Origin: Vampirovibrio chlorellavorus
GTDB lineage: Bacteria; Cyanobacteriota; Vampirovibrionia; Vampirovibrionales; Vampirovibrionaceae
Assembly: GCA_903866275.1 (NCBI GenBank)
Contig: CAIPMU010000012.1
Location: 70,452-134,451, forward strand
Direction: 5' to 3'
DNA length: 64,000 bases
Shown: one piece after another, positions 1 to 64,000 of the stretch
How positions within the stretch are numbered: the stretch's first letter is position 1
Layout: every line of letters begins with the position of its first letter
Notes under the pieces: generated by a model
Seen by the model: the letters and a program-made list of their open reading frames with translations, nothing else
What the model was told of the DNA's origin: nothing
Database searches by the model: none
Translations under genes and position numbers: made by a program

Positions 1-1592
1 TGGAATATAACCTGATTAAGCAGTATCGGCCCAAGTACAACATTCTGCTGAAAGACGACAAGAAATTCCCCTGGATTGGCCTGAGTGCCGAAAAGTACCC
101 CCGGCTGTTCATCACCCGTGACCCCAGTGGTCGGGGCCGGTTCTTCGGGCCATTTGTCAACAGCGGTAACATGTACAAGACCTTGCAGCTCATTCGCAAG
201 CATTTTCCCTTGCGGCAGCGCCGCAAGCCCCTGTTCAAGCACCGTCCCTGCATGAATTACTCCATCGGGGCTTGCTCTGGCCCCTGTCAGGAGCTGGTGA
301 CCGAGGCGGATTATGCGGAAGTGGTCAAGCAGGTGGAGCTGTTTCTCAAGGGCAAGGCTGATGATCTGCTGCATCGGCTGGAGCATGAGATGCAGCGGGC
401 CAGCGAGCATCTGAACTTTGAGCTGGCTGCCAAACTGCGCGATCGCCATCTGGCGGTGCAGGATGTGGTGGCCCAGCAAAAAATGTACTACCCCGATGCC
501 ACGGTCAATCAGGACGTGGTGGCGGCGGTGGCCGATGAGCGCCGGTGTGCGGTGATTGTGCTCAATATTCGCCGGGGGAAGCTGATTGGCAGCCGCCCGC
601 ATGAAATCATGCTCACGCATCACACCACATTGACTGAAGCGTATCAGGCTTTTCTCAGTCAGTACTATCAGGATGAGGACGCCGAGGATCTGCCGGAGGA
701 AATTATCCTGCAATTTCCCGTGGAGGATGAGGCGCTCTTTCAGGAGTGGTTGAGTCACAAGCGCGGCAAAAAAGTGACGCTCACGCATCCCAAAAAAGGC
801 GTGAAGAAAGAATTGTTGCTAATGGGTGAAAAAAACGCGCTGGAAACCCTGGATCAGGCTCAGGGTCAGGAAGTCAGGAATTATCGGAACGATCCGGCCC
901 GTGCGCTGATTGAACTGCAGGATGCGCTCGGCTTGCCCGAATTTCCGGGGCGCATGGAATGCTACGATATTTCGCACTTTCAGGGCTCGCAAACGGTGGC
1001 CTCTATGGTGGTGTTCACGCACGGCCGCCCGGATAACAAGGCGTATCGTCGCTTTAAAATTGAATGCGCTGAAGGGGAGCCCAACGATTTTGCCAGCATG
1101 CACGAGGTGATCACCCGGCGTTTTAGCCGGGCCCAACAGGGCGAACCTGGCTGGGAGGCTCCGGATCTGGTGATTATCGATGGGGGCAAGGGGCAGCTAT
1201 CCTCAGCCTGGGAAGCCTTGCAAGCGCTGGGTCTGGGCGATCAGGCCATGATCTCGCTGGCCAAGAAGTTTGAGGAAGTCTTTCTGCCCGGTGAGAGTCG
1301 TCCCATTCTGCTCCCTCGGGATTCCGGGGCGCTGTTTGTGTTGCAGCAAATCCGGGATGAGGCGCACCGCTTTGCAATTACCTATCACCGCACATTGCGG
1401 GCCAAAAAGGCCACCCGGTCCACGCTGGATGACATTCCGGGCATTGGCGAAAAACGTCGAACCCAATTGCTGCAACATTTTGGGAGCCTTGAAAAAATCA
1501 AGGCGGCTTCTCTCGGAGAGCTACAAGTCGCCCCCGGTCTGAACATCACGCTGGCTCAGAAAGTATACGAAGCCTTACACGACACCCCCTGA
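1..1592 (+). CDS. uvrC: UvrABC excinuclease subunit C (5' end outside window)
   Basis: Nucleotide excision repair endonuclease that makes the two incisions beside a lesion after UvrA/UvrB loading. The frame is open from base 3, so the gene enters from the left and the N-terminal GIY-YIG domain is mostly missing; the visible start EYNLIKQYRPKYNILLKDDK is typical of the end of that domain. A cysteine motif RPCMNYSIGACSGPC follows, matching three of the cysteines that bind an Fe-S cluster in E. coli UvrC. Next come a UVR helix pair that contacts UvrB (about 370-470), the RNase H-like nuclease core with MECYDISHFQGSQTVAS (about 950-1010) and a C-terminal helix-hairpin-helix, DDIPGIGEKRR (about 1428-1540). 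The family assignment is secure. The gene converges on a small unknown gene 34 bp downstream, with no clear terminator between them. Confidence 0.97.
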   Translation, partial: EYNLIKQYRPKYNILLKDDKKFPWIGLSAEKYPRLFITRDPSGRGRFFGPFVNSGNMYKTLQLIRKHFPLRQRRKPLFKHRPCMNYSIGACSGPCQELVTEADYAEVVKQVELFLKGKADDLLHRLEHEMQRASEHLNFELAAKLRDRHLAVQDVVAQQKMYYPDATVNQDVVAAVADERRCAVIVLNIRRGKLIGSRPHEIMLTHHTTLTEAYQAFLSQYYQDEDAEDLPEEIILQFPVEDEALFQEWLSHKRGKKVTLTHPKKGVKKELLLMGEKNALETLDQAQGQEVRNYRNDPARALIELQDALGLPEFPGRMECYDISHFQGSQTVASMVVFTHGRPDNKAYRRFKIECAEGEPNDFASMHEVITRRFSRAQQGEPGWEAPDLVIIDGGKGQLSSAWEALQALGLGDQAMISLAKKFEEVFLPGESRPILLPRDSGALFVLQQIRDEAHRFAITYHRTLRAKKATRSTLDDIPGIGEKRRTQLLQHFGSLEKIKAASLGELQVAPGLNITLAQKVYEALHDTP

Positions 1593-1626
1593 AAAAGCAC
1601 TTTCAGTCGATGGGGGCAGCGTTTAG

Positions 1627-2127
1627 TCAGACCGCTGAGACATACGGCCAAGCCACCGCATCCAGCCACGGGTGAAGCGCCACCGGAAGGGGCAATCCTG
1701 GCCGGATAGCGGGATCGAGCCGGTTGTCCTGAACCGAGAGCAGGCCGCCCCCGGTCGTTTTTTTGAGCAGGGTGCAATAAAACAGCAGAATGCTTTTGGG
1801 AAGCTGGCAAAATTCAGACCAGACGGCACGTTGCGTGGCGGGGATGGCGTAAAAATAGGGCAGTCCGAAATGATCCAGCGCCAGAGGGGGGAGGGCGTAA
1901 CTGCGGCCCTCGCGCCAGACTCGCCCCATCAGGCATCCGGCATCAAAGATGAACGTGGCGTCTTCAAAGGGTAATTTGTAGCGACCTTGCCGACCGGCGA
2001 GGATTGCCTGCAGGGCTGCAACGTGAGGCGCGCACAGGGTGTCATAATCCGTGAGCAGGCGGGGTTCCGCAAAGCAGCAGTCTGCTGTGGGAAATGCAAG
2101 TTGTGGGAGGGTTCCCCCGGCGGTCAT
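1627..2127 (-). CDS. hypothetical protein, about 166 aa
   Basis: Not recognised as any family. The reading frame is open to a TTG at 2148, but the ATG at 2127 is better placed after an AGGA about 10 nt upstream, so I chose it. The protein is soluble-looking, fairly rich in Pro, Leu and aromatic residues, with several cysteines (ADCCFAE, DAGCLMG, FYCTLLKK) and no signal peptide or membrane segment. It is transcribed leftward, convergent with uvrC. A 100-codon frame on the other strand is probably a shadow, since the minus frame is longer and has the more natural residue composition. It could be a lineage-specific protein; no function is offered. Confidence 0.5.
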   Translation of the reverse strand: MTAGGTLPQLAFPTADCCFAEPRLLTDYDTLCAPHVAALQAILAGRQGRYKLPFEDATFIFDAGCLMGRVWREGRSYALPPLALDHFGLPYFYAIPATQRAVWSEFCQLPKSILLFYCTLLKKTTGGGLLSVQDNRLDPAIRPGLPLPVALHPWLDAVAWPYVSAV

Positions 2128-2193
2128 CGACACGATAGTCCTGCTCAATGGCTGACTGAACGGCTGTTAAAAGCACTGAGCGCATGATACTAC

Positions 2194-2349
2194 AAGCCTT
2201 TGGCTTTGCCCAATGTGAACGAGGCAAATGCCCAAGGGTCCCGTTAGGCATCACTCCCAATCCAATGCTCGCCCATTGCTGCCTTGAATCCCCATCAAAG
2301 CAATGAGCCCGAAGATGTCTCAAGGTGCTAGAATGGCGCTTGGGAGTGA
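2194..2349 (+). other. hairpin-rich non-coding leader before flippase gene
   Basis: This 160-bp intergenic stretch holds an unusual density of inverted repeats. AAGCC/GGCTT lies at 2194-2206, ATGCC/GGCAT at 2228-2251, and CATTGCT/AGCAATG at 2274-2305 with an inner TTGA/TCAA. All of the last is enclosed by a perfect 10-bp pair TCACTCCCAA (2251-2260) and TTGGGAGTGA (2340-2349). The right outer arm carries a GGGAG that could act as a weak ribosome-binding site for the GTG at 2361. An extended -10-like TGCTAGAAT lies at 2326-2334, which would cut the structure if used as the promoter. It may be a structured 5' leader; no known riboswitch class was recognised. Confidence 0.4.
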
Positions 2350-2360
2350 AGTGAACCTGC

Positions 2361-3842
2361 GTGGCCGACTTGTCTTCGAGCGAACAACCCAAACGTCTCC
2401 AGAGTAAAAATTTACTGGTGAACTATATCAGTTTGCTGGGGGGGACTGTGCTGTCCAAGGGGTTGGGACTGTTGATCGTCTTGCTCCTCACCCGCGCGCT
2501 GGGGGTTGAGGACTTTGGGCGCTATTCGCTGGCCTTTAGCTATTGGGCCTTGCTTAACACCCTGGTGGATCTGGGTGGTTCGCACATTGCCGGGCGAGAG
2601 ATCGCCAAAACACCCGCTCGTCCCCGTGCCACCCTGGAAAGTATTATTTATTTGCGACTGTTGGGCTGTGCGTTGTTCTTGCCGGTGGGCTTTTTACTGG
2701 GTCAGGGGCTGGGCTTGTCCTTGCCCCTGATTGTCGTGACATATGCCGGATTGTTTGCGGGGTTTGAGGCGTATTACGATCTCTACTTCAGTGCCAGTAT
2801 GCAACTGGATAAAACGGCCACCACCCGATTTGCGGCGAGTATCGTGAACCTGCTGCTGATTGGGAGCGCGGTGGCCTTGCACGCGGGGGTGTTGGTGATT
2901 GTGAGCATTGCCCTGCTTAATCCGCTGGTGAAACTGGCGTTGGATTACCGACTCAGTCCGATGCAACTGCGCGTGAATCTCCCGGATTGGGGGCATGTAC
3001 GTCGTATTTTTAAAGATGGTTGGCCGTTGTGGCTGGCGGGGATTCAGTATATTATTCTGGCGCGCGTGGATACGATGCTGTTGCAGGTTTTGTCGCCCAC
3101 CGGGCACCATGATTTAGGGATCTATTCGGCTGCGTTTCGGGTTTCGGAAATTATGGCCCTGTTTATTAATTCACTGTGTCCGGCGCTGTTGCCCTTGCTG
3201 GTCCAGCGGGCTCACGATCCGGATCGGATGACCTTTCTGGCTCAAACGGGCATTCGGCTCATTCTCACGGTATTAATTGCGATGAGCCTGTTGATCTTCT
3301 GGTACGCCCCCTGGATTACGCGCATGTACGGGCACGGGTATGCCGAAGCGGCGGGTTGTATTCGCATTCTCATCTGGTCGCAGGCGTTTGCCGCAGTGAA
3401 TGCGCTTTGTTATTATCTGCTGCTGGTTTATAACGCTCAGGGCAAGCGTCCGATTATCTGGGCCAATGTGGTGCTGACGCTGTTGAATATCGGGCTCAAT
3501 TTTATGTTGATCCCCATGCTCAAGGCCGAAGGAGCCTCCTGGGCCACGGTGATTACCGAGGTGGCTATTTTAATCACGATGCTGACGTTTGTGCGTCGCT
3601 ATACGCCGCTGCGTCTGGGCAAGGATATTCTCTGTCTGGAAGCGCTTGCGCTGGGTTGTTCACTGGCAGCCATGAATCTGGGGATCGGGGCCGGGGTGGT
3701 GAGCACAATAGGTTTTGTGGGTCTGGTGTTTGGTCTGAAATTGCTCCAACCCCATCAGCTGAAAGCCCTCGCCCTGGAACGCCTCAAGCATCACACCAGC
3801 CCTGAGGGGCTCTCATCAGAATCGCCAGAAAGTCACCCTTAA
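2361..3842 (+). CDS. Wzx-like polysaccharide flippase (MOP superfamily)
   Basis: Predicted inner-membrane flippase that moves lipid-linked oligosaccharide across the cytoplasmic membrane. The 493-residue protein has a polar N-terminus followed by about 12 to 14 hydrophobic segments. The first, NYISLLGGTVLSKGLGLLIV, is followed by LLTRALGVEDFGRYSLAFSY, typical of RfbX/Wzx and related MOP exporters; a later segment has a positively charged MQLDKTATTRF loop. The start is GTG; the first in-frame ATG is too far inside. Neighbours on the right encode a heparinase-like protein and two outer-membrane export proteins, which supports a role in surface polysaccharide. No polymerase or chain-length regulator is visible here. 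The exact substrate cannot be told, and teichuronic or O-antigen type exporters look alike. Confidence 0.85.
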   Translation: MADLSSSEQPKRLQSKNLLVNYISLLGGTVLSKGLGLLIVLLLTRALGVEDFGRYSLAFSYWALLNTLVDLGGSHIAGREIAKTPARPRATLESIIYLRLLGCALFLPVGFLLGQGLGLSLPLIVVTYAGLFAGFEAYYDLYFSASMQLDKTATTRFAASIVNLLLIGSAVALHAGVLVIVSIALLNPLVKLALDYRLSPMQLRVNLPDWGHVRRIFKDGWPLWLAGIQYIILARVDTMLLQVLSPTGHHDLGIYSAAFRVSEIMALFINSLCPALLPLLVQRAHDPDRMTFLAQTGIRLILTVLIAMSLLIFWYAPWITRMYGHGYAEAAGCIRILIWSQAFAAVNALCYYLLLVYNAQGKRPIIWANVVLTLLNIGLNFMLIPMLKAEGASWATVITEVAILITMLTFVRRYTPLRLGKDILCLEALALGCSLAAMNLGIGAGVVSTIGFVGLVFGLKLLQPHQLKALALERLKHHTSPEGLSSESPESHP

Positions 3843-3924
3843 ATCCGGTCATAAAGGCGGTCAGTCATCCCGTCATTATTCTGGATTCTCCCTCGCGAAC
3901 TTCAATTCAACTCGCAAAAAAGAC

Positions 3925-5916
3925 TCACGTTAAATCCACCCGCACAATATCTTCATCCGAAAAATGCACGGATAAGACATCCTGCTCCCACTCCCAGTGC
4001 GGGGATGCTTGATTGGCAAAGGGAATTAGAACCCAGCCAAAGGAGCGGGTAATATCGGGTGAAAAGGCAATTAATTGTCCGGGGCTGGCCAGATTAAATC
4101 CGCCGCTGTAAAGGTTTAAATTCTGATACCAGGGTTCGCGTTCGGCATGCTCGACCAGATAGGCGCCAAAGGGGATGATAATGAGTTGCTCGTCCACGAT
4201 AAAGCCGTCTTGCTTGGGAACAATCTGACAATCGGGGTGCAGGTGCAGCAGGGAGAAACAACCTGTTTCCATGGCGGCCAGTAGTTGTACGCGATCTTTC
4301 ACCACCCAGAAACGCTGTTCCAAAGATTCAATGGAGCGCTGATGGCCGTAGTGGCGATTATAATTTTCGTAAGCCACGCCCAGTTTTACATCCGGGTTGA
4401 CGCCTGATTGGGGGGAGAGGATGGGGGCAGGCGTTGCATTTTCCATCGACTCGGGAGCAGGTTCTTCAGAAGAAGGCGCGTCTGGATCGCTGACGTGAAT
4501 TTGACAGCCTTTGAAGCGGGGGTATTCTGCCACGCGAAAGCTGGCCCAGAACTCAGCCTGTTCCTCATCGGGAAACCAGAGGGTATTGTGCGCCGCTGTG
4601 CCCCGGAAGTAATCGCGCATGAGTGAGGTGACATATTCGGAAATGCCGGAGTCGACAATCAGGGGGCCATTGGCGCCGTGGAGTTCAAAACTGCCGAGAT
4701 CGCAATGCGAATGAGCGGGCAGATGGCGGGGGCCAAAGTCGCCGCAATCCATCACCAGTGAGGTTGCCGGGTCTTTCAGACGCCAGACTGCAAACCCTGC
4801 TTTAGGAAAAATCTGAAAGGGTGCCAACTGAATTTCATCTGGTAAAATCACCCCGGCAACGGTTCTGGCATACTCGGTTAATACCGAATAATCCGGGGTT
4901 TGGGGCAGGGAGGCATCGCCGAAGAGGGGGATTTGACCGCTGGCATGACGTAAGGTGGCGCCAGCCTGCCATAACCGTTGCGCGATGGGAATTAATGGCT
5001 CACGCACTGTATCTGGCATACTGGTTGCTTTCAGGCTTACCAGACATTCCAGCAAGTCCCGAAGCACCCAACAGTGGTACATGGGGGTGCGTTCATAGTG
5101 AAAGCCATCCGGCAGGGTTTGTTCGTTAAATAATTTGGGTAACAGGGTTTCCAGTTGAGATTGCCAGTCGTTGGCCAGGGTTTGCAGGTGCGGTAACTGC
5201 TGAAAGACCATGCAGACGGCGAGCCATGCGGTGACGTTCTGGATCAGGTGGTTGCCTTGAATGTCCCACTCCAAAAAGGAAACCAGGTAGAGGCTTTCCC
5301 GATAGAAATGTTCCCAAAAATTTTGCTGGAACTCGATTGATAGTTGGGTGAGTAAGGGCAGGATTTCGATATAGGTCAGCAGGCGTCGGGAAACCCCGTA
5401 AGTGGACCACACGCGACTTTGTAAATTTAACTGCCAGAAGAGGTTGATTTGTGTTTCCAGTAAATCGCGGGCTTGTGCGAACTCGGGTGAGTCGTTTGCT
5501 GCTGTTTTCAGAAACCAGATGAGCGGGCGCAGAAATTCCAGATAGCCGTAATTCTCTCGCCATAAGGGGGTATGGGCGTTCAGGGCCACTTTTAAATCTT
5601 CCAGTGACCCGAATAATAGAAACCGATCATTGAGTAACTCACCCTGACCTGCTTGCAGTAAATCGGTTACTTGGGCGTTCAGGGCTGCCTGGCCGTCAGG
5701 CAATGCTTCTGCCTGCCAACGGGCAAAGCCAGCGGGAAATGGGTATCCATCCGGCGGGAGGGCGTTAAAATAGCTGGTCCATGCTTCAGCCAACCCTAAT
5801 GGAATTTGTGGCGTGCGATAGTATTTGCGGGTCAAGCGAAGCCGCAGGCGGTGCCCAAGCGCCGCCACCGGAAAATGACGCACTGTTCGTAACCACAACA
5901 TTAATTGGCTGGACAT
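3925..5916 (-). CDS. heparinase II/III family protein
   Basis: Polysaccharide lyase-like protein of 663 residues. The N-terminal half (about 1-330) is helical with many Trp and Leu residues, as expected for the alpha/alpha toroid. The C-terminal half (about 360-660) is the Hepar_II_III beta-sandwich, with the hallmark string HLPAHSHCDLGSFELHGANG, then DSGISEYV and RDYFRGTAAHNT. These contain the conserved His and Arg/Tyr positions seen in the family. A low-complexity acidic insert, about residues 475-500, interrupts the domain. No signal peptide is evident; the first residues MSSQLMLWLRTVRHFP resemble those of bacterial homologues in capsule and exopolysaccharide clusters. It is transcribed toward the flippase and divergently from the SLBB genes, in what looks like a polysaccharide locus. 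Substrate unknown. Confidence 0.88.
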   Translation of the reverse strand: MSSQLMLWLRTVRHFPVAALGHRLRLRLTRKYYRTPQIPLGLAEAWTSYFNALPPDGYPFPAGFARWQAEALPDGQAALNAQVTDLLQAGQGELLNDRFLLFGSLEDLKVALNAHTPLWRENYGYLEFLRPLIWFLKTAANDSPEFAQARDLLETQINLFWQLNLQSRVWSTYGVSRRLLTYIEILPLLTQLSIEFQQNFWEHFYRESLYLVSFLEWDIQGNHLIQNVTAWLAVCMVFQQLPHLQTLANDWQSQLETLLPKLFNEQTLPDGFHYERTPMYHCWVLRDLLECLVSLKATSMPDTVREPLIPIAQRLWQAGATLRHASGQIPLFGDASLPQTPDYSVLTEYARTVAGVILPDEIQLAPFQIFPKAGFAVWRLKDPATSLVMDCGDFGPRHLPAHSHCDLGSFELHGANGPLIVDSGISEYVTSLMRDYFRGTAAHNTLWFPDEEQAEFWASFRVAEYPRFKGCQIHVSDPDAPSSEEPAPESMENATPAPILSPQSGVNPDVKLGVAYENYNRHYGHQRSIESLEQRFWVVKDRVQLLAAMETGCFSLLHLHPDCQIVPKQDGFIVDEQLIIIPFGAYLVEHAEREPWYQNLNLYSGGFNLASPGQLIAFSPDITRSFGWVLIPFANQASPHWEWEQDVLSVHFSDEDIVRVDLT

Positions 5917-6172
5917 GGAAAACCCATCAGGATTAATTAAAACGCATTGTTTGCCATTTTATTGATTGTTAAATCAGGCGATTTCAACAGACTCAGAGCA
6001 GAAAAATAATTCAATCATCACAATGCACACACGAAGGCGATTGTGTCACCTAAACCTAACATACACGGCAATTCAACCGTTGTACTCCATTGGATAAAGG
6101 AACTTTAGGGCGGAGTCTGGAAAGAGAAAACCCGAATGCTACAATGGAAAGGGAGTCGGGAGCAATAGACCT

Positions 6173-7396
6173 ATGATTCAATGGCTGGCGCGCAAAGCCA
6201 AACGCTTAATCAGTACTCAAAAAATACAGTCCCATATGCTGGCAGTGGCTCTGCTGTGCTGGGCAGGGTTCTATGTTATCCTGCCCGGAATGGCTCAGGG
6301 GTTGGCGCAAGAGAATTCAAACCAGCCAGCGCAAACGACGAATCTTGAGGCGGCACTGACCACCGGAACGGTTCTAGCCAATGCCTATATTCTGGATGTG
6401 GGGGATGAGATTCGGATTGAAGATACGATTACCGGCAATTTAACCAGTCTGGATTTCACGAATAGCCAGTCAGCCAGTGATACCACACGCATCAGTGATG
6501 AAGGACTGGTTGATCTCCCTCTGATTGGGCCAATTCGCCTGAGCGGCCTCTCAATCAGCACGGCGCAAGATATTCTCAATCGTCGGTATGCAACGTTGTT
6601 GCAGCAGCCTCATATTACCATTCAGGTGGTCAGTCAGCGGCCCATTCGGGTCTATGTGCAAGGGGCGGTGAGTCATCCCGGCGTGTACATTAACGGCAAA
6701 AATACGCAACCGGAGAACAAGGATCACGCGGCGTTAGGCGGCACGGATGCCACTGAAATCTACGCCCAGTATCACCTGACGGATGCGCTGATTCAGGCCG
6801 GTGGGCTCAAGGCCAACGCCAATTATCAGGATGTACGGATTTATCGGGGTTTCCCTGATCCACAAGTGATTCATGTGAATTTGTGGCAGTTATTCCAGCA
6901 GGGCGAATCCGCCGGGGATTTGGCACTGGAAGAACATGACCGCATTGAAGTGCCTGCCTTGCCAGCCAGTCAGCTGGCCTTTAGCGAAGACTGGAAAAGT
7001 ATCAGCCGCACCAATTTGGGGGTGAGCTTATTTCAGGTCAGCGTGATTGGGGCCGTGAAGCAACCCGGCACTTATCCGCTCAGCGCCAGGGATAATGCCA
7101 TTGCTGCCATCGCACAGGCGGGGGGCTTTTCAGCGACTGCCAATCAAAAAAGCGTTTATTTATTACGCAGCAACGAACAGGGACAGGTCTTTAAAAAGCA
7201 GCTCGATGCCAGCGATACGCGTTTAATGGGCCAAAATGCCAGTCTTTGGCCCAGTCTGTTGCCCGGCGATGTGATTTTCGTGGATGATGCCAGCGGTCGT
7301 CAGGCTTTGGCGTTGGGCAAGGTGCTGATTGATCGTACCGCTGGTGCCTCCCTGCTGCCGTTCTTTTCCAGCTTAAGCGCAAGCAAGAAGAAGTAA
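6173..7396 (+). CDS. polysaccharide export protein with SLBB domains (first of tandem pair)
   Basis: Wza/GumB-type outer-membrane export protein, 407 residues. An N-terminal signal-like segment (MLAVALLCWAGFYVILPGMA, about 22-41) is followed by a Poly_export domain beginning AYILDVGDEIRIED. It continues with DEGLVDLPLIGPIRLSGLS and then two SLBB-like domains, RVYVQGAVSHPGVYINGKN and VSVIGAVKQPGTYPLSARDN. No lipobox Cys is present, unlike E. coli Wza, so it is probably not a lipoprotein. The start is ATG with GGGAG about 10 nt upstream. It overlaps the next gene by one base (TAATG), so the two are translationally coupled. The paralogue downstream shares the same architecture. It likely forms an exit channel for exopolysaccharide, together with an inner-membrane partner not encoded here. 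Confidence 0.9.
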   Translation: MIQWLARKAKRLISTQKIQSHMLAVALLCWAGFYVILPGMAQGLAQENSNQPAQTTNLEAALTTGTVLANAYILDVGDEIRIEDTITGNLTSLDFTNSQSASDTTRISDEGLVDLPLIGPIRLSGLSISTAQDILNRRYATLLQQPHITIQVVSQRPIRVYVQGAVSHPGVYINGKNTQPENKDHAALGGTDATEIYAQYHLTDALIQAGGLKANANYQDVRIYRGFPDPQVIHVNLWQLFQQGESAGDLALEEHDRIEVPALPASQLAFSEDWKSISRTNLGVSLFQVSVIGAVKQPGTYPLSARDNAIAAIAQAGGFSATANQKSVYLLRSNEQGQVFKKQLDASDTRLMGQNASLWPSLLPGDVIFVDDASGRQALALGKVLIDRTAGASLLPFFSSLSASKKK

Positions 7397-8709
7397 TGAT
7401 GACTCTAAACATGTCTCAAAGCATTCAGCCAAAAGCAGGTATTTTAAAACAAGCCTTCACGGGACTGCTGGGCGTGGTCTGGTTGATGAGTTCGCCGCTG
7501 ATTGCGCTGAGCGCTGAAACGCCCGCTCGTCCCGTTCAAGCGGGTCAAGCCCTCAACGCGCCAACGTTACCCCAACCGGCGGTGCTGGCCTCCAAAGAGC
7601 CCCAGCCGCTGCTGCAAAAACTGATTCAGCAAAAAATAGAACCTCAGAAATTGACGACCGAATCCAGTCCCTCGGCCCCCTTGTCGACGGCGCTGAACTC
7701 GCCTGATTCGACGGACAGTACGCAGGACATGCCACTGTCCCCCGGAGACAGCATTGATTTGCAGGACAGCGTGATGGGCACACTGGTGAAAGGCGGGACC
7801 ATTCTCTCCGATGGCAGCCTGACCCTGCCCTTGCTGGGTCGGGTAACCCTGGCGGGAAAGTCTCTCACGCAGGCCCGTACCGAATTAACCGGCGAGTATC
7901 AGCGGTATTTTAATGATCCCCGGTTGAGTCTGCGAGTGGCCCGTCGTCATCCCGTGCGTATTTATCTCACAGGTGCGGTGGCGCATCCCGGTGTGTATAT
8001 CAGCGGAAAAAACCTGAATCCGGATACGTTAAAAGCGCAAATGCAACTGGGCGGGTTTAATCAACAGTTTCACTTTTACCGGCTCTATCTGGCGGATGCT
8101 CTCATTCTGGCGGGAGGCCTGAATTACAACGCGAACGTGCGGGATGTGATCATCCACCGGCATCAACCCCAGCCCGACACCCTGCATATTAACCTGCTGG
8201 AACTGTTTCAGGGAGGCGATACACTCAAGGACATTGCCTTGCATGATCATGATGTGATTGAAGTGCCCACGATTGCGGATAATACCCTGGTGCTGGATGA
8301 TACCAGCGCCGCCTTTCAGCAGAGCAATCTGGCCACTGCGGAATTTAAAATCAGCGTGATTGGCGCGGTGATGAAGCCGGGCGGCTATTCGGCGCGCACC
8401 GCAGACAATGTACTGACCGCCATTGCCAAGGCGGGCGGGTTTTCTCCCAATGCCAACGCCAACCGGGTGTATGTGTTGCATGCCACCGAGCAGGGCCAGC
8501 TCATTCATCGCGAGCTGAACCTGCAGGATAAAAAACTCATTGGCAAGCAGCCGATTCAGGATTGGGCCAGCCTGCTCCCCAACGATGTGATTTTTGTGGA
8601 TGAGTCCACCGGCCGCAAAATGGCCCACTATAGCCGCGACCTCTTCCTCGATCGCATTGCGGTGGCGGCCATGTTTCCCTTCTTCAGCCGATTTTTCAAT
8701 AAAAATTAA
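7396..8709 (+). CDS. polysaccharide export protein with SLBB domains (second of tandem pair)
   Basis: Paralogue of the preceding gene, 437 residues. A signal peptide (about 20-41, ending IALSA before ETPARP) is followed by a Pro/Ser-rich spacer of about 70 residues. The Poly_export domain (PLSPGDSIDLQDSVMG, DGSLTLPLLGRVTLAGKS) and two SLBB units (RIYLTGAVAHPGVYISGKN and SVIGAVMKPGGYSARTADN) follow. The two proteins align over most of their length, including the unusual central insert with YLADALILAGGLNYNANVRD. There is no lipobox Cys. The start overlaps the previous stop. Either the two form a hetero-oligomer or they serve different polymers; the sequence does not say which. No terminator was seen after the stop. 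Confidence 0.9.
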   Translation: MMTLNMSQSIQPKAGILKQAFTGLLGVVWLMSSPLIALSAETPARPVQAGQALNAPTLPQPAVLASKEPQPLLQKLIQQKIEPQKLTTESSPSAPLSTALNSPDSTDSTQDMPLSPGDSIDLQDSVMGTLVKGGTILSDGSLTLPLLGRVTLAGKSLTQARTELTGEYQRYFNDPRLSLRVARRHPVRIYLTGAVAHPGVYISGKNLNPDTLKAQMQLGGFNQQFHFYRLYLADALILAGGLNYNANVRDVIIHRHQPQPDTLHINLLELFQGGDTLKDIALHDHDVIEVPTIADNTLVLDDTSAAFQQSNLATAEFKISVIGAVMKPGGYSARTADNVLTAIAKAGGFSPNANANRVYVLHATEQGQLIHRELNLQDKKLIGKQPIQDWASLLPNDVIFVDESTGRKMAHYSRDLFLDRIAVAAMFPFFSRFFNKN

Positions 8710-9025
8710 AGGCCCCAATCCGGGCTGGCTTACGCTGGTTTGATTTTTGGGTCTGTTTTACCTTCAGGGCCTCACCCTGACGGTTGTGTCAGGATACTTA
8801 TCCATACGGGTAACCACACAGGGCAGTTGAATTGGCCGGGCAGTTAGCCAACTGAGGAATGGTTTTTTCAGGGGGACAGGCTACGATACCACTTAGTCAC
8901 GCAGCGCCATCTGCCAGTGAAGCTTCCTGAACAAGCCGGTCGAGCCCGTTGAACTGCAATGGGATTGGACATGGATGGGAGCCCAATGGTCGATCCATTA
9001 CAGCGCATTCAGGGAGGAGTGAGTG
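8710..9025. other. gene-free interval, no clear feature
   Basis: About 315 bp between the second SLBB gene and the KGG stress gene. I see one short hairpin, TCAGGG/CCCTGA at 8764-8780, without a T-run, and a strong ribosome-binding site GGGAGGAG at 9012-9019. No convincing promoter or open frame was found. A minus-strand frame over 8897-9403 is antisense to the KGG gene and looks like a shadow. Confidence 0.4.
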
Positions 9026-9412
9026 ATGTCGGATAAAGAGAAATCGCACGGTCGCAGCCCTCACGGCGAGCAGGCTCATGGGTCTATCCACAGTTCTATA
9101 TCTGGTTCTGCCCGTGGGTTTGCTTCCATGGACGAAAAAAAGCAGCGCGAAATTGCGAGCAAGGGCGGCAAAGCGGCCCATGAAAAAGGCACCGCCCACG
9201 AGTTCACCCCCGAGGAAGCCCGTGAAGCCGGTAGCAAAGGCGGTCGTGTAGCCCACGAGCGTGGCACCGCGCATGAATGGACTTCGGAAGAGGCCCGCGC
9301 GGCTGGCCGGAAAGGCGGCCAATCCGTCAGCCAGAACCGGGAGCACATGTCTGAAATCGGGAAAAAAGGGGGGATGTCCAGCGGAGGGACCACGCTCGAA
9401 CACGAGCGCTGA
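9026..9412 (+). CDS. KGG-repeat stress-induced protein
   Basis: Small, very hydrophilic 128-residue protein of the general-stress KGG family (GsiB and con-10-like). It carries repeated blocks of about 25 residues: IASKGGKAAHEKGTAHEFTP, then EAGSKGGRVAHERGTAHEWT, then AGRKGGQSVSQNREH, and a final IGKKGGMSS. Such proteins are thought to be disordered, desiccation- or stress-protective proteins in the cytoplasm. The ATG at 9026 is preferred over the GTG three bases earlier, because GGGAGGAG ends 6 nt before it. A 13-bp terminator follows 40 bp after the stop, so the gene is a single unit. Regulation by a stress sigma factor is plausible, but no promoter was recognised. Confidence 0.9.
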   Translation: MSDKEKSHGRSPHGEQAHGSIHSSISGSARGFASMDEKKQREIASKGGKAAHEKGTAHEFTPEEAREAGSKGGRVAHERGTAHEWTSEEARAAGRKGGQSVSQNREHMSEIGKKGGMSSGGTTLEHER

Positions 9413-9452
9413 GACCAGCGCCCGGACAGATCAAGAACTGGAATCGCAGCAT

Positions 9453-9486
9453 TAGAAACCCCGCAGCGTTGGGTGCGGGGTTTCTA
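9453..9486 (+). terminator. intrinsic terminator after KGG gene
   Basis: A perfect 13-bp inverted repeat, TAGAAACCCCGCA at 9453-9465 and TGCGGGGTTTCTA at 9474-9486, with an 8-nt loop. The right arm ends in TTTCTA, so the T-run is short but the stem is strong. The A-tract on the left arm allows weaker action in the other direction. Confidence 0.8.
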
Positions 9487-9647
9487 AATGGGTGCGTTTC
9501 ACAGGCACTTTTGCAGGGGGCTTCTTGTTTATTGAAAGCAGGATCACCATCCGGCTCATGGGTTTTCATGGTTTCTATTTACTACCAGCCCACTTTCCAC
9601 TAGGATAAAGTATCCGCATCGTCCCCAACCGCGAAGAGCAACTTCCC

Positions 9648-11609
9648 TTGAGCATTCAGCTGAACAGTATTTCCAAGAGCTTCCAGACGCACCCTGTTTT
9701 CACGGATTTATCACTTGAAATTGGCGTTAAAAGCCGGATTGGCCTGATTGGTCGGAATGGCTGCGGCAAATCTACCCTGCTGAAGCTGATTTTGGGGCAT
9801 TTGCAGCCGGACGGTGGCAATATTTACCGTGCCCCAAGGGTGCATATCAACTACCTCTCCCAGGAGCCGCAGATTAACCCGGAGTTGACGCTGGAAGACG
9901 AGCTGCGTTCGGTGTTTAGCGAGCTGAATGCCTTGCGCGATGAAGAGGCCAAGCTCATCGAGCAGTTGTCTGACCCCAGCCACAGTCAGGATGCTCACAT
10001 GGAAATGGCCGAGCGCCTGTGTGCTATCCACGAAGAGACCGAGCGCTTTGACCCCCAGAGCGTGGATGCCCGCGTGGACAAGATTCTCAAGGGGCTGGGC
10101 TTCTCCGAGGCGGATCACCAGCGCAAGAGTGGCGAGTTCAGTGGTGGCTGGCAGATGCGCATCAACCTGGCCAAAGTGCTGCTGGAAGGTGCAGACATCT
10201 TGCTAATGGACGAGCCGACCAACCACCTCGATCTGGAGGCCTGCGAATGGCTGGAGAACTTCCTGCGCGAGTATCCGGGCGGATTGATCGTGGTGTCTCA
10301 CGACCGCCGCTTCCTCGATCAGGTGACCACCGAGATTGCCGAGCTTGAAATGGGAAAGATTACCGTCTGGGCGGGAAATTACAGCTATCATCTGGAGCAA
10401 AAGGCGCTGGCGCAGGAGCAACAACTGGCCGCCTACGAGCGCCAGCAAAAAGAACTGACCAAGCAGGAAGCCTTCGTCGATCGCTTTCGTGCCAGTGCGA
10501 CCCGCGGCACGCAGGCCAAGAGCCGGGAGAAACAACTGGCCAAGATTGAACGGCTGGAACCGCCCAAGGAAGACCACCGCCGTATGGCCCTGCGCTTTCC
10601 GACCCCGGAGCCCAGCGGTATTCAGGTGCTTAGCCTGAGTGATGTCAGCAAGTCCTTTGGCGACAAGTTGTTGTTCAGTCATTTAAACGCGGATATGGAG
10701 CGTCAGCAGCGCATTTTCCTGCTGGGTGAGAACGGTGCGGGCAAAACCACCCTGCTTCGCCTGATTTTGGGGCTGGAAAGTTTGGACAGCGGCCAAGTTC
10801 GCTCCGGGCATAATATGATTATGGGCTACTTCTCCCAGAACCAGCTGGACACCCTCAACGCCGAGCTGACCATTTTTGACACCATTCAGGAGGCCTGCCC
10901 CAAGCTCACCAACACGGAAATCCGAAATCTGATGGGACGTTTTCTGTTCAGCGGCGATCAGGTATTCAAGCCTATTGGCGTGCTCAGTGGCGGCGAAAAG
11001 AGCAAAGTGGCGCTGGCCAAGCTGATGATGTCCGGCCCTAACACCTTGCTGCTGGATGAGCCGACCAACCACATGGATATTCCCGCCAAGGACGTGATTA
11101 CGGAAGCCCTGCTGGAGTACGAAGGCACGTTCCTCTGCATCTCCCATGATCGTTACTTCATTCAGCAGTTGGCGACTGATATTTGGGAAATTTACAACGG
11201 TCAGCTCCTGACTTACTGCGGTGATTACGATTATTACCTGTTCAAGCGTGATGAAATGCGCGCCAAGGCGGATCAGGCGGCGTTGCAAGCCCGGCAAAAA
11301 GCCGAGCGTCAGGCCGCAGCCAGGTCATCCACTGAAGCAAGCCCATTAGCAGATGATAGTCGGCCTTCCGGCAAGGATGTCAGTCCCTTGCAAGCCCGTC
11401 GGGAGATTGAAAAGCAGCTCAAAAAAGTCGAAAAAAATATCCTCACCCTCGAAACCGAGATTGCCGAGCTGACGATCCAGCTTCAGGCGCCCGACATCCA
11501 GCACGATTATCAATTGTTACACAACCTCTCCGCCACCCTCGATGACAAACGCCACGCCCTGACCCAGCTCAACACCGACTGGGCCAAGCTGGCTGAAGCG
11601 CTGTCCTGA
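9648..11609 (+). CDS. ABC-F family ATPase (Uup/EttA-like)
   Basis: Soluble tandem ATPase of 653 residues that likely acts on ribosomes. The first nucleotide-binding domain has Walker A GLIGRNGCGKSTLLKL (about 34-49), signature SGGWQMRINLAK and Walker B ILLMDEPTNHLD. A helical linker of about 80 residues follows (the P-site interaction motif, rich in Glu, Gln and Lys). The second domain has LLGENGAGKTTLLRL, LSGGEKSKVALAK and LLLDEPTNHMD. The C-terminal 80 residues form a charged coiled coil (QARREIEKQLKKVEKNI), as in Uup. The start is TTG at 9648 with GAAGAG 9 nt upstream; the domain begins at once after it, so no later start fits. Which ABC-F subgroup (Uup, EttA, YheS or an antibiotic-resistance type) cannot be fixed by eye. 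Confidence 0.92.
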   Translation: MSIQLNSISKSFQTHPVFTDLSLEIGVKSRIGLIGRNGCGKSTLLKLILGHLQPDGGNIYRAPRVHINYLSQEPQINPELTLEDELRSVFSELNALRDEEAKLIEQLSDPSHSQDAHMEMAERLCAIHEETERFDPQSVDARVDKILKGLGFSEADHQRKSGEFSGGWQMRINLAKVLLEGADILLMDEPTNHLDLEACEWLENFLREYPGGLIVVSHDRRFLDQVTTEIAELEMGKITVWAGNYSYHLEQKALAQEQQLAAYERQQKELTKQEAFVDRFRASATRGTQAKSREKQLAKIERLEPPKEDHRRMALRFPTPEPSGIQVLSLSDVSKSFGDKLLFSHLNADMERQQRIFLLGENGAGKTTLLRLILGLESLDSGQVRSGHNMIMGYFSQNQLDTLNAELTIFDTIQEACPKLTNTEIRNLMGRFLFSGDQVFKPIGVLSGGEKSKVALAKLMMSGPNTLLLDEPTNHMDIPAKDVITEALLEYEGTFLCISHDRYFIQQLATDIWEIYNGQLLTYCGDYDYYLFKRDEMRAKADQAALQARQKAERQAAARSSTEASPLADDSRPSGKDVSPLQARREIEKQLKKVEKNILTLETEIAELTIQLQAPDIQHDYQLLHNLSATLDDKRHALTQLNTDWAKLAEALS

Positions 11610-11757
11610 TCATTAATATGTGCTAGATGTAAGCATTTGAACATCTAAAATCAATCGCTTCTTACAATTAGTTGTAACAAATTTGTCTGACAAGATTCGC
11701 TGTTTTCATATTTTTGATTAAATGAAAATAAAATTGTAGGTAACAAAGTTTAAAACT

Positions 11758-12852
11758 ATGAAAAAACTGCTTTCTCTTACTGGTATTCGTGCTGTTGCGG
11801 CATTATGGGTCATCATTTACCACATCAATATAAACTTTCCCAGTGGCCTGCATAACCTTTTTATCGACAAAGGCTATCTTGGCGTTGATATGTTTTTCAT
11901 TCTTAGTGGCTTTATCATCTCTTATGTTCACCAGCATGAATTTTTAACTTTTCCATCTCCTCAAACAATCAAGTTTCTAATTTTGCGATGCGCCAGAATT
12001 TTGCCGGTGCATTATTTTATGCTGTTTACCTATGTATTCTTCTTTTTCTTTAAGTCAATTGTTTTGCACCAACCCTCCGATTCGCCAGAAAAAAATACAT
12101 TCATTGATTTTATCTATCACCTGTTCAATATTCAGGCTTGGGGTCTTGCAGGCCATAACTCCTGGAATGGCCCAGCCTGGTCGGTTAGCGCGGAATGGTT
12201 CGCCTATCTTATGTTTCCCGTGCTGACCCCATTTATCGCCAGAATTTCAGGGTTCAAAAATAACATTTTGCTCATTGTGGCCTGTTTCGCTTTTTTGGCT
12301 GGCTTTACTGCAGTGCTTCACTTGCCCACGATAGATTGGACACATCGATTTGGTTTAGTCCGTGTTACCAGTGAGTTTATTATTGGTTGTGCCTTACTGA
12401 ATATTTACAAACAGGTTGGCGAACAGCCTAAACTGATGGAAACGCTCTCCAAGGTTGCTCTCATAGGGCTAGTTAGCGCCATTGGGTTCCAATTGCCTGA
12501 TATTGTCCCAGTCGCTTGTATTGCATTACTGATCTTCTCGCTCACTGATGGTAATACACTTTTGACCCGTGTACTTTCCAGTCGGCCATTGGTTTATTTG
12601 GGCGAGGTTTCATACTCTATTTATATGGTTCATTCCCTGTTCATCATGGGAGTTATTCAAGCTGACAGACGTTTGCACTTGATTTCATCAGAACCCAGCC
12701 TGCAAAATATCCTTGTTTATCTTGGGATTACCGTGGGTATTATTGTGTCTGCTCAGTTGATGTATCACTTTATAGAGGTACCCAGTCGTAACTTTATTCG
12801 CTCCTTGATGAAAAAAGAAAACCCAATGCAACAGAATGCAATTCCGGCATAA
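11758..12852 (+). CDS. acyltransferase 3 family membrane protein
   Basis: Integral-membrane O-acyltransferase (OafA/YrhL type) that adds acetyl or other acyl groups to surface sugars. The 364-residue protein opens with the family hallmark MKKLLSLTGIRAVAALWVII and the conserved YHINI histidine, followed by GYLGVDMFFILSGFIISYVH and about ten hydrophobic segments. NGPAWSVSAEWFAYLMFPVL and GEVSYSIYMVHSLFIM are further family signatures. The base composition is clearly more AT-rich than that of the neighbouring ABC-F and RecQ genes, and the upstream 150 bp is very AT-rich, which suggests horizontal transfer or a different expression class. A strong terminator follows. The substrate is unknown; exopolysaccharide or lipid A sugar would fit the polysaccharide genes a few kb to the left. 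Confidence 0.92.
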   Translation: MKKLLSLTGIRAVAALWVIIYHININFPSGLHNLFIDKGYLGVDMFFILSGFIISYVHQHEFLTFPSPQTIKFLILRCARILPVHYFMLFTYVFFFFFKSIVLHQPSDSPEKNTFIDFIYHLFNIQAWGLAGHNSWNGPAWSVSAEWFAYLMFPVLTPFIARISGFKNNILLIVACFAFLAGFTAVLHLPTIDWTHRFGLVRVTSEFIIGCALLNIYKQVGEQPKLMETLSKVALIGLVSAIGFQLPDIVPVACIALLIFSLTDGNTLLTRVLSSRPLVYLGEVSYSIYMVHSLFIMGVIQADRRLHLISSEPSLQNILVYLGITVGIIVSAQLMYHFIEVPSRNFIRSLMKKENPMQQNAIPA

Positions 12853-12898
12853 GCTTTAAACGGTATTGTGTTGGTATTATGCTTCAAGTTAAATTGAA

Positions 12899-12937
12899 AA
12901 AAGACCTTCCCTGGCATGGTGCAGTGGAAGGTCTTTT
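12899..12937. terminator. bidirectional intrinsic terminator
   Basis: A perfect 12-bp stem, AAAAGACCTTCC at 12899-12910 and GGAAGGTCTTTT at 12926-12937, with a 15-nt loop. A-rich and T-rich flanks on both sides let it end the acyltransferase transcript and the convergent transcript of the small basic protein. Confidence 0.85.
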
Positions 12938-12980
12938 AGTGCTGGGTAGGCGCGGCGTTCAGTTCGCGGCGCAGAAGGGG

Positions 12981-13355
12981 CTATTTCTTTTTCGGGTAGC
13001 CGTTGCCTTTTTTGGCGGGTAGTTTGCCTTTGACGCCGGGGGTGGCGGGTTTCTTTTTCCCAAAACGGGCACCTGCCGAGGTGGAAGAGCCACCGTAGCT
13101 GGGGGCTGCTGTTTCACCTTCTTCGGCAAAGCGAGGGGCGCGGCTGTAGGAGCCAGCACCAGGTGCGCGACCGCGCGAGGGGGAGGAAGAAGAACGGGGG
13201 CCACTGGAATAGGTACGGCCAGCCGGAGCGGCAGCGGGGCCAGCAGCAGCGGCAGGTTTTGTGGCGATGGTCGCCAAATTCTGGTTCATGCGCTTGAGTT
13301 CAGCGTGAATGCCTTGTAGTGCTTCAATCAGCTCGGCGTTGAGAGAGTTATCCAT
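12981..13355 (-). CDS. small basic low-complexity protein, about 124 aa
   Basis: Not a family I recognise. The N-terminal 35 residues (MDNSLNAELIEALQGIHAEL, then KRMNQNLATIA) look like a short amphipathic helix or coiled coil that could dimerise. The rest is Ala, Pro, Gly and Ser-rich, then strongly basic and ends in KKGNGYPKKK, so it would be positively charged and probably disordered. This resembles bacterial nucleic-acid-binding tails, but that is inference only. The ATG at 13355 is chosen; the alternative is a TTG at 13370 that lies too close to AGGAAAG. A palindrome covering that ribosome-binding site is listed separately. The gene sits between two terminators or promoters, as a unit of its own. 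Confidence 0.6.
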   Translation of the reverse strand: MDNSLNAELIEALQGIHAELKRMNQNLATIATKPAAAAGPAAAPAGRTYSSGPRSSSSPSRGRAPGAGSYSRAPRFAEEGETAAPSYGGSSTSAGARFGKKKPATPGVKGKLPAKKGNGYPKKK

Positions 13356-13373
13356 TTGAAAATAGTCCAATCT

Positions 13374-13390
13374 TTCCTGATCGTCAGGAA
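13374..13390 (-). promoter_or_regulatory. palindrome overlapping ribosome-binding site
   Basis: The sequence TTCCTGA-TCG-TCAGGAA is a perfect 7-bp inverted repeat with a 3-nt loop, just upstream of the small basic protein. On the minus strand its second arm contains the AGGAA that is the only ribosome-binding-site candidate. It could be an operator, or an RNA hairpin that hides the translation start. No experiment is implied; the evidence is symmetry and position. Confidence 0.35.
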
Positions 13391-13513
13391 TCTACTGTGG
13401 GAATTTATACAATTCGGGGAGTCTACCCTTGTATCCCAAAAATACAAGCAAAGCAAGCTCAGCGATTAATACCAATGCCAAGCTGTTAAGCTAGGCGAAG
13501 TATGTTAAGCCCC

Positions 13514-15766
13514 TTAACTCAGGGCGTAGGCCACCGAGCGATTGGCATGAAAGGCCAGTGCAATGTGAATCTCATCGTAACTGACCGCACCGTTCAGGGC
13601 CTGAAAAATGGGTTGCAGGCGTTCCGCACCCAGTTGGGACACAACCTGACTCACCGACTGATAGGTGTCTTCACTCAGCCAGGGAGCCACATCGGTGAGC
13701 TGGTGTTGCTGGATGTAGGCACACAGGTAGTTGGTCACGGTGCTAAAAGCTTTTCCCGTCCGGGCAGCCACAAAGTTCAAGGACTCGCGTTGATCAAACA
13801 GGGCAAAGGCCAGCGTTTTGGATTGATTGGCCCGCGCACTCTTGGGGTTGTGATCGGAGGCTTGCATTTCCGGCCAGTCGGCGGTCAAATCCTGATCAAA
13901 GCCTCGCTTCCCAGATTTTCCGGAAGTGGCGGTTTTGCCTTCAATGCCGTTGATGGCGCAATGGGCTTGCACTACGGTTAAAAAGTGGGGACAGAATTCG
14001 GCCAGCTTGCGCTCGCCCACACCCTTCAGCTCGCGAAAGGCGGCCAGCGTGACGGGCTTGAGGTCTACCATCTCCCGCAGCGTGACATCCCCGAATACAA
14101 TGAAGGGGGCCACCCGGTTGGCCTTGGCCAGGGTCAAGCGGCACTGCCGAAGGGCTTCAAACAGCTCGCCATCGAGATCCGTCCAGTCGGCCGCTTCGCT
14201 GCCCGCACTGGTCGAGCGCTTGCGACTGCGCTCGGCTCTTTCTTTTTTCTCGCGCTCCACGGGCTTGGAGAGCAAGACCTCGCCCTCGCGGGTTTTGAGC
14301 AACTGCCCGCCCGCCAGCGTCAGGCGCAAGGCCCCGTATTCGGGATCTCGCAGTAAAAAGCCTTGATTGATCAGCTGATCAATCCACTGCTGAATGTCAT
14401 CTTGCCGGTATTCAGCCAGCAAGCCAAAGGTGCTGAGCCGGTCATGCTGGAACTGCAGGATTTTCTCCCGCTTGCTGCCGTGCAGGACTGAGGCGACGTG
14501 GGTCGCGCCAAATTTTTCGCCCACCCGGTACACACAGGAGAGAATCTTTTGGGCCAAGGTGACACAGTCGGGCAAAGACTCAAACTCGCCCAGACAGCTA
14601 TCGCAGCGCCCGCAGTTGGCCTTGGCGTAAGGCTGGCCAAAGTACTCCACCAGAAACTTGTGGCGACAGGTCACGCGCTGGGCATAGTTGGACATCTCGA
14701 AGAGCTTGTCCAGGGCGGCATGATCAGTGGCGGTCTGGGGCTTACCCATAATCTCGCGCCACTTCATCACATCCGCACCTGAGTAGAGCAGTACGCACTC
14801 GGCTTCCAGTCGATCGCGACCCGCCCGGCCTGCCTCCTGCTGGTAATGCTCCACGGATTTGGGCATGCCGGTGTGAATGACATAGCGGATGTTGGAGCGA
14901 TCAATCCCCATGCCAAAGGCCACGGTGGCCACCACGATATCGACCTGCTCCGTCAGGAAGGCTTCCTGATTGGCTTCTCGCTGGTTGGCGGTGAGGCCCG
15001 CATGGTAGGGCAGCACGCTGTGCCCCTGCTTTTTCAGGGACTCATAGGTCGAATCCACGTCTTTGCGGCTGATACAGTAGACAATCCCGCCCTCCTTGGG
15101 GTGGCGGGAGATTATTTCGCTGAGCTGTTTTTGCAGATTGCTGCGGTACTGCACGCGGTAGAGCAGGTTGGGGCGCTCAAAATCGCCGATCATCAGGCGG
15201 TAGTTGCTCAGATTTAGTTCATGGATAATATCGTCGCGGACGGGCGGGGTGGCCGTGGCGGTGAAGGCGTGAATGCTTACATCGGGGAGTTGGGCGCGCA
15301 GTTGGCCCAGCTCGCGGTAGGCCGCCCGGAAGTCGTGGCCCCACTGGCTGATGCAGTGGGCTTCATCGATCACGAAATAGGCAATGTTGCACTGGCGCAG
15401 CAGGTCAAAGAAGTCAGGGCCGGTAAAGCGTTCCGGGGCCATATACAAAAGCTGGAACTCCCCGGCGCGCAGCTTGCGAATGGTCTCGGAGCGCTCTTTA
15501 TCGCTCAGCGTGCTGTTCAGAAATCCGGAGGAGATCCCCAGGTTGCGCAAGGTATCCACCTGATCCTTCATCAGGGAGAGCAATGGGGAGATGACCACGG
15601 CCGTGCCGCCCATGCGCAACACCGGCAACTGGTAGCACAACGATTTCCCGCCCCCGGTGGGCAGAATGACGAGCGAATCCTGCCGGTGCAAGATGGCGTT
15701 GACCGCCTCTTCCTGAATGGGCAGAAAACTCTCATAGCCCCAGTATTGTTTTAAGAGTGAGCGCAT
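13514..15766 (-). CDS. recQ: ATP-dependent DNA helicase RecQ
   Basis: 3'-5' superfamily 2 DNA helicase of recombination and repair, 750 residues. Walker [15 protein letters not shown] is at 35-48, DEAH at 134-137 with the RecQ aromatic loop ([10 protein letters not shown]), and motif VI is [10 protein letters not shown] zinc site follows with Cys at CRHKFL and [10 protein letters not shown]. The RQC winged helix comes next, then an HRDC domain ([18 protein letters not shown], about 540-605). A C-terminal helical domain of about 90 residues ([18 protein letters not shown]) resembles the HTH_40/YpbB-type extension found in many non-enterobacterial RecQs. The length exceeds E. coli RecQ (about 610) by that extension. 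The start is ATG without a strong ribosome-binding site. The gene is alone on its strand. Confidence 0.95.
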
Positions 15767-15999
15767 GGTGACACTGGCATGATGGCCTGAATGGGAACAA
15801 CGATACGAAAAAGCATCCGAGCAAGACTACGAACAAAATCAAACATCTTGCCGCCATCATACCACGACTTGGGGTGAGTAAAACGAATATATATTCGATT
15901 TTGGTAAAAGGGGCGTAAGCGTTTGCCCACCACCACGATGACAACCCACCCAGCCTGTTTTCATCGAGCTACACTGGTTTTGCAAAAGGGGCTAGATGT

Positions 16000-16005
16000 T
16001 ATACT
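16000..16005 (+). promoter_or_regulatory. -10 element (TATACT) for WG-repeat genes
   Basis: TATACT lies 16 bp after a TTTTGC -35-like hexamer. It places transcription start near 16012, upstream of the ATG at 16035 and inside the longer open frame. This argues against the ATG at 15996 as start. The promoter is in a short AT-rich stretch between recQ and the WG genes. Confidence 0.4.
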
Positions 16006-16034
16006 GCTCACACGCCAAAAGCAAAGGTTTCTAC

Positions 16035-16700
16035 ATGCTTCGAAAATGTTTGTTTTTAATCACCAATATTCCACTCAAAGCTGGGCTCGTACTAGTCATA
16101 ATGATTGGCATCCCTATTGTCATTATTTTATGCGGCATAGGCTGGGTATTTGTTTATGAAAATCTCCATGATCTATATGGTTATGTAGACAAATTGGGAC
16201 ACTTTATCATTCCCCCTCGCTATTCTGCGGCTTCGCATTTTCAAAATGGGCAAGCAGGAGTTGTTCAGGAAGTCCGATCAACAGATTTGTGGAGTGAGTG
16301 TAAAGGAAGGTGGAGACATAAACTTAATCATCAAGGACAAATTATTGGAAAAAGTGAATTCACACATGAAGAATGTTATTTACCACTTGAGTTTAAACCA
16401 AGAGAGCCTGAAGCTGGAGATCAATATCCATTTATCAACAGTGAGATGGTTGACGGCGGACTGGCATATGGTTACAAGTCCAAAAATGGTAACTGGCTCA
16501 TAAAACCTGAATTTGACAAGGCTTATCGTTTTGAAAATGGAATTGCCTGGGTAAGGGCCAAAAGAGGAGACCGATGGCTTTGGGGGTTTATCAACAAAGA
16601 AGGAAAATATGTTTTAGAGCCCAAATGCATCTCTGCGGGAGAGTTCCATGAAGGTCTGGCTGTATGCAGTGTAAGAACGGTATTTGGCATTCCTTATTGA
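16035..16700 (+). CDS. WG-repeat protein with N-terminal membrane anchor (first of pair)
   Basis: A 221-residue protein with one membrane segment (LVLVIMIGIPIVIILCGIGW, about 18-37) and an extracytoplasmic part made of WG (KWG-type) repeats. These read DLYGYVDKLGHFIIPPRYSA, then GYKSKNGNWLIKPEFDKAYR, then WGFINKEGKYVLEPKCISAG, each with the G-x-hydrophobic-x-P pattern and a following F-x-x-G-x-A. WG repeats form beta-rich units of unknown ligand. The ATG at 16035 has AAAGG 7 nt upstream and lies just after a promoter; the frame is open to an ATG at 15996. The gene is AT-rich compared with recQ. It is followed 31 bp later by a paralogue, presumably co-transcribed. Function unknown; surface or envelope location is inferred. 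Confidence 0.78.
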   Translation: MLRKCLFLITNIPLKAGLVLVIMIGIPIVIILCGIGWVFVYENLHDLYGYVDKLGHFIIPPRYSAASHFQNGQAGVVQEVRSTDLWSECKGRWRHKLNHQGQIIGKSEFTHEECYLPLEFKPREPEAGDQYPFINSEMVDGGLAYGYKSKNGNWLIKPEFDKAYRFENGIAWVRAKRGDRWLWGFINKEGKYVLEPKCISAGEFHEGLAVCSVRTVFGIPY

Positions 16701-16731
16701 GCTGTACTATTAAATGTAAAGGATTGAAGTT

Positions 16732-17331
16732 TTGCGCTTATCACCCATTAAAGCCACACTAACCGTTGCAGCCAGCCTTCTGACTGTGTTCTTGGGTTGG
16801 GTGATTGTAAGTCTTGGAACTGACGACTTGTATGGCTATGTAGATAATCAAGGTCATTTCGTGATCCCGCCCCGTTATTCCGATGCATTGCCCTTTGACA
16901 ATGGAAAAGCTGAAGTTGATTTTTTGATAGAGGACCTACTGAATTGTCATGGGAGGTGGCATTATACCATTGATAAACAAGGTAATATTTTAAAAAGTGA
17001 ATTTAAGAAAGAAGATTGTTATAGCTCCACCCCGTTTGAGCCTTACTACATGCCGGGTAGTGACACTTATCCTTTTCCTTGCATGGGTGAGTCTGCATTT
17101 GGGTATAAAAACAAAGATAACTCTTGGTTTATTGCCCCTCAATTTGGAAATGCGGTGCATTTTTACAAAGGCACTGCCTGGGTATTGGCAAAAACTGGAG
17201 ATCAGTGGAATTGGGGATTGATTAACAAAAAAGGAGAGTACGTGCTACAACCCAAATGCTCTTCTGCCAGTGCTTTCATTGATGGGCTGGCAATGTGTCG
17301 GGTAAAAACAGTATTTGGTATATTTTATTGA
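16732..17331 (+). CDS. WG-repeat protein with N-terminal membrane anchor (second of pair)
   Basis: Paralogue of the gene before it, 199 residues. It starts at TTG 16732, supported by AAGGA eight bases upstream; no ATG fits. An N-terminal hydrophobic segment (ATLTVAASLLTVFLGWVIVS, about 7-26) is followed by WG repeats DLYGYVDNQGHFVIPPRYSD, YKNKDNSWFIAPQFGNAVHF and WGLINKKGEYVLQPKCSSAS. The C-terminus CRVKTVFGIFY is close to CSVRTVFGIPY in the first protein. The pair therefore arose by tandem duplication and diverged mainly in the middle. It is AT-rich and clearly different in base composition from the genes around it. The repeat element with three hairpins starts 100 bp after the stop. Role unknown. 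Confidence 0.75.
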   Translation: MRLSPIKATLTVAASLLTVFLGWVIVSLGTDDLYGYVDNQGHFVIPPRYSDALPFDNGKAEVDFLIEDLLNCHGRWHYTIDKQGNILKSEFKKEDCYSSTPFEPYYMPGSDTYPFPCMGESAFGYKNKDNSWFIAPQFGNAVHFYKGTAWVLAKTGDQWNWGLINKKGEYVLQPKCSSASAFIDGLAMCRVKTVFGIFY

Positions 17332-17432
17332 GGGTGTGTCTCTTGTCATCGTTTCTGTCAGTGGGTACTCTTTCCAGCCAGCTGCGCTGGCTTTACAGAG
17401 GGCTTCCCCCCCTTCACTCTTTAAAACGAAAC

Positions 17433-17603
17433 AAAACTCGCCCGCTTACCAAAAAGAGGCAAAGCCTCTTTTCCTAAGCAAAAAAGCGCCATAGCCACCC
17501 ACCCGAAAACAACACTTGGAGGGGTTTGGGGAAAACAGTTTCCCCAATGGAGGGAGTTTGAGGGAGGCTAGCCTCCCTCAAGACCCACCAGCTCAACCTG
17601 AAA
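17433..17603 (+). repeat. three-hairpin dispersed repeat, copy A
   Basis: First of three copies of a roughly 170-bp intergenic element. Hairpin 1 is AAAAGAGGC/GCCTCTTTT at 17452-17472. Hairpin 2 is TTGGGGAAA/TTTCCCCAA at 17526-17547. Hairpin 3 is a perfect 24-nt palindrome at 17558-17581. Between them a conserved single-stranded scaffold includes CCTAAGCAAAAAAGCGCCA and GGAGGGGTTT. It lies between the convergent WG and calcium-binding-repeat genes. An AGCCAGC/GCTGGCT hairpin (17374-17390) precedes it. The other copies are at about 38.2 and 61.0 kb. Confidence 0.85.
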
Positions 17604-17623
17604 CGAAAAAGCTCGAAAAAACT

Positions 17624-20600
17624 TTAGGTATAACTAATATCCCCGAAGGTCAAATTCCCGTCGCTGAAGTGGAAACTGTCGATCACACCGGTTCCAGCCA
17701 CGGCGACGTTATTGTTGAAGTAATGCTGGATGGTAATGGTATCGCCAGTGGCCAGATGCACGACGAGTGAATCGGGCAGACTGTCATTGCCGAAGGCGTC
17801 CACGGCGTTCCAGGAGGTGACATCGGATTGGGCAAAGCCGGTGAGATCCACCACTTTGGAAGCGCCGGTGTCGGTAATGGTGACATCGCCGAAGCCGCCG
17901 GTGCCAAAGCCCTGATAGAGGTTATTGCCGCCGGTATCGGTAATGCTGGTGGTACCGGGTACGCTGTCGTTGATGATATAGGTGTCATCACCCGAACCGC
18001 CGGTGACATCCTCGATGTTGGCAATGGTTAAGGCGCCGCCCGTGGTCGAAACACTACCCGCGCTGAAATCAACGGTGAGGTTGGAGGTCACGGCGGACAG
18101 GTTCAGGCTGTTGGTGCCAAAGCCGCCGTCGATGGCATGGGTGCCGAAGGCGTTGCCCAGTACAAAGGTGTCATCGTTGCCACCGGTGGTCACATCGGCA
18201 ATGTGGGAGAAGTGAATCAGCCCAGTGCCGGTGGTGTCATCATTGGCAGTTTGCGCGGTAAAGTTGACGGTGACCGAGTCGCTCGTGTTGCTTAAATCCA
18301 GACTGTTGCTGCCGGTGCCGCCATCGATGGTCGCGTTCTCATAGGAATCTGCGAAGACGAAAATGTCTGCGCCCCCGCCGGTGGTCACGGAATCGATGTT
18401 GCTGACGTAGGTGACGCCACCCAGCCCGTAAACACCGAAGCTGACCGTGGCATCATCGGTGTTGGCCAAGCCAGACATATCCAGGGCGTCATTGCCGGTG
18501 CCGCCATCCAATGTGACCGAATTGGTGAGGTCAGAGACCACAAAGGTGTCGTTTCCGCTACCGGTCAGGAAGTAGTTGATATCGCTGAAGGTGATGGTGT
18601 GCGTGCCATCCGTGATGGTTCCGGTGTGGGTGTTGACGGTCAATGCGTGGCTGGCGATGGAGCCATCCAGGTTATTCTCCCCGGTACCGCCGTCCACGGT
18701 GATGCTGCCAAAACCATTCTGATAGAGAAAAGAATCGTCCCCGGTACCCGTGATAATGCTTTGCACCGTGCTTCCCCCGGTAAAATCCACGTTGCCTGCC
18801 GAGCTGGTGATTAAACTGGTGTGCAGGTCGGTGGTAATATTCGCGCTGAGGGTATGAAAATCCAGAACATCGGTGCCGGACGAATCGGTGACGGTGTCGT
18901 GGCCGAAGGAGCCGATAAACTGATACGTGTCATTCCCCGGGCCGCCATTCAGGGTGTCGTTGCCACCGGCGCCGTTCAGGGTATCGTTGCCCGCCAGCCC
19001 GGTCAGTGAATCGTTGCCGCTACTACCCGTAATCGAGTCATTTCCCGTGGTGCCGGTATACGGCGAGGGGGCCGGGGCCGGGGCTGGCGCTGGTGCCGGC
19101 GATGGAGAAGGTGAAGGTGAAGGCGATGGGGTGGGTGATGGCGATGGAATGGGGGTCGGGGCCGACACCGATTCGGTGTAAGTTACATCGCCGAGGGTAA
19201 CGTTGCCATCGCTGAAGTGGAAGCTTTCAATTTCGCCAACGCCCGCGATGGTCGTATCGTTGTTGAAATAGTGCTGCACGGTAATGGTATCGCCGGTGGA
19301 AAGATGCACCACCAGTGAATCGGGCAGACTGTCGCTGCCAAATAAATCGGCGCTCTGCCAGGCGGTAACCTGAGATTTGGTAAAGCTGGTTAAATCCACT
19401 ACGTCGGTGCCTGCGGCATCGTTAATGGTCACCGCCCCAAAATGGCCGGTGGAAAACCCTTGATAGGTATCATCGCCCCCGGCGTCGCTCAGGCTGACCG
19501 CGCCCACGACTCCTGCTTTCACGGTATAGGTGTCATCGCCGGTGCCGCCAGAGACCGCTTCCAGATTATCGATGGTCAAGGTGTTGCCGCCCGTGGTGAC
19601 GGAACCCGTGCTGAGGTTGATCGCTACATCGGTGGTGACGGCCGCGAGGTTGAGGGTATCTGTGCCGCCTCGGCCATCCACGGTGTGGGTGCCAAAGGCG
19701 TTGCCAAAGGTGAAGATATCGCTGCCGGCCCCGCCGGTGGCATCCTGAATGTTGGTGAACGTAATGGTACCCGCGCTGGTCGAATTGGTGGCGGTGCCTG
19801 CGGTAAAGTTCACGGTGGCATTGCTGGTGGTTAAATCACTGAAGTCCAGCGTATTGTTGCCGGTGCCGCCATTAATGGTGACGGTATTAAAGCCATTGGC
19901 GAACGAGAATGTATCGTCTCCCGCGCCGGTGGTGACGGTATCCACATTGCTGACCATTATGGCGTTGGTCAGACCCGTGACCCCAAAGCTGACCGTCGCG
20001 TTATCGGAAGCGCCCAGCGAGGACATGTCCACCACATCGTTGCCGGTGTCGCCATCCAGCGTGACTGGAACTGAAATATCCGTGACGGTAAAGGTATCGT
20101 CCCCGGTACCGCCAATAAAATGGTTCAGATTAGAGAAGTTAATAGTATGCGTACCATCGCCCCAGGTGCCTGCATGTACATCCACCGTCAGATCACTGGT
20201 GACCAGTGTGCCATCCAGCGTGTCATGTCCGCTGCCGCCATTGATTGTAATGGCGCCAAAGCTTTCCGCCACAATAAAGGTATCATCACCCAACCCGCCC
20301 GAAATGCTGGCAATGCTGCTAGCGCCGGTGTAATCTACCGAATCGTGGGAACTGGTGATCAGCCTGGTGTCCAGATGGATGGTCAGATCGTTCTTGATGG
20401 TGCCGAAATCCAGCACATCCGTGCCAACCGTATCGGTGACGGAATCTTGTCCGAAGCGGCCGGTAAACAAATAGGTATCGTTGCCGTTGCCACCCACCAG
20501 CGTATCGTTCAGGCTTCCGCCATCCAGGGTGTCGTTGCCATCGCCACCAATTAGGGAGTCACTGCCTTTGTTGCCGTCCAGAAAATCGTCGCCATCGCCC

Positions 20601-20833
20601 CCATCCAGCGTGTCTACGCCAGACCCGCCGATCAGGGTATCGTTGCCGTCATCCCCGGTGAGTGAATCTTCACCCGCTCCGCCCACTAGTCGATCGTCGC
20701 CAAGGCCGCCCAACAGGGTATCGTTTCCGCGCAGGCCATAGAGCACATCATTGCCGTCGCTACCGGACAGGCTATCGGAACCTTTGCCGCCACGCATATT
20801 GTCATCGCCAACTGAGCCTACCCGAACAACCAT
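17624..20833 (-). CDS. large calcium-binding repeat (RTX-like) protein, two modules
   Basis: A protein of about 1069 residues, probably secreted. The N-terminus holds about ten nonapeptide repeats of the hemolysin type, for example [19 protein letters not shown] and [11 protein letters not shown], which bind calcium in a parallel beta-roll. A long beta-rich region with repeated DDTF and TLDGGTGNN-type motifs follows, ending in an HCBP-related domain ([20 protein letters not shown]). A linker of alternating Pro-Ser then Pro-Ala separates this from a second, shorter copy of the same order. Both copies end in the same pattern, FHFSDGN then GDV/ISYT. No classical signal peptide is present, in keeping with type I secretion, but no transporter genes lie nearby. 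ATG 20833 is preferred (GGGAG about 10 nt upstream); TTG at 20839 is possible. Confidence 0.88.
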
Positions 20834-21282
20834 CGTCAATGTACTCCCATTTTTTCTCTCCCGAAGCTCAACGGCACACAGGCGTGTTCACCCATTGAGG
20901 TCTTCTCTCTTTATGACCGAGATCGTTCCAGTTCTATATCCTCTCAATCACGGAAATGCCAGCCATACCCGAAAAAATCCTCCAGAGGGCGTAGATCAGG
21001 TAACAGTAGCGCTGTTTGGTTTCATTGAAATGCAGATGGAAGAGGATGAAATTTGCTCGACTCAAGCCCGCGTGTGAAACCTCATGATGTCTCTGAGCAT
21101 CACGGGTATGCCTGTGTTTGAATGTTCATATTTTACGGATAATGAGAATTAGAGTTTACATGCTTAGCACCAAAATTGGCATTGTTGGTTTTATATGGGT
21201 AGGACTATAGGTATTCAGGATTCTGATTCAGAATGCTGGATGACGGGATTTTGTTCACAGGGATGACAGGACACACGATGGT
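20834..21282. other. gene-free interval between divergent genes
   Basis: About 450 bp that should hold the promoters for the calcium-binding-repeat gene (leftward) and the proline-rich gene (rightward). I see a small palindrome ATTCTG-ATT-CAGAAT at 21220-21234 and an AT-rich stretch around 21120-21215, but no convincing -35/-10 pair. A 54-codon frame starting at 20913 lacks a good ribosome-binding site and is not called. Confidence 0.35.
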
Positions 21283-22491
21283 ATGGGCACTCCGGCATAC
21301 AATACGCAATCCTATATTATTCCGCTGTCGGGCACGACGGGCGGACTAAGCGGCTTGTCCGATTTGCCTTCGCCGGCGCAACTGGCCCCCAGCGTGATGA
21401 CGCAGACAAGTGCCATGCCTGCCGTGCCGCCGTTGTGGCCGCCGTGCAACACCGCGCCGATGCTTCACACGCATGCCATCGCGCTGGCCGATCCGATGGC
21501 CCCTATACCACCGCCACAAGTGTTGGCCCCCCATGTATTTATGAATGCGGTCCCAGCGGCGACAGTGCCCATGCAGCCCGCTATGCAGCGCCCGGCCATG
21601 GCGCAGCCTCCGGTGCCACCGCCCCCGCCCCCGCAGCCTCCGGCTCCTCCGCCAGCCCCGGCTCAGCCCAAGGCTCCTGCGGATCCCTTTGATGGCGCGC
21701 TGACGGATGACATTGTGAAATCGTTGAACCGGCAGCTGAATGACCCGGATGAGGTCACGCGGGCTTCGGCGGCGACCGATTTAAGCAAAATTCTGGAAAA
21801 ACATCCCGGCTTGTCGGATAGCCTGGAGTACAAGGCCATTGTGGACGCCTTTCTTGAAAAAATCATGAAGGACCCCAGCACGCTGGTGCGGGGGATGGGC
21901 GAAATGACGTTTCAGTTGGGCGCAGTGCCCCATCCCTCGGAAGGGGTGCGGAACCAGTTAAAGTCGCTGGCTAAAAAAGATGACAAGAATTTAACCAAGG
22001 AAAATGATCTGGCCAGTTCCATCCTGACCGGCGCCGAAAACGGCACACTGGGCAAGAATCTGGAAAACGTGCTGGGCAAGAAAAAAGAAGCGGCCCCCGG
22101 TGATGCGCCCCCCGGTACTCCCGCAGACGCGATGACACCCGGTGGTGCTACCCTGTCACCTTCACCCGTCCCTGCGGTTGAACCGGCCTCAGCGGCAAGT
22201 ACGCAGAGTGCACCCGCTAGTATGCCTGCGGGTATGCCTGTAGCACCCACGATGCCCACCCCCATGACCAGTTATCAATCCCCAATAGGGATGGGGGCTT
22301 ATCCCGCTAACGCTTATCCGGCGACTGCTTACGGGCCACCCGCTGCCGGAACGTTTCCCGGTGGTGCAGCTGGCCCTACCTTCGGAAGTCGTTTGAATAT
22401 TATGAGTAACGCCCCGGGCATGATGTCACCGGGCTTGGCCAATGTCCAAATGGGACAACGGCTGAACGTGTATGAGGGACCTCGTTCATGA
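21283..22491 (+). CDS. proline-rich protein with helical (HEAT-like) core, unknown function
   Basis: 402 residues, family not recognised. Residues 1-120 are low complexity, rich in Pro, Ala and Met, with a run PVPPPPPPQPPAPPPAPAQP. A helical core of about 110 residues follows (DDIVKSLNRQLNDPDEVTRA, ASAATDLSKILEKHPGLSDS, IMKDPSTLVRGMGEMTFQLG). Its spacing recalls HEAT/ARM repeats; this is inference from pattern. The C-terminal third is again Pro, Ala, Gly, Met-rich and ends SRLNIMSNAP...GQRLNVYEGPRS, with two RLN motifs. No signal peptide or membrane segment. The stop overlaps the next start by four bases (ATGA), so the two products are made together and may interact. A similar style of proline/methionine-rich tail occurs in the gene at 49.0 kb. 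Confidence 0.7.
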   Translation: MGTPAYNTQSYIIPLSGTTGGLSGLSDLPSPAQLAPSVMTQTSAMPAVPPLWPPCNTAPMLHTHAIALADPMAPIPPPQVLAPHVFMNAVPAATVPMQPAMQRPAMAQPPVPPPPPPQPPAPPPAPAQPKAPADPFDGALTDDIVKSLNRQLNDPDEVTRASAATDLSKILEKHPGLSDSLEYKAIVDAFLEKIMKDPSTLVRGMGEMTFQLGAVPHPSEGVRNQLKSLAKKDDKNLTKENDLASSILTGAENGTLGKNLENVLGKKKEAAPGDAPPGTPADAMTPGGATLSPSPVPAVEPASAASTQSAPASMPAGMPVAPTMPTPMTSYQSPIGMGAYPANAYPATAYGPPAAGTFPGGAAGPTFGSRLNIMSNAPGMMSPGLANVQMGQRLNVYEGPRS

Positions 22492-23204
22492 GTAGTGATT
22501 CGGCAGTCAATAAGTTGAGCGCTGCGGCCAAAAAAGACGGTCCGATTGTTTCTCGTCCGATGAAGGATAGCCCGATGATGGGGCTGTTTGCGTTGGCGGC
22601 AGTGGGTACGACGGCCTGGATGATTCGTGACTCCTACCACGGCAACAAGGAGCGTGAGGATCAAGAGGCCTCCATGCACCAGGCTAACAAGGATTACGCC
22701 TATTCGGCCTATGACTGGGGCCGTTATTCCGGTCGCCCCCATATGGACAATCTGGCGCACAGCTGGATGGGCTTAAAGCTGTATGGTCCTTATGGCCTGA
22801 AGGAATGGTATCAGGAAACGGTGGTCAAGTTCTACTCCATTTATAAAGAGGTTATTCTGCCCAATCTGGTTCCGATTGGCATCAGTATTGCTTCGCTGTA
22901 TGGCTTTTTTGGGGCTAAGGCCATTAATGGCAAAATTGGTGATATGGGCAAGGAAATTGGCGGTGTCATTTCCAGGGCAAACGTTGGTGGTGGCTTCTGT
23001 AAATATGCCAATAAGGCCTATGAAGGGACTGTCAAGGGGTGTGCCAAAGTTCTGGAAAAAGCCTTTACATACCCGGCGATCGCAGCGGGTACGGTGCTGT
23101 TGGGTGCCTGGTTCCTGAAGTCCTTTAACGATGCCTATAGTGGTCAAGGCCAGCGCGAATACTTCCGTCACGAGCTGTGGCAAAAAGACGGCAGAGAAGA
23201 ATAG
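22488..23204 (+). CDS. membrane protein of unknown function, coupled to previous gene
   Basis: 238 residues, no family recognised. Three or four hydrophobic stretches are visible: MMGLFALAAVGTTAWMI (about 30-46), PNLVPIGISIASLYGFFGAK (about 125-144), and YPAIAAGTVLLGAWFLKSF (about 195-213). Between the first two is a polar, Tyr/His-rich region (HQANKDYAYSAYDWGRYSG). A basic amphipathic stretch with KGCAKVLEKAF precedes the last segment. The start overlaps the stop of the proline-rich protein (ATGA), so translation is coupled. It ends 30 bp before the convergent glycosyltransferase. The layout, soluble proline-rich partner plus membrane protein, suggests a membrane-associated complex, but there is no sequence basis for naming it. 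Confidence 0.68.
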   Translation: MSSDSAVNKLSAAAKKDGPIVSRPMKDSPMMGLFALAAVGTTAWMIRDSYHGNKEREDQEASMHQANKDYAYSAYDWGRYSGRPHMDNLAHSWMGLKLYGPYGLKEWYQETVVKFYSIYKEVILPNLVPIGISIASLYGFFGAKAINGKIGDMGKEIGGVISRANVGGGFCKYANKAYEGTVKGCAKVLEKAFTYPAIAAGTVLLGAWFLKSFNDAYSGQGQREYFRHELWQKDGREE

Positions 23205-23233
23205 CGCAACGCCTTTTCGAGCGATGATGATGT

Positions 23234-24898
23234 CTAGCGGTCTTTGCGTTTGAAGACTAGAATGTTCTGCAATTCGCCTGCGAGCTGGTAATCCTTGACC
23301 AGGATGGTTTCCAAACCGTACAGGTGAAAGTCGTAATTGCGCCATTTCAGGAAGCGTTGATCAAAGCGGAAGTCCAGTTCATCCAGTCGGTTGTAGAGGA
23401 TGAAGGTGGGCTTTTTTCGCCTCAGATCCCTGAGAGCTTCTTCTATTTGTTCCGGGGTGTTGTAGATGGCCATGAGGATTTGGTAGCGGGTGGGGTTGTC
23501 CCGATGGGTCAGGAAGTAGAGTTCGGGTGCGCCGTTGTATACAAACAGGTTGGTGCCCGGCGGTGATTGCTCGTGTAATAGACGCAGCAGTTGATTGGAG
23601 GCTTCGATGTAGTCACTCGATGCCTCGGAGGTGAGGCCGGATTCTCGGGTACCGTAGGAGATCACGCGCGGGGCGTTGAGCAGGTTGAGCGATGTGTTCG
23701 TGGATAGGCACAAGCTGGCCAGAATTCCCAAAATCAGTACCACGCCAAAGGTTTTTTGCAAGGTGGGGCGGTGCTGCCATATGCCCTGAATGGCGACCCA
23801 GGCCAATAGGTATAAAGGCCAAGCATGCCACAGTACCATGCGCGTATTGGGATAGGAAAAAATGGCCAGAAAAAAGCCAATCCCCGCCATCCACAGATAG
23901 AGCAATCGCCAGTCTGTGAGTGAAAGGCTAGGGTCTTTCTGGCCATGGCGCCACCGTTTTTTCAGCAGGTGAGCCGGGGGCCAAATCAGTCCCACCAGCG
24001 GGAGGATGCCGGATAGAATCATAAACAATAAGTTCAGAGTGATGGGGCCATTCCTGAATAATACTTTGGAGTAGCTAAACAGTCGGTTCCAGCCATCCAG
24101 AAAATAGATGTGCGATGTGGTGGCGGCATAATTGCCGCGTGCCAGATAGGTAAAGGTACTGTCCCACAGATTGCCCAGTGCGCCCTGAGAGGCGAAATAG
24201 CCATAGGTCAGTGCAATGGGGAGCAGGGCTGGCAGGGTCAGGTTGGTGAGTACCAGCAACAGGCTGCGACCGAACGGTTGTTTTTCATGCTGCATGCGAT
24301 AAACCAGCAGAAAAGCGCCCAACGCCACCCCGAGCGTGACCCCCAGGGTCTGGGTAAAGAGGGTCGTCAGCCCGATCAAAAATCCGGCCAGCAGCGTGAA
24401 TTTGGGGCGTTGGCCGGTTTCTTGCAGTGTGGCATGCCACAGGCACAACAGGGCGAGCATGCCCGTAAAGGCGCTACACAGGTGATGTTGTAATTCCATG
24501 AGGGTCGGCAGATGAAACACCCACAGCAAGAGGCCCAGGGTAATCCAACCCCATCGGGGGAGAAACGCGCGAGCCAGATGCAGGGTGATCGCAATACAAC
24601 CCAGAATCATGGCCAACGCGGTTAGGCGAAACGCTACCATGCTCACGCCAAAGAGTTTGATGAGTCCGGCCACCAGATAAAAAATGCCCGGCAGAATGAA
24701 GTCAAAAAAGTCCCGGTAGGGCAACTTGCCCAGGGTGATCAGATAGCCTTCATAGAGGAAGGTACTTTCATCCTGTACGGGTAGCTTGATGAAATAGGGC
24801 CAGCAGATGAACAGCAACCACAAGCCGAGCAAGCCCCAGCCCAAATAGAGTAGCCAGTGATGGTTTGAAGGTTTGTTCAATGGTTTTTCTATCCTCAT
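23234..24898 (-). CDS. membrane glycosyltransferase, PMT/ArnT-like (first paralogue)
   Basis: Polytopic glycosyltransferase (GT-C fold, PMT_2/ArnT-like) expected to move sugar from a polyprenyl carrier onto lipid or protein outside the membrane. The reading frame gives 571 residues from an ATG at 24949; I chose the ATG at 24898 because it leaves the same short N-terminus before the first membrane helix as in the paralogue. Key features are the acidic pair after helix 1 (LPVQDESTFLYEGYLITLGK), the FFDFILPGIFYL loop and about 11 to 12 hydrophobic segments. The C-terminal soluble domain contains NPTRYQILMAIYNTPEQI and LYNRLDELDFRFDQRFLKW. It follows its paralogue in tandem and is convergent with the unknown membrane protein. 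Acceptor unknown. Confidence 0.85.
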   Translation of the reverse strand: MRIEKPLNKPSNHHWLLYLGWGLLGLWLLFICWPYFIKLPVQDESTFLYEGYLITLGKLPYRDFFDFILPGIFYLVAGLIKLFGVSMVAFRLTALAMILGCIAITLHLARAFLPRWGWITLGLLLWVFHLPTLMELQHHLCSAFTGMLALLCLWHATLQETGQRPKFTLLAGFLIGLTTLFTQTLGVTLGVALGAFLLVYRMQHEKQPFGRSLLLVLTNLTLPALLPIALTYGYFASQGALGNLWDSTFTYLARGNYAATTSHIYFLDGWNRLFSYSKVLFRNGPITLNLLFMILSGILPLVGLIWPPAHLLKKRWRHGQKDPSLSLTDWRLLYLWMAGIGFFLAIFSYPNTRMVLWHAWPLYLLAWVAIQGIWQHRPTLQKTFGVVLILGILASLCLSTNTSLNLLNAPRVISYGTRESGLTSEASSDYIEASNQLLRLLHEQSPPGTNLFVYNGAPELYFLTHRDNPTRYQILMAIYNTPEQIEEALRDLRRKKPTFILYNRLDELDFRFDQRFLKWRNYDFHLYGLETILVKDYQLAGELQNILVFKRKDR

Positions 24899-25001
24899 AA
24901 ACTTGTGTGGCCTTTGTTTCCAGGGGTGAAATCTGCTTTTGGGGGCCATATTGAGTACAGCGATTGCAATGAAGTGCTCGTGCTGTAGCTTGGGGCTAGT
25001 G

Positions 25002-26651
25002 TTAGTGATCTTTTCGTTTGAATAACCAGAGGTTGTTGCATTGACTGAGCAATGTATATTTTTCCGTAAGCAGTGTTTCTATGCCATGTAAATGGTAATC
25101 GTAATGCTGCCATTTCTTAAAGCGCTGATCCTGTTCAAAATCGAGTTGATCCAGGTGGTCATAAATGATGAATGTGGGTTTTTTGTGAGTCAGATCGTGC
25201 AAGGTTTCTTGTATCTGTTCGGGTGTATTGTAAACGGCCATGAGCATTTGGAAGCGCGTGGGATTGAGTTGGCTGGTCAGCAGGTAGTAATGGGGTGCCC
25301 CGTTATAGACAAACAGGTTCTCCCCCGGGGGAGATTGGTCGTGTATAGTACGAAACAGGGCATTCATCCCCCGGATGTTTTGGGGGGTATCTTCCAGAAT
25401 CAGGCCGTGTTCCCGAGTGCCATAGGAGACCATGCGTGGGAGTTGTAGCAACTTGAACGATTTTTCCGTAGAAAGTATCAGGAAGGTCAAAACGCAAAGC
25501 GTGACAAGCCCTCCGAGCAGGCGTTCTAACTGGGGGCGGGTGTGACAGGCCATATGGAACGCAATCCAGGCCATCAAATAGAGTAACCAGCTATGCCATA
25601 ACACCATACGGGTGTTTGGATAACTGAACATTGCTGCAAAAAAGCCGATACCAGCTACCCATAAAAACAGCAGTCGCCAGTGTAAAAGGGATGTGGTGTT
25701 CCAGAGTGCGGGTTTTGGGTGGTTTCGTTTTCTCAGGAGGTATGTTGGTAGCCAGACGAGGCCAATCAGGGGTAGGCTTCCGGAGAGCAGGAGGAAGAAT
25801 GCCAGCAGGGCAATGGGGCCATTGCTGAGGATGATTTTGCGATAGGTGTTGAGCTTCATCCAGCCATCCAGAAAATAGATATGGGTTGTAGTGGCTGCGT
25901 AGCTTCCTCGGGCCAGGAAGGTAAAGGTGCTGTACCACAGCTTGCCTAGTGTGCCCTGGGTGGCAAAATAGCCAAAGGTAAGTGCGATAGGAAGTAATGC
26001 GGGTAAGGTCAGGTGCAGTATCGTATAGGTCAGGCTTCGCCCAAGGCTTTGTTTTTGCAGCAGAGTTAAAAAGAACAATAAATAGAGGCCGAGTGCTATC
26101 CCGAGCGTGACCCCCAGTGTTTGGGTAAACAGGGTGGTCAGTCCAATCCAAAAACCCGCCAATAGGAGCAGCTTGGGACGGATATGATCCTGTTGAAACA
26201 AGGCGTGCCACATGCAGAGAACAGCCAGCATGCCGGTAAACGCGCTGCACAGGTGATGCTGAATTTCCAGAACTCTGGGCAGGTGAAAGACCAGTAAAAG
26301 CAACCCGAGTGTGAGCCATCCCTTGCGCGGGAGAAAAAAACGGGCCAGATACAGTGTGATCGCAATACAGCCCAGTATCATGGTGAGCGCGGTTAGTCGA
26401 AACGCGACCATGCTCACCCCAAAGAGTTTGATGAGTCCGGCCACCAGATAAAAAATGCCCGGCAGAATGAAGTCAAAAAAGTCCCGATAGGGCAACTTGC
26501 CCAGTGAGACCAGATAGCCTTCATAGAGGAAGGTACTTTCATTCTGTACGGGTAGCTTGATGAAATAGGGCCAGCAGATGAACAGCAACCACAAGCCGAG
26601 TAAGCCCCAGCCCAGATAGAGTCGCCATGATTTTTTGAGTTTAACGCTCAA
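25002..26651 (-). CDS. membrane glycosyltransferase, PMT/ArnT-like (second paralogue)
   Basis: 549 residues, tandem paralogue of the gene to its left and first in transcription order. It starts at TTG 26651, supported by AGGGA about six bases upstream; no ATG lies before the first membrane helix. The same GT-C layout is visible: helix 1 (LYLGWGLLGLWLLFICWPYF), LPVQNESTFLYEGY, DFFDFILPGIFYLVAGLIKL, about 11 membrane helices, and a C-terminal soluble part with NPTRFQMLMAVYNTPEQIQE. The acidic residue of the other copy's LPVQDES is Asn here (LPVQNES). The first 230 bp or so is almost identical to the paralogue while later parts have diverged, which points to gene conversion. Donor and acceptor unknown. 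Confidence 0.85.
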   Translation of the reverse strand: MSVKLKKSWRLYLGWGLLGLWLLFICWPYFIKLPVQNESTFLYEGYLVSLGKLPYRDFFDFILPGIFYLVAGLIKLFGVSMVAFRLTALTMILGCIAITLYLARFFLPRKGWLTLGLLLLVFHLPRVLEIQHHLCSAFTGMLAVLCMWHALFQQDHIRPKLLLLAGFWIGLTTLFTQTLGVTLGIALGLYLLFFLTLLQKQSLGRSLTYTILHLTLPALLPIALTFGYFATQGTLGKLWYSTFTFLARGSYAATTTHIYFLDGWMKLNTYRKIILSNGPIALLAFFLLLSGSLPLIGLVWLPTYLLRKRNHPKPALWNTTSLLHWRLLFLWVAGIGFFAAMFSYPNTRMVLWHSWLLYLMAWIAFHMACHTRPQLERLLGGLVTLCVLTFLILSTEKSFKLLQLPRMVSYGTREHGLILEDTPQNIRGMNALFRTIHDQSPPGENLFVYNGAPHYYLLTSQLNPTRFQMLMAVYNTPEQIQETLHDLTHKKPTFIIYDHLDQLDFEQDQRFKKWQHYDYHLHGIETLLTEKYTLLSQCNNLWLFKRKDH

Positions 26652-26870
26652 CTCGGTTCCCTGTTACTGCCCAATACACTTTTTCTAGCATACCGTATGT
26701 TGGGTATTTGGGGAGGTATTGCTTAGGGTGCTGAATGGGTAGCGATGATAACGGGAGCGTGGTTTTTGCTGTGAAAGCCCAGCGTGATTCAGGGTAGGGT
26801 GCATAGGCAATAGCCGTCCTGATCATCACAAGGGGACGGCTCAGCCAGAGGGAAATATAGGGGACTGGTT

Positions 26871-27593
26871 CTAAACGTCGCCAAAGTTGGGGTTGTAACC
26901 CCGACGTTGCAGCTCCAGTTTAATTTTGTCCAGTCCGGATTGCACGATGCGGGAGGTGCGGGACGGAGAGATGTTGAACGTCTCGCCGATTTCGCGCATC
27001 TTCATGTTCTTGAAGAACCGGGCTTCGATAATTTGCCGTTCCCGCTCGGGCAATTTGGCGATTGCATCGCGCACGACCTTGGCCATTTCCTTCAGCTCGG
27101 TATTTTCTTCCGGCGTGTAGGAGTTGTCCTTGATCTCGTGCGGGTTTTCCGCGTCCATCATGCTGTCCACGGACAGGATGGTTTCGTACATGGCTTCGCG
27201 CACTTTGGTTTTTTCAACTTCAAAGCCTGCGCTGACGGCATCGTCTTCGCCGGGGGCACCGGAGTTGGCGTCCTGATTGGACTCCATGCTGACCTGTTTT
27301 AGCGAGTACCACTTGTAGCGGTACCGTAATTCGTTGCGGATGGCCCACTTGATGGCCGTGGAAAGATACGTGACGTTGTACTCCCGATCGGGATTGGATG
27401 TCAGCAGCACATGGATGGCAATCGCGCCAATGTTCACGATTTCGGCGAAATCGATCAGGTGATTGGGCAGACGACTGTATTCTACCCGCGCTACGGTTTC
27501 AATCAGATCAACGTAGTCGTTGACTGTTTTTTTAGGTTTCGGTGATTCTTCAGAAGAGGACTTGAACGCCATTACCGCTTGTCGAGCCGCCAT
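26871..27593 (-). CDS. sigma-70 family RNA polymerase sigma factor
   Basis: 240-residue sigma factor with regions 2 and 4. Region 2 (about 30-105) contains EIVNIGAIAIHVLL and NVTYLSTAIKWAIRNELRY, the latter like the -10 recognition helix. A variable acidic linker (SNQDANSGAPGEDDAVSAGF) replaces a clear region 3. Region 4 (about 185-235) reads LPERERQIIEARFFKNMKMR, EIGETFNISPSRTSRIVQSG. It looks like an alternative (FliA/WhiG/SigB-like) factor rather than the housekeeping one or an ECF type. The start is ATG with GGTGGAG six bases upstream. Neither an anti-sigma factor nor a target operon is adjacent. A long hairpin in its upstream region (27703-27757) may belong to its leader. Confidence 0.9.
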   Translation of the reverse strand: MAARQAVMAFKSSSEESPKPKKTVNDYVDLIETVARVEYSRLPNHLIDFAEIVNIGAIAIHVLLTSNPDREYNVTYLSTAIKWAIRNELRYRYKWYSLKQVSMESNQDANSGAPGEDDAVSAGFEVEKTKVREAMYETILSVDSMMDAENPHEIKDNSYTPEENTELKEMAKVVRDAIAKLPERERQIIEARFFKNMKMREIGETFNISPSRTSRIVQSGLDKIKLELQRRGYNPNFGDV

Positions 27594-28222
27594 AGTTTAC
27601 TCCACCTTTCCATTCTACACTGAAGCACCTCAAATAAGGGAACCCCTTCTTGAAGTCTTAACGTGTTAAAAACCCGAAAGCCCTCTAATGCTGGATTGCA
27701 ATGGCTTGGCTCAAGTGAAGGGCAACGTTGCGCCTTCTCACTTGCTCTTGCCAAGCCGAAATCCGGGGGCTTAATGGATTATTAACCAGTTGAGACGGGG
27801 TTTTGGTGCTGTGTTGGTTCTGTATAACCCTGCCTAGCATTTGAATTGGCCAGATTGGCCGATTAAAAAGAACTCCAAAATTCGAGGATCATTTTTGTTT
27901 ATAAGCTTTATATCCTCCATCACAATAACTCATAACCAGCATGAGATTCAGGATTCACACATCTTTCGATATTAGTATAAAAACAATATTAAAAATCGAA
28001 TTGCCATTACTTACAAATCTTCATAATTCTTTCGTGTGGGAGCGCGTTCTGTTTTAGCCTGGGACTGGTTTTGCTAAACTGAGAGTCAGTTTGATAGCTG
28101 AACAGATTGCGATGGGTGCTTTGGGGCTTATCAATTCATCACAGCTGTTCGGTTTTAATCGGGCATCCTGTCTTGCGTCATCAAATTGGCTTACCATTGG
28201 CCCTTGTAAGGAAAATCCTCAT
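27594..28222. other. gene-free interval between sigma factor and pentapeptide gene
   Basis: About 630 bp. The left third contains the long imperfect hairpin 27703-27757. The right half (27880-28040) is very AT-rich, with a TTGCCA at 28001-28006 and CATAAT at 28022-28027, spaced 15 bp, as a weak promoter candidate for the pentapeptide gene. The frame of the latter stays open to a TTG at 28091, but the start used here is 28223. Confidence 0.4.
27703..27757. other. extended imperfect hairpin, 55 nt
   Basis: GGCTTGGC (27703-27710) pairs perfectly with GCCAAGCC (27750-27757). Inside it CAAGTG pairs with CACTTG and AAGG with CCTT, and the centre is the self-complementary GCAACGTTGC. Asymmetric internal loops separate the stems. 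No T-run follows on either strand, so a terminator is unlikely. It stands about 110 bp upstream of the sigma-factor start on the minus strand and could be a leader structure or a small RNA. Confidence 0.5.
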
Positions 28223-29926
28223 ATGACCATCATTCGGCCTGTACTACCTCCTGTTGCCGTTAATGCTGCGGTTACTCCAGTACATATTAACCGTTCCGCT
28301 GATCAGATCCGATTTTCGGCAGGCCCGCTAACTTCTATAGTAACTGTTCATGCTTTGGACCCAGCCTCATCAAGTCCCCGCTCCTCTAATGCTGCGGAAA
28401 CTCCAGTTCGAATCAACCGTTCAAGACCGTTGATGACCCGGCTTGAGTCGTTGATAACCCGGCCTGAGTCGGGGGATTGGCTGGATCTTTTCCGGACGCA
28501 ACGGCAACGGGATCGACGACTGGCTATTCAGGCGCTGGAAAGCGAGTCTATACTTAGATTCAACCAGATTAAAGCCAGGATGGATGCGCGTGGGGAAGTT
28601 CTAGACCTGAAGGGCAAACGTTTTTATGGGCTTGACTGGAGGGGTGTGGATTTGCGGGGGGTGAACCTGAAAAGGGCAAGGCTTACAGCTATGACTTTGT
28701 CGGACGCGCAGATGAATCAAGCGAATCTGTCGGGTGCCACTTTAAGGCGTGCAAATCTCAGTCGTGCCAATTTGTCGCACGCTAATTTACACAAAGCGAA
28801 TCTTATTTATGCCAATTTGTTGCGTACCAATTTAAGTGTTGCTAAACTGACTGATGCTGATTTGTCGCATGTCCAATTACACCATTCAACACTTTATGCG
28901 GCCAATTTGTGGGGGGCAAACTTACGGTGGGCAATCCTTCATGCTGCCGATTTATCGAATGCTGATTTAAATGGGGCGAATCTTCAGGGTGCCGATTTAT
29001 CGAATGCCAATTTAAGTGGGGCAATCCTTTATCAGGCCAATTTGGCGGGTACCAATCTAAATGGTGCGAATCTTGTTGATGCTAATACGACGGGTGCCGA
29101 TTTATCCAGGCTGCAAGATTTTAATCCCATGTCTTTGGATGAAAGAAGAGATAGTGGCAATGAGCTTATGCCACCTGCTTTGGGCCCTCAGGCTGCTGCT
29201 TGGCAAGAAGCAGTGAATTATCGAATTCAAAATTTGCTTGCTGTACATGATGCATTAGACATAGACGCTCAACAACGAGTTAATCCGTTTCGCAATCCTT
29301 CAGGGACTCAATCAATTGCTGACTCTGCCCGTGAAAGACCTGATCCGTCGCTGCCTTCAGCTAAGGATGCATTGGAAGCCATAGGAGCTGGGGACAAGGA
29401 TCGCTACAAGGAGATTAAACAGGCTTATGATAAGGCCAATCAAACGTTAAATTTAGCGCGTGCAAATTTATCGGATTTGAATCTGAAGGGCATTAATCTT
29501 CGAAATGTGCGTCTGGAGGATGCTTCGCTGAATGATGCGGACTTGAGTCATGCCGATTTAAGAGGTGCCATTTTGGATGGGGCTTCGCTCCTTGATACCA
29601 GGTTGAGTGCTGCGGACTTGAGTGGTGCCCGTATGGTTCAGGTGGATTGCATGAATGCTAATTTTGAAAATGCCAATTTGAAAGGTGCTCAACTTTTAGC
29701 ACCATCTACTGATTCAATCGGTTGCAACCTGGCCGAGGCCAACTTCAAGCATGCTGATTTAACGGATGCAAAATTCAAAAATGCTGAATTGATCGGTGCT
29801 CATTTTGAAAATGCTAAGTTGTCCAGCGGCACCCAATTTAATGGATGCAAGCATCCGCCTGTCTCGCTGACCCAGCTGCTAGCCCAGCAGCCTTGCAATG
29901 CTATCTGGCATGTCGATTTCGGGTAA
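28223..29926 (+). CDS. pentapeptide-repeat protein
   Basis: 567 residues from the ATG at 28223, which has TAAGGA about ten bases upstream. The frame is open to TTG 28091, but the extra residues have no good ribosome-binding site. An N-terminal region of about 120 residues contains two copies of an AAVTPVHINRS / AAETPVRINRS motif. Then come two blocks of pentapeptide repeats of the A(D/N)LXX type, for example ATLRRANLSRANLSHANLHK, and later DADLSHADLRGAILDGASLL. They are separated by about 110 residues of helical linker. Such repeats fold as right-handed quadrilateral beta helices; known roles include DNA mimicry, but most members have no known function. The last 48 bp overlap the 3' end of birA on the other strand. 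Confidence 0.88.
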   Translation: MTIIRPVLPPVAVNAAVTPVHINRSADQIRFSAGPLTSIVTVHALDPASSSPRSSNAAETPVRINRSRPLMTRLESLITRPESGDWLDLFRTQRQRDRRLAIQALESESILRFNQIKARMDARGEVLDLKGKRFYGLDWRGVDLRGVNLKRARLTAMTLSDAQMNQANLSGATLRRANLSRANLSHANLHKANLIYANLLRTNLSVAKLTDADLSHVQLHHSTLYAANLWGANLRWAILHAADLSNADLNGANLQGADLSNANLSGAILYQANLAGTNLNGANLVDANTTGADLSRLQDFNPMSLDERRDSGNELMPPALGPQAAAWQEAVNYRIQNLLAVHDALDIDAQQRVNPFRNPSGTQSIADSARERPDPSLPSAKDALEAIGAGDKDRYKEIKQAYDKANQTLNLARANLSDLNLKGINLRNVRLEDASLNDADLSHADLRGAILDGASLLDTRLSAADLSGARMVQVDCMNANFENANLKGAQLLAPSTDSIGCNLAEANFKHADLTDAKFKNAELIGAHFENAKLSSGTQFNGCKHPPVSLTQLLAQQPCNAIWHVDFG

Positions 29927-30712
29927 CTTGTAGCGTAAATAGGCGGCCAGCAGTTCAGTCGTTCGCCCCTGAGCCAAGCGCCGGTATTGCTCGTCCACGG
30001 CCATGGCGATGGCCTGACTGAGTTCTTCCATGAGGGCAGCCGGGTGCCATTGCTGGAAGAGCTGTGGCGCGATGCAGGCCTGCAAACTAATCGGCTGATG
30101 GCCACGCTGATCCTGTGTGCAACCTTCCTGTACCGCTTCATGTTCCCGGAGGTTGATGCCGATGCCGGTGATCAGCGCCTTGCAGCGGTTCTCGCTGATT
30201 AAGCTTTCCGTCAGGATGCCGCCCAGTTTGCGGCCTTCTACATACAAATCATTAATGGGCTTGAGCTGAATGGATAAACCTGTGAGGGTGGCCACGGTTT
30301 CCGCGCAAGCGACGCCTGCCGCCAGTGTAAATAATGGCGTGAGCGGAATGGAGCCCTTGGACTGAGAATCTTGCCCCTGGCTGGCTGACCAGAACTGGTC
30401 TGCCTCGTGGAAGGATTCATTCCATTCATTCATAGAGTGAAACGGAGCGTCCCCCGTGGGGTGAATGGCAGGGAGCAACCAGTCACTGCCTGTCTCAAAC
30501 GAATGCACCACGGAAAAATACAAGCCTGCCCCGGGTGGGGAAAACCACTGCCGTCCCTGTGTACCCTTGCCTGCGGTCTGGCTGTCAGCCCGCACAATCA
30601 GCGGGCTGGAAATGTCCTCCTGAGCCAGCAGGCGCTTGGATTCCTCGTTGGTGGAATCCAGCTCGGGGTAGTGACGAACGGTAAAGGGTGCTGTGCGTTT
30701 ATCCGGCGTCAT
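29879..30712 (-). CDS. birA: biotin-[acetyl-CoA-carboxylase] ligase (BirA-type)
   Basis: Attaches biotin to the lysine of carboxyl carrier domains. The 277-residue protein lacks the N-terminal winged helix of E. coli BirA, so it is a monofunctional ligase and not a repressor. YPELDSTNEESKRLL, then VRADSQTAGKGTQGRQWFSP (biotinyl-AMP loop, usually GRGRxGR) and GLYFSVV are clear; the active-site lysine motif reads LKPINDLYVEGRKLGGILTE (usually KWPNDVY). The gene overlaps HMG-CoA lyase by four bases (ATGA). It follows a biotin carrier gene two genes upstream in the same series, so ligase and substrate are co-expressed. Its last 48 bp overlap the pentapeptide gene on the other strand. A mid-domain insert of about 45 residues, rich in acidic and His residues (PTGDAPFHSMNEWNESFHEA), is unusual. 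Confidence 0.9.
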   Translation of the reverse strand: MTPDKRTAPFTVRHYPELDSTNEESKRLLAQEDISSPLIVRADSQTAGKGTQGRQWFSPPGAGLYFSVVHSFETGSDWLLPAIHPTGDAPFHSMNEWNESFHEADQFWSASQGQDSQSKGSIPLTPLFTLAAGVACAETVATLTGLSIQLKPINDLYVEGRKLGGILTESLISENRCKALITGIGINLREHEAVQEGCTQDQRGHQPISLQACIAPQLFQQWHPAALMEELSQAIAMAVDEQYRRLAQGRTTELLAAYLRYKLPEIDMPDSIARLLG

Positions 30713-31641
30713 GATTCCACTCGGGGGTTCACTGCCAGATTTTGCAGACTGCCAATGTCATCCAGTTCCGGTTCTGCGTTGCTCAGTACTTTGCGAATGG
30801 CCGCCGAGGCTTCTTTCAGCAGGTTTAAATCAATCCCGGTGGCAATGCCCTGACTCTCCAGAAAACCCACCAGCGCATCCGTGGATAAATTGCCCGACGC
30901 CCCCGGTGCATACGGGCAACCGCCCAGCCCGCCTGCAGAGGAGTCGAAAATCGACAACCCCAGTGCCAGCGAGGCCGCCACGTTCTCCAGCGCCAGCCCG
31001 TTGGTGTCATGGAAGTGCATGGCCAGTTTCTCCACGGGTACATGCTGGAGCAGGTGGGTCATGGTGGTGGTCACATCCTGTGGGGTGGCCTGGCCAATGG
31101 TGTCCCCGATGGAAACTTCCTGCACGCCCAGCGCCAGCAAGCGTTGGGTCACATCCAGCGTTGCCGCGCTGTCGATTTTGCCTTCGTAGGGGCAGTAAAA
31201 CGCGGTGGAGACATAGCCCCGCACGAACAGCCCTTCGGCCAGGGCGCGTTGAACCACGGGCTGAAAGGCCTCAAAGGACTCGTTCACGGTCATGTTGATG
31301 TTGCGCTGGGTGAATGTATTTGATGTCGCTGTAAACACCGCAATCTCCCGGATGCCGGATTCCAGCGCGCGCTCCAGCCCCTTCAGGTTGGGCACCAGCG
31401 CGGAATAATGCATGCCGGGCAACGCAGGCAGGCCCTTCACCACATCCAGCGCGTCCGATAATTGAGGAATCGCCTTGGGGTGCACAAAAGAGGTCACCTC
31501 AATGTACTTCAGGCCCGCAGCGGCCAGCTTGCCAATAAACGCCAGCTTGGCCCCCGTATCGATGATCACTTTTTCGTTCTGCAAGCCGTCCCGTGGCCCC
31601 ACTTCCACGATTTTGACGGATTTGACGGGTTGGATGGCCAT
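30709..31641 (-). CDS. hydroxymethylglutaryl-CoA lyase
   Basis: Cleaves HMG-CoA to acetyl-CoA and acetoacetate, the last step of leucine catabolism. The DRE-TIM barrel signature is KIVEVGPRDGLQNEKVII; the metal site HFHDTNG (in MHFHDTNGLALEN) and the glycine-rich loop GGLGGCPYAPGASGN with the catalytic Cys are intact. I used the second ATG (31641), since GGG lies nine bases before it and immediately before the first ATG (31650). The length, about 310 residues, is normal. It is downstream of the biotin carrier (gap about 57 bp) and overlaps birA by four bases, so all sit in one leftward series. MvaB/LiuE are the corresponding names in Pseudomonas. Confidence 0.95.
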   Translation of the reverse strand: MAIQPVKSVKIVEVGPRDGLQNEKVIIDTGAKLAFIGKLAAAGLKYIEVTSFVHPKAIPQLSDALDVVKGLPALPGMHYSALVPNLKGLERALESGIREIAVFTATSNTFTQRNINMTVNESFEAFQPVVQRALAEGLFVRGYVSTAFYCPYEGKIDSAATLDVTQRLLALGVQEVSIGDTIGQATPQDVTTTMTHLLQHVPVEKLAMHFHDTNGLALENVAASLALGLSIFDSSAGGLGGCPYAPGASGNLSTDALVGFLESQGIATGIDLNLLKEASAAIRKVLSNAEPELDDIGSLQNLAVNPRVES

Positions 31642-31698
31642 GGCTCGCATCCCTTTCTGGTTGCCGCTTTTACTCGGAATACATGCAGCAAGACTATT

Positions 31699-32217
31699 TT
31701 AAGTATCTGCTTCCGTGTCTAATTTTACAAGCAAAGCACCCATATCCACCAGTTGACCGGGCGTGCAATGCACCGCGTTGACCGTGGCGGCTTGCGGCGC
31801 GGCCAGCGTCATTTCCATTTTCATGGATTCCATCAGCACCAAGGGTTGATTGGTCGCTACGGCGTCGCCGGGCTGCACCAGCACTTTCAGCACGGTGCCC
31901 GGCATGGGGGCTTTCACCTCGCCACCGGGGAGGGTTGCCGCCCCGCCACCGCCTGCGCGTCGGGCTTCCGGGTTGAGCAGGTTGTAGGTGTAGCTATGCC
32001 CGTCCAGCCAGAAGGCGATCTCGTCCTGCTTCTGGCTCATGTAAAAGGGCAGGATTTTCCCCTCGTAATTCAGCCAGCCTTCGCCCGGCCCGGTGATCAT
32101 CAAAGTCCCTTCGTAGACGGTATCCTCGTGGGTGATGGAAAACCGGCTGCCGTCAATCTGGCAACCCAGCGAGACCGGCTCGCTGCGGTGGGGGAATTTG
32201 AGCATTAATTTTGCCAT
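31699..32217 (-). CDS. biotin carboxyl carrier subunit (detached C-terminal part of an MccA-like protein)
   Basis: 172 residues. The N-terminal 90 residues match the BT (linker) region of acyl-CoA carboxylase alpha subunits; the C-terminal 75 are a biotinyl domain with KAPMPGTVLKVLVQPGDAVA and the biotin lysine in MESMKMEMTL (about residue 133). In methylcrotonyl- and propionyl-CoA carboxylases this region is the end of a single alpha chain; here it is a separate frame. The ATG at 32217 has GGAGG eight bases upstream and overlaps the biotin carboxylase end by 13 bp. The split may be real, or the effect of one missing A in the AAAA run around 32210. The upstream TTG at 32232 lies at the ribosome-binding site itself and is not used. 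Confidence 0.85.
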   Translation of the reverse strand: MAKLMLKFPHRSEPVSLGCQIDGSRFSITHEDTVYEGTLMITGPGEGWLNYEGKILPFYMSQKQDEIAFWLDGHSYTYNLLNPEARRAGGGGAATLPGGEVKAPMPGTVLKVLVQPGDAVATNQPLVLMESMKMEMTLAAPQAATVNAVHCTPGQLVDMGALLVKLDTEADT

Positions 32218-33770
32218 GTCAGGTGCCTCCAAGCGCCGCCCGTCACCCAGGGGGAATGTTGAACGGATTCAGCCAGATCGGGGTGTAGGGCTTGTCCTTG
32301 TTTTACCCGCGAACCGGGGGAGCTTACACTCCGCTTTGCGATTTGTGAAGCCAAAGCCGAAGCAATTAAAACGGCAGGCGGCAAAGCACCTTCTGCCATC
32401 GGCTCGGGCACGGTGATGTGCTGCTCTTCCAGAAAGTGGGTGTGGATCTTGCCGCTGATAAATTGGGGATGCTCAATGATGGCCCGCAAAAAGGCCACGT
32501 TGTTGGCCACGCCCACAATGGCAAAGCGCGACAGCGCCCAGGACATCTTCTGTAAGGCAATGTCCCGCGATTTGCCCCACACGATCAGCTTGGCCAGCAT
32601 GGGGTCATAATGCACGGTCACTTCACTACCTTCCCGCACGCCGCTATCCAGCCGGATAAACGGCCCCACCGGTGGCCGGTAAAAGGCCAGCGTCCCGATG
32701 CCGGGCATAAAGTTCCGCGCGGGATCTTCCGCATAAATGCGCACTTCAATGGCGTGACCGTTTTGGGTCAGCTCGGCCTGGGTAAAGGGCAAGGGCAGTC
32801 CGGCGGCCACCATCACTTGCAAGCGCACCAAATCCTGATGCACGGTCATCTCCGTCACGGGATGCTCGACTTGTAAGCGCGTATTTACCTCCAGAAAGTA
32901 AAAGGAGCCATCCTCGGCCAGAATAAATTCCACGGTGCCCGCGTTGGTGTAACCCATCACTTGGGCGGCCCGCACGGCGGCTTGGCCCATCTGCTCGCGC
33001 AGTTCTGGCGTTAGCGCGGGAGAAGGCGTTTCCTCCACAATCTTCTGGTGGCGGCGCTGAATGGAGCATTCTCGCTCAAACAGATGCACCACGTTTCCGT
33101 GGTGGTCGCCGAAGATCTGAAATTCAATGTGCCGGGGCTTGGTAATGTACTTTTCCAGAAACACCCGCGCATCGCCAAAGGCGCTTTGGGCCTCGCGTGC
33201 GGCAGCGGCAAAGGCGGCCTCCAGCTCGGACGCGGCATGCACTAGACGCATCCCTTTTCCCCCGCCACCCGCAGCGGCTTTGACCAGCAAGGGGTACCCA
33301 ATGGTGTCCGCCTGCTTTTGAATTTCTTCAAAGGGCGTCTCGGCCTCGCCCGACCAACCGGGCACCACGGGCACACCCGCTTGGTGCATCAGGTTTTTGG
33401 CGATGATCTTGTCGCCCATATCCCGAATGACGTGGGGTTTGGGGCCGATAAAGGTAATTCCCGCATCGGCGCAAGCCTGGGCAAAGCCCGCGTTCTCCGA
33501 TAAAAAGCCGTAGCCGGGATGGATGGCCTCCACCCCGTGCGCGACCGCCAGCTCAATAATGCGATCGCCTTGCAGATAAGTATCCGCGGGCTTTTGTCCG
33601 GGCAGTTCAATGACTTCGTTGGCCACGCGGACATGCTCGGCGGCCCGATCCGGCTCGGAAGCCAGCGCGACGGTGGTAATGCCCATCTCTTGCAGGGTTT
33701 GCATCACCCGCACCGCAATCTCACCGCGATTGGCCACCAGAATTTTGTTGAATAAAGGCTGCTTCGACAT
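32205..33770 (-). CDS. acyl-CoA carboxylase biotin carboxylase subunit (MccA/AccC family)
   Basis: ATP-dependent carboxylation of biotin. 521 residues: N-terminal Rossmann domain (NKILVANRGEIAVRVMQTLQ), ATP-grasp with glycine-rich loop KAAAGGGGKGMRLVHAASEL and the catalytic EVNTRLQVEHPVTEM, then the C-terminal biotin carboxylase lobe (EVRIYAEDPARNFMPGIGTL). About 70 extra residues after residue 450 run into the BT-type region, which continues in the next frame, so this looks like the front three quarters of an MccA-type alpha subunit. It begins one base after the hydratase stop, with AAAGGA eight bases upstream. The carboxyltransferase (beta) subunit, expected in this operon, was not seen in the window. 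Substrate methylcrotonyl-CoA is inferred from the context. Confidence 0.92.
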   Translation of the reverse strand: MSKQPLFNKILVANRGEIAVRVMQTLQEMGITTVALASEPDRAAEHVRVANEVIELPGQKPADTYLQGDRIIELAVAHGVEAIHPGYGFLSENAGFAQACADAGITFIGPKPHVIRDMGDKIIAKNLMHQAGVPVVPGWSGEAETPFEEIQKQADTIGYPLLVKAAAGGGGKGMRLVHAASELEAAFAAAAREAQSAFGDARVFLEKYITKPRHIEFQIFGDHHGNVVHLFERECSIQRRHQKIVEETPSPALTPELREQMGQAAVRAAQVMGYTNAGTVEFILAEDGSFYFLEVNTRLQVEHPVTEMTVHQDLVRLQVMVAAGLPLPFTQAELTQNGHAIEVRIYAEDPARNFMPGIGTLAFYRPPVGPFIRLDSGVREGSEVTVHYDPMLAKLIVWGKSRDIALQKMSWALSRFAIVGVANNVAFLRAIIEHPQFISGKIHTHFLEEQHITVPEPMAEGALPPAVLIASALASQIAKRSVSSPGSRVKQGQALHPDLAESVQHSPWVTGGAWRHLTWQN

Positions 33771-34616
33771 TCAGGCGTCCTTTCCCGAAGGGCTGGCCGC
33801 GCTCAAAGCCGCCGCTGAATCGCCTTGCGCCCATGCGGGCTGCCGTTTCTCCAGAAAGGCCTTCATGCCCTCTTGTCCCTCGCGGGAACTGCGCCGCTCG
33901 GCAATCATCTTGGTGGTCAAGTCCACCGCGCGCTCCCACTCGGTGTGACAGACTTTTTCAATCAGCACCTTGCAATGCGCCAGCGATTCCGGGCCGTTGG
34001 CCAGCAGGGCATCCAGCAGGCGCTCAATACAGGCATCCAGCGCCTCAAGGGTCGGAGCCGTTTCGCTAATCAGGCCCAAGCGCAAGGCTTCCGCGGCCGA
34101 GAACCGCTCTGCAGTGAGGAAATAGCGATGCGCCCCGCTGGGGCCGATTTTCTTCATCACAAACGGAGAAATCACCGCAGGGAGCAGGCCCAGTTTCACT
34201 TCGCTCAGACAAAAGGTGGCGCTGTCCAGGGCCACGGCCATATCGCAGGCGGCCAGCAGGCCCACGCCACCGCCAAAGGCCGCCCCGTGTACGCGGGCAA
34301 TCACCGGCTTGGGGCAGTCGTGGATGGTGCGCAACATCGCCGCCAAAGCGTGGGCATCGGCCACGTTTTGCTCAAAGGTGTAATCCACCATCTTTTTCAT
34401 CCAGTTCAGGTCGGCTCCGGCGCAAAAGCTCTTGCTTTCGGCCTGCAACACCACGGCCCGAACCTCGGATGTCCGGGTGAATTCGGCAAAGGCCGCCTGC
34501 AATTCCTGAATCATGACTTCGTTGAAGGCGTTGTGCAGCTCGGCACGGTTTAAGGTCACCCGAGCGACCGGCCCCAACGCCCGTTGCTCCATGGCCACCT
34601 GAACAAATGTTCCCAT
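33771..34616 (-). CDS. enoyl-CoA hydratase/isomerase family protein (probable methylglutaconyl-CoA hydratase)
   Basis: 281 residues, crotonase fold. ARVTLNRAELHNAFNEVMIQ is the N-terminal signature, SFCAGADLNWMKKM the first oxyanion hole, and RVHGAAFGGGVGLLAACDMA with DSATFCLSEVKLGLLP the core that carries the catalytic Glu positions. C-terminal helices end with DLTTKMIAERRSSREGQEG. Start ATG with GAGGGAG six bases upstream. It is first in a leftward series with the biotin carboxylase, biotin carrier, HMG-CoA lyase and birA, so hydration of 3-methylglutaconyl-CoA to HMG-CoA (LiuC role) is the natural reading; a role in beta-oxidation is the alternative. The 110 bp upstream may contain the promoter, but glpK ends there on the same strand. 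Confidence 0.9.
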   Translation of the reverse strand: MGTFVQVAMEQRALGPVARVTLNRAELHNAFNEVMIQELQAAFAEFTRTSEVRAVVLQAESKSFCAGADLNWMKKMVDYTFEQNVADAHALAAMLRTIHDCPKPVIARVHGAAFGGGVGLLAACDMAVALDSATFCLSEVKLGLLPAVISPFVMKKIGPSGAHRYFLTAERFSAAEALRLGLISETAPTLEALDACIERLLDALLANGPESLAHCKVLIEKVCHTEWERAVDLTTKMIAERRSSREGQEGMKAFLEKRQPAWAQGDSAAALSAASPSGKDA

Positions 34617-34727
34617 CAGCGACTCCCTCGATTAGCCTCTCTCATTGCCTCTAGCCTAGCAGGAAAGCGCGGTTTTTTAAAGAGAATGGCCGGGTTTTAA
34701 CGCGAACCCATCGGCGAATCGCACGCA

Positions 34728-36224
34728 TTAGGCCTTTTCGGACAGTACCCGCTTCACAGCGGCTTTCCAGCCTTGCATGAGGCGATCACGCTCTGCCGCG
34801 GGCATGGTGGGGTTGAAGCGCTCGGTTTGCTCCTGCATGGCCAAAATTTCATCGGGGGAGGCCCAAAACCCTACGGCCAGCCCAGCCAGATAGCCCGCGC
34901 CCTTGGCCGTCAGCTCGGGGTCATCCAGCCGTTCGACGGGCACGTTTAAAATATCGGCCAAAAATTGGGCCAGAAAGTCGGATCGAGTCACGCCGCCGTC
35001 AATGCGCAAGACTTTCAGGTTTAAGCTCGCTTCGCGCTGCATGGAATCCAGCACTTCGCGGGTTTGATAGGCCATGCTCTCCAGCGCGGCGCGGACCATG
35101 TGGGCTTTGCCTGTATCTTGCGTGATCCCGAAAATGCCACCCCGCGCGTTGGCGTCCCAATAGGGTGCGCCAAGCCCGGCAAAGGCGGGCACCAGATACA
35201 CGCCCTCGTTGTCGCTCAGGCTCTGGGCCAGCGGATCGATCTCGCTGACGGCGGCAATCGCGCCCAGCTTTTTGGTGAGCCATTCCAGCGCCGCGCCCGC
35301 AAAGAAAATCGCGCCTTCCAGCGCATAGGCGGGATGGCCATGAGCGTCGGTGGCCAAGGTGGTCAGTAATCCTTCCTTAGAGTAAACCGGCTGAGTCCCG
35401 GTGTTCATCACCAGAAACGCGCCCGTGCCGTAGGTGCTTTTGGCGGTGCCGGGCGTCCAGCACTTCTGGCCATGCAGGGCAGCCTGCTGATCGCCTGCAA
35501 TGCCCGCCAGCGGCACCGATACGCCGCCAGTAATGGCCGGATCAATCACGCCATAAATGGCATTGGAGGGTTTGACTTCGGGCAACAAACTGCGCGGCAC
35601 CCCAAAGAGGGCTAACAGCTCATCATCCCAGGCTTTTTGGTGAATGTTATACAGCATGGTCCGCGAGGCGTTGGTGGGATCGCTCACATGCACCTGTCCG
35701 CCGCTGAGCTTCCAGAGAATCCAGGTTTCCACGGTACCAAACAAAAGCCGATTCTGGGCCAAAAGCGCTTGCGCCTCGGGGACATTCTCCAGCAGCCATT
35801 GAATTTTAGAGGCCGAAAAATAAGCATCCACCACCAGCCCTGTTTTTTCAGCGATGCGGGGGGCATGGCCTGCCTGCTTCATGGCCTCACAGCGATCTGC
35901 GGTGCGGCGACACTGCCATACGATGGCGTTGTGAATGGGCTGGCCGGTTTGCTTGTCCCATAAAATGGTGGTTTCCCGCTGATTGGTGAGCCCCACGGCG
36001 GCAATGGCATGCCAGGTGACGCCTTGCTGTTGCAACACCCCAGCGGCCACGCGCAAGGTCACCTCCCAGAGGGTGTTTGCGTTTTGCTCCACCCAGCCCG
36101 GCTGGGGATAGAGCTGCTCAAAGGGCTCCTGTGCGGTGGCCACAATTTGGCCCGCCTTGTCCATCAGGCATGCCCGAATGCTCGTCGTACCGTGATCAAA
36201 AACCAGAATATATTGGGGACTCAT
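34728..36224 (-). CDS. glpK: glycerol kinase
   Basis: Phosphorylates glycerol to glycerol 3-phosphate. 498 residues, the usual length, of the FGGY kinase family: ATP/Asp loop ILVFDHGTTSIRACLMDKAG (the family consensus is DQGTTSSR), GWVEQNANTLWEV, GLTNQRETTILWDKQTGQPI and IVWQCRRT. Later come STYGTGAFLVMNTG, GAPYWDANARGGIFGIT and RIDGGVTRSDFLAQFLADIL. All expected motifs are present, so it should be active. The GlpF transporter and GlpD dehydrogenase are not in the window. It lies 66 bp downstream of xseB and upstream of the leucine-type series, all on one strand. The start is ATG with GGAA about six bases upstream. Confidence 0.97.
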   Translation of the reverse strand: MSPQYILVFDHGTTSIRACLMDKAGQIVATAQEPFEQLYPQPGWVEQNANTLWEVTLRVAAGVLQQQGVTWHAIAAVGLTNQRETTILWDKQTGQPIHNAIVWQCRRTADRCEAMKQAGHAPRIAEKTGLVVDAYFSASKIQWLLENVPEAQALLAQNRLLFGTVETWILWKLSGGQVHVSDPTNASRTMLYNIHQKAWDDELLALFGVPRSLLPEVKPSNAIYGVIDPAITGGVSVPLAGIAGDQQAALHGQKCWTPGTAKSTYGTGAFLVMNTGTQPVYSKEGLLTTLATDAHGHPAYALEGAIFFAGAALEWLTKKLGAIAAVSEIDPLAQSLSDNEGVYLVPAFAGLGAPYWDANARGGIFGITQDTGKAHMVRAALESMAYQTREVLDSMQREASLNLKVLRIDGGVTRSDFLAQFLADILNVPVERLDDPELTAKGAGYLAGLAVGFWASPDEILAMQEQTERFNPTMPAAERDRLMQGWKAAVKRVLSEKA

Positions 36225-36290
36225 TGGGATTTCCGTTCACTCCGCCATCAATTGCATCAAAATGAATACTGTTTTCAGAGGCCCGCCGGC

Positions 36291-36530
36291 TTACTCAAAG
36301 GGGCGGGTGAGGCTTTCGCCGTCCGCTTGCAAGGTTTTGACCAGTTCGTCCACGCGGCCGCGCGCTTCAGTCAGCTTGTTTTGGCAGACTTTAATGTGTT
36401 GCACGCCCTCTTCAAACAGGGTCAGGGCCTCTTCCAGCGTGAGCGAGTCGCCGCGAAAGCGGTCCACAATGGTATCCAGGGCATCGGAGGCCTGGGAGAA
36501 GCTGACGGGTTTCTGGCTTTTAGCGGTCAT
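36291..36530 (-). CDS. xseB: exodeoxyribonuclease VII small subunit
   Basis: 79-residue small subunit of exonuclease VII, which degrades single-stranded DNA and takes part in mismatch repair. The usual XseB layout is visible: a conserved helix with FSQASDALDTIVDRFRGDSL, then LTLEEALTLFEEGVQHIKVC and QNKLTEARGRVDELV. The start is ATG with GAGGA eight bases upstream. It follows xseA on the same strand after 55 bp, as in many bacteria. Confidence 0.95.
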   Translation of the reverse strand: MTAKSQKPVSFSQASDALDTIVDRFRGDSLTLEEALTLFEEGVQHIKVCQNKLTEARGRVDELVKTLQADGESLTRPFE

Positions 36531-36585
36531 AAAATGCGTCCTCTAATTGAGATTAAGCTTGGGTGAAAGATGGTCTAAAGCGCGT

Positions 36586-37917
36586 TCAGGGCAAATTGCC
36601 CGAGGCGGCTGGGGGCTCTAGTGCCTCCTGCGAGAGCACCTGACAGTGTAAACTGCCATCAGATAGCCGCAAAGAAAGCGTCTCGCCAGTCTGGATTTGC
36701 TGAATGGAGCGGAGCACCCGTTGATTAGAATCCGTGGCCACGCCATAGCCTCGCGCCAGGGTGGTCAGGGGATTAAAGGCGTTCATGGCGGCTACGGCCT
36801 GCCCCAGTTTTTGCTCCTGTCGCTGGAAGTAGAGGTGAAAGCCAGAGAGGACTCGCTCTTGCCGCTGTTCCAGCTTGTGGCCCTCAGTTTCCAGAGTGCT
36901 CTCGTGCAGCTCAATCAGGCGCGTGGCATTGTGATCCAGGGTTTGCTCGTAGTATAGAATCGTTTCGGCCATGCTCTCCAGCAATTCGCGGGAGCGGGTG
37001 GCATGGGCCTCCACCAGTAATTGCGCATCCGGCACGGCCCAATCGGCCGCCGCTGTGGGGGTTGAGGCCGAGTAATCGGCCACGGCATCGGCTAATGAAT
37101 AATCCGGTTCATGCCCAATCCCGGTGATGACCGGCACCTGGCTGGCAAAAATGGCGCGCACCACAGCCTCTTCGCTAAAGCAAAAGAGATCTTCAAAGGA
37201 GCCCCCGCCCCGGCCCACGATGAGAATATCCAGCTGATAATGGGGATGATTTAATTCCGCGATGGCTTGCGCGATCTCTGCGGCAGCGCCTTCGCCTTGC
37301 ACTTTGACCGGGTGCAACAGCACATCCACCAAAGGATTCTTGCGGCGAATCACGCGCAGCATGTCGTGAATGACCGCCCCGGTGGAAGAAGTAATCAGTC
37401 CAATTCGCTCGGGAAATTCAGGAATGGGCTTTTTGAACTCGTCCATGAACAGCCCCTCGGCGTCGAGGCGGGCCTTGATCTGCTCAAAGGCCAGTTGCAG
37501 CGCGCCCACGCCCACGGGTTCAATCTTGCTGGCCACCAGTGAATAACTGCCGCTGGGCTTGTAAATCTCCAGGCGGCCCGTTAGATAGACTTCCAGCCCG
37601 TCTTTCAAATCAAAATTCAGTCGGGAAGCGGTGCTGGCCCACAAAATACCCCCAATGGAAGCCGTGGGATCTTTTAGGGTGAAATAGATATGCCCCCGCG
37701 AACTGCGTTTGACGTTGGACAATTCCCCCTGCACGGTCACGCTGTGGCCCAGGGTGGGATGATCCTCAATGGCATCGGCCAGCAGGGCTGTAATTTCCGA
37801 GACAGTGTAAGCGCTTTTTGAGGGCGCGCCATCCAGCATGAGGGACGTAAAATCCAGTTGCTGCTGGTCAGAAATAAGCGTTTTGTTGCGGGCGCTGGGG
37901 CGTTTGGCGGACGGCAT
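36586..37917 (-). CDS. xseA: exodeoxyribonuclease VII large subunit
   Basis: Catalytic subunit of exonuclease VII. From the ATG at 37917 it has 443 residues. The OB-fold domain comes first (YTVSEITALLADAIEDHPTL, VQGELSNVKRSSRGHIYFTL), followed by the catalytic core with FPERIGLITSSTGAVIHDML, LIVGRGGGSFEDLFCFSEEA and PVITGIGHEPDYSLADAVAD. Coiled-coil helices follow, then the C-terminal FNPLTTLARGYGVATD. The frame is open to a TTG at 37968, but a TATAAT at 37946-37951 overlaps that part, so transcription starts below it and the first usable start is 37917 (AAGAG just upstream). It heads the series xseA-xseB-glpK. Confidence 0.95.
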   Translation of the reverse strand: MPSAKRPSARNKTLISDQQQLDFTSLMLDGAPSKSAYTVSEITALLADAIEDHPTLGHSVTVQGELSNVKRSSRGHIYFTLKDPTASIGGILWASTASRLNFDLKDGLEVYLTGRLEIYKPSGSYSLVASKIEPVGVGALQLAFEQIKARLDAEGLFMDEFKKPIPEFPERIGLITSSTGAVIHDMLRVIRRKNPLVDVLLHPVKVQGEGAAAEIAQAIAELNHPHYQLDILIVGRGGGSFEDLFCFSEEAVVRAIFASQVPVITGIGHEPDYSLADAVADYSASTPTAAADWAVPDAQLLVEAHATRSRELLESMAETILYYEQTLDHNATRLIELHESTLETEGHKLEQRQERVLSGFHLYFQRQEQKLGQAVAAMNAFNPLTTLARGYGVATDSNQRVLRSIQQIQTGETLSLRLSDGSLHCQVLSQEALEPPAASGNLP

Positions 37918-37945
37918 CACTCTCTTTTTCCGGGTTAACCCGCCC

Positions 37946-37951
37946 ATTATA
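37946..37951 (-). promoter_or_regulatory. -10 element (TATAAT) for xseA
   Basis: A consensus TATAAT on the minus strand, with a weak TTCTGA 17 bp upstream. It puts transcription start near 37938, which fixes the xseA start at 37917 rather than the longer open frame. Confidence 0.5.
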
Positions 37952-38170
37952 GCCTGAAATGTCAGCAATCAGAAAACACTAAATGCTAGTCAAATCACAC
38001 CCGGTCAGTGTTTAACGAAAAACTAAACCCTTAGCTACTCAAAACCCAATTAAAAAACCACTCGCTCATCCATACCAAAGAACAATCCAAAACCCGCAAA
38101 CACCCCACAAAAAGGAACAACCAAAAACTCACCAACACACCTGACAAGGAAAAAGTCTTATCTATCTACC

Positions 38171-38242
38171 AACCAATCTGTTCCACCAAAAGAAAAGCCC
38201 TACCCTGCCACCAATCAACCTGCCCCACAAGAAGAAAAGCCC
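38171..38242 (+). repeat. imperfect tandem duplication next to repeat copy B
   Basis: Two similar units with a 42-bp period, sharing ACCAATC near the start and AGAAAAGCCC near the end (38191-38200 and 38233-38242). They directly precede repeat copy B and share its A/C-rich character. The rest of the xseA upstream interval (37952-38170) is A/C-rich and holds no gene that I can see. Confidence 0.45.
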
Positions 38243-38399
38243 CCATAGCATTCCAAAAAGAGCCAAAGGCTCTTTTCCTCCCCCAAAAAAGCAAGCCCGC
38301 AACGCAAAAGCAACGCACACTTGGCAGGGTTTGGGGGGCGCCACTGCCCCCCAATGGGGGTTGTTAGGGGGCAAGCCCCCTAATACCAATCAGCAAAAA
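38235..38399 (+). repeat. three-hairpin dispersed repeat, copy B
   Basis: Second copy of the intergenic element. Hairpin 1 is AAAAGAGCC/GGCTCTTTT (38256-38276), with a G-C to C-G swap against copies A and C. Hairpin 2 is TTGGGGGGC/GCCCCCCAA (38331-38354). Hairpin 3 is TTAGGGGGC/GCCCCCTAA (38364-38383). The sequence outside the stems is more diverged than between A and C, yet the stems are preserved by paired changes. It lies downstream of the DUF151 gene and upstream of xseA. Confidence 0.8.
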
Positions 38400-38440
38400 A
38401 GGCATACAGTATTCAGAAAATCCCGAATCAGGGCAAAATC

Positions 38441-38944
38441 CTATTGATTGGACTCAATATCACCCTGAAATTTAAAATCACTGGCCTTCAGGTCGGTCAG
38501 GAAGTTGCGAAACTCTTTCGCTTCGGCCTCATCGCGTTCCTGATCGGTGGAAATTGTCCCTTCGGCCATCACATTGGCGGTGGCAAAAATGGGCACCTTT
38601 GACTTCAGGGCCAAGGCAATGGCATCGGACGGGCGCGAATCGATGATCTGCACCTTGCCGTCTGCGGCGGTCAGGTAAATACTGGCAAAATAGGTATCGG
38701 AATTAATGTCGTTGATCTCAATCTTGCTGATATTTTGCCCGGTGGCCTCAATGATGTTGTTCAGTAAGTCATGCGTCATGGGCCGCGCCGATTTGATGTC
38801 TTCTAGCTGGCGAATGATGGCGCTGGCCTCTGCCGTACCAATCCAAATCGGTAGCGCGCGACGGTTTTCCTGATCGTTTAACACCACAATCGGCGTACCG
38901 GTGCGGGTGTCTAAAGCTATCCCCATCACGTAAAGCTCGACCAT
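38441..38944 (-). CDS. bifunctional nuclease family protein (DUF151)
   Basis: About 167 residues from the ATG at 38944. The family signature starts MVELYVMGIALDTRTGTPIV and continues with LNDQENRRALPIWIGTAEAS, then PMTHDLLNNIIEATGQNISK and IDSRPSDAIALALKSKVPIF. These are the conserved DUF151 features (I-G-x-x-E and R-x-S-D-A). Members have been described as nucleases in plants (BBD) and are widespread in bacteria, where the role is unsettled. A longer frame opens at TTG 39001, but a TATAAT at 39019-39024 would leave only some ten bases before it, and homologues normally begin at this ATG. The acidic C-terminus (DQERDEAEAKEFRNFLTDL) is typical. Confidence 0.9.
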   Translation of the reverse strand: MVELYVMGIALDTRTGTPIVVLNDQENRRALPIWIGTAEASAIIRQLEDIKSARPMTHDLLNNIIEATGQNISKIEINDINSDTYFASIYLTAADGKVQIIDSRPSDAIALALKSKVPIFATANVMAEGTISTDQERDEAEAKEFRNFLTDLKASDFKFQGDIESNQ

Positions 38945-39018
38945 CGGCAAGCTTTCAACGTTTCCATCCTCTTTATTAATGGCAAAGCCCCCTTTTACCA
39001 ACTTTTACAGTTACATTT

Positions 39019-39024
39019 ATTATA
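39019..39024 (-). promoter_or_regulatory. -10 element (TATAAT) for DUF151 gene
   Basis: A consensus TATAAT on the minus strand between lepB and the nuclease gene, in an AT-rich 60-bp interval. No good -35 was found. Transcription would start near 39012, giving a leader of about 68 bases to the ATG at 38944. Confidence 0.45.
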
Positions 39025-39063
39025 CTGTAATTTTATTGTAAGGGGCATTCCAGAATTTGAAAA

Positions 39064-40152
39064 TCATTGTTCGGGAGGAAGGGGTAGTGTTCCAATGCGA
39101 TTTGGGGGCCAAATCCGAAATACGGCGCGACCAATCACCCGTTCCTCTTCGGCAAAGCCCCAGTATCGGCTGTCCAGGCTGAGGTTTCGATTGTCGCCCA
39201 TCATATAATAATGGTGCGGTGGTACTTTCACAGAGCCACAGTAGGGCTCTGGACGCATCAAGGTGCAGGTTTCCGCAATTTCGTTGACGTAAGGCTCATC
39301 CAGCTTTTTGCCGTTCACATACACACCCACGCCGGGTTTTACATTCACGATGTCTCCGGGTAGGCCAATGAGTCGCTTGATGTAAGCCACATCAATGTTG
39401 TCATCTTTTTTGTAGACCAGACCTGAGAATCCGGTCAGGCGCATAAACAGGCTGCCCGGATCGTTCTTCAGCTCGGTCATGGGCGGGTAAAACACCAGAA
39501 TATCGCCCCGTTTGTAGGGCCGGTTCCAACGGGTGACCCGTTCAATGACCAACCGGTCGTCAATCTTCAGGCCAGGCAGCATCGACTCTGACGGGATTAA
39601 CCGTAGTTCACCCAGAAAGCTTTTGATCAGGATCAGGAAGAAAAGCACAAACAGCACCACTTCCAGTAACTCTTTGGTGACATACAGCACGGCGCGTTGA
39701 ACATGCTTGGTCTTTGCTGCATGGACGGCGAGATCGATGCGCTCTGGCGAAATATTCTGTTCGCGCAAAACCTGTTGCACCCAGGCATCGGGGGAGAGGT
39801 ACAGTGCCTTGAGCAGATGTTCCACTTCCACCGTGGGGATGGGTTTGGCCGGGTGCGGATGCGGCTCTGATTCATGCACATGCTGATGCGCCAGCGTTTC
39901 GGCATTGAGCAGTAGTGTGGTGCTTGCTGGTGCGGCTTCCAGTGGCGAGCGACTGAATGCAGTGCGTAAAGAGTCAATAGGCACACTCATTTCAGTGAGC
40001 AGGCTGTCCAGCCGGTTAAACTTACGGTGGATCAGCAGTAACCCCTGCAAATAATCCCGGTCGTTGCAGGACGCACGTTTCTCCTTGCGTGCCATGCGAT
40101 TGGCCAGCGCAATCACATCCTTGACGTCCTCGGAGTAGCGTATGTCTTCCAA
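39064..40152 (-). CDS. lepB: signal peptidase I with N-terminal Clp_N-like domain
   Basis: Type I signal peptidase of 362 residues. Membrane helix ELLEVVLFVLFFLILIKSFL (161-180) is followed by the catalytic serine in IPSESMLPGL (S190) and the lysine in AYIKRLIGLPGD (K259); MMGDNRNLSLDSRYWG is the C-terminal box. What is unusual is the first 160 cytoplasmic residues. They contain two helical repeats that look like a Clp N-terminal domain: VKDVIALANRMARKEKRASC with DRDYLQGLLLIHRK, and VEVEHLLKALYLSPDAWVQQ, joined by a His/Pro-rich linker. Typical bacterial enzymes begin with the membrane helix. The start is TTG, supported by GAGGA eight bases upstream. It is 59 bp below the REC-GGDEF gene on the same strand. 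Confidence 0.92.
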   Translation of the reverse strand: MEDIRYSEDVKDVIALANRMARKEKRASCNDRDYLQGLLLIHRKFNRLDSLLTEMSVPIDSLRTAFSRSPLEAAPASTTLLLNAETLAHQHVHESEPHPHPAKPIPTVEVEHLLKALYLSPDAWVQQVLREQNISPERIDLAVHAAKTKHVQRAVLYVTKELLEVVLFVLFFLILIKSFLGELRLIPSESMLPGLKIDDRLVIERVTRWNRPYKRGDILVFYPPMTELKNDPGSLFMRLTGFSGLVYKKDDNIDVAYIKRLIGLPGDIVNVKPGVGVYVNGKKLDEPYVNEIAETCTLMRPEPYCGSVKVPPHHYYMMGDNRNLSLDSRYWGFAEEERVIGRAVFRIWPPNRIGTLPLPPEQ

Positions 40153-40211
40153 TGTAAATATCCTCAGCCCGGATTCCCGGAAAGACTTTTGAATGCTTCT
40201 CCATTCTAGTA

Positions 40212-41741
40212 TCAGGCCAGAGAAATCTCAATCCGATTACCGCCCTGCTTTTTGGCGTCTTCCAGGGCTGCTTCTGCTTGTTTAATCAGTTGGAGCGTGG
40301 ACTCAGTGATTTCCTGCTTGGCGCTCATGCCGCAACAAACGGTGGTTTTCAATTCTCTGTCCTGCCATAGGAGCGGACTGTCAGCCACTCGCTGGCAGAA
40401 GCGTTCCACTGCAATGCGAGCCTGATCACAGGGGGTCTTGGGCATGAGAATCATCAGATGTTTGCCCCCGAAACGGGCCAGAATATCCACGTTCCGGAAG
40501 GAGTGCTGCATGATTTTGGAGATGTGCCGCAGGATTTCGTCGCCGCAGGCATGTCCGTTCACTTCATTGATTTCCCGGAAGTTATCCACGCTGATCAGGG
40601 CGAGTGTCAGATCATACTCATAGCGTTTGGCCGATTTAAATTCTCGTTGCATCAGGGCCATAAAATGTCGATGGTTGATCAGGCCGGTCAGACTGTCTGT
40701 AATGGCTGAAATTTCAGCTTGAGAGTAGAGATTTCTCAGTTTCATCAACAGACGAATCTCATCTTCAACCAGATGCAAGGGAAAGATCTGGTTGTAGTCC
40801 ACTCGCTGATGGGAATAGAGTGCAAATGCACCAATGAGTCTGGAATCCAGTCGCACTTCTTTCACATGAATCGTGTCGTAGGTCTGGGTGGGTGCCTCTT
40901 CCTCGACCACGCCAATCGCGTCGGATTCGGTCATTTCCAGTTGAGCCGGGGTGAGTCCCCGATTTTCAAATTGCTTGAAGAACGTGTCCGTCATTTGGTT
41001 GATCTGTTTGGGAGAGAGTTGCTCGCCTTCGGGCAAATGCCAGGTGACCTGACGCGGCCCTTTTCCATCATCGTTATAGAAGATGGCGGCGGCATCGTAC
41101 TCGATAATGCTTTCCGCCAGACTGAAGAGCATGTAGTTCAGCAGGGCCGCATCGTGAACCAGATCGGCCAGACTACGGAACTCCACCATCAACATGGATT
41201 CCACCAGAGAGGTGTCCAGGATCTGGTTGAGTCGGGTGCGGATGTTGAACGGATTTTTTTCATTGCTGGCCTTCAGCAGGCGCTTTTCTTCAATGTCCAT
41301 ACGGTCATAGATTTCCAGCACCATGCGCACTTTTTTGAGCAGCTTGGCCGCAATTTCAGTTTTTTCCAGAAAATCATCGGCGCCAGCCTTCATGGCCCAG
41401 AACCGATCCATTTTCAGGCCCATATCGGCCAGCAACAACACCGGGATTTTTCGCATCACCGGGTCGTTCTTGATCAGTCGGCAAATCTGGTAGCCGTTCA
41501 ATTCCGGTGCGGAACTGCTGGCCAGAATGACATCCGGGATGGTGCGGTACACTTTCTGTACCCCTTCCGTCCCGTCGTTGGCGAAATCAATCTCAAAGCC
41601 ATGCTTTTCCAGCTCGGAACGGCAGGCGTTAATGAGTACCTCGTCCTGATGGATCACCAGAATCAGAGGTTTACTGCTTTGGGCTGCTGGGTCGGGCATC
41701 TCTGCCCCGGAATTTAATTCTGATACCACGTTTATCGCCAT
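40212..41741 (-). CDS. degenerate response regulator-GGDEF protein
   Basis: 509 residues. A receiver domain lies at about 25-145, but the phosphoacceptor Asp is replaced by Ser (DVILASSSAPELNGY, S75), although the Lys in FLEKTE is kept. A GAF-like middle (about 170-330) follows. The GGDEF domain at 345-509 has GGKHL (425-429) where catalysis needs GG(D/E)EF, so it should not make c-di-GMP. The inhibitory-site RxxD is intact (RNVD, 416-419, five residues before GG). The protein is therefore better read as a c-di-GMP-binding effector or scaffold. It is divergent from a TPR-GAF-HD-GYP phosphodiesterase and upstream of lepB. ATG start; weak ribosome-binding site. Confidence 0.88.
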   Translation of the reverse strand: MAINVVSELNSGAEMPDPAAQSSKPLILVIHQDEVLINACRSELEKHGFEIDFANDGTEGVQKVYRTIPDVILASSSAPELNGYQICRLIKNDPVMRKIPVLLLADMGLKMDRFWAMKAGADDFLEKTEIAAKLLKKVRMVLEIYDRMDIEEKRLLKASNEKNPFNIRTRLNQILDTSLVESMLMVEFRSLADLVHDAALLNYMLFSLAESIIEYDAAAIFYNDDGKGPRQVTWHLPEGEQLSPKQINQMTDTFFKQFENRGLTPAQLEMTESDAIGVVEEEAPTQTYDTIHVKEVRLDSRLIGAFALYSHQRVDYNQIFPLHLVEDEIRLLMKLRNLYSQAEISAITDSLTGLINHRHFMALMQREFKSAKRYEYDLTLALISVDNFREINEVNGHACGDEILRHISKIMQHSFRNVDILARFGGKHLMILMPKTPCDQARIAVERFCQRVADSPLLWQDRELKTTVCCGMSAKQEITESTLQLIKQAEAALEDAKKQGGNRIEISLA

Positions 41742-41974
41742 TCAAACTCAGAAAACAATGACTCTCAATCGTATGCAAATGCTCACCCTTTCATTTTGAG
41801 AGTGCCCGAGCAAAAATGCAAGGGCTTATTTGTTTGCAAGGCCACAAATGTCCACATTATCCGCGTTTGAGTGATTCCTTTAAACTCCTCTGGATAAGGG
41901 AAGCAGTTCTGTGTCCAGATTTTCTATGATGTCAGTAAAGGTGCCCGTAACGGGTTCGCGAGTAAGGCGGGAAG

Positions 41975-44689
41975 ATGGCCAAGAGCCCTGACAGTAATAG
42001 CTTTAATTCTTCGGAAGAGTCGGTAATGTACGACTCCATTGAAGGGCTGCTTTCTGTGGGCGAGCCCATGAGTCCACTGAGTGATATTTCAGCTTTGTTT
42101 CAGCCGGATTCATCAGCGTTGCAGGTGTTTGAACAGCCTGTTCCGGAAGAGCCTGATCCGGCCAGACGTCTTTATCAGGCTGGACTGTTGCATCATTTCA
42201 AAAACGATGAGTTCAAGGCGCTGGAGGCTTTAGAAAACGCATACGGGCTTTTCTTGTCTGCCGGGGATTATCTGGGATCGATTGAGTGTCTGATTGAGCT
42301 GGCCTGGATTAAATACAACCAGGAAGGTGAAGAATGTCTGGCCAAGGCCACCCGGCTCTTTAGCGAAGCCACCAAGATGATTCATGTGCACATGCATCAA
42401 CCGGGTATCAATGAGACCCGGGGGAAGCTGTTGCATTATCAGGGGCTGGTGGAGTATCGCGAAAAAAACTTTGGCGAAGCGGTCAAGCATATGATGTACG
42501 CCAAAACCTTTTGTCGGGCCGATGGTCTTGAGGCTGCCCGAATTCTGGATAGTCTGGCGGTGCATTATGAGCATACCAACGATTATTACCGGGCCATCCA
42601 GTGCCTCGGTAACGCCTTGAGCATCAAGCAGCAGTTAAACTGTACCTATGAACTGGCCGTCACATATCAGATCATGGGCCGTATCCATATTTTGCGGGAA
42701 GAGTATCCCAAGGCCGAGGAATGCTTGACCAGCGCCCTCAACATTACACGAGCGGTCGGAGATGTATACCGCTCAGCTCGCATCAAGAATGATCTGATCC
42801 GGCTGAGTATTTACCAGAATGATCTGGCGCAGGCTCAGGCGTTGATTCAGCAGGTGGAGACCGAATGCCAAAGCCGCGACATGCGGGTGCTTTATGGGCA
42901 AAGCCAGTTTTACAAGGCCTATATTTACTACGGTCAACTAGATTATGCTTCGGCAAAAAGCTTGCTGGAGCATGAGATTCTGCCTGTCTTCAAGCGGGGT
43001 AATTACCGCAAGGGCTTTGCAATGGCCAGTCGCTTGCTGGCCTGCATTTACTACCGCGATAATCAGGGCATGCAGGCCATTGAGGCCATGAGTGAAGTGA
43101 TCGCCATTTTTAAGGAGGAAGGCGAGATCGCGGAACTGGCCAAGACGTATTATGAATTGGGCAAGATCTATATCAGTCTGAATGAGCCCAAGCTGGCGTT
43201 GGCCAGCATGCTGGAAGCCTTGCGTATCTCCGAGGCCAACGGGTTGAGCTTTATCATTAGCCACATCGAGGATGAAATCTTCCGGCTGAACGAGGAAAAG
43301 TGGCAGGAGATCGTTCAAAAGAGGGCCAATCACGATCGCGTGTTTGATAAAGAGGTAAACTTGCTGGAAGCGCTGGCTTCCCTGGAGGGGGAAGAGAAAG
43401 AGGTTCAACCCGAAAGTGGTACACCCAACAAACGATTGGTGTCGTTGTTGCGGGTGGGGCAGGCAATGGCCGGAGAACGCGAACTGGATAAACTACTCCC
43501 TCTGATAAAAATCGAAACGGAGCAGGCCCTTGAAGCCGATCGCTGTACGGTGTTTATCTATGATCGGGAACATAACGAGCTGTGGTCTAAGGTGGCCTCT
43601 GGTTTTGAGACTAGCGAGGAAATTCGCTTTCCGGCCCATTTGGGTCTTGCCGGTTATGTGGTTAAAACCGGCGAAGTGTTGAATATTAAAAATGCTTATG
43701 AGGATCCGCGTTTTAACAAGGAAATTGATAAAAAAACCGGGTATGTGACCCATAACATCCTGTGCATGCCGATGCGTAACCGGAAACTGGAAATCATCGG
43801 AGTGTTTCAGGTTCTGAACAAGCGGGGTTCTCATTTTGATAAGGTTGACGAAGATCTGTTGACCGCGATTTCAACGAATGCTGGTGTGGCCATTGAAAAC
43901 GCCACCCTGGCCAAGGAGATGAAGATCTCCTTTGACAGTTTCGTCAAAACCCTCTCCAGCACGATTGACGCCCGAGACCCGATCACTGCCGGTCACAGCG
44001 AACGCGTGGCAGAGTACTCGGTCTTGCTGGGCGAGGAAATGGAGATGCAAGAGGCGGATCTGGAAGCTTTAAAGTATGCCTCCCTGTTGCACGACATTGG
44101 CAAAATCGGGATTCAGGAAGATATTCTGAAAAAGGATGGCCGTCTCACGGAAAAAGAGTACCGCCACATTCAAAAGCACGTGTATTACACCCATGAGATT
44201 TTGAAGAACGTTCACTTTGAACGCCACTTGCAGCTGGTCCCCGAAATTGCGGCCTCTCACCATGAAAAAATGGATGGCACGGGGTATCACCGGGGGTTAA
44301 GTGGTACCGATATTCTGCTTTCCGGGCGAATTCTGGCCATTTCGGATGTCTTTGATGCCATTACCTCCCGGCGCCATTACCGGAATCGCATGGCCTTCGA
44401 CAAAGTGCTGACCATCATGAAACGCGATGCAGGCGCACATTTTGATCCCGATTGCGTGGAAGCGTTTTTTAACATTCCCCTTTACCAATTGAGTCAGGTG
44501 CTTCTGATGGATCGCGGCGATGCAAGCCCGACTGAAGGTCAGTCCATTTTGGCCCAGCTGGATAAGCATGTCACCATCGGTGAGTACTTTAAATATCAGC
44601 GCAACGAGCAGATGACCAAGGGGCAAGCGGACGTGCATCGGGTGTTTACCAGTCTGTATCATTACACCGGACTGATGAAAACCGATTAG
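41975..44689 (+). CDS. TPR-GAF-HD-GYP protein (probable c-di-GMP phosphodiesterase)
   Basis: 904 residues, cytoplasmic. Residues about 60-460 are tetratricopeptide repeats, for example ARRLYQAGLLHHFKNDEFKA and YRAIQCLGNALSIKQQLN. A GAF domain follows (about 485-645, DKLLPLIKIETEQALEADRC). The C-terminal HD-GYP domain (about 650-860) has RDPITAGHSERVAEYSVLLG, the metal-binding LLHDIGK and SHHEKMDGTGYHRGLSG. The last motif has His where the consensus has Pro (GYP to GYH); the histidines that bind metal are retained. TPR and GAF suggest input through protein partners and a small ligand. It is divergent from the degenerate REC-GGDEF gene with 233 bp between, so both may be controlled together. 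The start is ATG with AAGG about seven bases upstream. Confidence 0.92.
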   Translation: MAKSPDSNSFNSSEESVMYDSIEGLLSVGEPMSPLSDISALFQPDSSALQVFEQPVPEEPDPARRLYQAGLLHHFKNDEFKALEALENAYGLFLSAGDYLGSIECLIELAWIKYNQEGEECLAKATRLFSEATKMIHVHMHQPGINETRGKLLHYQGLVEYREKNFGEAVKHMMYAKTFCRADGLEAARILDSLAVHYEHTNDYYRAIQCLGNALSIKQQLNCTYELAVTYQIMGRIHILREEYPKAEECLTSALNITRAVGDVYRSARIKNDLIRLSIYQNDLAQAQALIQQVETECQSRDMRVLYGQSQFYKAYIYYGQLDYASAKSLLEHEILPVFKRGNYRKGFAMASRLLACIYYRDNQGMQAIEAMSEVIAIFKEEGEIAELAKTYYELGKIYISLNEPKLALASMLEALRISEANGLSFIISHIEDEIFRLNEEKWQEIVQKRANHDRVFDKEVNLLEALASLEGEEKEVQPESGTPNKRLVSLLRVGQAMAGERELDKLLPLIKIETEQALEADRCTVFIYDREHNELWSKVASGFETSEEIRFPAHLGLAGYVVKTGEVLNIKNAYEDPRFNKEIDKKTGYVTHNILCMPMRNRKLEIIGVFQVLNKRGSHFDKVDEDLLTAISTNAGVAIENATLAKEMKISFDSFVKTLSSTIDARDPITAGHSERVAEYSVLLGEEMEMQEADLEALKYASLLHDIGKIGIQEDILKKDGRLTEKEYRHIQKHVYYTHEILKNVHFERHLQLVPEIAASHHEKMDGTGYHRGLSGTDILLSGRILAISDVFDAITSRRHYRNRMAFDKVLTIMKRDAGAHFDPDCVEAFFNIPLYQLSQVLLMDRGDASPTEGQSILAQLDKHVTIGEYFKYQRNEQMTKGQADVHRVFTSLYHYTGLMKTD

Positions 44690-44705
44690 CAGGGAAAATG
44701 GGGGC

Positions 44706-45263
44706 CTATTGCTCCAGGCGATCCGCAGTGACAGGTGCGGTGGACATGGTCAGAAAATCACTGAGCAGATCGATGGTGATATGTCCGGCTTCCAGATCGA
44801 CGATGGGGAAAAATCGCTCGAGAAACGGAATGACCACCGTCTGATCACTCTCTTCCAGCTGGATTTCCAGATAGTCTTGCCCGCCGGAAGATAGCAGATC
44901 CTTTACCACGCCGCGTTTTCGGTTGGTTTCCGTGTCCAGCACGTTTAATCCGATGAGATCATCGGCCCAGAACTCGTCTTCATCGGGTGCCGGTAGGGCA
45001 TCCCGGTCAGCGAAGAGCAAAGCGCCGATTAAAGGCTCGGCGGCATTGCGGCTATCGATGCCCTCCAGGTGCATCAGAATCAGCGGGCCGTGTTTCCATG
45101 TTTTTTTGATCTTGAGGACTTGTGGCGCTGCTTTCCCGTGTTGCAGCGCGACTTCCTTGAGCACGCCTACCCAGTCACTGTCGGAGGCGGGGCGAACCTT
45201 GAGATCGCCCCTTACCCCGTGACAGCCTACGATTTTTCCAATGCGAACGTCTTTGATACTCAT
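44706..45263 (-). CDS. rimM: ribosome maturation factor RimM
   Basis: 185 residues; assists assembly of the 30S head and 16S rRNA processing. The N-terminal barrel has RIGKIVGCHGVRGDLKVRPA; the C-terminal PRC-barrel has DEFWADDLIGLNVLDTETNR and DYLEIQ...TVVIPFLERFFPIVDLEA. Start ATG immediately follows the YlqD stop, so the two are translationally coupled. In Firmicutes the order is ffh-rpsP-ylqC-ylqD-rimM-trmD-rplS; here only ylqD and rimM are together. It is convergent with the HD-GYP gene, 17 bp away. Confidence 0.95.
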   Translation of the reverse strand: MSIKDVRIGKIVGCHGVRGDLKVRPASDSDWVGVLKEVALQHGKAAPQVLKIKKTWKHGPLILMHLEGIDSRNAAEPLIGALLFADRDALPAPDEDEFWADDLIGLNVLDTETNRKRGVVKDLLSSGGQDYLEIQLEESDQTVVIPFLERFFPIVDLEAGHITIDLLSDFLTMSTAPVTADRLEQ

Positions 45264-45740
45264 TTAGGCAGAGATCTGGGTCACAATCCCGTCTTCAATG
45301 AGAATTTCGGCGCCTTGCAGTTTTTCATAGATGTTATCGCCCACATGCACGCTCAGAACTTCTTCCAGTTGCCCGGTCACAATGTATTGACCGTTTTCTA
45401 CATTGTCCAGATTGCCAATTTCAGAGGAAATCTGCATTTTCACCGAGGCCAGCTGGCTGCGTTTTTGCTGGGCTTCTGCGTTCAGCTGCTGGAGTTGCTG
45501 TTGCACGTTTTGACCTTGCTGAGCCACTTTTTCCAGTTGTTGCAGGCTGTACTGGTACTGGGCTTCCAGTTGTTGCAGCTGGGTATCAATCAGTTTCAGT
45601 TCGTTGTCCAGCTCACCCTTGGCGCGAGCGCGAAAGCTATCCGTTACTTTGGTTTTGACAACGACCTGGCGCTTGACTTGCACGCTGGGGCCACTTTGCT
45701 GGGTGGATGGGCTGATCATTTGCATGGTTTGTGTGCTCAT
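45264..45740 (-). CDS. ylqD: YlqD-family protein
   Basis: 158 residues. A basic N-terminus (VQVKRQVVVKTKVTDSFRAR) precedes a long coiled coil with many Gln and Leu residues (DTQLQQLEAQYQYSLQQLEK). A C-terminal beta-rich part follows (VTGQLEEVLSVHVGDNIYEK, AEILIEDGIVTQISA), typical of YlqD. Members are known from Firmicutes and Cyanobacteria next to rimM, with no established biochemical role; a part in ribosome maturation is inferred from the neighbourhood. It ends exactly where rimM starts. The start ATG lacks a strong ribosome-binding site. It is divergent from marC, with about 190 bp between. Confidence 0.85.
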   Translation of the reverse strand: MSTQTMQMISPSTQQSGPSVQVKRQVVVKTKVTDSFRARAKGELDNELKLIDTQLQQLEAQYQYSLQQLEKVAQQGQNVQQQLQQLNAEAQQKRSQLASVKMQISSEIGNLDNVENGQYIVTGQLEEVLSVHVGDNIYEKLQGAEILIEDGIVTQISA

Positions 45741-45933
45741 AATTCTGGGGGACCTCTCATCTTCCGACTTTGTAGTAATGCCATTCTACCAGAACTCCGG
45801 GGAAAGGCGGCAATTGTCCCAGGACTGTCTTTAAAAAAACCTAACAACAAAATATACAGTTGCGGTTTATAGTATAGACTGATGACCAATGACTGGTGGG
45901 TTCCCCCGCTGGCATTAATGAGGAGCTTGGGCC

Positions 45934-46602
45934 GTGCCGTTTGCGATTGATATGAACGAATTGTTGATGCTGTTTATCGGGACGTATATTTCCCTGTTTT
46001 CCATTGTGGACCCTTTGATGGCTGCGCCGGTCTTTGTGACGCTGACGGATGGTCAGACAGCCTCCCAGAGAGATGCTGTGGCCCGGCGAGCATCTCTGTT
46101 TTCCTTTGCCATTCTGAGTATCTTTTTTATTACAGGCAGTCTGATTTTAAACTTCTTTCAGATTTCCATTGATGCCCTGCGCATTGCCGGGGGATTGATG
46201 ATCCTCAGCTCCGCTTATGGCATGATCAACAAGCAGGCCACTCTGAACGCGGATGAAGAGCAAGAGGCCCAAAGAAAAGCGGTGAGCCATGATGATGTGG
46301 CCTTTTCGCCATTGGCCATGCCCATTCTCAGCGGGCCGGGGGCTATCGCTGTCATCATCGGGATGACCACCAACGCCAACGGGTCGTGGTTGAATTATCT
46401 GGTCATCGTGCTGGCCATTCTGGCGGTCAGCTTCAGCAGTTATCTGGTTTTGCGGATTTCGGACACCATGATGCAACGCATGGGACCCACCGTGGTAAAA
46501 GCTTTCACCCGGATTATGGGCTTTATTCTGTTGTGCGTGGGGGTGCAATTTATCGTGAATGGCATCACTCCGGTTCTGACCCGAATCTTTCGGGGGCATT
46601 AA
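45934..46602 (+). CDS. MarC-family membrane protein
   Basis: 222 residues, six predicted membrane helices. The family pattern is clear: LLMLFIGTYISLFSIVDPLM near the start, then AAPVFVTLTDGQTASQRDAV, LRIAGGLMILSSAYGMIN, PLAMPILSGPGAIAVIIGMT and MGPTVVKAFTRIMGFILLCV. The family (UPF0056) was named after the E. coli mar locus but its role is unknown; transport is assumed. The start is GTG with AGGAG eight bases upstream, better than the internal ATG at 45952. The gene is alone on its strand, and no promoter is clear. Confidence 0.92.
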   Translation: MPFAIDMNELLMLFIGTYISLFSIVDPLMAAPVFVTLTDGQTASQRDAVARRASLFSFAILSIFFITGSLILNFFQISIDALRIAGGLMILSSAYGMINKQATLNADEEQEAQRKAVSHDDVAFSPLAMPILSGPGAIAVIIGMTTNANGSWLNYLVIVLAILAVSFSSYLVLRISDTMMQRMGPTVVKAFTRIMGFILLCVGVQFIVNGITPVLTRIFRGH

Positions 46603-46617
46603 GCCATTTTTCAGGCG

Positions 46618-46644
46618 AAAAAAAAGGTATCCTTGCGGATACCT
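46618..46644 (-). terminator. intrinsic terminator oriented leftward
   Basis: Stem AGGTATCC (46625-46632) with GGATACCT (46637-46644), loop TTGC. The strong T-run is on the minus strand (A-run 46618-46625), so the canonical terminator faces leftward although the gene just to the left, marC, runs rightward. It could stop transcripts that start in the gene-free stretch to the right. On the plus strand it is a hairpin without an adjacent T-run, and may still serve marC weakly. Confidence 0.6.
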
Positions 46645-47633
46645 ATGTTCATCACCTTTTTTGTAGATTGTGTTTTTTAGATTGTGAGTAAAATTGTTAA
46701 TTTGAACGGTTTGCAAAAAATAAAATCGCAAATCGGTTCAGTGGATTAAATTGAACGAAGGCCTAGATCGAGACTAAGACGACGTTTGTTTTAAAGCTCT
46801 ACTTAGGCAGTGGAAACCCCAACAGTTAAGCCCACTCAAATCGGGAAAATCATTTGACTCAGGAGTGAGATTGCGTTGCTTTGAGTGAGAAAGCGATACC
46901 TGAAGTCTAGCCCCAAAATGAAAACCCATAAATTTGAATTGAGTCTATTTTCCCAGCTAATTGATAATTGTAAAGGGGGGAATTTAAAAAGACTTGAAAA
47001 TTTGGCGGAAAGTAGCTCAGGCATTGTTTAGTTCATGGGTTTGAATCCGTTTTTTCTGTGTAACATGCAATGCCATAAATAAACAATAAATTAGCAGGTA
47101 TTCAGATTTGAAACACACTGATAACAAAAACGGGTTTTCGTGACGTTTGATCCGGGATTGCACGGGTTGATTTTTGGGGTGGCCTTGCTGACATGGTCGT
47201 TCTGAATGGGTTGTTGGGGGCTGGCGCTCCGGGGAACGATCCCCGGCAAGGGAATGCCTGATGCTGGTCCCGGTCTTTGCCCTGACTGTGCGGATCTTTC
47301 AAAAAACTCTGTCTCAGGGGCTTCCCAGAATTGTAAAAGAATATTATGATGAGTTAAGTAACGTTAAGTAATCGGTTGGCGTGGTAGTCCACTGTTGGCT
47401 CCAGTATCGGGTTAGGCCGGTTCTCATCAGGTGTCTCATCCGAGACGCGGATGTCCCTCAGCCCCCGGATTGCTGTACTGGCTCCTCGGACTTTTCTGGG
47501 TAGTCCCCTGGCTCTGGCTGGATGGAACCAGACGATCTGGCAATCTGTTTTTCAGGTTCCATCCCCTTTCGAGTACTTGAGCAAATCTCGTCTTACAAAG
47601 CATCAGTATCCCAAATCAACGCGTGGAGTTAAG
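46645..47633. other. one-kilobase gene-free stretch with several hairpins and a tRNA-like fragment
   Basis: No convincing coding frame. Contents: a hairpin TGAAC...GTTCA with inner TTTGC/GCAAA (about 46704-46741); a tRNA-like fragment at 47004-47060 with TAGCTCAG and GGGTTTGAATCC but no anticodon arm; a perfect hairpin CCGGGGA-ACGA-TCCCCGG near 47230-47247; and short inverted repeats GTGG/CCAC and GTCTC/GAGAC close to the methylase. The leftward terminator at 46618-46644 fits a transcript made from this region. A 61-codon extension of the methylase frame at 47451 is not used. Confidence 0.45.
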
Positions 47634-48458
47634 ATGAAGCCTTTTTTAAAATGGGCGGGCAACAAGTTTGCCATCCTGCAACGCATCAAGGAAATTTTAC
47701 CGGAAGGAAACCGCTTGATTGAGCCCTTTGCGGGTTCAGCCGCCGTGTTTCTCAACACCGATTTCTCCGAGGCCATCCTGAGTGATATTAATGCGGATCT
47801 GATCAATTTATACCAGTTTCTCAAAACAGACGGTGAGTCTTTCATCGATTATTGCCGGACCTTTTTTGTGCCGGAAACCAATAATGCGGAAAGCTACTAC
47901 CAGTTTCGGCAAATTTTCAACACCACTGACGATCTCAAATTGAAAGCCGCCCTCTTTCTATTTTTTAACCGACATGGCTACAACGGACTTTGTCGATACA
48001 ACAACAAAGGCGAGTTTAACGTGCCGTTTGGCAAGTACACCAAGCCCTATTTCCCCACGCAGGAAATGTTCGCCTTCCACGAGAAAATTCAAGGTGCCCA
48101 GCTCTTGCATCGCGATTTCATCAGTACCCTGCAGATGGCTCGCCCCGGCGATGTGATTTACTGTGATCCACCGTATGTGCCCCTGACCGCGACCGCCAAC
48201 TTTACCGGATACGCCACGGGTGGCTTTGGTCTGGCCGAGCAGGAAGCCCTGGCCAATATGGCCCGTTCGCTGGCTCAAAAAGGTATTCAGGTTATTATTT
48301 CCAACCACGATACCGTCTTTACCCAAACGGCCTACCAGTCCGCCGAAATTATCTCTTTTCAGGTGCGACGCTTTATCAGCTGCAAAGGCGAGTCCCGCGG
48401 GCAAGCCAATGAAATGCTGGCTCACTTTGGCAGGGTAGGGGCCGCGTTGGCGGGATAA
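47634..48458 (+). CDS. DNA adenine methylase (Dam family, class D12)
   Basis: 274 residues from the ATG at 47634, which has GGAG six bases upstream; the frame is open to 47451, but that adds 61 residues absent from the family. Motif X MKPFLKWAGNKFAILQRIKE, motif I RLIEPFAGSAAVFLN and catalytic motif IV DVIYCDPPYVPLT are in the alpha-class order, with FNRHGYNGLCRYNNKGEFNV typical of Dam and DpnII-type enzymes. Adenine methylation, probably at GATC, is expected. No restriction gene is adjacent, so it looks like an orphan methylase with a role in mismatch repair, replication or gene control. Confidence 0.93.
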   Translation: MKPFLKWAGNKFAILQRIKEILPEGNRLIEPFAGSAAVFLNTDFSEAILSDINADLINLYQFLKTDGESFIDYCRTFFVPETNNAESYYQFRQIFNTTDDLKLKAALFLFFNRHGYNGLCRYNNKGEFNVPFGKYTKPYFPTQEMFAFHEKIQGAQLLHRDFISTLQMARPGDVIYCDPPYVPLTATANFTGYATGGFGLAEQEALANMARSLAQKGIQVIISNHDTVFTQTAYQSAEIISFQVRRFISCKGESRGQANEMLAHFGRVGAALAG

Positions 48459-49008
48459 TCTAACCAGCTTAGGCATGAATGGTTCTAGGTTTTTCGACCT
48501 GACTTAAAGCTGAGGGCTTGCTGCTTTTATCTTTCTTTTTGGGGAGGGGGATGAAATGCGATGCCTTCCGGGCATGGCGCCGAAAATCCGCAGGGCTTGA
48601 TATGGTTTGCCAGCCTTCCCGGCCCTCTTCATACACATAAAAGAACGGATGCCTTCACTACAAGGCATCCGCTACGGAAATTTTCAGAAATCCACAGTTT
48701 TTTGAACCACCCGCAAGTTACGAGTTGAGACTATTCTATAAAATGACTCGGGCTGTGCATACATCCCGATAGTGGAGATTTTTCCCTGCTTCTGCAACAA
48801 ACAGAGGAGCCTGCGGTGCCCCCTTGGGCTTGCGGGTGGCTGCTTTTACCCTAAACCTCAACCATTTCTGTTAATTTTATGATTCAAAACATGATGCAGA
48901 GTAACACCAAAATCCGCATGTTTGTTTTCATGCCTTCAGAAGCCAGTGCCCCCACTGTGATTTCCTCCTCTGAGGCCAGTGGGTGTCGTAACAGAAGGTT
49001 TATCACGG
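48459..49008. other. gene-free interval after methylase, with hairpin
   Basis: About 550 bp. A perfect 10-bp hairpin CGGATGCCTT/AAGGCATCCG lies at 48646-48671 (6-nt loop), without a T-run; it may end methylase transcripts or be a protein site. GATGCCTT also occurs around 48559. A TATAAA-like stretch near 48737 and a GAGGCC close to 48970 precede the next gene. A 74-codon frame at 48879 overlaps the next gene in another frame and is not called. Confidence 0.35.
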
Positions 49009-50811
49009 ATGGGACAACAATCGCCTTTTTCACCGCAGGGACAATTCCCTTATCCCCAGACTCTGCCTGCCCTGCTGGGGCAACCGTCTGTCTTGCCGAA
49101 TAATACCCTTAGGGGGGGGGCGTCCGCCACCGCTCCGGTTGGCATGATGCCTGCCACAGGCGCGTTTACCGGGGTTGATCCCGCGATGATGGCTGCCGCA
49201 CAGCAATCGTTGGCCAATCCCGATGCAGGCGATGTCAACACGATTCTGCCCAGCCCAAAAGCCTTGGGAGAGGGTGCATTGGCCGGTGGTGCCGTTGCCC
49301 TGGGTATGAATTTTCTGACCCAAAAAGATGTGTTTAACACAGGCGCCCGCTGGCTGGATAAAATGCCGGGTGCCCAATGGTTGGGTCAAAGGCTGGATAA
49401 GCTGAAAAGTTATGCGGACAAGCACGGCAGCTTTAAAGAATTTCTGATGCCGGATGCGCACTTGCCAAGCCATTCACCCCAAGCCGATATTGACAAGGCC
49501 ATTCAAGCCAGCATGCAGTATATGGAGCAAAATCAGCTTAAAAACGTGCTGGGGCCTTATCAAAAGCAGTTCATTAAGCAGTGCGAGAAGTCGAATGCGC
49601 TGAAAACAGCTTACGAAAAATTGTTGCGCGAGACGGGGCATTCCCAAACTGGAAAATATCTCGTTGCTGTTGCTAAAGACAATCCGGTGCATTCCAGCGC
49701 GACCCTGGCAGGTGTGGTCCAAAATCTGGATCAGCAAATGAACCACCTGAAGGAGCTGCCCAACAAGACCAAAGAGCAGAAGGCGCTCTATAAGACCCTC
49801 CGCCATATGAAAGAACGGGTCAGCGGGATTAAAGAACTCTATAAACCGCTCTATGAGAGTCAGGTTCATCTCACCGCTAAATTGAGCGCTGAAGGCGTAG
49901 GCCCTGTTGGGCGCTGCTTTGCCGGTTTCACGAATTATATCCAGCGTATCTTCAATGGCACCACCATGCGTATTACTGCCGAAAAAGAGGCAACCCAGGC
50001 CGCTGGGGAAAACCTTGCTCAAAAGGGCTGGGGTCTCGCTAAAAAAGCAGTTGGGCCTTTGCTTGCAGGCGTTATGATTTTCGGTCTCTCTTTCCATGCC
50101 GCCCATAATGCGCAGGATGGTGAAAAGAAGAAGACCTTCTTCCATAACTTGCTGGGCTCTCAAATCTTTAACTTTATCGGCTGGGAATTTGGCCGGAAAA
50201 TGCTCAACTCGTTTCAGTTTGGCAGTAAGGTCTTTGGCCGTGCCGCTGGCAAAACCCTGCCGGGCTTCCTGAGTAAAATTCCGCTGGTGGGTGGCATTAC
50301 GCTGGCCGGTCTGGGGACCGAACTGGTGGCCATGTTCCTCTTTGGGAGCATGTTCCAGAAAGTGGGCGAGAAAATTTCCGGCGCCATCTTTGGGCGGCCC
50401 AGTCAGGCCAGCATCGATGGCAAGCGTAATAACCAGAATGCACAAGGACAGCTTAATCCCGCGTTTCAAACGCCACAGGGCTTCATGAATCCCGTCTGGA
50501 TGGGGGCGGCTATGCCGAATCAGTCTGTAGCAACCCAGCCCGCATCGGGATTCAATCCCGGCTGGACGGGATCACCGATGCCCCAGCCCACGACCGCTAT
50601 GCCCATGCAGCGGACCCAGTTTCCAACCGGGGGGGTGCCACGTGCCACGGCGCCTGTTCAGGCCAGTGTGCCTCAGCCCCGCAAATTCAGCCTGACGCCT
50701 GATCAAATTCGCAATAGTCAGGTGGCCAACGAATACGACCGGTATTACGATAATCTGAAAGCCGACAAAACGCTGGACAAACGGCCGGGCAAATTGTTAG
50801 ATAGAACCTAG
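49009..50811 (+). CDS. large membrane-associated protein of unknown function
   Basis: 600 residues from the ATG at 49009 (GAAGG ten bases upstream); a GTG at 48979 is the alternative. No family recognised. The first 80 residues are Pro/Gly/Ala-rich; then come GALAGGAVALGMNFL and a helical, Lys-rich region of about 230 residues with coiled-coil character (KELPNKTKEQKALYKTLRHM). Four hydrophobic stretches follow, including GPLLAGVMIFGLSFHAAHNA and GITLAGLGTELVAMFLFGSM. The tail is Pro/Met/Gln-rich and ends with RKFSLTPDQIRNS and NEYDRYYDNLKADKTLDK. It resembles in style the pair at 21.3-23.2 kb. A 190-bp gap separates it from the next gene, which shares the motif near its C-terminus. Confidence 0.72.
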   Translation: MGQQSPFSPQGQFPYPQTLPALLGQPSVLPNNTLRGGASATAPVGMMPATGAFTGVDPAMMAAAQQSLANPDAGDVNTILPSPKALGEGALAGGAVALGMNFLTQKDVFNTGARWLDKMPGAQWLGQRLDKLKSYADKHGSFKEFLMPDAHLPSHSPQADIDKAIQASMQYMEQNQLKNVLGPYQKQFIKQCEKSNALKTAYEKLLRETGHSQTGKYLVAVAKDNPVHSSATLAGVVQNLDQQMNHLKELPNKTKEQKALYKTLRHMKERVSGIKELYKPLYESQVHLTAKLSAEGVGPVGRCFAGFTNYIQRIFNGTTMRITAEKEATQAAGENLAQKGWGLAKKAVGPLLAGVMIFGLSFHAAHNAQDGEKKKTFFHNLLGSQIFNFIGWEFGRKMLNSFQFGSKVFGRAAGKTLPGFLSKIPLVGGITLAGLGTELVAMFLFGSMFQKVGEKISGAIFGRPSQASIDGKRNNQNAQGQLNPAFQTPQGFMNPVWMGAAMPNQSVATQPASGFNPGWTGSPMPQPTTAMPMQRTQFPTGGVPRATAPVQASVPQPRKFSLTPDQIRNSQVANEYDRYYDNLKADKTLDKRPGKLLDRT

Positions 50812-51003
50812 TTTGCACCCCGTATCCGTTTGGCCTGTCCGGGAGTCGCTGTTGTTGAGGCTGTATCGGAATGCGTGAGGTTCTCGCATTCAGGACTGGA
50901 TCATCCAGCGGGAATCGTCTGCATCATCTTGCCTGTGTTGCTTTGATGGATTTCCGAAGGCGCACGACGCTTCTGGCTTGCCTGTTGATGGGCGTGATCC
51001 GTC

Positions 51004-51597
51004 ATGTCTTTTCCCGATCTCAAATCCAAAGTGCTGCAGCAGCTGCCAGGCTCCCTTCAGGCCCTGAATGGGGGGCTGTCGGCGTCATCCACTTCCCCTG
51101 CTACAGGCTTTGCGCCCGCCTCGATCCCGGCCACTTCTGCCGGTACTTCTGTTGGCTTGCCTGCCGCCAATGCTGGTCCTGCCCAATCCCCTGACGTCCC
51201 GGAGGATGCCCGGCCAAAAGTCATACCGGTCAATCTACTGGAGCGTTGGACCTCGAAACTGTCGGAGCGATTTCAGGCAGGCAAGCTGGGATTGCACCAT
51301 ATTTTCAGGCCTGAAAACCGACCCGCCACATCAGGCGCGGGCAAGCCCGCCCGCCCGGTCGGAGAGTCTCGGCCCGGCAGCAGCCTGAAGCCAATGACCG
51401 TTGATGAAATGTTGGCCCGCATGCCCAAGGCCCCGAAACCGCCAACGCCTCGCTTTACCATTACCCCGGAGGAGATTCGTTACAGCCCCAGCAGGGCCGA
51501 ACAGGACAGTTTGCAGCGTCAGGTTTTTGCCCTGCCCTGGAATGACGAGGACGTGTTCAATCCTTTCCACACTGGCCCCTGCAACGTTACGGATTGA
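51004..51597 (+). CDS. proline-rich protein sharing a C-terminal motif with its neighbour
   Basis: 197 residues, no family recognised, no signal peptide or membrane segment. Residues 1-75 are Ser, Ala, Pro-rich. A short conserved-looking stretch follows, VIPVNLLERWTSKLSERFQA, then GKLGLHHIFRPENRP. Near the end lies PRFTITPEEIRYSPSRAEQD, which matches RKFSLTPDQIRNS in the neighbour (both F-hydrophobic-TP-acidic-x-IR). The rest ends WNDEDVFNPFHTGPCNVTD. The motif may be a docking or regulatory peptide. Start ATG with a weak ribosome-binding site. It is presumably expressed with the upstream gene, and lies 50 bp before the convergent aldehyde dehydrogenase gene. Confidence 0.65.
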   Translation: MSFPDLKSKVLQQLPGSLQALNGGLSASSTSPATGFAPASIPATSAGTSVGLPAANAGPAQSPDVPEDARPKVIPVNLLERWTSKLSERFQAGKLGLHHIFRPENRPATSGAGKPARPVGESRPGSSLKPMTVDEMLARMPKAPKPPTPRFTITPEEIRYSPSRAEQDSLQRQVFALPWNDEDVFNPFHTGPCNVTD

Positions 51598-51650
51598 GGC
51601 TGTTGGGGGATTGAAGTTCATGCGGTGGTCCCAATTAATAGAGGTAGGCG

Positions 51651-53246
51651 TTAAATCCGGGTTTTGTCCCGGTTTTGCCAAAAAGGCAGCCAGCGCAGAG
51701 GGCACCACAGGCTGAGGTGATGACTGGAAAAGGCCAGCACGGTTTGAGCCCGCGCGGGCAGATCCTGCGGATTGTGGCCAAACAGCCACATCGGCTTACC
51801 CACCACCGGCCAGGAGAAAAATCGATTCTCGCTCAGGATTTGAATCTGGCAGAGCTCCAGTAAGGCCCGCTCACCATGACTCACCCCGGAGCCGCTGGCT
51901 TTCCAGCCGCCCCAGGGGGCGCTCAGCATGGCATAGTTGCTGGGGCCGACGTCGTTGATCACCACCGTGCCACAGGCCAGCTGCGGCGCCAGTACCCTGG
52001 CCTGATCGGTTGGGCCAAACAGGCTGGTTGTCAGGCCATAGGGTGAGGCGTTAATCTGTGCGATGGCTTCGCTCACCGAGGCATAGGGGATGACCGGTAG
52101 CACCGGGCCAAATACTTCTTCCTGCAAAATTCGGGCTTCCTTAGGGACGTTGCTGAGCAAGGTGGGTTCATAAAACCAGCCGGGGCCCGCCTTGGGTTTT
52201 CCGCCAATGAGACAGCTTGCGCCTAGTGTCAGGGCGTCCGCTACCTGTGCGCTCAGCAGATTGCGCTGGGCTTCGCTGATCAATGGCCCCATGTGGTTTG
52301 CCGGATTCTCGGGAGAACCGACTTTCAGCTGGCTGATCTTATCCTGCAGCAAGGCCAACAGGGGTTGCTCCAGTTCCTGAGGCACAAAAAGGCGTTTAAC
52401 CCCAGCGCATGCTTGCCCGGCATTGGTAAAGCGTCCCCAGAGGGCGTAGCTGGCTATTTTGTCCAGATCGCAGCCCGGTAACACCAGCATGGCATCACTG
52501 CCACCCAGTTCCAGGCTGCACCAAATTCCTTTTTCGCTGGTCAGTCTGCGAATTTTTTGACCGACGGCGGCGCTGCCGGTAAAAATTACCCCGTCAATGG
52601 GTTCATCGAGCAGGCGCGCGCCGGTTGCCCCATCGCCTTGCAACAGGCTCACCAGATGCGTGGGCAGGTTTAGTGCCTGCAAGGCCTCTTGAAATAGTTC
52701 TACCAGCAATTGTCCGGTGCCCGGGGTCAGTTCGCTGGGTTTCAGGATCACGGTGTTTCCGGCCATGAGGGCAGTGGCGATGCCGCTCATGGGGATGGCC
52801 AGCGGGTAGTTCCAGGGTGAAATCACGGCAATGACGCCGCGAGGATGAAAGGTTTCCCAGTGGGCCCGCCCGGTAATCAGCGAAATCATATCGTTGGGGA
52901 GCATGCGCGGGCGGAGTTTTCTGGGCCCCAGATCCGCGTAGTATTTCAGGGCGCTGAGCGCCGTGCCTACATCGGCCTCCAATGCATCGGCCAACGGTTT
53001 TCCGATCTCCTGACTGATTGTTTGTGCCACAGCCTGACTGCGGGCATACAGGCGGTTCAATACCGCTTCCAGCAGCTGTGAGCGCACTTTGAGGGGCGTA
53101 TCGTGCCATACGGCCTGAGCGATGCGGGCCTGAGCGACGGCGCTTGTCACCTCGGTCTCGCTGGCAATGGGGTACTCCCCGAGTGCGTCGCCTGTGGCCG
53201 GGCTGTACTTCATAAAGTGGGATGTTGCAGACTGGGACGCGTTCAT
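51651..53246 (-). CDS. aldehyde dehydrogenase family protein
   Basis: NAD(P)-dependent oxidation of an aldehyde to the acid. About 531 residues from the ATG at 53246 (AGG nine bases upstream); an ATG at 53276 is also possible. N-terminal fold: YSPATGDALGEYPIASETEV; cofactor loop HPRGVIAVISPWNYPLAIPM and VIFTGSAAVGQKI; catalytic residues in LELGGSDAMLVL (Glu) and GRFTNAGQACAGVKRLFVP (Cys). All key residues are present. After the family core there is a tail of about 50 residues with several Trp (KPMWLFGHNPQDLPARAQTV), which is longer than usual. The substrate is not clear; succinate semialdehyde or a fatty aldehyde are common for this subgroup. No partner enzyme is adjacent. Confidence 0.9.
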   Translation of the reverse strand: MNASQSATSHFMKYSPATGDALGEYPIASETEVTSAVAQARIAQAVWHDTPLKVRSQLLEAVLNRLYARSQAVAQTISQEIGKPLADALEADVGTALSALKYYADLGPRKLRPRMLPNDMISLITGRAHWETFHPRGVIAVISPWNYPLAIPMSGIATALMAGNTVILKPSELTPGTGQLLVELFQEALQALNLPTHLVSLLQGDGATGARLLDEPIDGVIFTGSAAVGQKIRRLTSEKGIWCSLELGGSDAMLVLPGCDLDKIASYALWGRFTNAGQACAGVKRLFVPQELEQPLLALLQDKISQLKVGSPENPANHMGPLISEAQRNLLSAQVADALTLGASCLIGGKPKAGPGWFYEPTLLSNVPKEARILQEEVFGPVLPVIPYASVSEAIAQINASPYGLTTSLFGPTDQARVLAPQLACGTVVINDVGPSNYAMLSAPWGGWKASGSGVSHGERALLELCQIQILSENRFFSWPVVGKPMWLFGHNPQDLPARAQTVLAFSSHHLSLWCPLRWLPFWQNRDKTRI

Positions 53247-53539
53247 AAATATGCCTGTCAGCCCAACCGGATGCATTGAGCCCTGACGCTACGAGTCTCA
53301 TTATAGCGGGTTTATGGTCTGGCGGTGTGAGGCTTGCCGGCTGAGCGGCACTTACGTTGCATTGTGTAGATTCTGCTTACACTCATGAAAAAGGACCCCA
53401 GGTTGGGTTGAGCCCGCGATAAGCTCAGCAGCAGCAGGCCGGGTCATTTATCCAGTGGATTTGGGCGGGATTTGAAAAACACGATTGAAGATTTCCCCAC
53501 TCTTGCCGATACAGAGATTGAGCCCCTGAGGAGACCCCC

Positions 53540-53998
53540 ATGAAGTTGAGTGATTCGTTTAAAGTCTTTGAACTGAACATCCTGCGTCAGTCCGGCAAGA
53601 TGATTACGCCCCAGCAGGTGGGCCTGAAATCGGATCCCATCGCGGCCATGCAGGCCCAGAGTGCCTCCAGCATGTTCGGAAACGTGTTGAATCAACTTGG
53701 TGGTAATACCCAGTTCGGTGGCGCGTATGGACTCTCTGCGACGGGGATGGTCCCGCCTGTGCCGCCGACCCCGCCCGCTGACCCAACCAATGCCACCGCT
53801 CAGGCCAAGTATCAGCAGGATCTGCTGACCTATCAGAGCAACTTTCAGATTTATAACCAGCGTTTTATGCAGCTGCTGTTGACTCAAATGAGCAACATGC
53901 AGCAGTCGATGCGTGCCAGTGCCGCTCAGTCCACCAATACCAGCAGCAGTGGTGGTTCTTCCTCGACCGATCTGGGGGTGGGAGGCATTCTGGGTTAG
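53540..53998 (+). CDS. hypothetical protein, Gln/Met-rich, 152 aa
   Basis: No family recognised. The N-terminus MKLSDSFKVFELNILRQSGK is helical; a middle with PPVPPTPPADPTNAT is flexible; then comes a helix rich in Gln and Met (QQDLLTYQSNFQIYNQRFMQ, LLLTQMSNMQQSMRASAAQS). The tail is Ser/Gly-rich and ends LGVGGILG. No signal peptide or membrane segment. The start is ATG with GAGGAG just upstream (spacing about 6). It stands 58 bp before a secreted protein gene, so the two may be one operon. The composition recalls proteins that scaffold larger assemblies, but no claim is made. Confidence 0.6.
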   Translation: MKLSDSFKVFELNILRQSGKMITPQQVGLKSDPIAAMQAQSASSMFGNVLNQLGGNTQFGGAYGLSATGMVPPVPPTPPADPTNATAQAKYQQDLLTYQSNFQIYNQRFMQLLLTQMSNMQQSMRASAAQSTNTSSSGGSSSTDLGVGGILG

Positions 53999-54056
53999 TC
54001 CAAAGCGTCAATCCTGTAAGCGATGAAGATGAACCGTTGATTGAGGAGTTTGTTCC

Positions 54057-54665
54057 ATGCGCCTGAAGCCTATGTTGTCTCTGGGTTTGAGTGTTGCCCT
54101 GTTCAGTATTCTGGGCCAAGTGTCCGCCGGGTGGGCCTGGGGACGTCATGACCATGCCCGCCTGGCCCTGCAGAATGAGCAGTCTGGGACGAAACCTCTG
54201 GAGGCCCAAACCCAAAAGAGCAATGCCAAAACGCAAAAGGGCAATCTAATCGTGGCGGTGAACAATCCCACGCAATTGGCAGCGATGCATTCCTTTGGGG
54301 TGCTGGATATGGAGCCCTATGATTTTTCGGCGGCGCGTGAGCCCATTCCCGCTGAGGTGCAGGAATATGCCCGCACCGCCATCCAAAATGACGGGCGCTT
54401 GCAGTATCAGTCCCTCGCTGCCGAAGGCGTTTTGCGTTTTCGGTGCGTGAATAGCAGTTGTTCCATCATCCGGGCGGAAGTGACTCAGGGATCAGATGGT
54501 CCCGTCGTCTGGGCCACGGAAGCTGTCTACCAGCCCAGCATTTGGGTAAATGTGCATTTTCTGCCGGATAGTCAAAAGTTTGCCCGGCAGATCGTTGACA
54601 AGCTCGCCTCAGATTATCAGCAGGCCCTGACGCCCTCCTCGGTGAAAATCAATATCGAGGAATAA
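54057..54665 (+). CDS. secreted protein of unknown function, 202 aa
   Basis: A clear signal peptide (MRLKPMLSLGLSVALFSILG followed by QVSAGWAWG) suggests export. The mature part begins with a polar, Gln/Lys-rich stretch and continues with a compact domain: NLIVAVNNPTQLAAMHSFGV, VLRFRCVNSSCSIIRAEVTQ (two Cys that could pair), and VHFLPDSQKFARQIVDKLAS. No family recognised. The start is ATG with GAGGAG eight bases upstream. A hypothetical Gln-rich gene precedes it at 58 bp and a prepilin gene follows about 200 bp later, so a surface or pilus role is possible, but nothing in the sequence proves it. Confidence 0.62.
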   Translation: MRLKPMLSLGLSVALFSILGQVSAGWAWGRHDHARLALQNEQSGTKPLEAQTQKSNAKTQKGNLIVAVNNPTQLAAMHSFGVLDMEPYDFSAAREPIPAEVQEYARTAIQNDGRLQYQSLAAEGVLRFRCVNSSCSIIRAEVTQGSDGPVVWATEAVYQPSIWVNVHFLPDSQKFARQIVDKLASDYQQALTPSSVKINIEE

Positions 54666-54762
54666 ACCGGGCAAGTCCCGTCATCGTTCTGTCTAACCGG
54701 TAGCGTTTAGCCAGGATTGAATGGCTCTGAATGAAACCCAACCCGGCAGGGCTTTGGTCGGG

Positions 54763-54768
54763 TATAAT
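54763..54768 (+). promoter_or_regulatory. -10 element (TATAAT) for first prepilin gene
   Basis: A consensus TATAAT in GGGTATAATACAG; no clear -35. It would start transcription near 54775, so the open frame at 54777 cannot be translated from its first codon, and the start at 54867 with AGAGAG is preferred. Confidence 0.45.
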
Positions 54769-54866
54769 ACAGAGTAGTGGTCGACACTGTCGCCAGACTC
54801 AGTCATTGTGAATCGTGGTTGCATTTTTCTGCCATGTCCGTCAAGTCTTACTATGCAAGAGAGTTA

Positions 54867-55361
54867 ATGTTCGTGATGAATTTGGGTGTTTTTTCCAGTT
54901 TGAACAACAGGATGCAGCGGGTCTTTCGTCAGGCCCGACGCGGTTTTAATGCCGTTGAAGTGGCCATTGCGGTGATCATTGTTGCCGTTCTGGGTGCCTT
55001 TACCCTGGCCACCTTGTCCAACTCCGATGAAGTGCAGGATGCCGCGATGGTTCAGTCGGCGCAAGCCTCGTTGCAAAGTGTGGTCACCCAAGGCGCGGCG
55101 CGTATGGATTTGACGCCGATGGCCCTGCGAGATACTTACAGCGGCAGTATTCTGAATGAACTGAAAGCCAGCTTTCGCACCAAGAACACCGGCAATGCCA
55201 ACGTCCAGTTTACGCCCAGCGGTGATTCTTTTTTAATGAACATCCCCAAAGCCGGACGCTCGGCGACGTTTAAAATTAACAACAGCGGTGATGTGAACCT
55301 GACCAGCCTGAGCAACTTTACCTCCTATAAAGTGTTCAACGGCGTCATCAGTAAAATTTAA
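54867..55361 (+). CDS. type IV prepilin-like protein
   Basis: 164 residues from the ATG at 54867. A positively charged leader (NNRMQRVFRQARRG) ends at G26; the mature part starts FNAVEVAIAVIIVAVLGAFT, with Glu at position +5, as class III or type IV pilins need for cleavage and methylation by prepilin peptidase. The C-terminal domain (about 115 residues) has no disulfide Cys pair and includes SLQSVVTQGAARMDLTPMAL and FTPSGDSFLMNIPKAGRSA. A minor or pseudopilin is likely. The reading frame is open to a GTG at 54777, but TATAAT at 54763-54768 and a 92-base leader favour 54867. No pilus assembly ATPase is in the window. Confidence 0.85.
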   Translation: MFVMNLGVFSSLNNRMQRVFRQARRGFNAVEVAIAVIIVAVLGAFTLATLSNSDEVQDAAMVQSAQASLQSVVTQGAARMDLTPMALRDTYSGSILNELKASFRTKNTGNANVQFTPSGDSFLMNIPKAGRSATFKINNSGDVNLTSLSNFTSYKVFNGVISKI

Positions 55362-55542
55362 AAACGCTGGTTCTCCACTTTCAGATCCCTGGTTGATGCC
55401 TGATGTTTGGCAGGTTGTTCAGGTGCTCAAACCGCAAGACGTCTTGGATTGGAGAGCATACATCGGAATTCTTTTCCCGGCGCTTCGAAACTGAAAGATG
55501 AGATAGAATAGTACTATAGGCAACAAGATCGGATAGAGACGG

Positions 55543-56214
55543 ATGACAACACGCGTACTGATCGTTGAAGATCATCAGATGACCCTGGTGGGCATCAAAA
55601 TGCTGCTGGAAAAGCAAAACAATATTGAAGTGGTCGGCGAGGCCACCAATGGGCTGGAAGCTGTGACCTTGTCTGAGTCCACGCAACCGGATGTCATTTT
55701 AATGGACATTGGCTTGCCGGAAATGGACGGCGTGGAAGCCACCCAGAAGATTAAAGCCACCCATCCCGGTCAGCGCATTATTATGCTGACCTCCAAGGAC
55801 AACGAGCGCGATGTCTTTGCCGCGTTGGCCGCTGGCGCGGATGCTTACTGCATGAAAGGCATCTCTATTGAAGCATTGGCGAAAGCCATCGAAGCCGTCA
55901 AAGAAGGCACTGCCTGGCTGGATCCCGCCGTGGCGCGCATGGTGCTCGGTCGCTTTCAGGGGAATGCCCCGGTGCAAGCCACCCCCGATGCCAACAAAAC
56001 CGATGCGCTGGTGCTGATCGATTGCCCGCTGACCGCCCGCGAACTGGAAGTGCTGAAGTTGATCGTCGATGGCATGTCCAACCCCGAAATTGCCGAAGCG
56101 CTGACCATTACCAAAGCCACCGCCAAAGCGCATGTGCATAGCATTCTGCAAAAACTCTGCGTGGATGATCGAACGCAGGCTGCGGTGTTGGCGATGCGTC
56201 AGCGGTATGTTTAA
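55543..56214 (+). CDS. NarL/LuxR-family response regulator
   Basis: 223 residues. A receiver domain at 1-120 has the acidic pocket (VLIVEDHQMTLVGIKMLLEK) and phosphoacceptor Asp in DVILMDIGLPEMDGVEATQK; the Lys is in DAYCMKGISIEAL. A linker precedes the LuxR-type helix-turn-helix (about 163-220): CPLTARELEVLKLIVDGMSN, PEIAEALTITKATAKAHVHS, ILQKLCVDDRTQAAVLA. All residues for phosphorylation and DNA binding are present. No histidine kinase is adjacent, so it is orphan here. It sits between two prepilin genes on the same strand and may control them; that is inference. The start is ATG. Confidence 0.95.
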   Translation: MTTRVLIVEDHQMTLVGIKMLLEKQNNIEVVGEATNGLEAVTLSESTQPDVILMDIGLPEMDGVEATQKIKATHPGQRIIMLTSKDNERDVFAALAAGADAYCMKGISIEALAKAIEAVKEGTAWLDPAVARMVLGRFQGNAPVQATPDANKTDALVLIDCPLTARELEVLKLIVDGMSNPEIAEALTITKATAKAHVHSILQKLCVDDRTQAAVLAMRQRYV

Positions 56215-56431
56215 ACTGTAGTATTGGTTCAAAGCCAGGGTTTTGCCTACAGGGCCTTGATAAAGAGTATCTTGATTAAAACCCTGCATTTAACCGGAGT
56301 TTTTTCTAATTTCCAATAAACTGTTTCGTCATTTTGGCAATTCAGATTGGCAGCTCAAAATATTACAGTTTTGGGCAGGTTTGCCGATAATGGATTCGAG
56401 CAAGTGCTTTATTTTGTCAGGAGGATCTGTT

Positions 56432-57025
56432 GTGCCCCCCATCCCCCCGAAATTTCGGAAATGTTTGAAGGGGTTTACGCTGGCCGAACTTTTGATTTGT
56501 GTGGCTTTAATTGGGGTTATTTCAGCCATTGCTATCCCGAAAATTCTGACCGCACAGCAAAATGCCGAGACGATTGCTGTAACTAAGGAAGTGTTTGCCA
56601 TGGTATCGGGTGCATACACGCAGTATGCGGCCAGTAATACCGCTTCGGCCAGCACTACAGAGATGGATTTAACGCCTTTCATGAACTATGTAAAAGTAGT
56701 CTCTGGAAATCAAATTGATCAAAACCCTGGATTTTCAGGTGGAATTACTTGTGGTTCTGCAGGTGCCCATTGTCTACGGATTCATAATGGCAGCATTTTA
56801 ATGTATTTTGACTACTTTAGTTTTGGCGGTACCAGCAATTTAAACGCGCTAGGGTTCATTTATGATCCCGATGGTGTATATACGGGTCTAGATGATTCTA
56901 TTAAATTTTATTTGTACTTTAATGGCAGAATCAGCACTCGTGAGAGAATGGCTCCTAACACCTCAAGCTCTATTAATACCTTAAATCCATATGCAGGGGC
57001 TGATCCAGCCTGGTACATTCCGTAG
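56432..57025 (+). CDS. prepilin / pseudopilin with short leader
   Basis: 197 residues from a GTG at 56432, which has AGGAGGA six bases upstream; a longer frame runs to 56381. The leader PPIPPKFRKCLKG is cut before FTLAELLICVALIGVISAIA, with Glu at +5, the classic type IV pilin/type II pseudopilin start. The C-terminal globular region contains a Cys pair (GGITCGSAGAHCLRI) and ends DPAWYIP. Hydrophobic N-terminal helix about 13-38. The gene is fairly AT-rich in its second half. A terminator follows. It is likely a pilin of a different type from the one at 54.9 kb, with a response regulator gene between. Confidence 0.87.
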   Translation: MPPIPPKFRKCLKGFTLAELLICVALIGVISAIAIPKILTAQQNAETIAVTKEVFAMVSGAYTQYAASNTASASTTEMDLTPFMNYVKVVSGNQIDQNPGFSGGITCGSAGAHCLRIHNGSILMYFDYFSFGGTSNLNALGFIYDPDGVYTGLDDSIKFYLYFNGRISTRERMAPNTSSSINTLNPYAGADPAWYIP

Positions 57026-57063
57026 AACCCAATGCCAATGGTATTGCTGCAATATTGATTCAA

Positions 57064-57092
57064 AAAGGGCGCTGATTGGATCAGCGCCCTTT
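57064..57092. terminator. intrinsic terminator between prepilin and icd
   Basis: Perfect 12-bp stem AAAGGGCGCTGA (57064-57075) and TCAGCGCCCTTT (57081-57092), loop TTGGA, followed by GAATTTGTTTT. The A-run on the other side makes it usable for the convergent icd transcript as well. Confidence 0.85.
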
Positions 57093-57128
57093 GAATTTGT
57101 TTTACCGACTCAGGTGTTTAGCTTAAAA

Positions 57129-58367
57129 CTAAACGTGAACCGGGGTTAGGTTTTTGACGATGGCGTCGGCAAAGCCGGAGCAGCTCAACAGGGTGGCGTT
57201 GGGCATTTGGCGCTCCAGATCGTACGTTACGTGGCCGCTGGAAATGGTTTTTTCCATGGCTTTCACCACCAGCTCGGCGGCTTCCGTCCAGCCCAGGTGC
57301 TCCAGCATCATCACGCCGGAGAGAATCAGGGAACCGGGGTTCACTTTGTCCTGACCTGCATACTTGGGGGCAGTGCCGTGGGTGGCTTCAAACAGCGCGG
57401 AGTTATCGCCAATGTTCGCGCCGGGAGCCAGACCCAAACCGCCCACTTGTGCGGCGCAAGCGTCGGATAAATAATCGCCGTTCAGGTTGGGGGAAGCCAA
57501 CACGCTGTACTCATCCGGGCGGAGCAACAGTTGTTGGAACATAGCGTCTGCAATGCGATCCTTCAGCAGGACTTTACCGGCGGGCATTTTGCCGTCGAAT
57601 TTATCCCACAGATCGGACTCGGTGATCACGTGCTCGGCAAACTCTTCGCGGGCCACTTCGTAGCCCCAGTCGCGGAACGCGCCTTCGGTGAACTTCATGA
57701 TGTTGCCCTTGTGCACCAAGGTCACGCTGGGTTTATTGTTGGCAATGGCGTATTTCAACGCGCGACGCACCAAACGCTTGGAGCCTTCCACGCTCATGGG
57801 CTTAATGCCAATCCCGGAATCCGGGCGGATGTTGGCACCAAAGTTATCTTTCAGGAAAGCGATCAGTTTGGTCACTTCCACCGAACCCTGTTTGTACTCA
57901 ATCCCGGAGTACACATCTTCGGTGTTCTCCCGGAAAATAACCACATCCAGCTTCTGGGGCTCTTTCACCGGGGCAGGCACGCCCTGGAAGTAACGCACGG
58001 GACGCACACAGGCGTACAGGTCATGAATCTGGCGCAAGGCCACGTTCAAGCTGCGGATACCGCCGCCCACGGGGGTGGTCAGGGGGCCTTTGATGGCAAT
58101 TTTGTAATCGCGGATGGCCTGATTGGTGGCTTCCGGCAACCATTCGCCGGTGCTGTTGAAGGCTTTTTCACCGGCCAGCACTTCCAGCCATTCAATTTTG
58201 CGTTTGCCTTTGTAAGCCACTTCCACTGCGGAATCCAGCACTTTTTGGCTGGCGGGCCAGATATCAATACCAATGCCATCCCCTTCAATATAAGGAATGA
58301 TGGGCTGATCGGGAACATTCAACGATAAATCGGCGTTGATGGTAATTTTTTCGCCTGCGGGGGCCAT
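57129..58367 (-). CDS. icd: isocitrate dehydrogenase (NADP-type)
   Basis: TCA-cycle enzyme converting isocitrate to 2-oxoglutarate. 412 residues from the ATG at 58367, which has AAGGAG seven bases upstream; a longer frame reaches 58460 but has no support. Family motifs: [20 protein letters not shown], then [20 protein letters not shown], the isocitrate/phosphorylation-loop region [40 protein letters not shown], and [20 protein letters not shown] near the coenzyme site. The overall length is like E. coli Icd. It is divergent from the aconitase gene with 274 bp between, the two catalysing consecutive reactions. Confidence 0.95.
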
Positions 58368-58641
58368 AACACTCTCCTTGAGAAATAGATAAAACAGACT
58401 ATCGATGTGTAGTAGCTCCAGTGTAGCATAAAGCGTCTTACCGGGGAAAAGCCCCTGCAACGCCTCAGCCAGACCCTTGATTTGTCTGGTTTTGTATCAA
58501 GTTCACATTCGCATCCGACAGAATCCCGGCTAGCCCAGCCCGAGCCGGACTGAGCCGTTCTTGCCCCAAGGGGGCCCGCCAAGTAGAATGGGGGGACGGA
58601 TAGTTGATCGATCGCTTCAAGCATCGGGTAGGAGAAAAAAC

Positions 58642-60921
58642 ATGAGCAGTAGCGCGATTCCCGCGGACAAGATCCACAAATTTTATGCCGGGCTGGCTGC
58701 CAGCCACGCCAAGGCCAAGCAACACTTTGGCAAACAGGCCCTCACGCTGGCCGAAAAGATTTTATTTTCCCATTTTGCCCCTGAGAATTACCCCGAGCGC
58801 ATCGTGCGTGGTGAAACCTTCCTCTCCTTAAACCCGGATCGCGTGGCCATGCAGGACGCCACCGCGCAGATGGCCATTTTGCAATTCATGCAAGCCAATC
58901 GTCCCCAAGTGGCTGTGCCTTCCACCGTGCATTGCGATCACCTGATTCGCGCGCAAGCCGGGGCCGATGCCGATGTGAAAAAAGCAAGCGATGAAAACAG
59001 GGAAGTCTACGATTTCCTATGTTCCGCCGCCGCCAAGTACGGCATGGGCTTCTGGAAGCCCGGCAGCGGGATTATTCACCAGGTGGTGCTGGAAAAATAC
59101 GCCTTCCCCGGCGCATTGATGATTGGCACCGACAGCCACACCCCCAACGCGGGTGGTCTGGGCATGCTGGCCATTGGGGTGGGTGGCGCGGATGCCGCCG
59201 ATGTCATGGCCGGACTTTCCTGGGAAGTGAAAGCGCCCAAGTTGATCGGGGTGCATCTCACCGGCAAGCTCAACGGCTGGGCCTCTCCCAAGGACATTAT
59301 CCTGTATCTCTGCGGTGTGCTGACCACCAAAGGCGGCACCAACAAGATTGTGGAATACTTCGGCCCCGGCGTGGAAAGCATTAGCTGCACCGGTAAAGCC
59401 ACCATCACCAACATGGGTGCGGAACTGGGCGCGACCACCTCGGTGTTCCCCTTCGACAGCCGCATGGCCGCTTACCTGCGCGCCACCGAGCGCGCCGAAA
59501 TTGCCGATCTGGCCGAGCAATACGCCGCCGATCTGCGGGCCGATGAGGAAGTGTTGGCTCACCCCGAGAACTACTATGATGAAATCGTGGAAATCAACCT
59601 GTCCGAGCTGGAGCCCTACGTGGTTGGCCCCCATACCCCGGATCGCGCCCGCAAGCTCTCTGAATTTGCGGCTGAAGTCAAAAGCAGCAACTTCCCTCAG
59701 ACCCTGAGCGCGGCTTTGGTCGGAAGCTGCACCAACTCTTCCTATGAAGACATGGAGCGCGCGGCCAATGTGGCTCGCCAGGCTCTGGCCAAAGGGTTGA
59801 AATCCAAGTCCTACTTCCTGATTACCCCCGGCTCCATTCAGGTATTTGAAACCATCAAGCGCGACGGCCAGATGAAGGACTTCACCGACATCGGCGGGAT
59901 CGTGATGGCCAATGCCTGCGGGCCCTGCATCGGGAACTGGGATCGCAGCGACATTAAAAAGGGGGAGGCCAATGCGATTATTACCTCGTTTAACCGCAAC
60001 TTCCCCAAGCGCAACGACGGCAACGCTGAAACGCTGGCCTTCATCGCCAGTCCGGAAGTGGTCACAGCGCTGGCCATTGCGGGCAGCACGACCTTCAACC
60101 CCATGACCGACACCATTGACGGAGTCAAACTGGAAGCCCCCACCGCGCCGGAACTGCCCCCCAAAGGCTTCCAGATTTCGCATGAGGGGTTGATTGAGGC
60201 TCCCGAAGATCGCTCTAGCGTGAGTGTGGCCATCAGCCCCACCAGCCCGCGTCTGGAAAAACTGGCCCCGTTTGCCCCCTGGGATGGTCAGGATTTCGTG
60301 AACGTGCCGGTGTTGGTGAAAACCCAGGGGCAAACCACCACGGACCACATCTCTCCCGCCGGGAAAGACTGGCTGCCGCTGCGTGGACACCTGTCGGGGA
60401 TTAGCCACAACATGCTGTTGGGCGCTGTGGATGCCGCCACCGGCAAGCCCGCCGAGCCGGTCAAAATGCCGGTCAACGGCGTTGAGCGCGGTGTGTCTCC
60501 GTGGGCTTTGAAAGCGCTGGAGTACAAAACTCAAAACGGCAGTATCATCGTGGGCGATGAGAACTACGGCGAAGGCAGCAGCCGGGAGCATGCGGCCATG
60601 TCGCCCCGCTACCTCGGCGTGAAAGCAGTGATTGCCCGCAGCTTTGCCCGCATTCACGAAACCAACCTGAAGAAACAGGGCGTGTTGCCGCTGGTATTCG
60701 TGAACAAGGCCGATTATGCCAAAACCAACAAGGGCGACACCCTCAGCATCACGGGCCTGAACAACCTGAAACAGGGCCAAACCCTACCCGTGACCGTGAC
60801 CGCCGCAGATGGCAGCACCCAAACCATTGAGCTGACCCATTCGCTCAACAGCGAACAAATTCGCTGGTTCAAGGCCGGTTCCGCCATGAACGCGGTCAAC
60901 CAGCCCAAAGCGGCCCTTTAA
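58642..60921 (+). CDS. aconitate hydratase (mitochondrial type)
   Basis: Isomerises citrate to isocitrate with a [4Fe-4S] cluster. 759 residues from the ATG at 58642 (GGAG eight bases upstream); an open frame starts at 58561 without support. Cluster cysteines are seen in LVGSCTNSSYEDMERAANVA and ANACGPCIGNWDRSDI. IGTDSHTPNAGGLGMLAIGV, TTDHISPAGKDWLPLRGHL and GDENYGEGSSREHAAMSPRY are the substrate-site motifs, so all parts are intact. The shorter length and the lack of a long AcnB N-terminal domain place it in the mitochondrial-type group rather than AcnA/AcnB of E. coli. It is divergent from icd, and followed by a terminator. Confidence 0.94.
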   Translation: MSSSAIPADKIHKFYAGLAASHAKAKQHFGKQALTLAEKILFSHFAPENYPERIVRGETFLSLNPDRVAMQDATAQMAILQFMQANRPQVAVPSTVHCDHLIRAQAGADADVKKASDENREVYDFLCSAAAKYGMGFWKPGSGIIHQVVLEKYAFPGALMIGTDSHTPNAGGLGMLAIGVGGADAADVMAGLSWEVKAPKLIGVHLTGKLNGWASPKDIILYLCGVLTTKGGTNKIVEYFGPGVESISCTGKATITNMGAELGATTSVFPFDSRMAAYLRATERAEIADLAEQYAADLRADEEVLAHPENYYDEIVEINLSELEPYVVGPHTPDRARKLSEFAAEVKSSNFPQTLSAALVGSCTNSSYEDMERAANVARQALAKGLKSKSYFLITPGSIQVFETIKRDGQMKDFTDIGGIVMANACGPCIGNWDRSDIKKGEANAIITSFNRNFPKRNDGNAETLAFIASPEVVTALAIAGSTTFNPMTDTIDGVKLEAPTAPELPPKGFQISHEGLIEAPEDRSSVSVAISPTSPRLEKLAPFAPWDGQDFVNVPVLVKTQGQTTTDHISPAGKDWLPLRGHLSGISHNMLLGAVDAATGKPAEPVKMPVNGVERGVSPWALKALEYKTQNGSIIVGDENYGEGSSREHAAMSPRYLGVKAVIARSFARIHETNLKKQGVLPLVFVNKADYAKTNKGDTLSITGLNNLKQGQTLPVTVTAADGSTQTIELTHSLNSEQIRWFKAGSAMNAVNQPKAAL

Positions 60922-60938
60922 TTTAACCCAATCCAACC

Positions 60939-60970
60939 AAAAGCCCGATTACTTTAGTAATCGGGCTTTT
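60939..60970 (+). terminator. intrinsic terminator after aconitase
   Basis: Perfect 15-bp stem AAAAGCCCGATTACT (60939-60953) with AGTAATCGGGCTTTT (60956-60970), two unpaired bases at the tip, then GTCTTTC. It works in both directions by its A and T flanks. Confidence 0.88.
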
Positions 60971-61015
60971 GTCTTTCTTCGAGTTCGCTTGCAATGCGTT
61001 TCTATAGAACACCCC

Positions 61016-61187
61016 AAAACACGCCCGCTGTCCAAAAAGAGGCAAAGCCTCTTTTCCTAAGCAAAAAAGCGCCACAGCTAAGCGAAAGAAAACAACACTC
61101 GGAGGGGTTTGGGGGCAACGCTGCCCCCAATGGAGGGAGTTTGAGGGAGGCCTAGCCTCCCTCAAGACCAACCAGCAAAACCAGAAA
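61016..61187 (+). repeat. three-hairpin dispersed repeat, copy C
   Basis: Third copy. Hairpin 1 AAAAGAGGC/GCCTCTTTT (61035-61055); hairpin 2 TTGGGGGCA/TGCCCCCAA (61109-61130); hairpin 3 TTGAGGGAGGC/GCCTCCCTCAA (61141-61165). Close to copy A outside the stems as well (CCTAAGCAAAAAAGCGCCA is identical). It ends three bases before the stop codon of the aminotransferase and follows the aconitase terminator, so both flanking genes are convergent on it. Confidence 0.85.
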
Positions 61188-61189
61188 CC

Positions 61190-62470
61190 CTAATACACAA
61201 ACCCTTTTTGCTCAAAGCGAGAAATCACTTCTTCCAGCTCATGCTTAGGATTCACCAGGGAAAGCCGCACAAACCCTTCACCGGTCTTCCCGAAGGCAGT
61301 CCCGGGCACCAGCACCACGCCCGCTTGCTCCAGCACATCGGCGGAGAATTTTTCGCAAGACGTATAATTGCGGGGAATGGGCAACCACAGGTAGAAGGTT
61401 GCCTTGGGGGGATTGAGCTGCTCAATGGGCCAACCCAGCCGCTTGAACCCGGCCAGCATGATCTTCTGGTTTTCGGCGTACATCATGTTGCACTCGCGAA
61501 TGTAGGCATCGCACTCCGGGCTGCCCAGGGCAAAGGCGGCGGCTTTTTGAATGGCACGGAAAATACCGCTGTCCATGGTGCCTTTCATTTTGGCCAGAAT
61601 ACCCACAGCGTCGGCGTTCCCCACGGCAAAGCCAATCCGCCAGCCAGTCATGGCATAGGGCTTGCTGAAGCTATGGAACTCAACGGCCAGATCTTTCGCG
61701 CCGGGCACTTCCAGAATGCTGTGCGGGGCTTCCTGCCCGTCGAAATACATCTCGGAATAGGCCACATCGCTGATCAGCAAAATATTATGACGTTTCGCAA
61801 AGTCCACCACCTGCTCGTAGTATTCAAACGGCGCACAGGCCCCAATGGGGTTGCTGGGGTAGTTGATGATCACCGCTTTAATGCGCGCAGGATCCAGCCC
61901 ATCGGCCTTGAGGGCAGCCACGGCGGCGTCCATGTCGGGCAGATAGTTGTTTTCCAGGGTCAAGGGGGTGGGGTAGCTCAGGCCACCCACCACTTCAATG
62001 GCATCCACATAGGAGGCATAGCCGGGGTCGGGGGTGAGGATGATGTCGCGCTGTTTTTTATCCAGGCGAGGGGTGATGATGGCCCGGAACATGTTGGCCA
62101 AGCCCTCTTTGGAACCCAACAGGGAGGTAATTTCGGTGCTGGGGTTAACATCCACGCCAAAGCGGGATTTCATGCGCTGTGCAATCGCGTCCAGCAGGAA
62201 TTTTTCGCCTTTGGGCACCGAGTAAGTGTGAATGGCAGGCTCGGAGAGGCATTTCACAAAGTAGTCCATCAAGGCCTTGGGTGGTTCTACGGTGGGGGCA
62301 CCAATGCTCATTTTAATGGGCGGCAGGCCCTTGGCTTCCAGCGATGGGGTGAGTTCCACCACGCGGGCCGAAATGCGGAACATGATATAGGTTTCCATGT
62401 CCTTGCAGTAGTCCGAATAGAGACTTTTCACGCTAAAACTGCTTGATTTCGCTTCAGAGAGGGTGCTCAT
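61190..62470 (-). CDS. class I/II aminotransferase, LL-diaminopimelate aminotransferase-like
   Basis: PLP-dependent aminotransferase of 426 residues. Substrate/cofactor pattern: MSIGAPTVEPPKALMDYFVK, then ITSLLGSKEGLANMFRA, DPGYASYVDAIEVVGGLSYP, INYPSNPIGACAPFEYYEQV (Asn), LLISDVAYSEMYFDG (Asp, Tyr) and HSFSKPYAMTGWRIGFAVGN with the PLP lysine. The MTGWRIGFAVG motif is close to that of DapL and related enzymes; DapL makes LL-diaminopimelate for cell wall and lysine synthesis in plants, cyanobacteria and some other bacteria. An aspartate or alanine aminotransferase is the alternative, and 426 residues is slightly long. ATG start. No lysine-pathway gene lies nearby. Confidence 0.82.
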   Translation of the reverse strand: MSTLSEAKSSSFSVKSLYSDYCKDMETYIMFRISARVVELTPSLEAKGLPPIKMSIGAPTVEPPKALMDYFVKCLSEPAIHTYSVPKGEKFLLDAIAQRMKSRFGVDVNPSTEITSLLGSKEGLANMFRAIITPRLDKKQRDIILTPDPGYASYVDAIEVVGGLSYPTPLTLENNYLPDMDAAVAALKADGLDPARIKAVIINYPSNPIGACAPFEYYEQVVDFAKRHNILLISDVAYSEMYFDGQEAPHSILEVPGAKDLAVEFHSFSKPYAMTGWRIGFAVGNADAVGILAKMKGTMDSGIFRAIQKAAAFALGSPECDAYIRECNMMYAENQKIMLAGFKRLGWPIEQLNPPKATFYLWLPIPRNYTSCEKFSADVLEQAGVVLVPGTAFGKTGEGFVRLSLVNPKHELEEVISRFEQKGFVY

Positions 62471-62866
62471 GGGCCGGCGATTCCTTCCGTGGCTTCAATA
62501 ATAAAGGCAAAAACTCAAGTTGAACGTTTCTGAACGCTCAAAAGATGCGGTTACTTCTGTGGCCCGCATTCGTGGCGAGGCAAACCACCCTCTATATACC
62601 ACAAGCGTCACCCTTCAGCCAATGCCAGTCCCGGTTAGCGTGTGTCCTTTGCTGTCCAAAGCGACCCTGAATACCGGTTGAACGTCTGTTTTTGGCATCG
62701 CCGACACGATTTCAATCGCGAATTTGGAGTATTGATGACCATCGTGTAACAAAAACTTAAACAAGTCGCTTCAACCGTTTGCAGGATCTTCTCGCCGGGA
62801 ATTTAACCTATGTCAATCGGTTCGGACTACTTTCTCTTCTTCTTTCCTTCCTTTTTCTTACTAATC
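62471..62866. other. gene-free interval upstream of aminotransferase
   Basis: About 400 bp without a convincing frame. It should carry the aminotransferase promoter on the minus strand (TATATA near 62593 is a candidate -10). A direct repeat TGAACGTTTCTGAACG occurs around 62520. Toward the right the sequence is T/C-rich and leads to a terminator. Confidence 0.35.
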
Positions 62867-62893
62867 AAAAAAGCCGCAGGAATGCGGTTTTTC
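62867..62893. terminator. intrinsic terminator of the small membrane protein gene
   Basis: Stem AAAAGCCGCA with TGCGGTTTTT (one G-T pair), loop GGAA, and T-runs on both sides. On the minus strand the stem is followed by TTTTTT, so it ends the 50-residue membrane protein transcript. Confidence 0.78.
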
Positions 62894-62938
62894 TTTTTTG
62901 GAAATCCTATATAGTCGTTTGAACCAGTGTCATCAGCG

Positions 62939-63091
62939 CTAAATGGTCGTTTTTCCGCCCCCGATCACGCGAATCAGAAACACAGCGATGGCGACAACCA
63001 ACAGGATGTGGATAAAACCGCCCATGGTGTAATTGGTAACCATCCCCAGTAGCCAGAGCACCAGCAATACGGCAAACACTGTCCACAACAT
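62939..63091 (-). CDS. small membrane protein of the lmo0937 type, 50 aa
   Basis: The peptide MLWTVFAVLLVLWLLGMVTN YTMGGFIHILLVVAIAVFLI is two membrane helices joined by a Thr/Gly-rich turn, with a basic RVIGGGKTTI end. The pattern LWLLG-V/T-Y-GG-IH-LL-IA matches the widespread lmo0937/DUF5670-type family, whose function is unknown. The start ATG at 63091 has GGGAG eight bases upstream (GGAAGGGAG in full), a strong signal for so short a gene. It is flanked by its own terminator to the left and by tsaB upstream, on the same strand with a 130-bp gap, so it probably has its own promoter. Confidence 0.85.
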   Translation of the reverse strand: MLWTVFAVLLVLWLLGMVTNYTMGGFIHILLVVAIAVFLIRVIGGGKTTI

Positions 63092-63224
63092 AAAAAACAC
63101 TCCCTTCCGTTCGTCATCAATCGATCGAGGCGACCTGCCTGACGAGATTGATGGTTAAAGTTTCCCTTGCTCGTTTTATTTTATAGCTGGCCGTAAGGTT
63201 TGGATATGACCCAGGAGAGCATCA

Positions 63225-63908
63225 TCAATGGGCTATTGTTAGAGGGGGTGTTTTTTTGAGGGTAATGCTGGGCGATTGCAGGTACAAAGGCAATAGGTCG
63301 GTCCACGGCTTGATAAACTGGCTTCCAAAGCGGTCCATCAGCTTCATCATGGCCAGTGGCGTGAAAAAATCAGCATCAATCAGGCCCGGTTTGGCCCAGG
63401 GGAAGAAGGGCGTCAGCCCGGCAGAGACCAACAATCGGGCTTGCATGGGTGGGTTGGGGATTTCATCATGGAGGGACACCAGTCTGGGTGGCTGACGCCA
63501 GTATTGCGGTCCTTCCTCGCCCCAGCAAAGGGTGGCGTGATAGGCGCGTCCCCGCAAGGCGTCAAGATAGATTGCAACAGGGTAGTCGTAATCGACGGCC
63601 AGCAACTCAAAGGTATTGAAGGCATGGACGGGGAGGTGCATGAACTGGGCCATCGTCCGGGCCGTGATTATCCCGGTACGAATGCCGGTGAAGCTGCCGG
63701 GACCGGTATTCACCGCCAAGGCCTTTAAATCAGAGACATTGTAACCATGTGTATCCAGCAGTTCTTCAATGGCGGGAATCATGAGCGCCGAATGATAACG
63801 ATGCGAATCGCAAGGAATGCTCTGGGCAGCCAGCAAACCCTGCGAATTGCCCAGGGCCAGCATCAGTGTGCTGGTGGTGGTATCAAGAAACAGGGTCAAG
63901 TCGTTCAT
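63225..63908 (-). CDS. tsaB: tRNA threonylcarbamoyladenosine biosynthesis protein TsaB
   Basis: Non-catalytic partner of TsaD in making the t6A modification at position 37 of ANN-decoding tRNAs. 227 residues with the ASKHA-type beginning LTLFLDTTTSTLMLALGNSQ, then YHSALMIPAIEELLDTHGYN and the hallmark LAVNTGPGSFTGIRTGIITA; the second half has VAIYLDALRGRAYHATLCW. Length and pattern are normal. ATG start. The TsaE and RimI genes that often flank it are not identified: the 92 bp to the right edge belong to something else or to its promoter. Confidence 0.93.
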   Translation of the reverse strand: MNDLTLFLDTTTSTLMLALGNSQGLLAAQSIPCDSHRYHSALMIPAIEELLDTHGYNVSDLKALAVNTGPGSFTGIRTGIITARTMAQFMHLPVHAFNTFELLAVDYDYPVAIYLDALRGRAYHATLCWGEEGPQYWRQPPRLVSLHDEIPNPPMQARLLVSAGLTPFFPWAKPGLIDADFFTPLAMMKLMDRFGSQFIKPWTDLLPLYLQSPSITLKKTPPLTIAH

Positions 63909-64000
63909 AGGGGTGGGTGTGTTTTCTGTTCCTGCGGGGAGGGAAACGGGGAGACTGGCGAAGTTGTTCAGGCTGCTTTCGATTTAGTTGACAGGGGATA
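63909..64000 (-). other. window edge upstream of tsaB
   Basis: Only 92 bp. On the minus strand one frame ends in TGA near 63968 (peptide end LSTKSKAA), which could be the tail of an upstream gene, perhaps tsaE, but the stretch is too short to judge. Confidence 0.2.

Follow-up and report, generated by a model that had tools for sequence, protein, structure and literature searches.

Paired hairpins are known as dispersed, apparently mobile units from the double-hairpin elements of mitochondria, which the repeat described here, residing in other genomes, resembles in description. Among bacteria, REP sequences and REPINs are dispersed intergenic palindromes near the 3' ends of open reading frames (ORFs), between convergent as well as tandem genes; REPs adjoin these ends and often provide the stop codon TAG, and whereas the GTAG superfamily is associated with RAYTs, CGTC REPs have no dedicated transposase (PMC3733652). 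In pneumococci, BOX, RUP, SPRITE and IS elements are enriched between convergent genes; SPRITEs are dispersed, terminator-like and AT-rich, combine a single 18-bp duplex with a tract rich in U and have no matching IS ends found for them, and BOX elements are modular (boxA-boxB-boxC), structured and intergenic, with an uncertain mover (PMC3049150). As to how transcripts end in cyanobacteria, a 2026 study attributes a minority of operons to canonical termination (PMC13289151).

The window, a stretch of DNA of 64,000 nt, had been read from its sequence alone as carrying three copies of one intergenic element, all pointing the same way and two of them between convergent genes. This reading is confirmed: the copies are present where they had been placed (Table 1) and can be aligned to each other over about 170 nt; the ORFs put two of them in convergent gaps and one in a tandem gap, and the common orientation holds because all three host genes sit on the minus strand. 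The window's own genome, in or next to Vampirovibrio, contains at least 39 BLAST matches spanning at least half of copy C, a lower bound because 40 of 51 candidates were scored, in addition to two shorter matches and 35 tiny self-palindrome matches. The genome-wide covariance-model search that the sequence-only reading had proposed finds 44 places of at least 70 bits in this genome, refuting the idea that there are no further copies. Of these places, 38 served to build the model; the main alignment is without L037, L040 and L041, which are parts only, and without six further model places. Mean pairwise identity over the 38 copies is 78%. On either strand, none of 200 shuffles folds as well as copy A itself, and copy B carries a 5' extension, as do L020 and L033. 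The possibility that the element belongs to a described repeat family found no support: over the whole window, 4227 Rfam models give no match above the gathering threshold, and no matching family appears in the literature as judged from titles and listings, where strings of the element's sequence return only papers with unrelated titles. The exact core pattern is absent from collections of genome and viral contigs, and blastn finds no match among plasmids, in both cases in collections from which the own genome is possibly excluded.

Table 1. Copies of the element and their hairpins (HP1 to HP3) in the window.
Feature	Positions	Strand	Host gene or basis
Copy A	17433..17603	-	3' module of minus-strand RTX-type gene 17624-20839
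Copy A HP3, palindrome around CTAG, transcribed before the other hairpins	17558..17581	-	sequence and fold
Copy A HP2	17526..17547	-	sequence and fold
Copy A HP1, A-tract/GC stem/T-tract, intrinsic-terminator-like in both directions	17451..17472	-	sequence; family pairing
Copy B	38235..38399	-	3' module of minus-strand BFN-domain gene 38441-39001
Copy B HP3, TTAGGGGGC/GCCCCCTAA	38364..38383	-	read from sequence
Copy B HP2	38331..38354	-	read from sequence
Copy B HP1, GAGCC/GGCTC variant	38255..38276	-	read from sequence
Copy C	61016..61187	-	3' module of minus-strand aminotransferase gene 61190-62470
Copy C HP3	61141..61165	-	read from sequence
Copy C HP2	61109..61130	-	read from sequence
Copy C HP1, terminator-like by eye; absent from the terminator scan's list	61034..61055	-	

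In the direction of the host gene, the stop codon is followed by HP3, a palindrome mostly centred on CTAG, by HP2, a hairpin inside ATTGGG...CCCAAACCC, by a linker of about 53 nt and by HP1, which consists of an A-tract, a GC stem and a T-tract. Whereas a REP is a palindrome of 20-40 bp bearing an unpaired GTAG or CGTC tag at one end, the element is about 170 nt long, has three hairpins, ends in a terminator-like one and keeps one orientation to its host gene, with no Y1_Tnp gene found; neither a GTAG nor a CGTC tag is seen at the stem feet when the alignment is read by eye.

The stem changes reported between the window copies (HP1 GAGGC/GCCTC to GAGCC/GGCTC, three HP2 stems and two HP3 stems) are all there in the sequence. 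With the three hairpins imposed on the 38 copies, 96.0% of 1087 cells are paired, against 90.8 ± 0.4% after shuffling, and the covariation score of 0.147 (0.067 shuffled) is reached by none of 500 shuffles; when the positions are slid, pairing drops to 44-65%. The stems exceed the shuffles on four of five measures; further pair types do not rise above them (19 versus 20.3, with 498 of 500 shuffles reaching 19). Within HP1, 36-38 of the 38 copies preserve each of the four outer A-T pairs, and the GC pairs change on both sides. Many of the double changes are common to subfamilies. A tree of the scaffold without its hairpins, weak in its support, requires at least 8 changes of HP1 type and 14 of HP2 type when hairpin types are assigned by hand (no HP2 type for L021 and L029, no HP1 type for L032, L034 and L036), a partial answer to the question of covariation versus phylogeny; because of these numbers, independent compensation cannot be told from exchange of whole hairpins, and perhaps part of the covariation comes from such exchange. 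Mismatches favour RNA of neither strand (10 G-T versus 12 A-C on the plus strand). Selection on structure and not on protein, as proposed in the sequence-only reading, may act on the element. The pairing might come instead from quasi-palindrome repair of DNA or from whole-hairpin swapping, with no selection on structure; in favour of this are the scatter of hairpin types over the scaffold tree, the inversion of the HP1 loop from AAA to TTT in L031 and L035 and the inverted duplication in L092, whose 46-bp arms are centred on HP3. However, only 4% of the cells are unpaired, and neutral copies at this mean identity should show more; we regard such an origin as very improbable.

Read on the minus strand of the window, the element is a 3'-end module, and this is well supported. 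A sense ORF of at least 70 aa ends no more than 62 nt from the match edge in 35 of 41 copies, an intergenic position next to ORF 3' ends as is found for REPs, and the distance from stop to HP3 in the 35 copies measured ranges from 6 to 94 nt (median 35). All 15 copies classed as tandem have their host on the HP3 side and are co-oriented with it (P = 6e-5 with copies taken as independent; L003 and L029 have one host, the host of L005 is 223 nt off and L020 really lies in a convergent gap). Among those classed as convergent, the nearer stop is on the HP3 side in 20 of 21, the exception being the fragment L037; the element of L008, like that of L009, contains the end of the facing ORF, and two convergent gene pairs carry one copy per gene (L020/L033 and L028/L032). 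Likewise, four of the six further model places lie 6-22 nt behind a sense ORF of 297-341 aa. Convergent gaps make up 21 of 40 classified copies versus 9 of 39 gaps in the window (Fisher P = 0.01), on crude gene calls in which genes are longest-ORF picks made with no trained gene finder and L004, L010 and L020 are wrongly classed. A good host ORF is missing for four of the 41 copies (L005, L019, L025 and L029), the hosts of L034 and L037 are doubtful, and the short host ORFs of L002 and L022 match nothing in Pfam. The host proteins vary in function, with 28 of 33 matching Pfam in a scan that left out L034, L035, L037 and L040.

The element could also be a purely selfish repeat, its position and orientation reflecting only insertion tolerance: BOX, RUP, SPRITE and IS elements likewise favour gaps between convergent pneumococcal genes (PMC3049150), and REPs lie near ORF 3' ends, often giving the stop TAG (PMC3733652). 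Nevertheless, tolerance alone does not account for the uniform orientation of the 15 tandem-classed copies and leaves the conservation of the A- and T-tracts in HP1 unexplained, and we consider this account unlikely. Of the three options that the sequence-only reading had left open, a mobile repeat, a structured RNA or a 3'-end module, the last gains from position and orientation and the REP-like one from dispersal and from absence in congeners; these two are compatible and not mutually exclusive.

The terminator character of HP1 was scored by pattern in the 31 copies of the 41 that pass a search for HP1, HP3 and host ORF. HP1 is terminator-like in sense in 21 of them and in antisense in 22, compared with 3 of 31 element-free gene ends in the window, and the same score is reached by 5 of 310 shuffles; ten copies fail the pattern in sense, and HP3-HP2 stretches also score as terminator-like in 8 of 31. 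Traces of a native terminator displaced by the insertion are not clear: 5 of 31 copies are followed within 150 nt by a terminator-like hairpin. By its form, HP1 resembles an intrinsic terminator in either direction. In form the element is SPRITE-like, a stem followed by a T-rich tract, dispersed and enriched between convergent genes, but at 55% GC it adds two GC-rich hairpins. The RNA-binding domain of Rho was found in none of seven genomes, the own genome included, in a search that recovered 9 of 14 controls.

With somewhat better than even confidence, we regard the element as a small interspersed mobile repeat of REP, BOX or SPRITE type that carries its own transcription terminator. RNA polymerase would transcribe HP3 and HP2 and stop at HP1, thereby giving the host gene a defined, structured 3' end, and HP1, being bidirectional in form, would also stop a facing transcript. 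The repeat would be a non-autonomous mobile element that owes its spread to some enzyme acting in trans; HP2-HP3, common with the sister genus, would be the part recognised by this mover, and HP1 may have been gained as a module through which, in a lineage with no detectable Rho, insertions behind genes are tolerated or of use. A bolder version, which we hold to be rather doubtful, is that the element inserts in sense right behind stops, guided by a coupling to transcription ends or to terminator hairpins, and has become the terminator of some 40 genes, the bacterium having no detectable Rho and few recognisable intrinsic terminators. If the reading as a mobile repeat with its own terminator is right, small mobile repeats could rewrite the transcript ends of many genes together, and the family would offer a handle on transcript termination in Rho-less relatives of cyanobacteria.

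As to the mover, the RAYT domain Y1_Tnp (PF01797) was found neither in the five genomes of the genus, the own genome included, nor in the sister-genus genome G009; a PF01797 gene may have been missed, since the own genome is 97.7% complete. The reverse transcriptase domain RVT_1 (PF00078) occurs in G001, G002 and G251 but not in the own genome or G009, and RAYT and reverse transcriptase were set aside as movers because neither of these two genomes has such a domain. Terminal inverted repeats, as expected of a MITE, are not seen, the conserved ends not being complementary, and the ends fade gradually where a target site duplication was looked for.

None of the four congeners (G001-G004) has a copy by BLAST at E 0.001, and no copy lies behind the stop at 22 usable congener loci, orthologues of 8 host genes (42 matches, 24 with loci read, of which L185 and L202 were unusable owing to a wrong stop). 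No exact empty site was found in congeners because the sequences behind the stops do not align. Weak covariance-model matches occur in G001-G004 (1, 4, 0 and 2, respectively; E 6e-7 to 3e-3), and relatives of the element are therefore older than the species. Whether the related copies in G001, G002 and G004 mark a mobilising gene was considered and rejected, their neighbours being common to those genomes; they look like old inherited loci.

The sister genus has a family of its own, examined at 26 places in G009 (two short matches lie outside these, and L127, L132 and L135 are excluded from the alignment), which has only the HP2-HP3 core in common with the element, the other half being different, and which sits in the opposite orientation to its host genes. 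Because in this family no T-tract is found by reading behind any hairpin and the orientation is opposite, termination is not the role of the HP2-HP3 core. Modules are thus separable as in BOX, but here it is the combination of core and distal module that differs between genera, and no variable-number inner repeat is seen.

The sister family also bears on a further account, in which the element is a 3'-UTR RNA module selected by the host, its hairpins guarding mRNA 3' ends or binding a regulator, and was copied by duplication or gene conversion because it is useful and not because it is mobile. Sense orientation, spacing to the stop and stem pairing all fit, as do the imperfect pairs in G009, which on the printed strand comprise 5 A-C and 0 G-T besides 6 other mismatches (tiny numbers, with some stems misplaced by the script) and would read as G-U in transcripts of its tandem host genes. 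Against it stand the lack of strand preference in the own family, host genes with no common theme, the absence of copies behind the orthologous congener gene ends and a core whose direction of transcription is reversed between the genera; we retain it as a tentative possibility. Under the preferred reading of a mobile repeat with its own terminator, the genus-specific families around the HP2-HP3 core form a series that allows mobility to be separated from terminator function. Within G009, L133 and L134 have no distal module, L127, L132 and L135 are the distal module alone, and one module has the inverted ends AGCGGCTG/CAGCCGCT.

The strongest regularity of the element is its position behind the stop codons of host genes. 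When it is read in the order HP1-HP2-HP3 (its three hairpins), the gene to its right is on the minus strand and has its stop codon on the HP3 side. This orientation is the same in 15/15 copies classed as tandem, a set that is not fully independent, as L003 and L029 adjoin each other behind one gene, the host of L005 lies at a distance of 223 nt, and L020 owes its tandem label to a doubtful ORF of 82 aa. Among the 21 copies classed as convergent, the stop on the HP3 side is the nearer one in 20, and one (L004) of the four copies classed at first as divergent has the end of an AhpC/TSA gene at 11 nt. Overall, a sense ORF ends at most 62 nt away in 35 of 41 copies, a good host ORF being absent for L005, L019, L025 and L029. 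The distance from stop to HP3 spans 6-94 nt (median 35, 35 copies), and in L010 and L018 the host stop falls within the conserved stretch. Pfam matches were obtained for 28 of the 33 host proteins scanned, and the products include an aminotransferase, an RTX protein, a BFN nuclease, sigma region 4, AMP-binding, BcsB, UPRT, a sugar transferase, LptF/G, UvrD and FliD, among others. TAG stops were found in 22/37 hosts, against 13/47 window ORFs.

The three copies described by the sequence-only reading are real, as shown by re-reading of the sequence and alignment, and belong to a large family. The genome holding the window (a 3.0 Mb draft in 20 contigs, window included) contains at least 39 BLAST matches of at least half the length of copy C, plus two shorter ones, a count that is a lower bound because 40 of 51 first-look candidates were scored. 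The genome-wide covariance-model search suggested by that reading, with a model built from 38 copies, returned 44 places scoring at least 70 bits and a single weaker place at 33.6 bits. At a further model place, L092, half of the element is duplicated in inverted form around HP3; the two perfect arms, of 46 bp, extend into the flanking DNA. This looks like either a fold-back event at the hairpin or an artefact of assembly.

Positions of element copies in the genome holding the window
Feature	Sequence	Position
Copy A	window	17433-17603
Copy B	window	38235-38399
Copy C	window	61016-61187
L092	contig C3	~63.95 kb

The proposed covariation of the stems holds in most respects. When the three hairpins are imposed on the alignment of 38 rows, with 500 shuffles as control, paired cells (96.0% vs 90.8% shuffled), both-side changes (10 of 29 pairs vs 4.5) and the covariation score (reached by 0/500 shuffles) all exceed the control, but further pair types do not (19 vs 20.3). 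An unguided RNAalifold fold recovered part of each hairpin. Sorted by hand, the stems fall into four types for HP2 and three for HP1, requiring at least 14 and 8 type changes, respectively, on a tree built from the scaffold outside the hairpins. Either repeated compensation or hairpin swapping between copies could account for this scatter, since only 5 of the 35 branches of that tree are well supported. Mismatches revealed no RNA strand preference (10 G-T vs 12 A-C). In L031 and L035 the HP1 loop reads TTT, not AAA, on the + strand with the stem unchanged, an arrangement that resembles inversion of the hairpin.

HP1 keeps its A-tract and T-tract in the 38-copy alignment while its GC stem varies, and so has the shape of an intrinsic terminator for both directions. 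A simple script scores HP1 as terminator-like in 21/31 copies in sense and 22/31 in antisense, the 31 being those of the 41 copies for which HP1, HP3 and a host ORF could all be located, a selection that favours HP1; HP3-HP2 stretches score as terminator-like in 8/31 and shuffles in 5/310. A separate terminator scan did not include HP1 of copy C among its calls. The element would end the transcript of its host gene and, between convergent genes, would also end the facing one. By the same script, terminator-like hairpins are few (3/31) at element-free window gene ends that are not tightly followed, in a lineage without detectable Rho; the Rho RNA-binding domain was not found in 7 genomes.

A sister family of about 222 nt occurs in G009, from another genus of the same family (L108-L135; 28 matches, 26 of them examined). 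Its HP2-HP3 core is 75-76% identical to that of two copies of the present element over 55-66 query bases, with no likeness outside the core. Some G009 copies lack a distal module and others consist of it alone; the detachable module has the inverted ends AGCGGCTG/CAGCCGCT. By reading, 15 of the 26 are convergent, 9 tandem and 2 divergent, all nine tandem copies are opposite to the orientation rule described here (P = 0.004), and no T-tract was seen behind the hairpins. To judge from these sequences, the opposite orientation and missing T-tract argue that the core common to both genera is no terminator, and that the terminator-like HP1 is a module peculiar to the present family.

The four other species of the genus yielded no BLAST match at E 0.001, and the covariance model matched weakly at 1, 4, 0 and 2 places in G001-G004, respectively; these places belong to a repeat that is related yet distinct and present at a few loci. 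Twelve host-gene ends were searched for in these congeners, and 24 loci were read, covering the host genes of L003, L008, L009, L020, L021, L023, L035 and L039. None of the 22 loci with the right stop found carries the element, although at one (L211, in G004) other, GC-rich hairpins occupy this place. Likewise, the element is missing behind the copy C orthologues of three named Vampirovibrio records. The copy C host protein shares 84-86% amino-acid identity with three Vampirovibrio records, including V. chlorellavorus NCIMB 11383, a likeness that puts the genome within Vampirovibrio or beside it. Because the congener gene ends examined lack it, the family arose or expanded within the lineage of this species; an exact empty site was not demonstrable among those ends. 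Dispersal in this genome and absence from congeners suggest that the element may be mobile, and searches for Y1_Tnp (this genome, the four congeners and G009) and RVT_1 (this genome and G009) identified no mover enzyme.

REPs, according to PMC3733652, also lie near ORF 3' ends, a likeness to the present element, and can provide the stop TAG. E. coli REPs at most 15 nt from the stop affect translation (as cited in PMC12306157), whereas HP3 starts that close in only 2 of 35 copies. Nearest in form are the pneumococcal SPRITE and BOX, as portrayed in PMC3049150. A match to a described repeat family would have counted against the sequence-only reading; no counterpart appears among the matches listed, either in the literature on Vampirovibrio or Melainabacteria repeats (most subscription journals lying outside the scope) or in that on dispersed hairpin repeats or element strings. 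Stem-loop repeats are widespread, 92 families of them being reported across 40 genomes (PMC2267715). The element is placed among the dispersed structured repeats as a candidate new form, and as neither REP nor MITE, since defining features of each, among those tested, were absent.

The HP2 frame, ATTGGG...CCCAAACCC, has 86 matches across the class, spread over 23 of its 289 genomes: 31 in the genome holding the window, 13 in G009, 9 in G251, 7 in G005, 4 in G125, 3 in G272, 2 each in G123 and G013, and one in each of the others. Single matches mean little, since a reversed control pattern also matches in 11 genomes (14 matches, maximum 3 per genome). The repeats in G251, G125, G272, G123 and G005 (L163-L182) differ from the present element outside HP2, being other GC-rich modular repeats around this hairpin. 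Y1_Tnp has one match each in G251, G125, G272 (with an internal stop) and G005 (weak), and none in G123. A double hairpin, GGGGC...GCCCC, CCCATT, GGGG...CCCC, AAACCCC, occurs in the viral-filed contigs L222, L227, L230 and L243.
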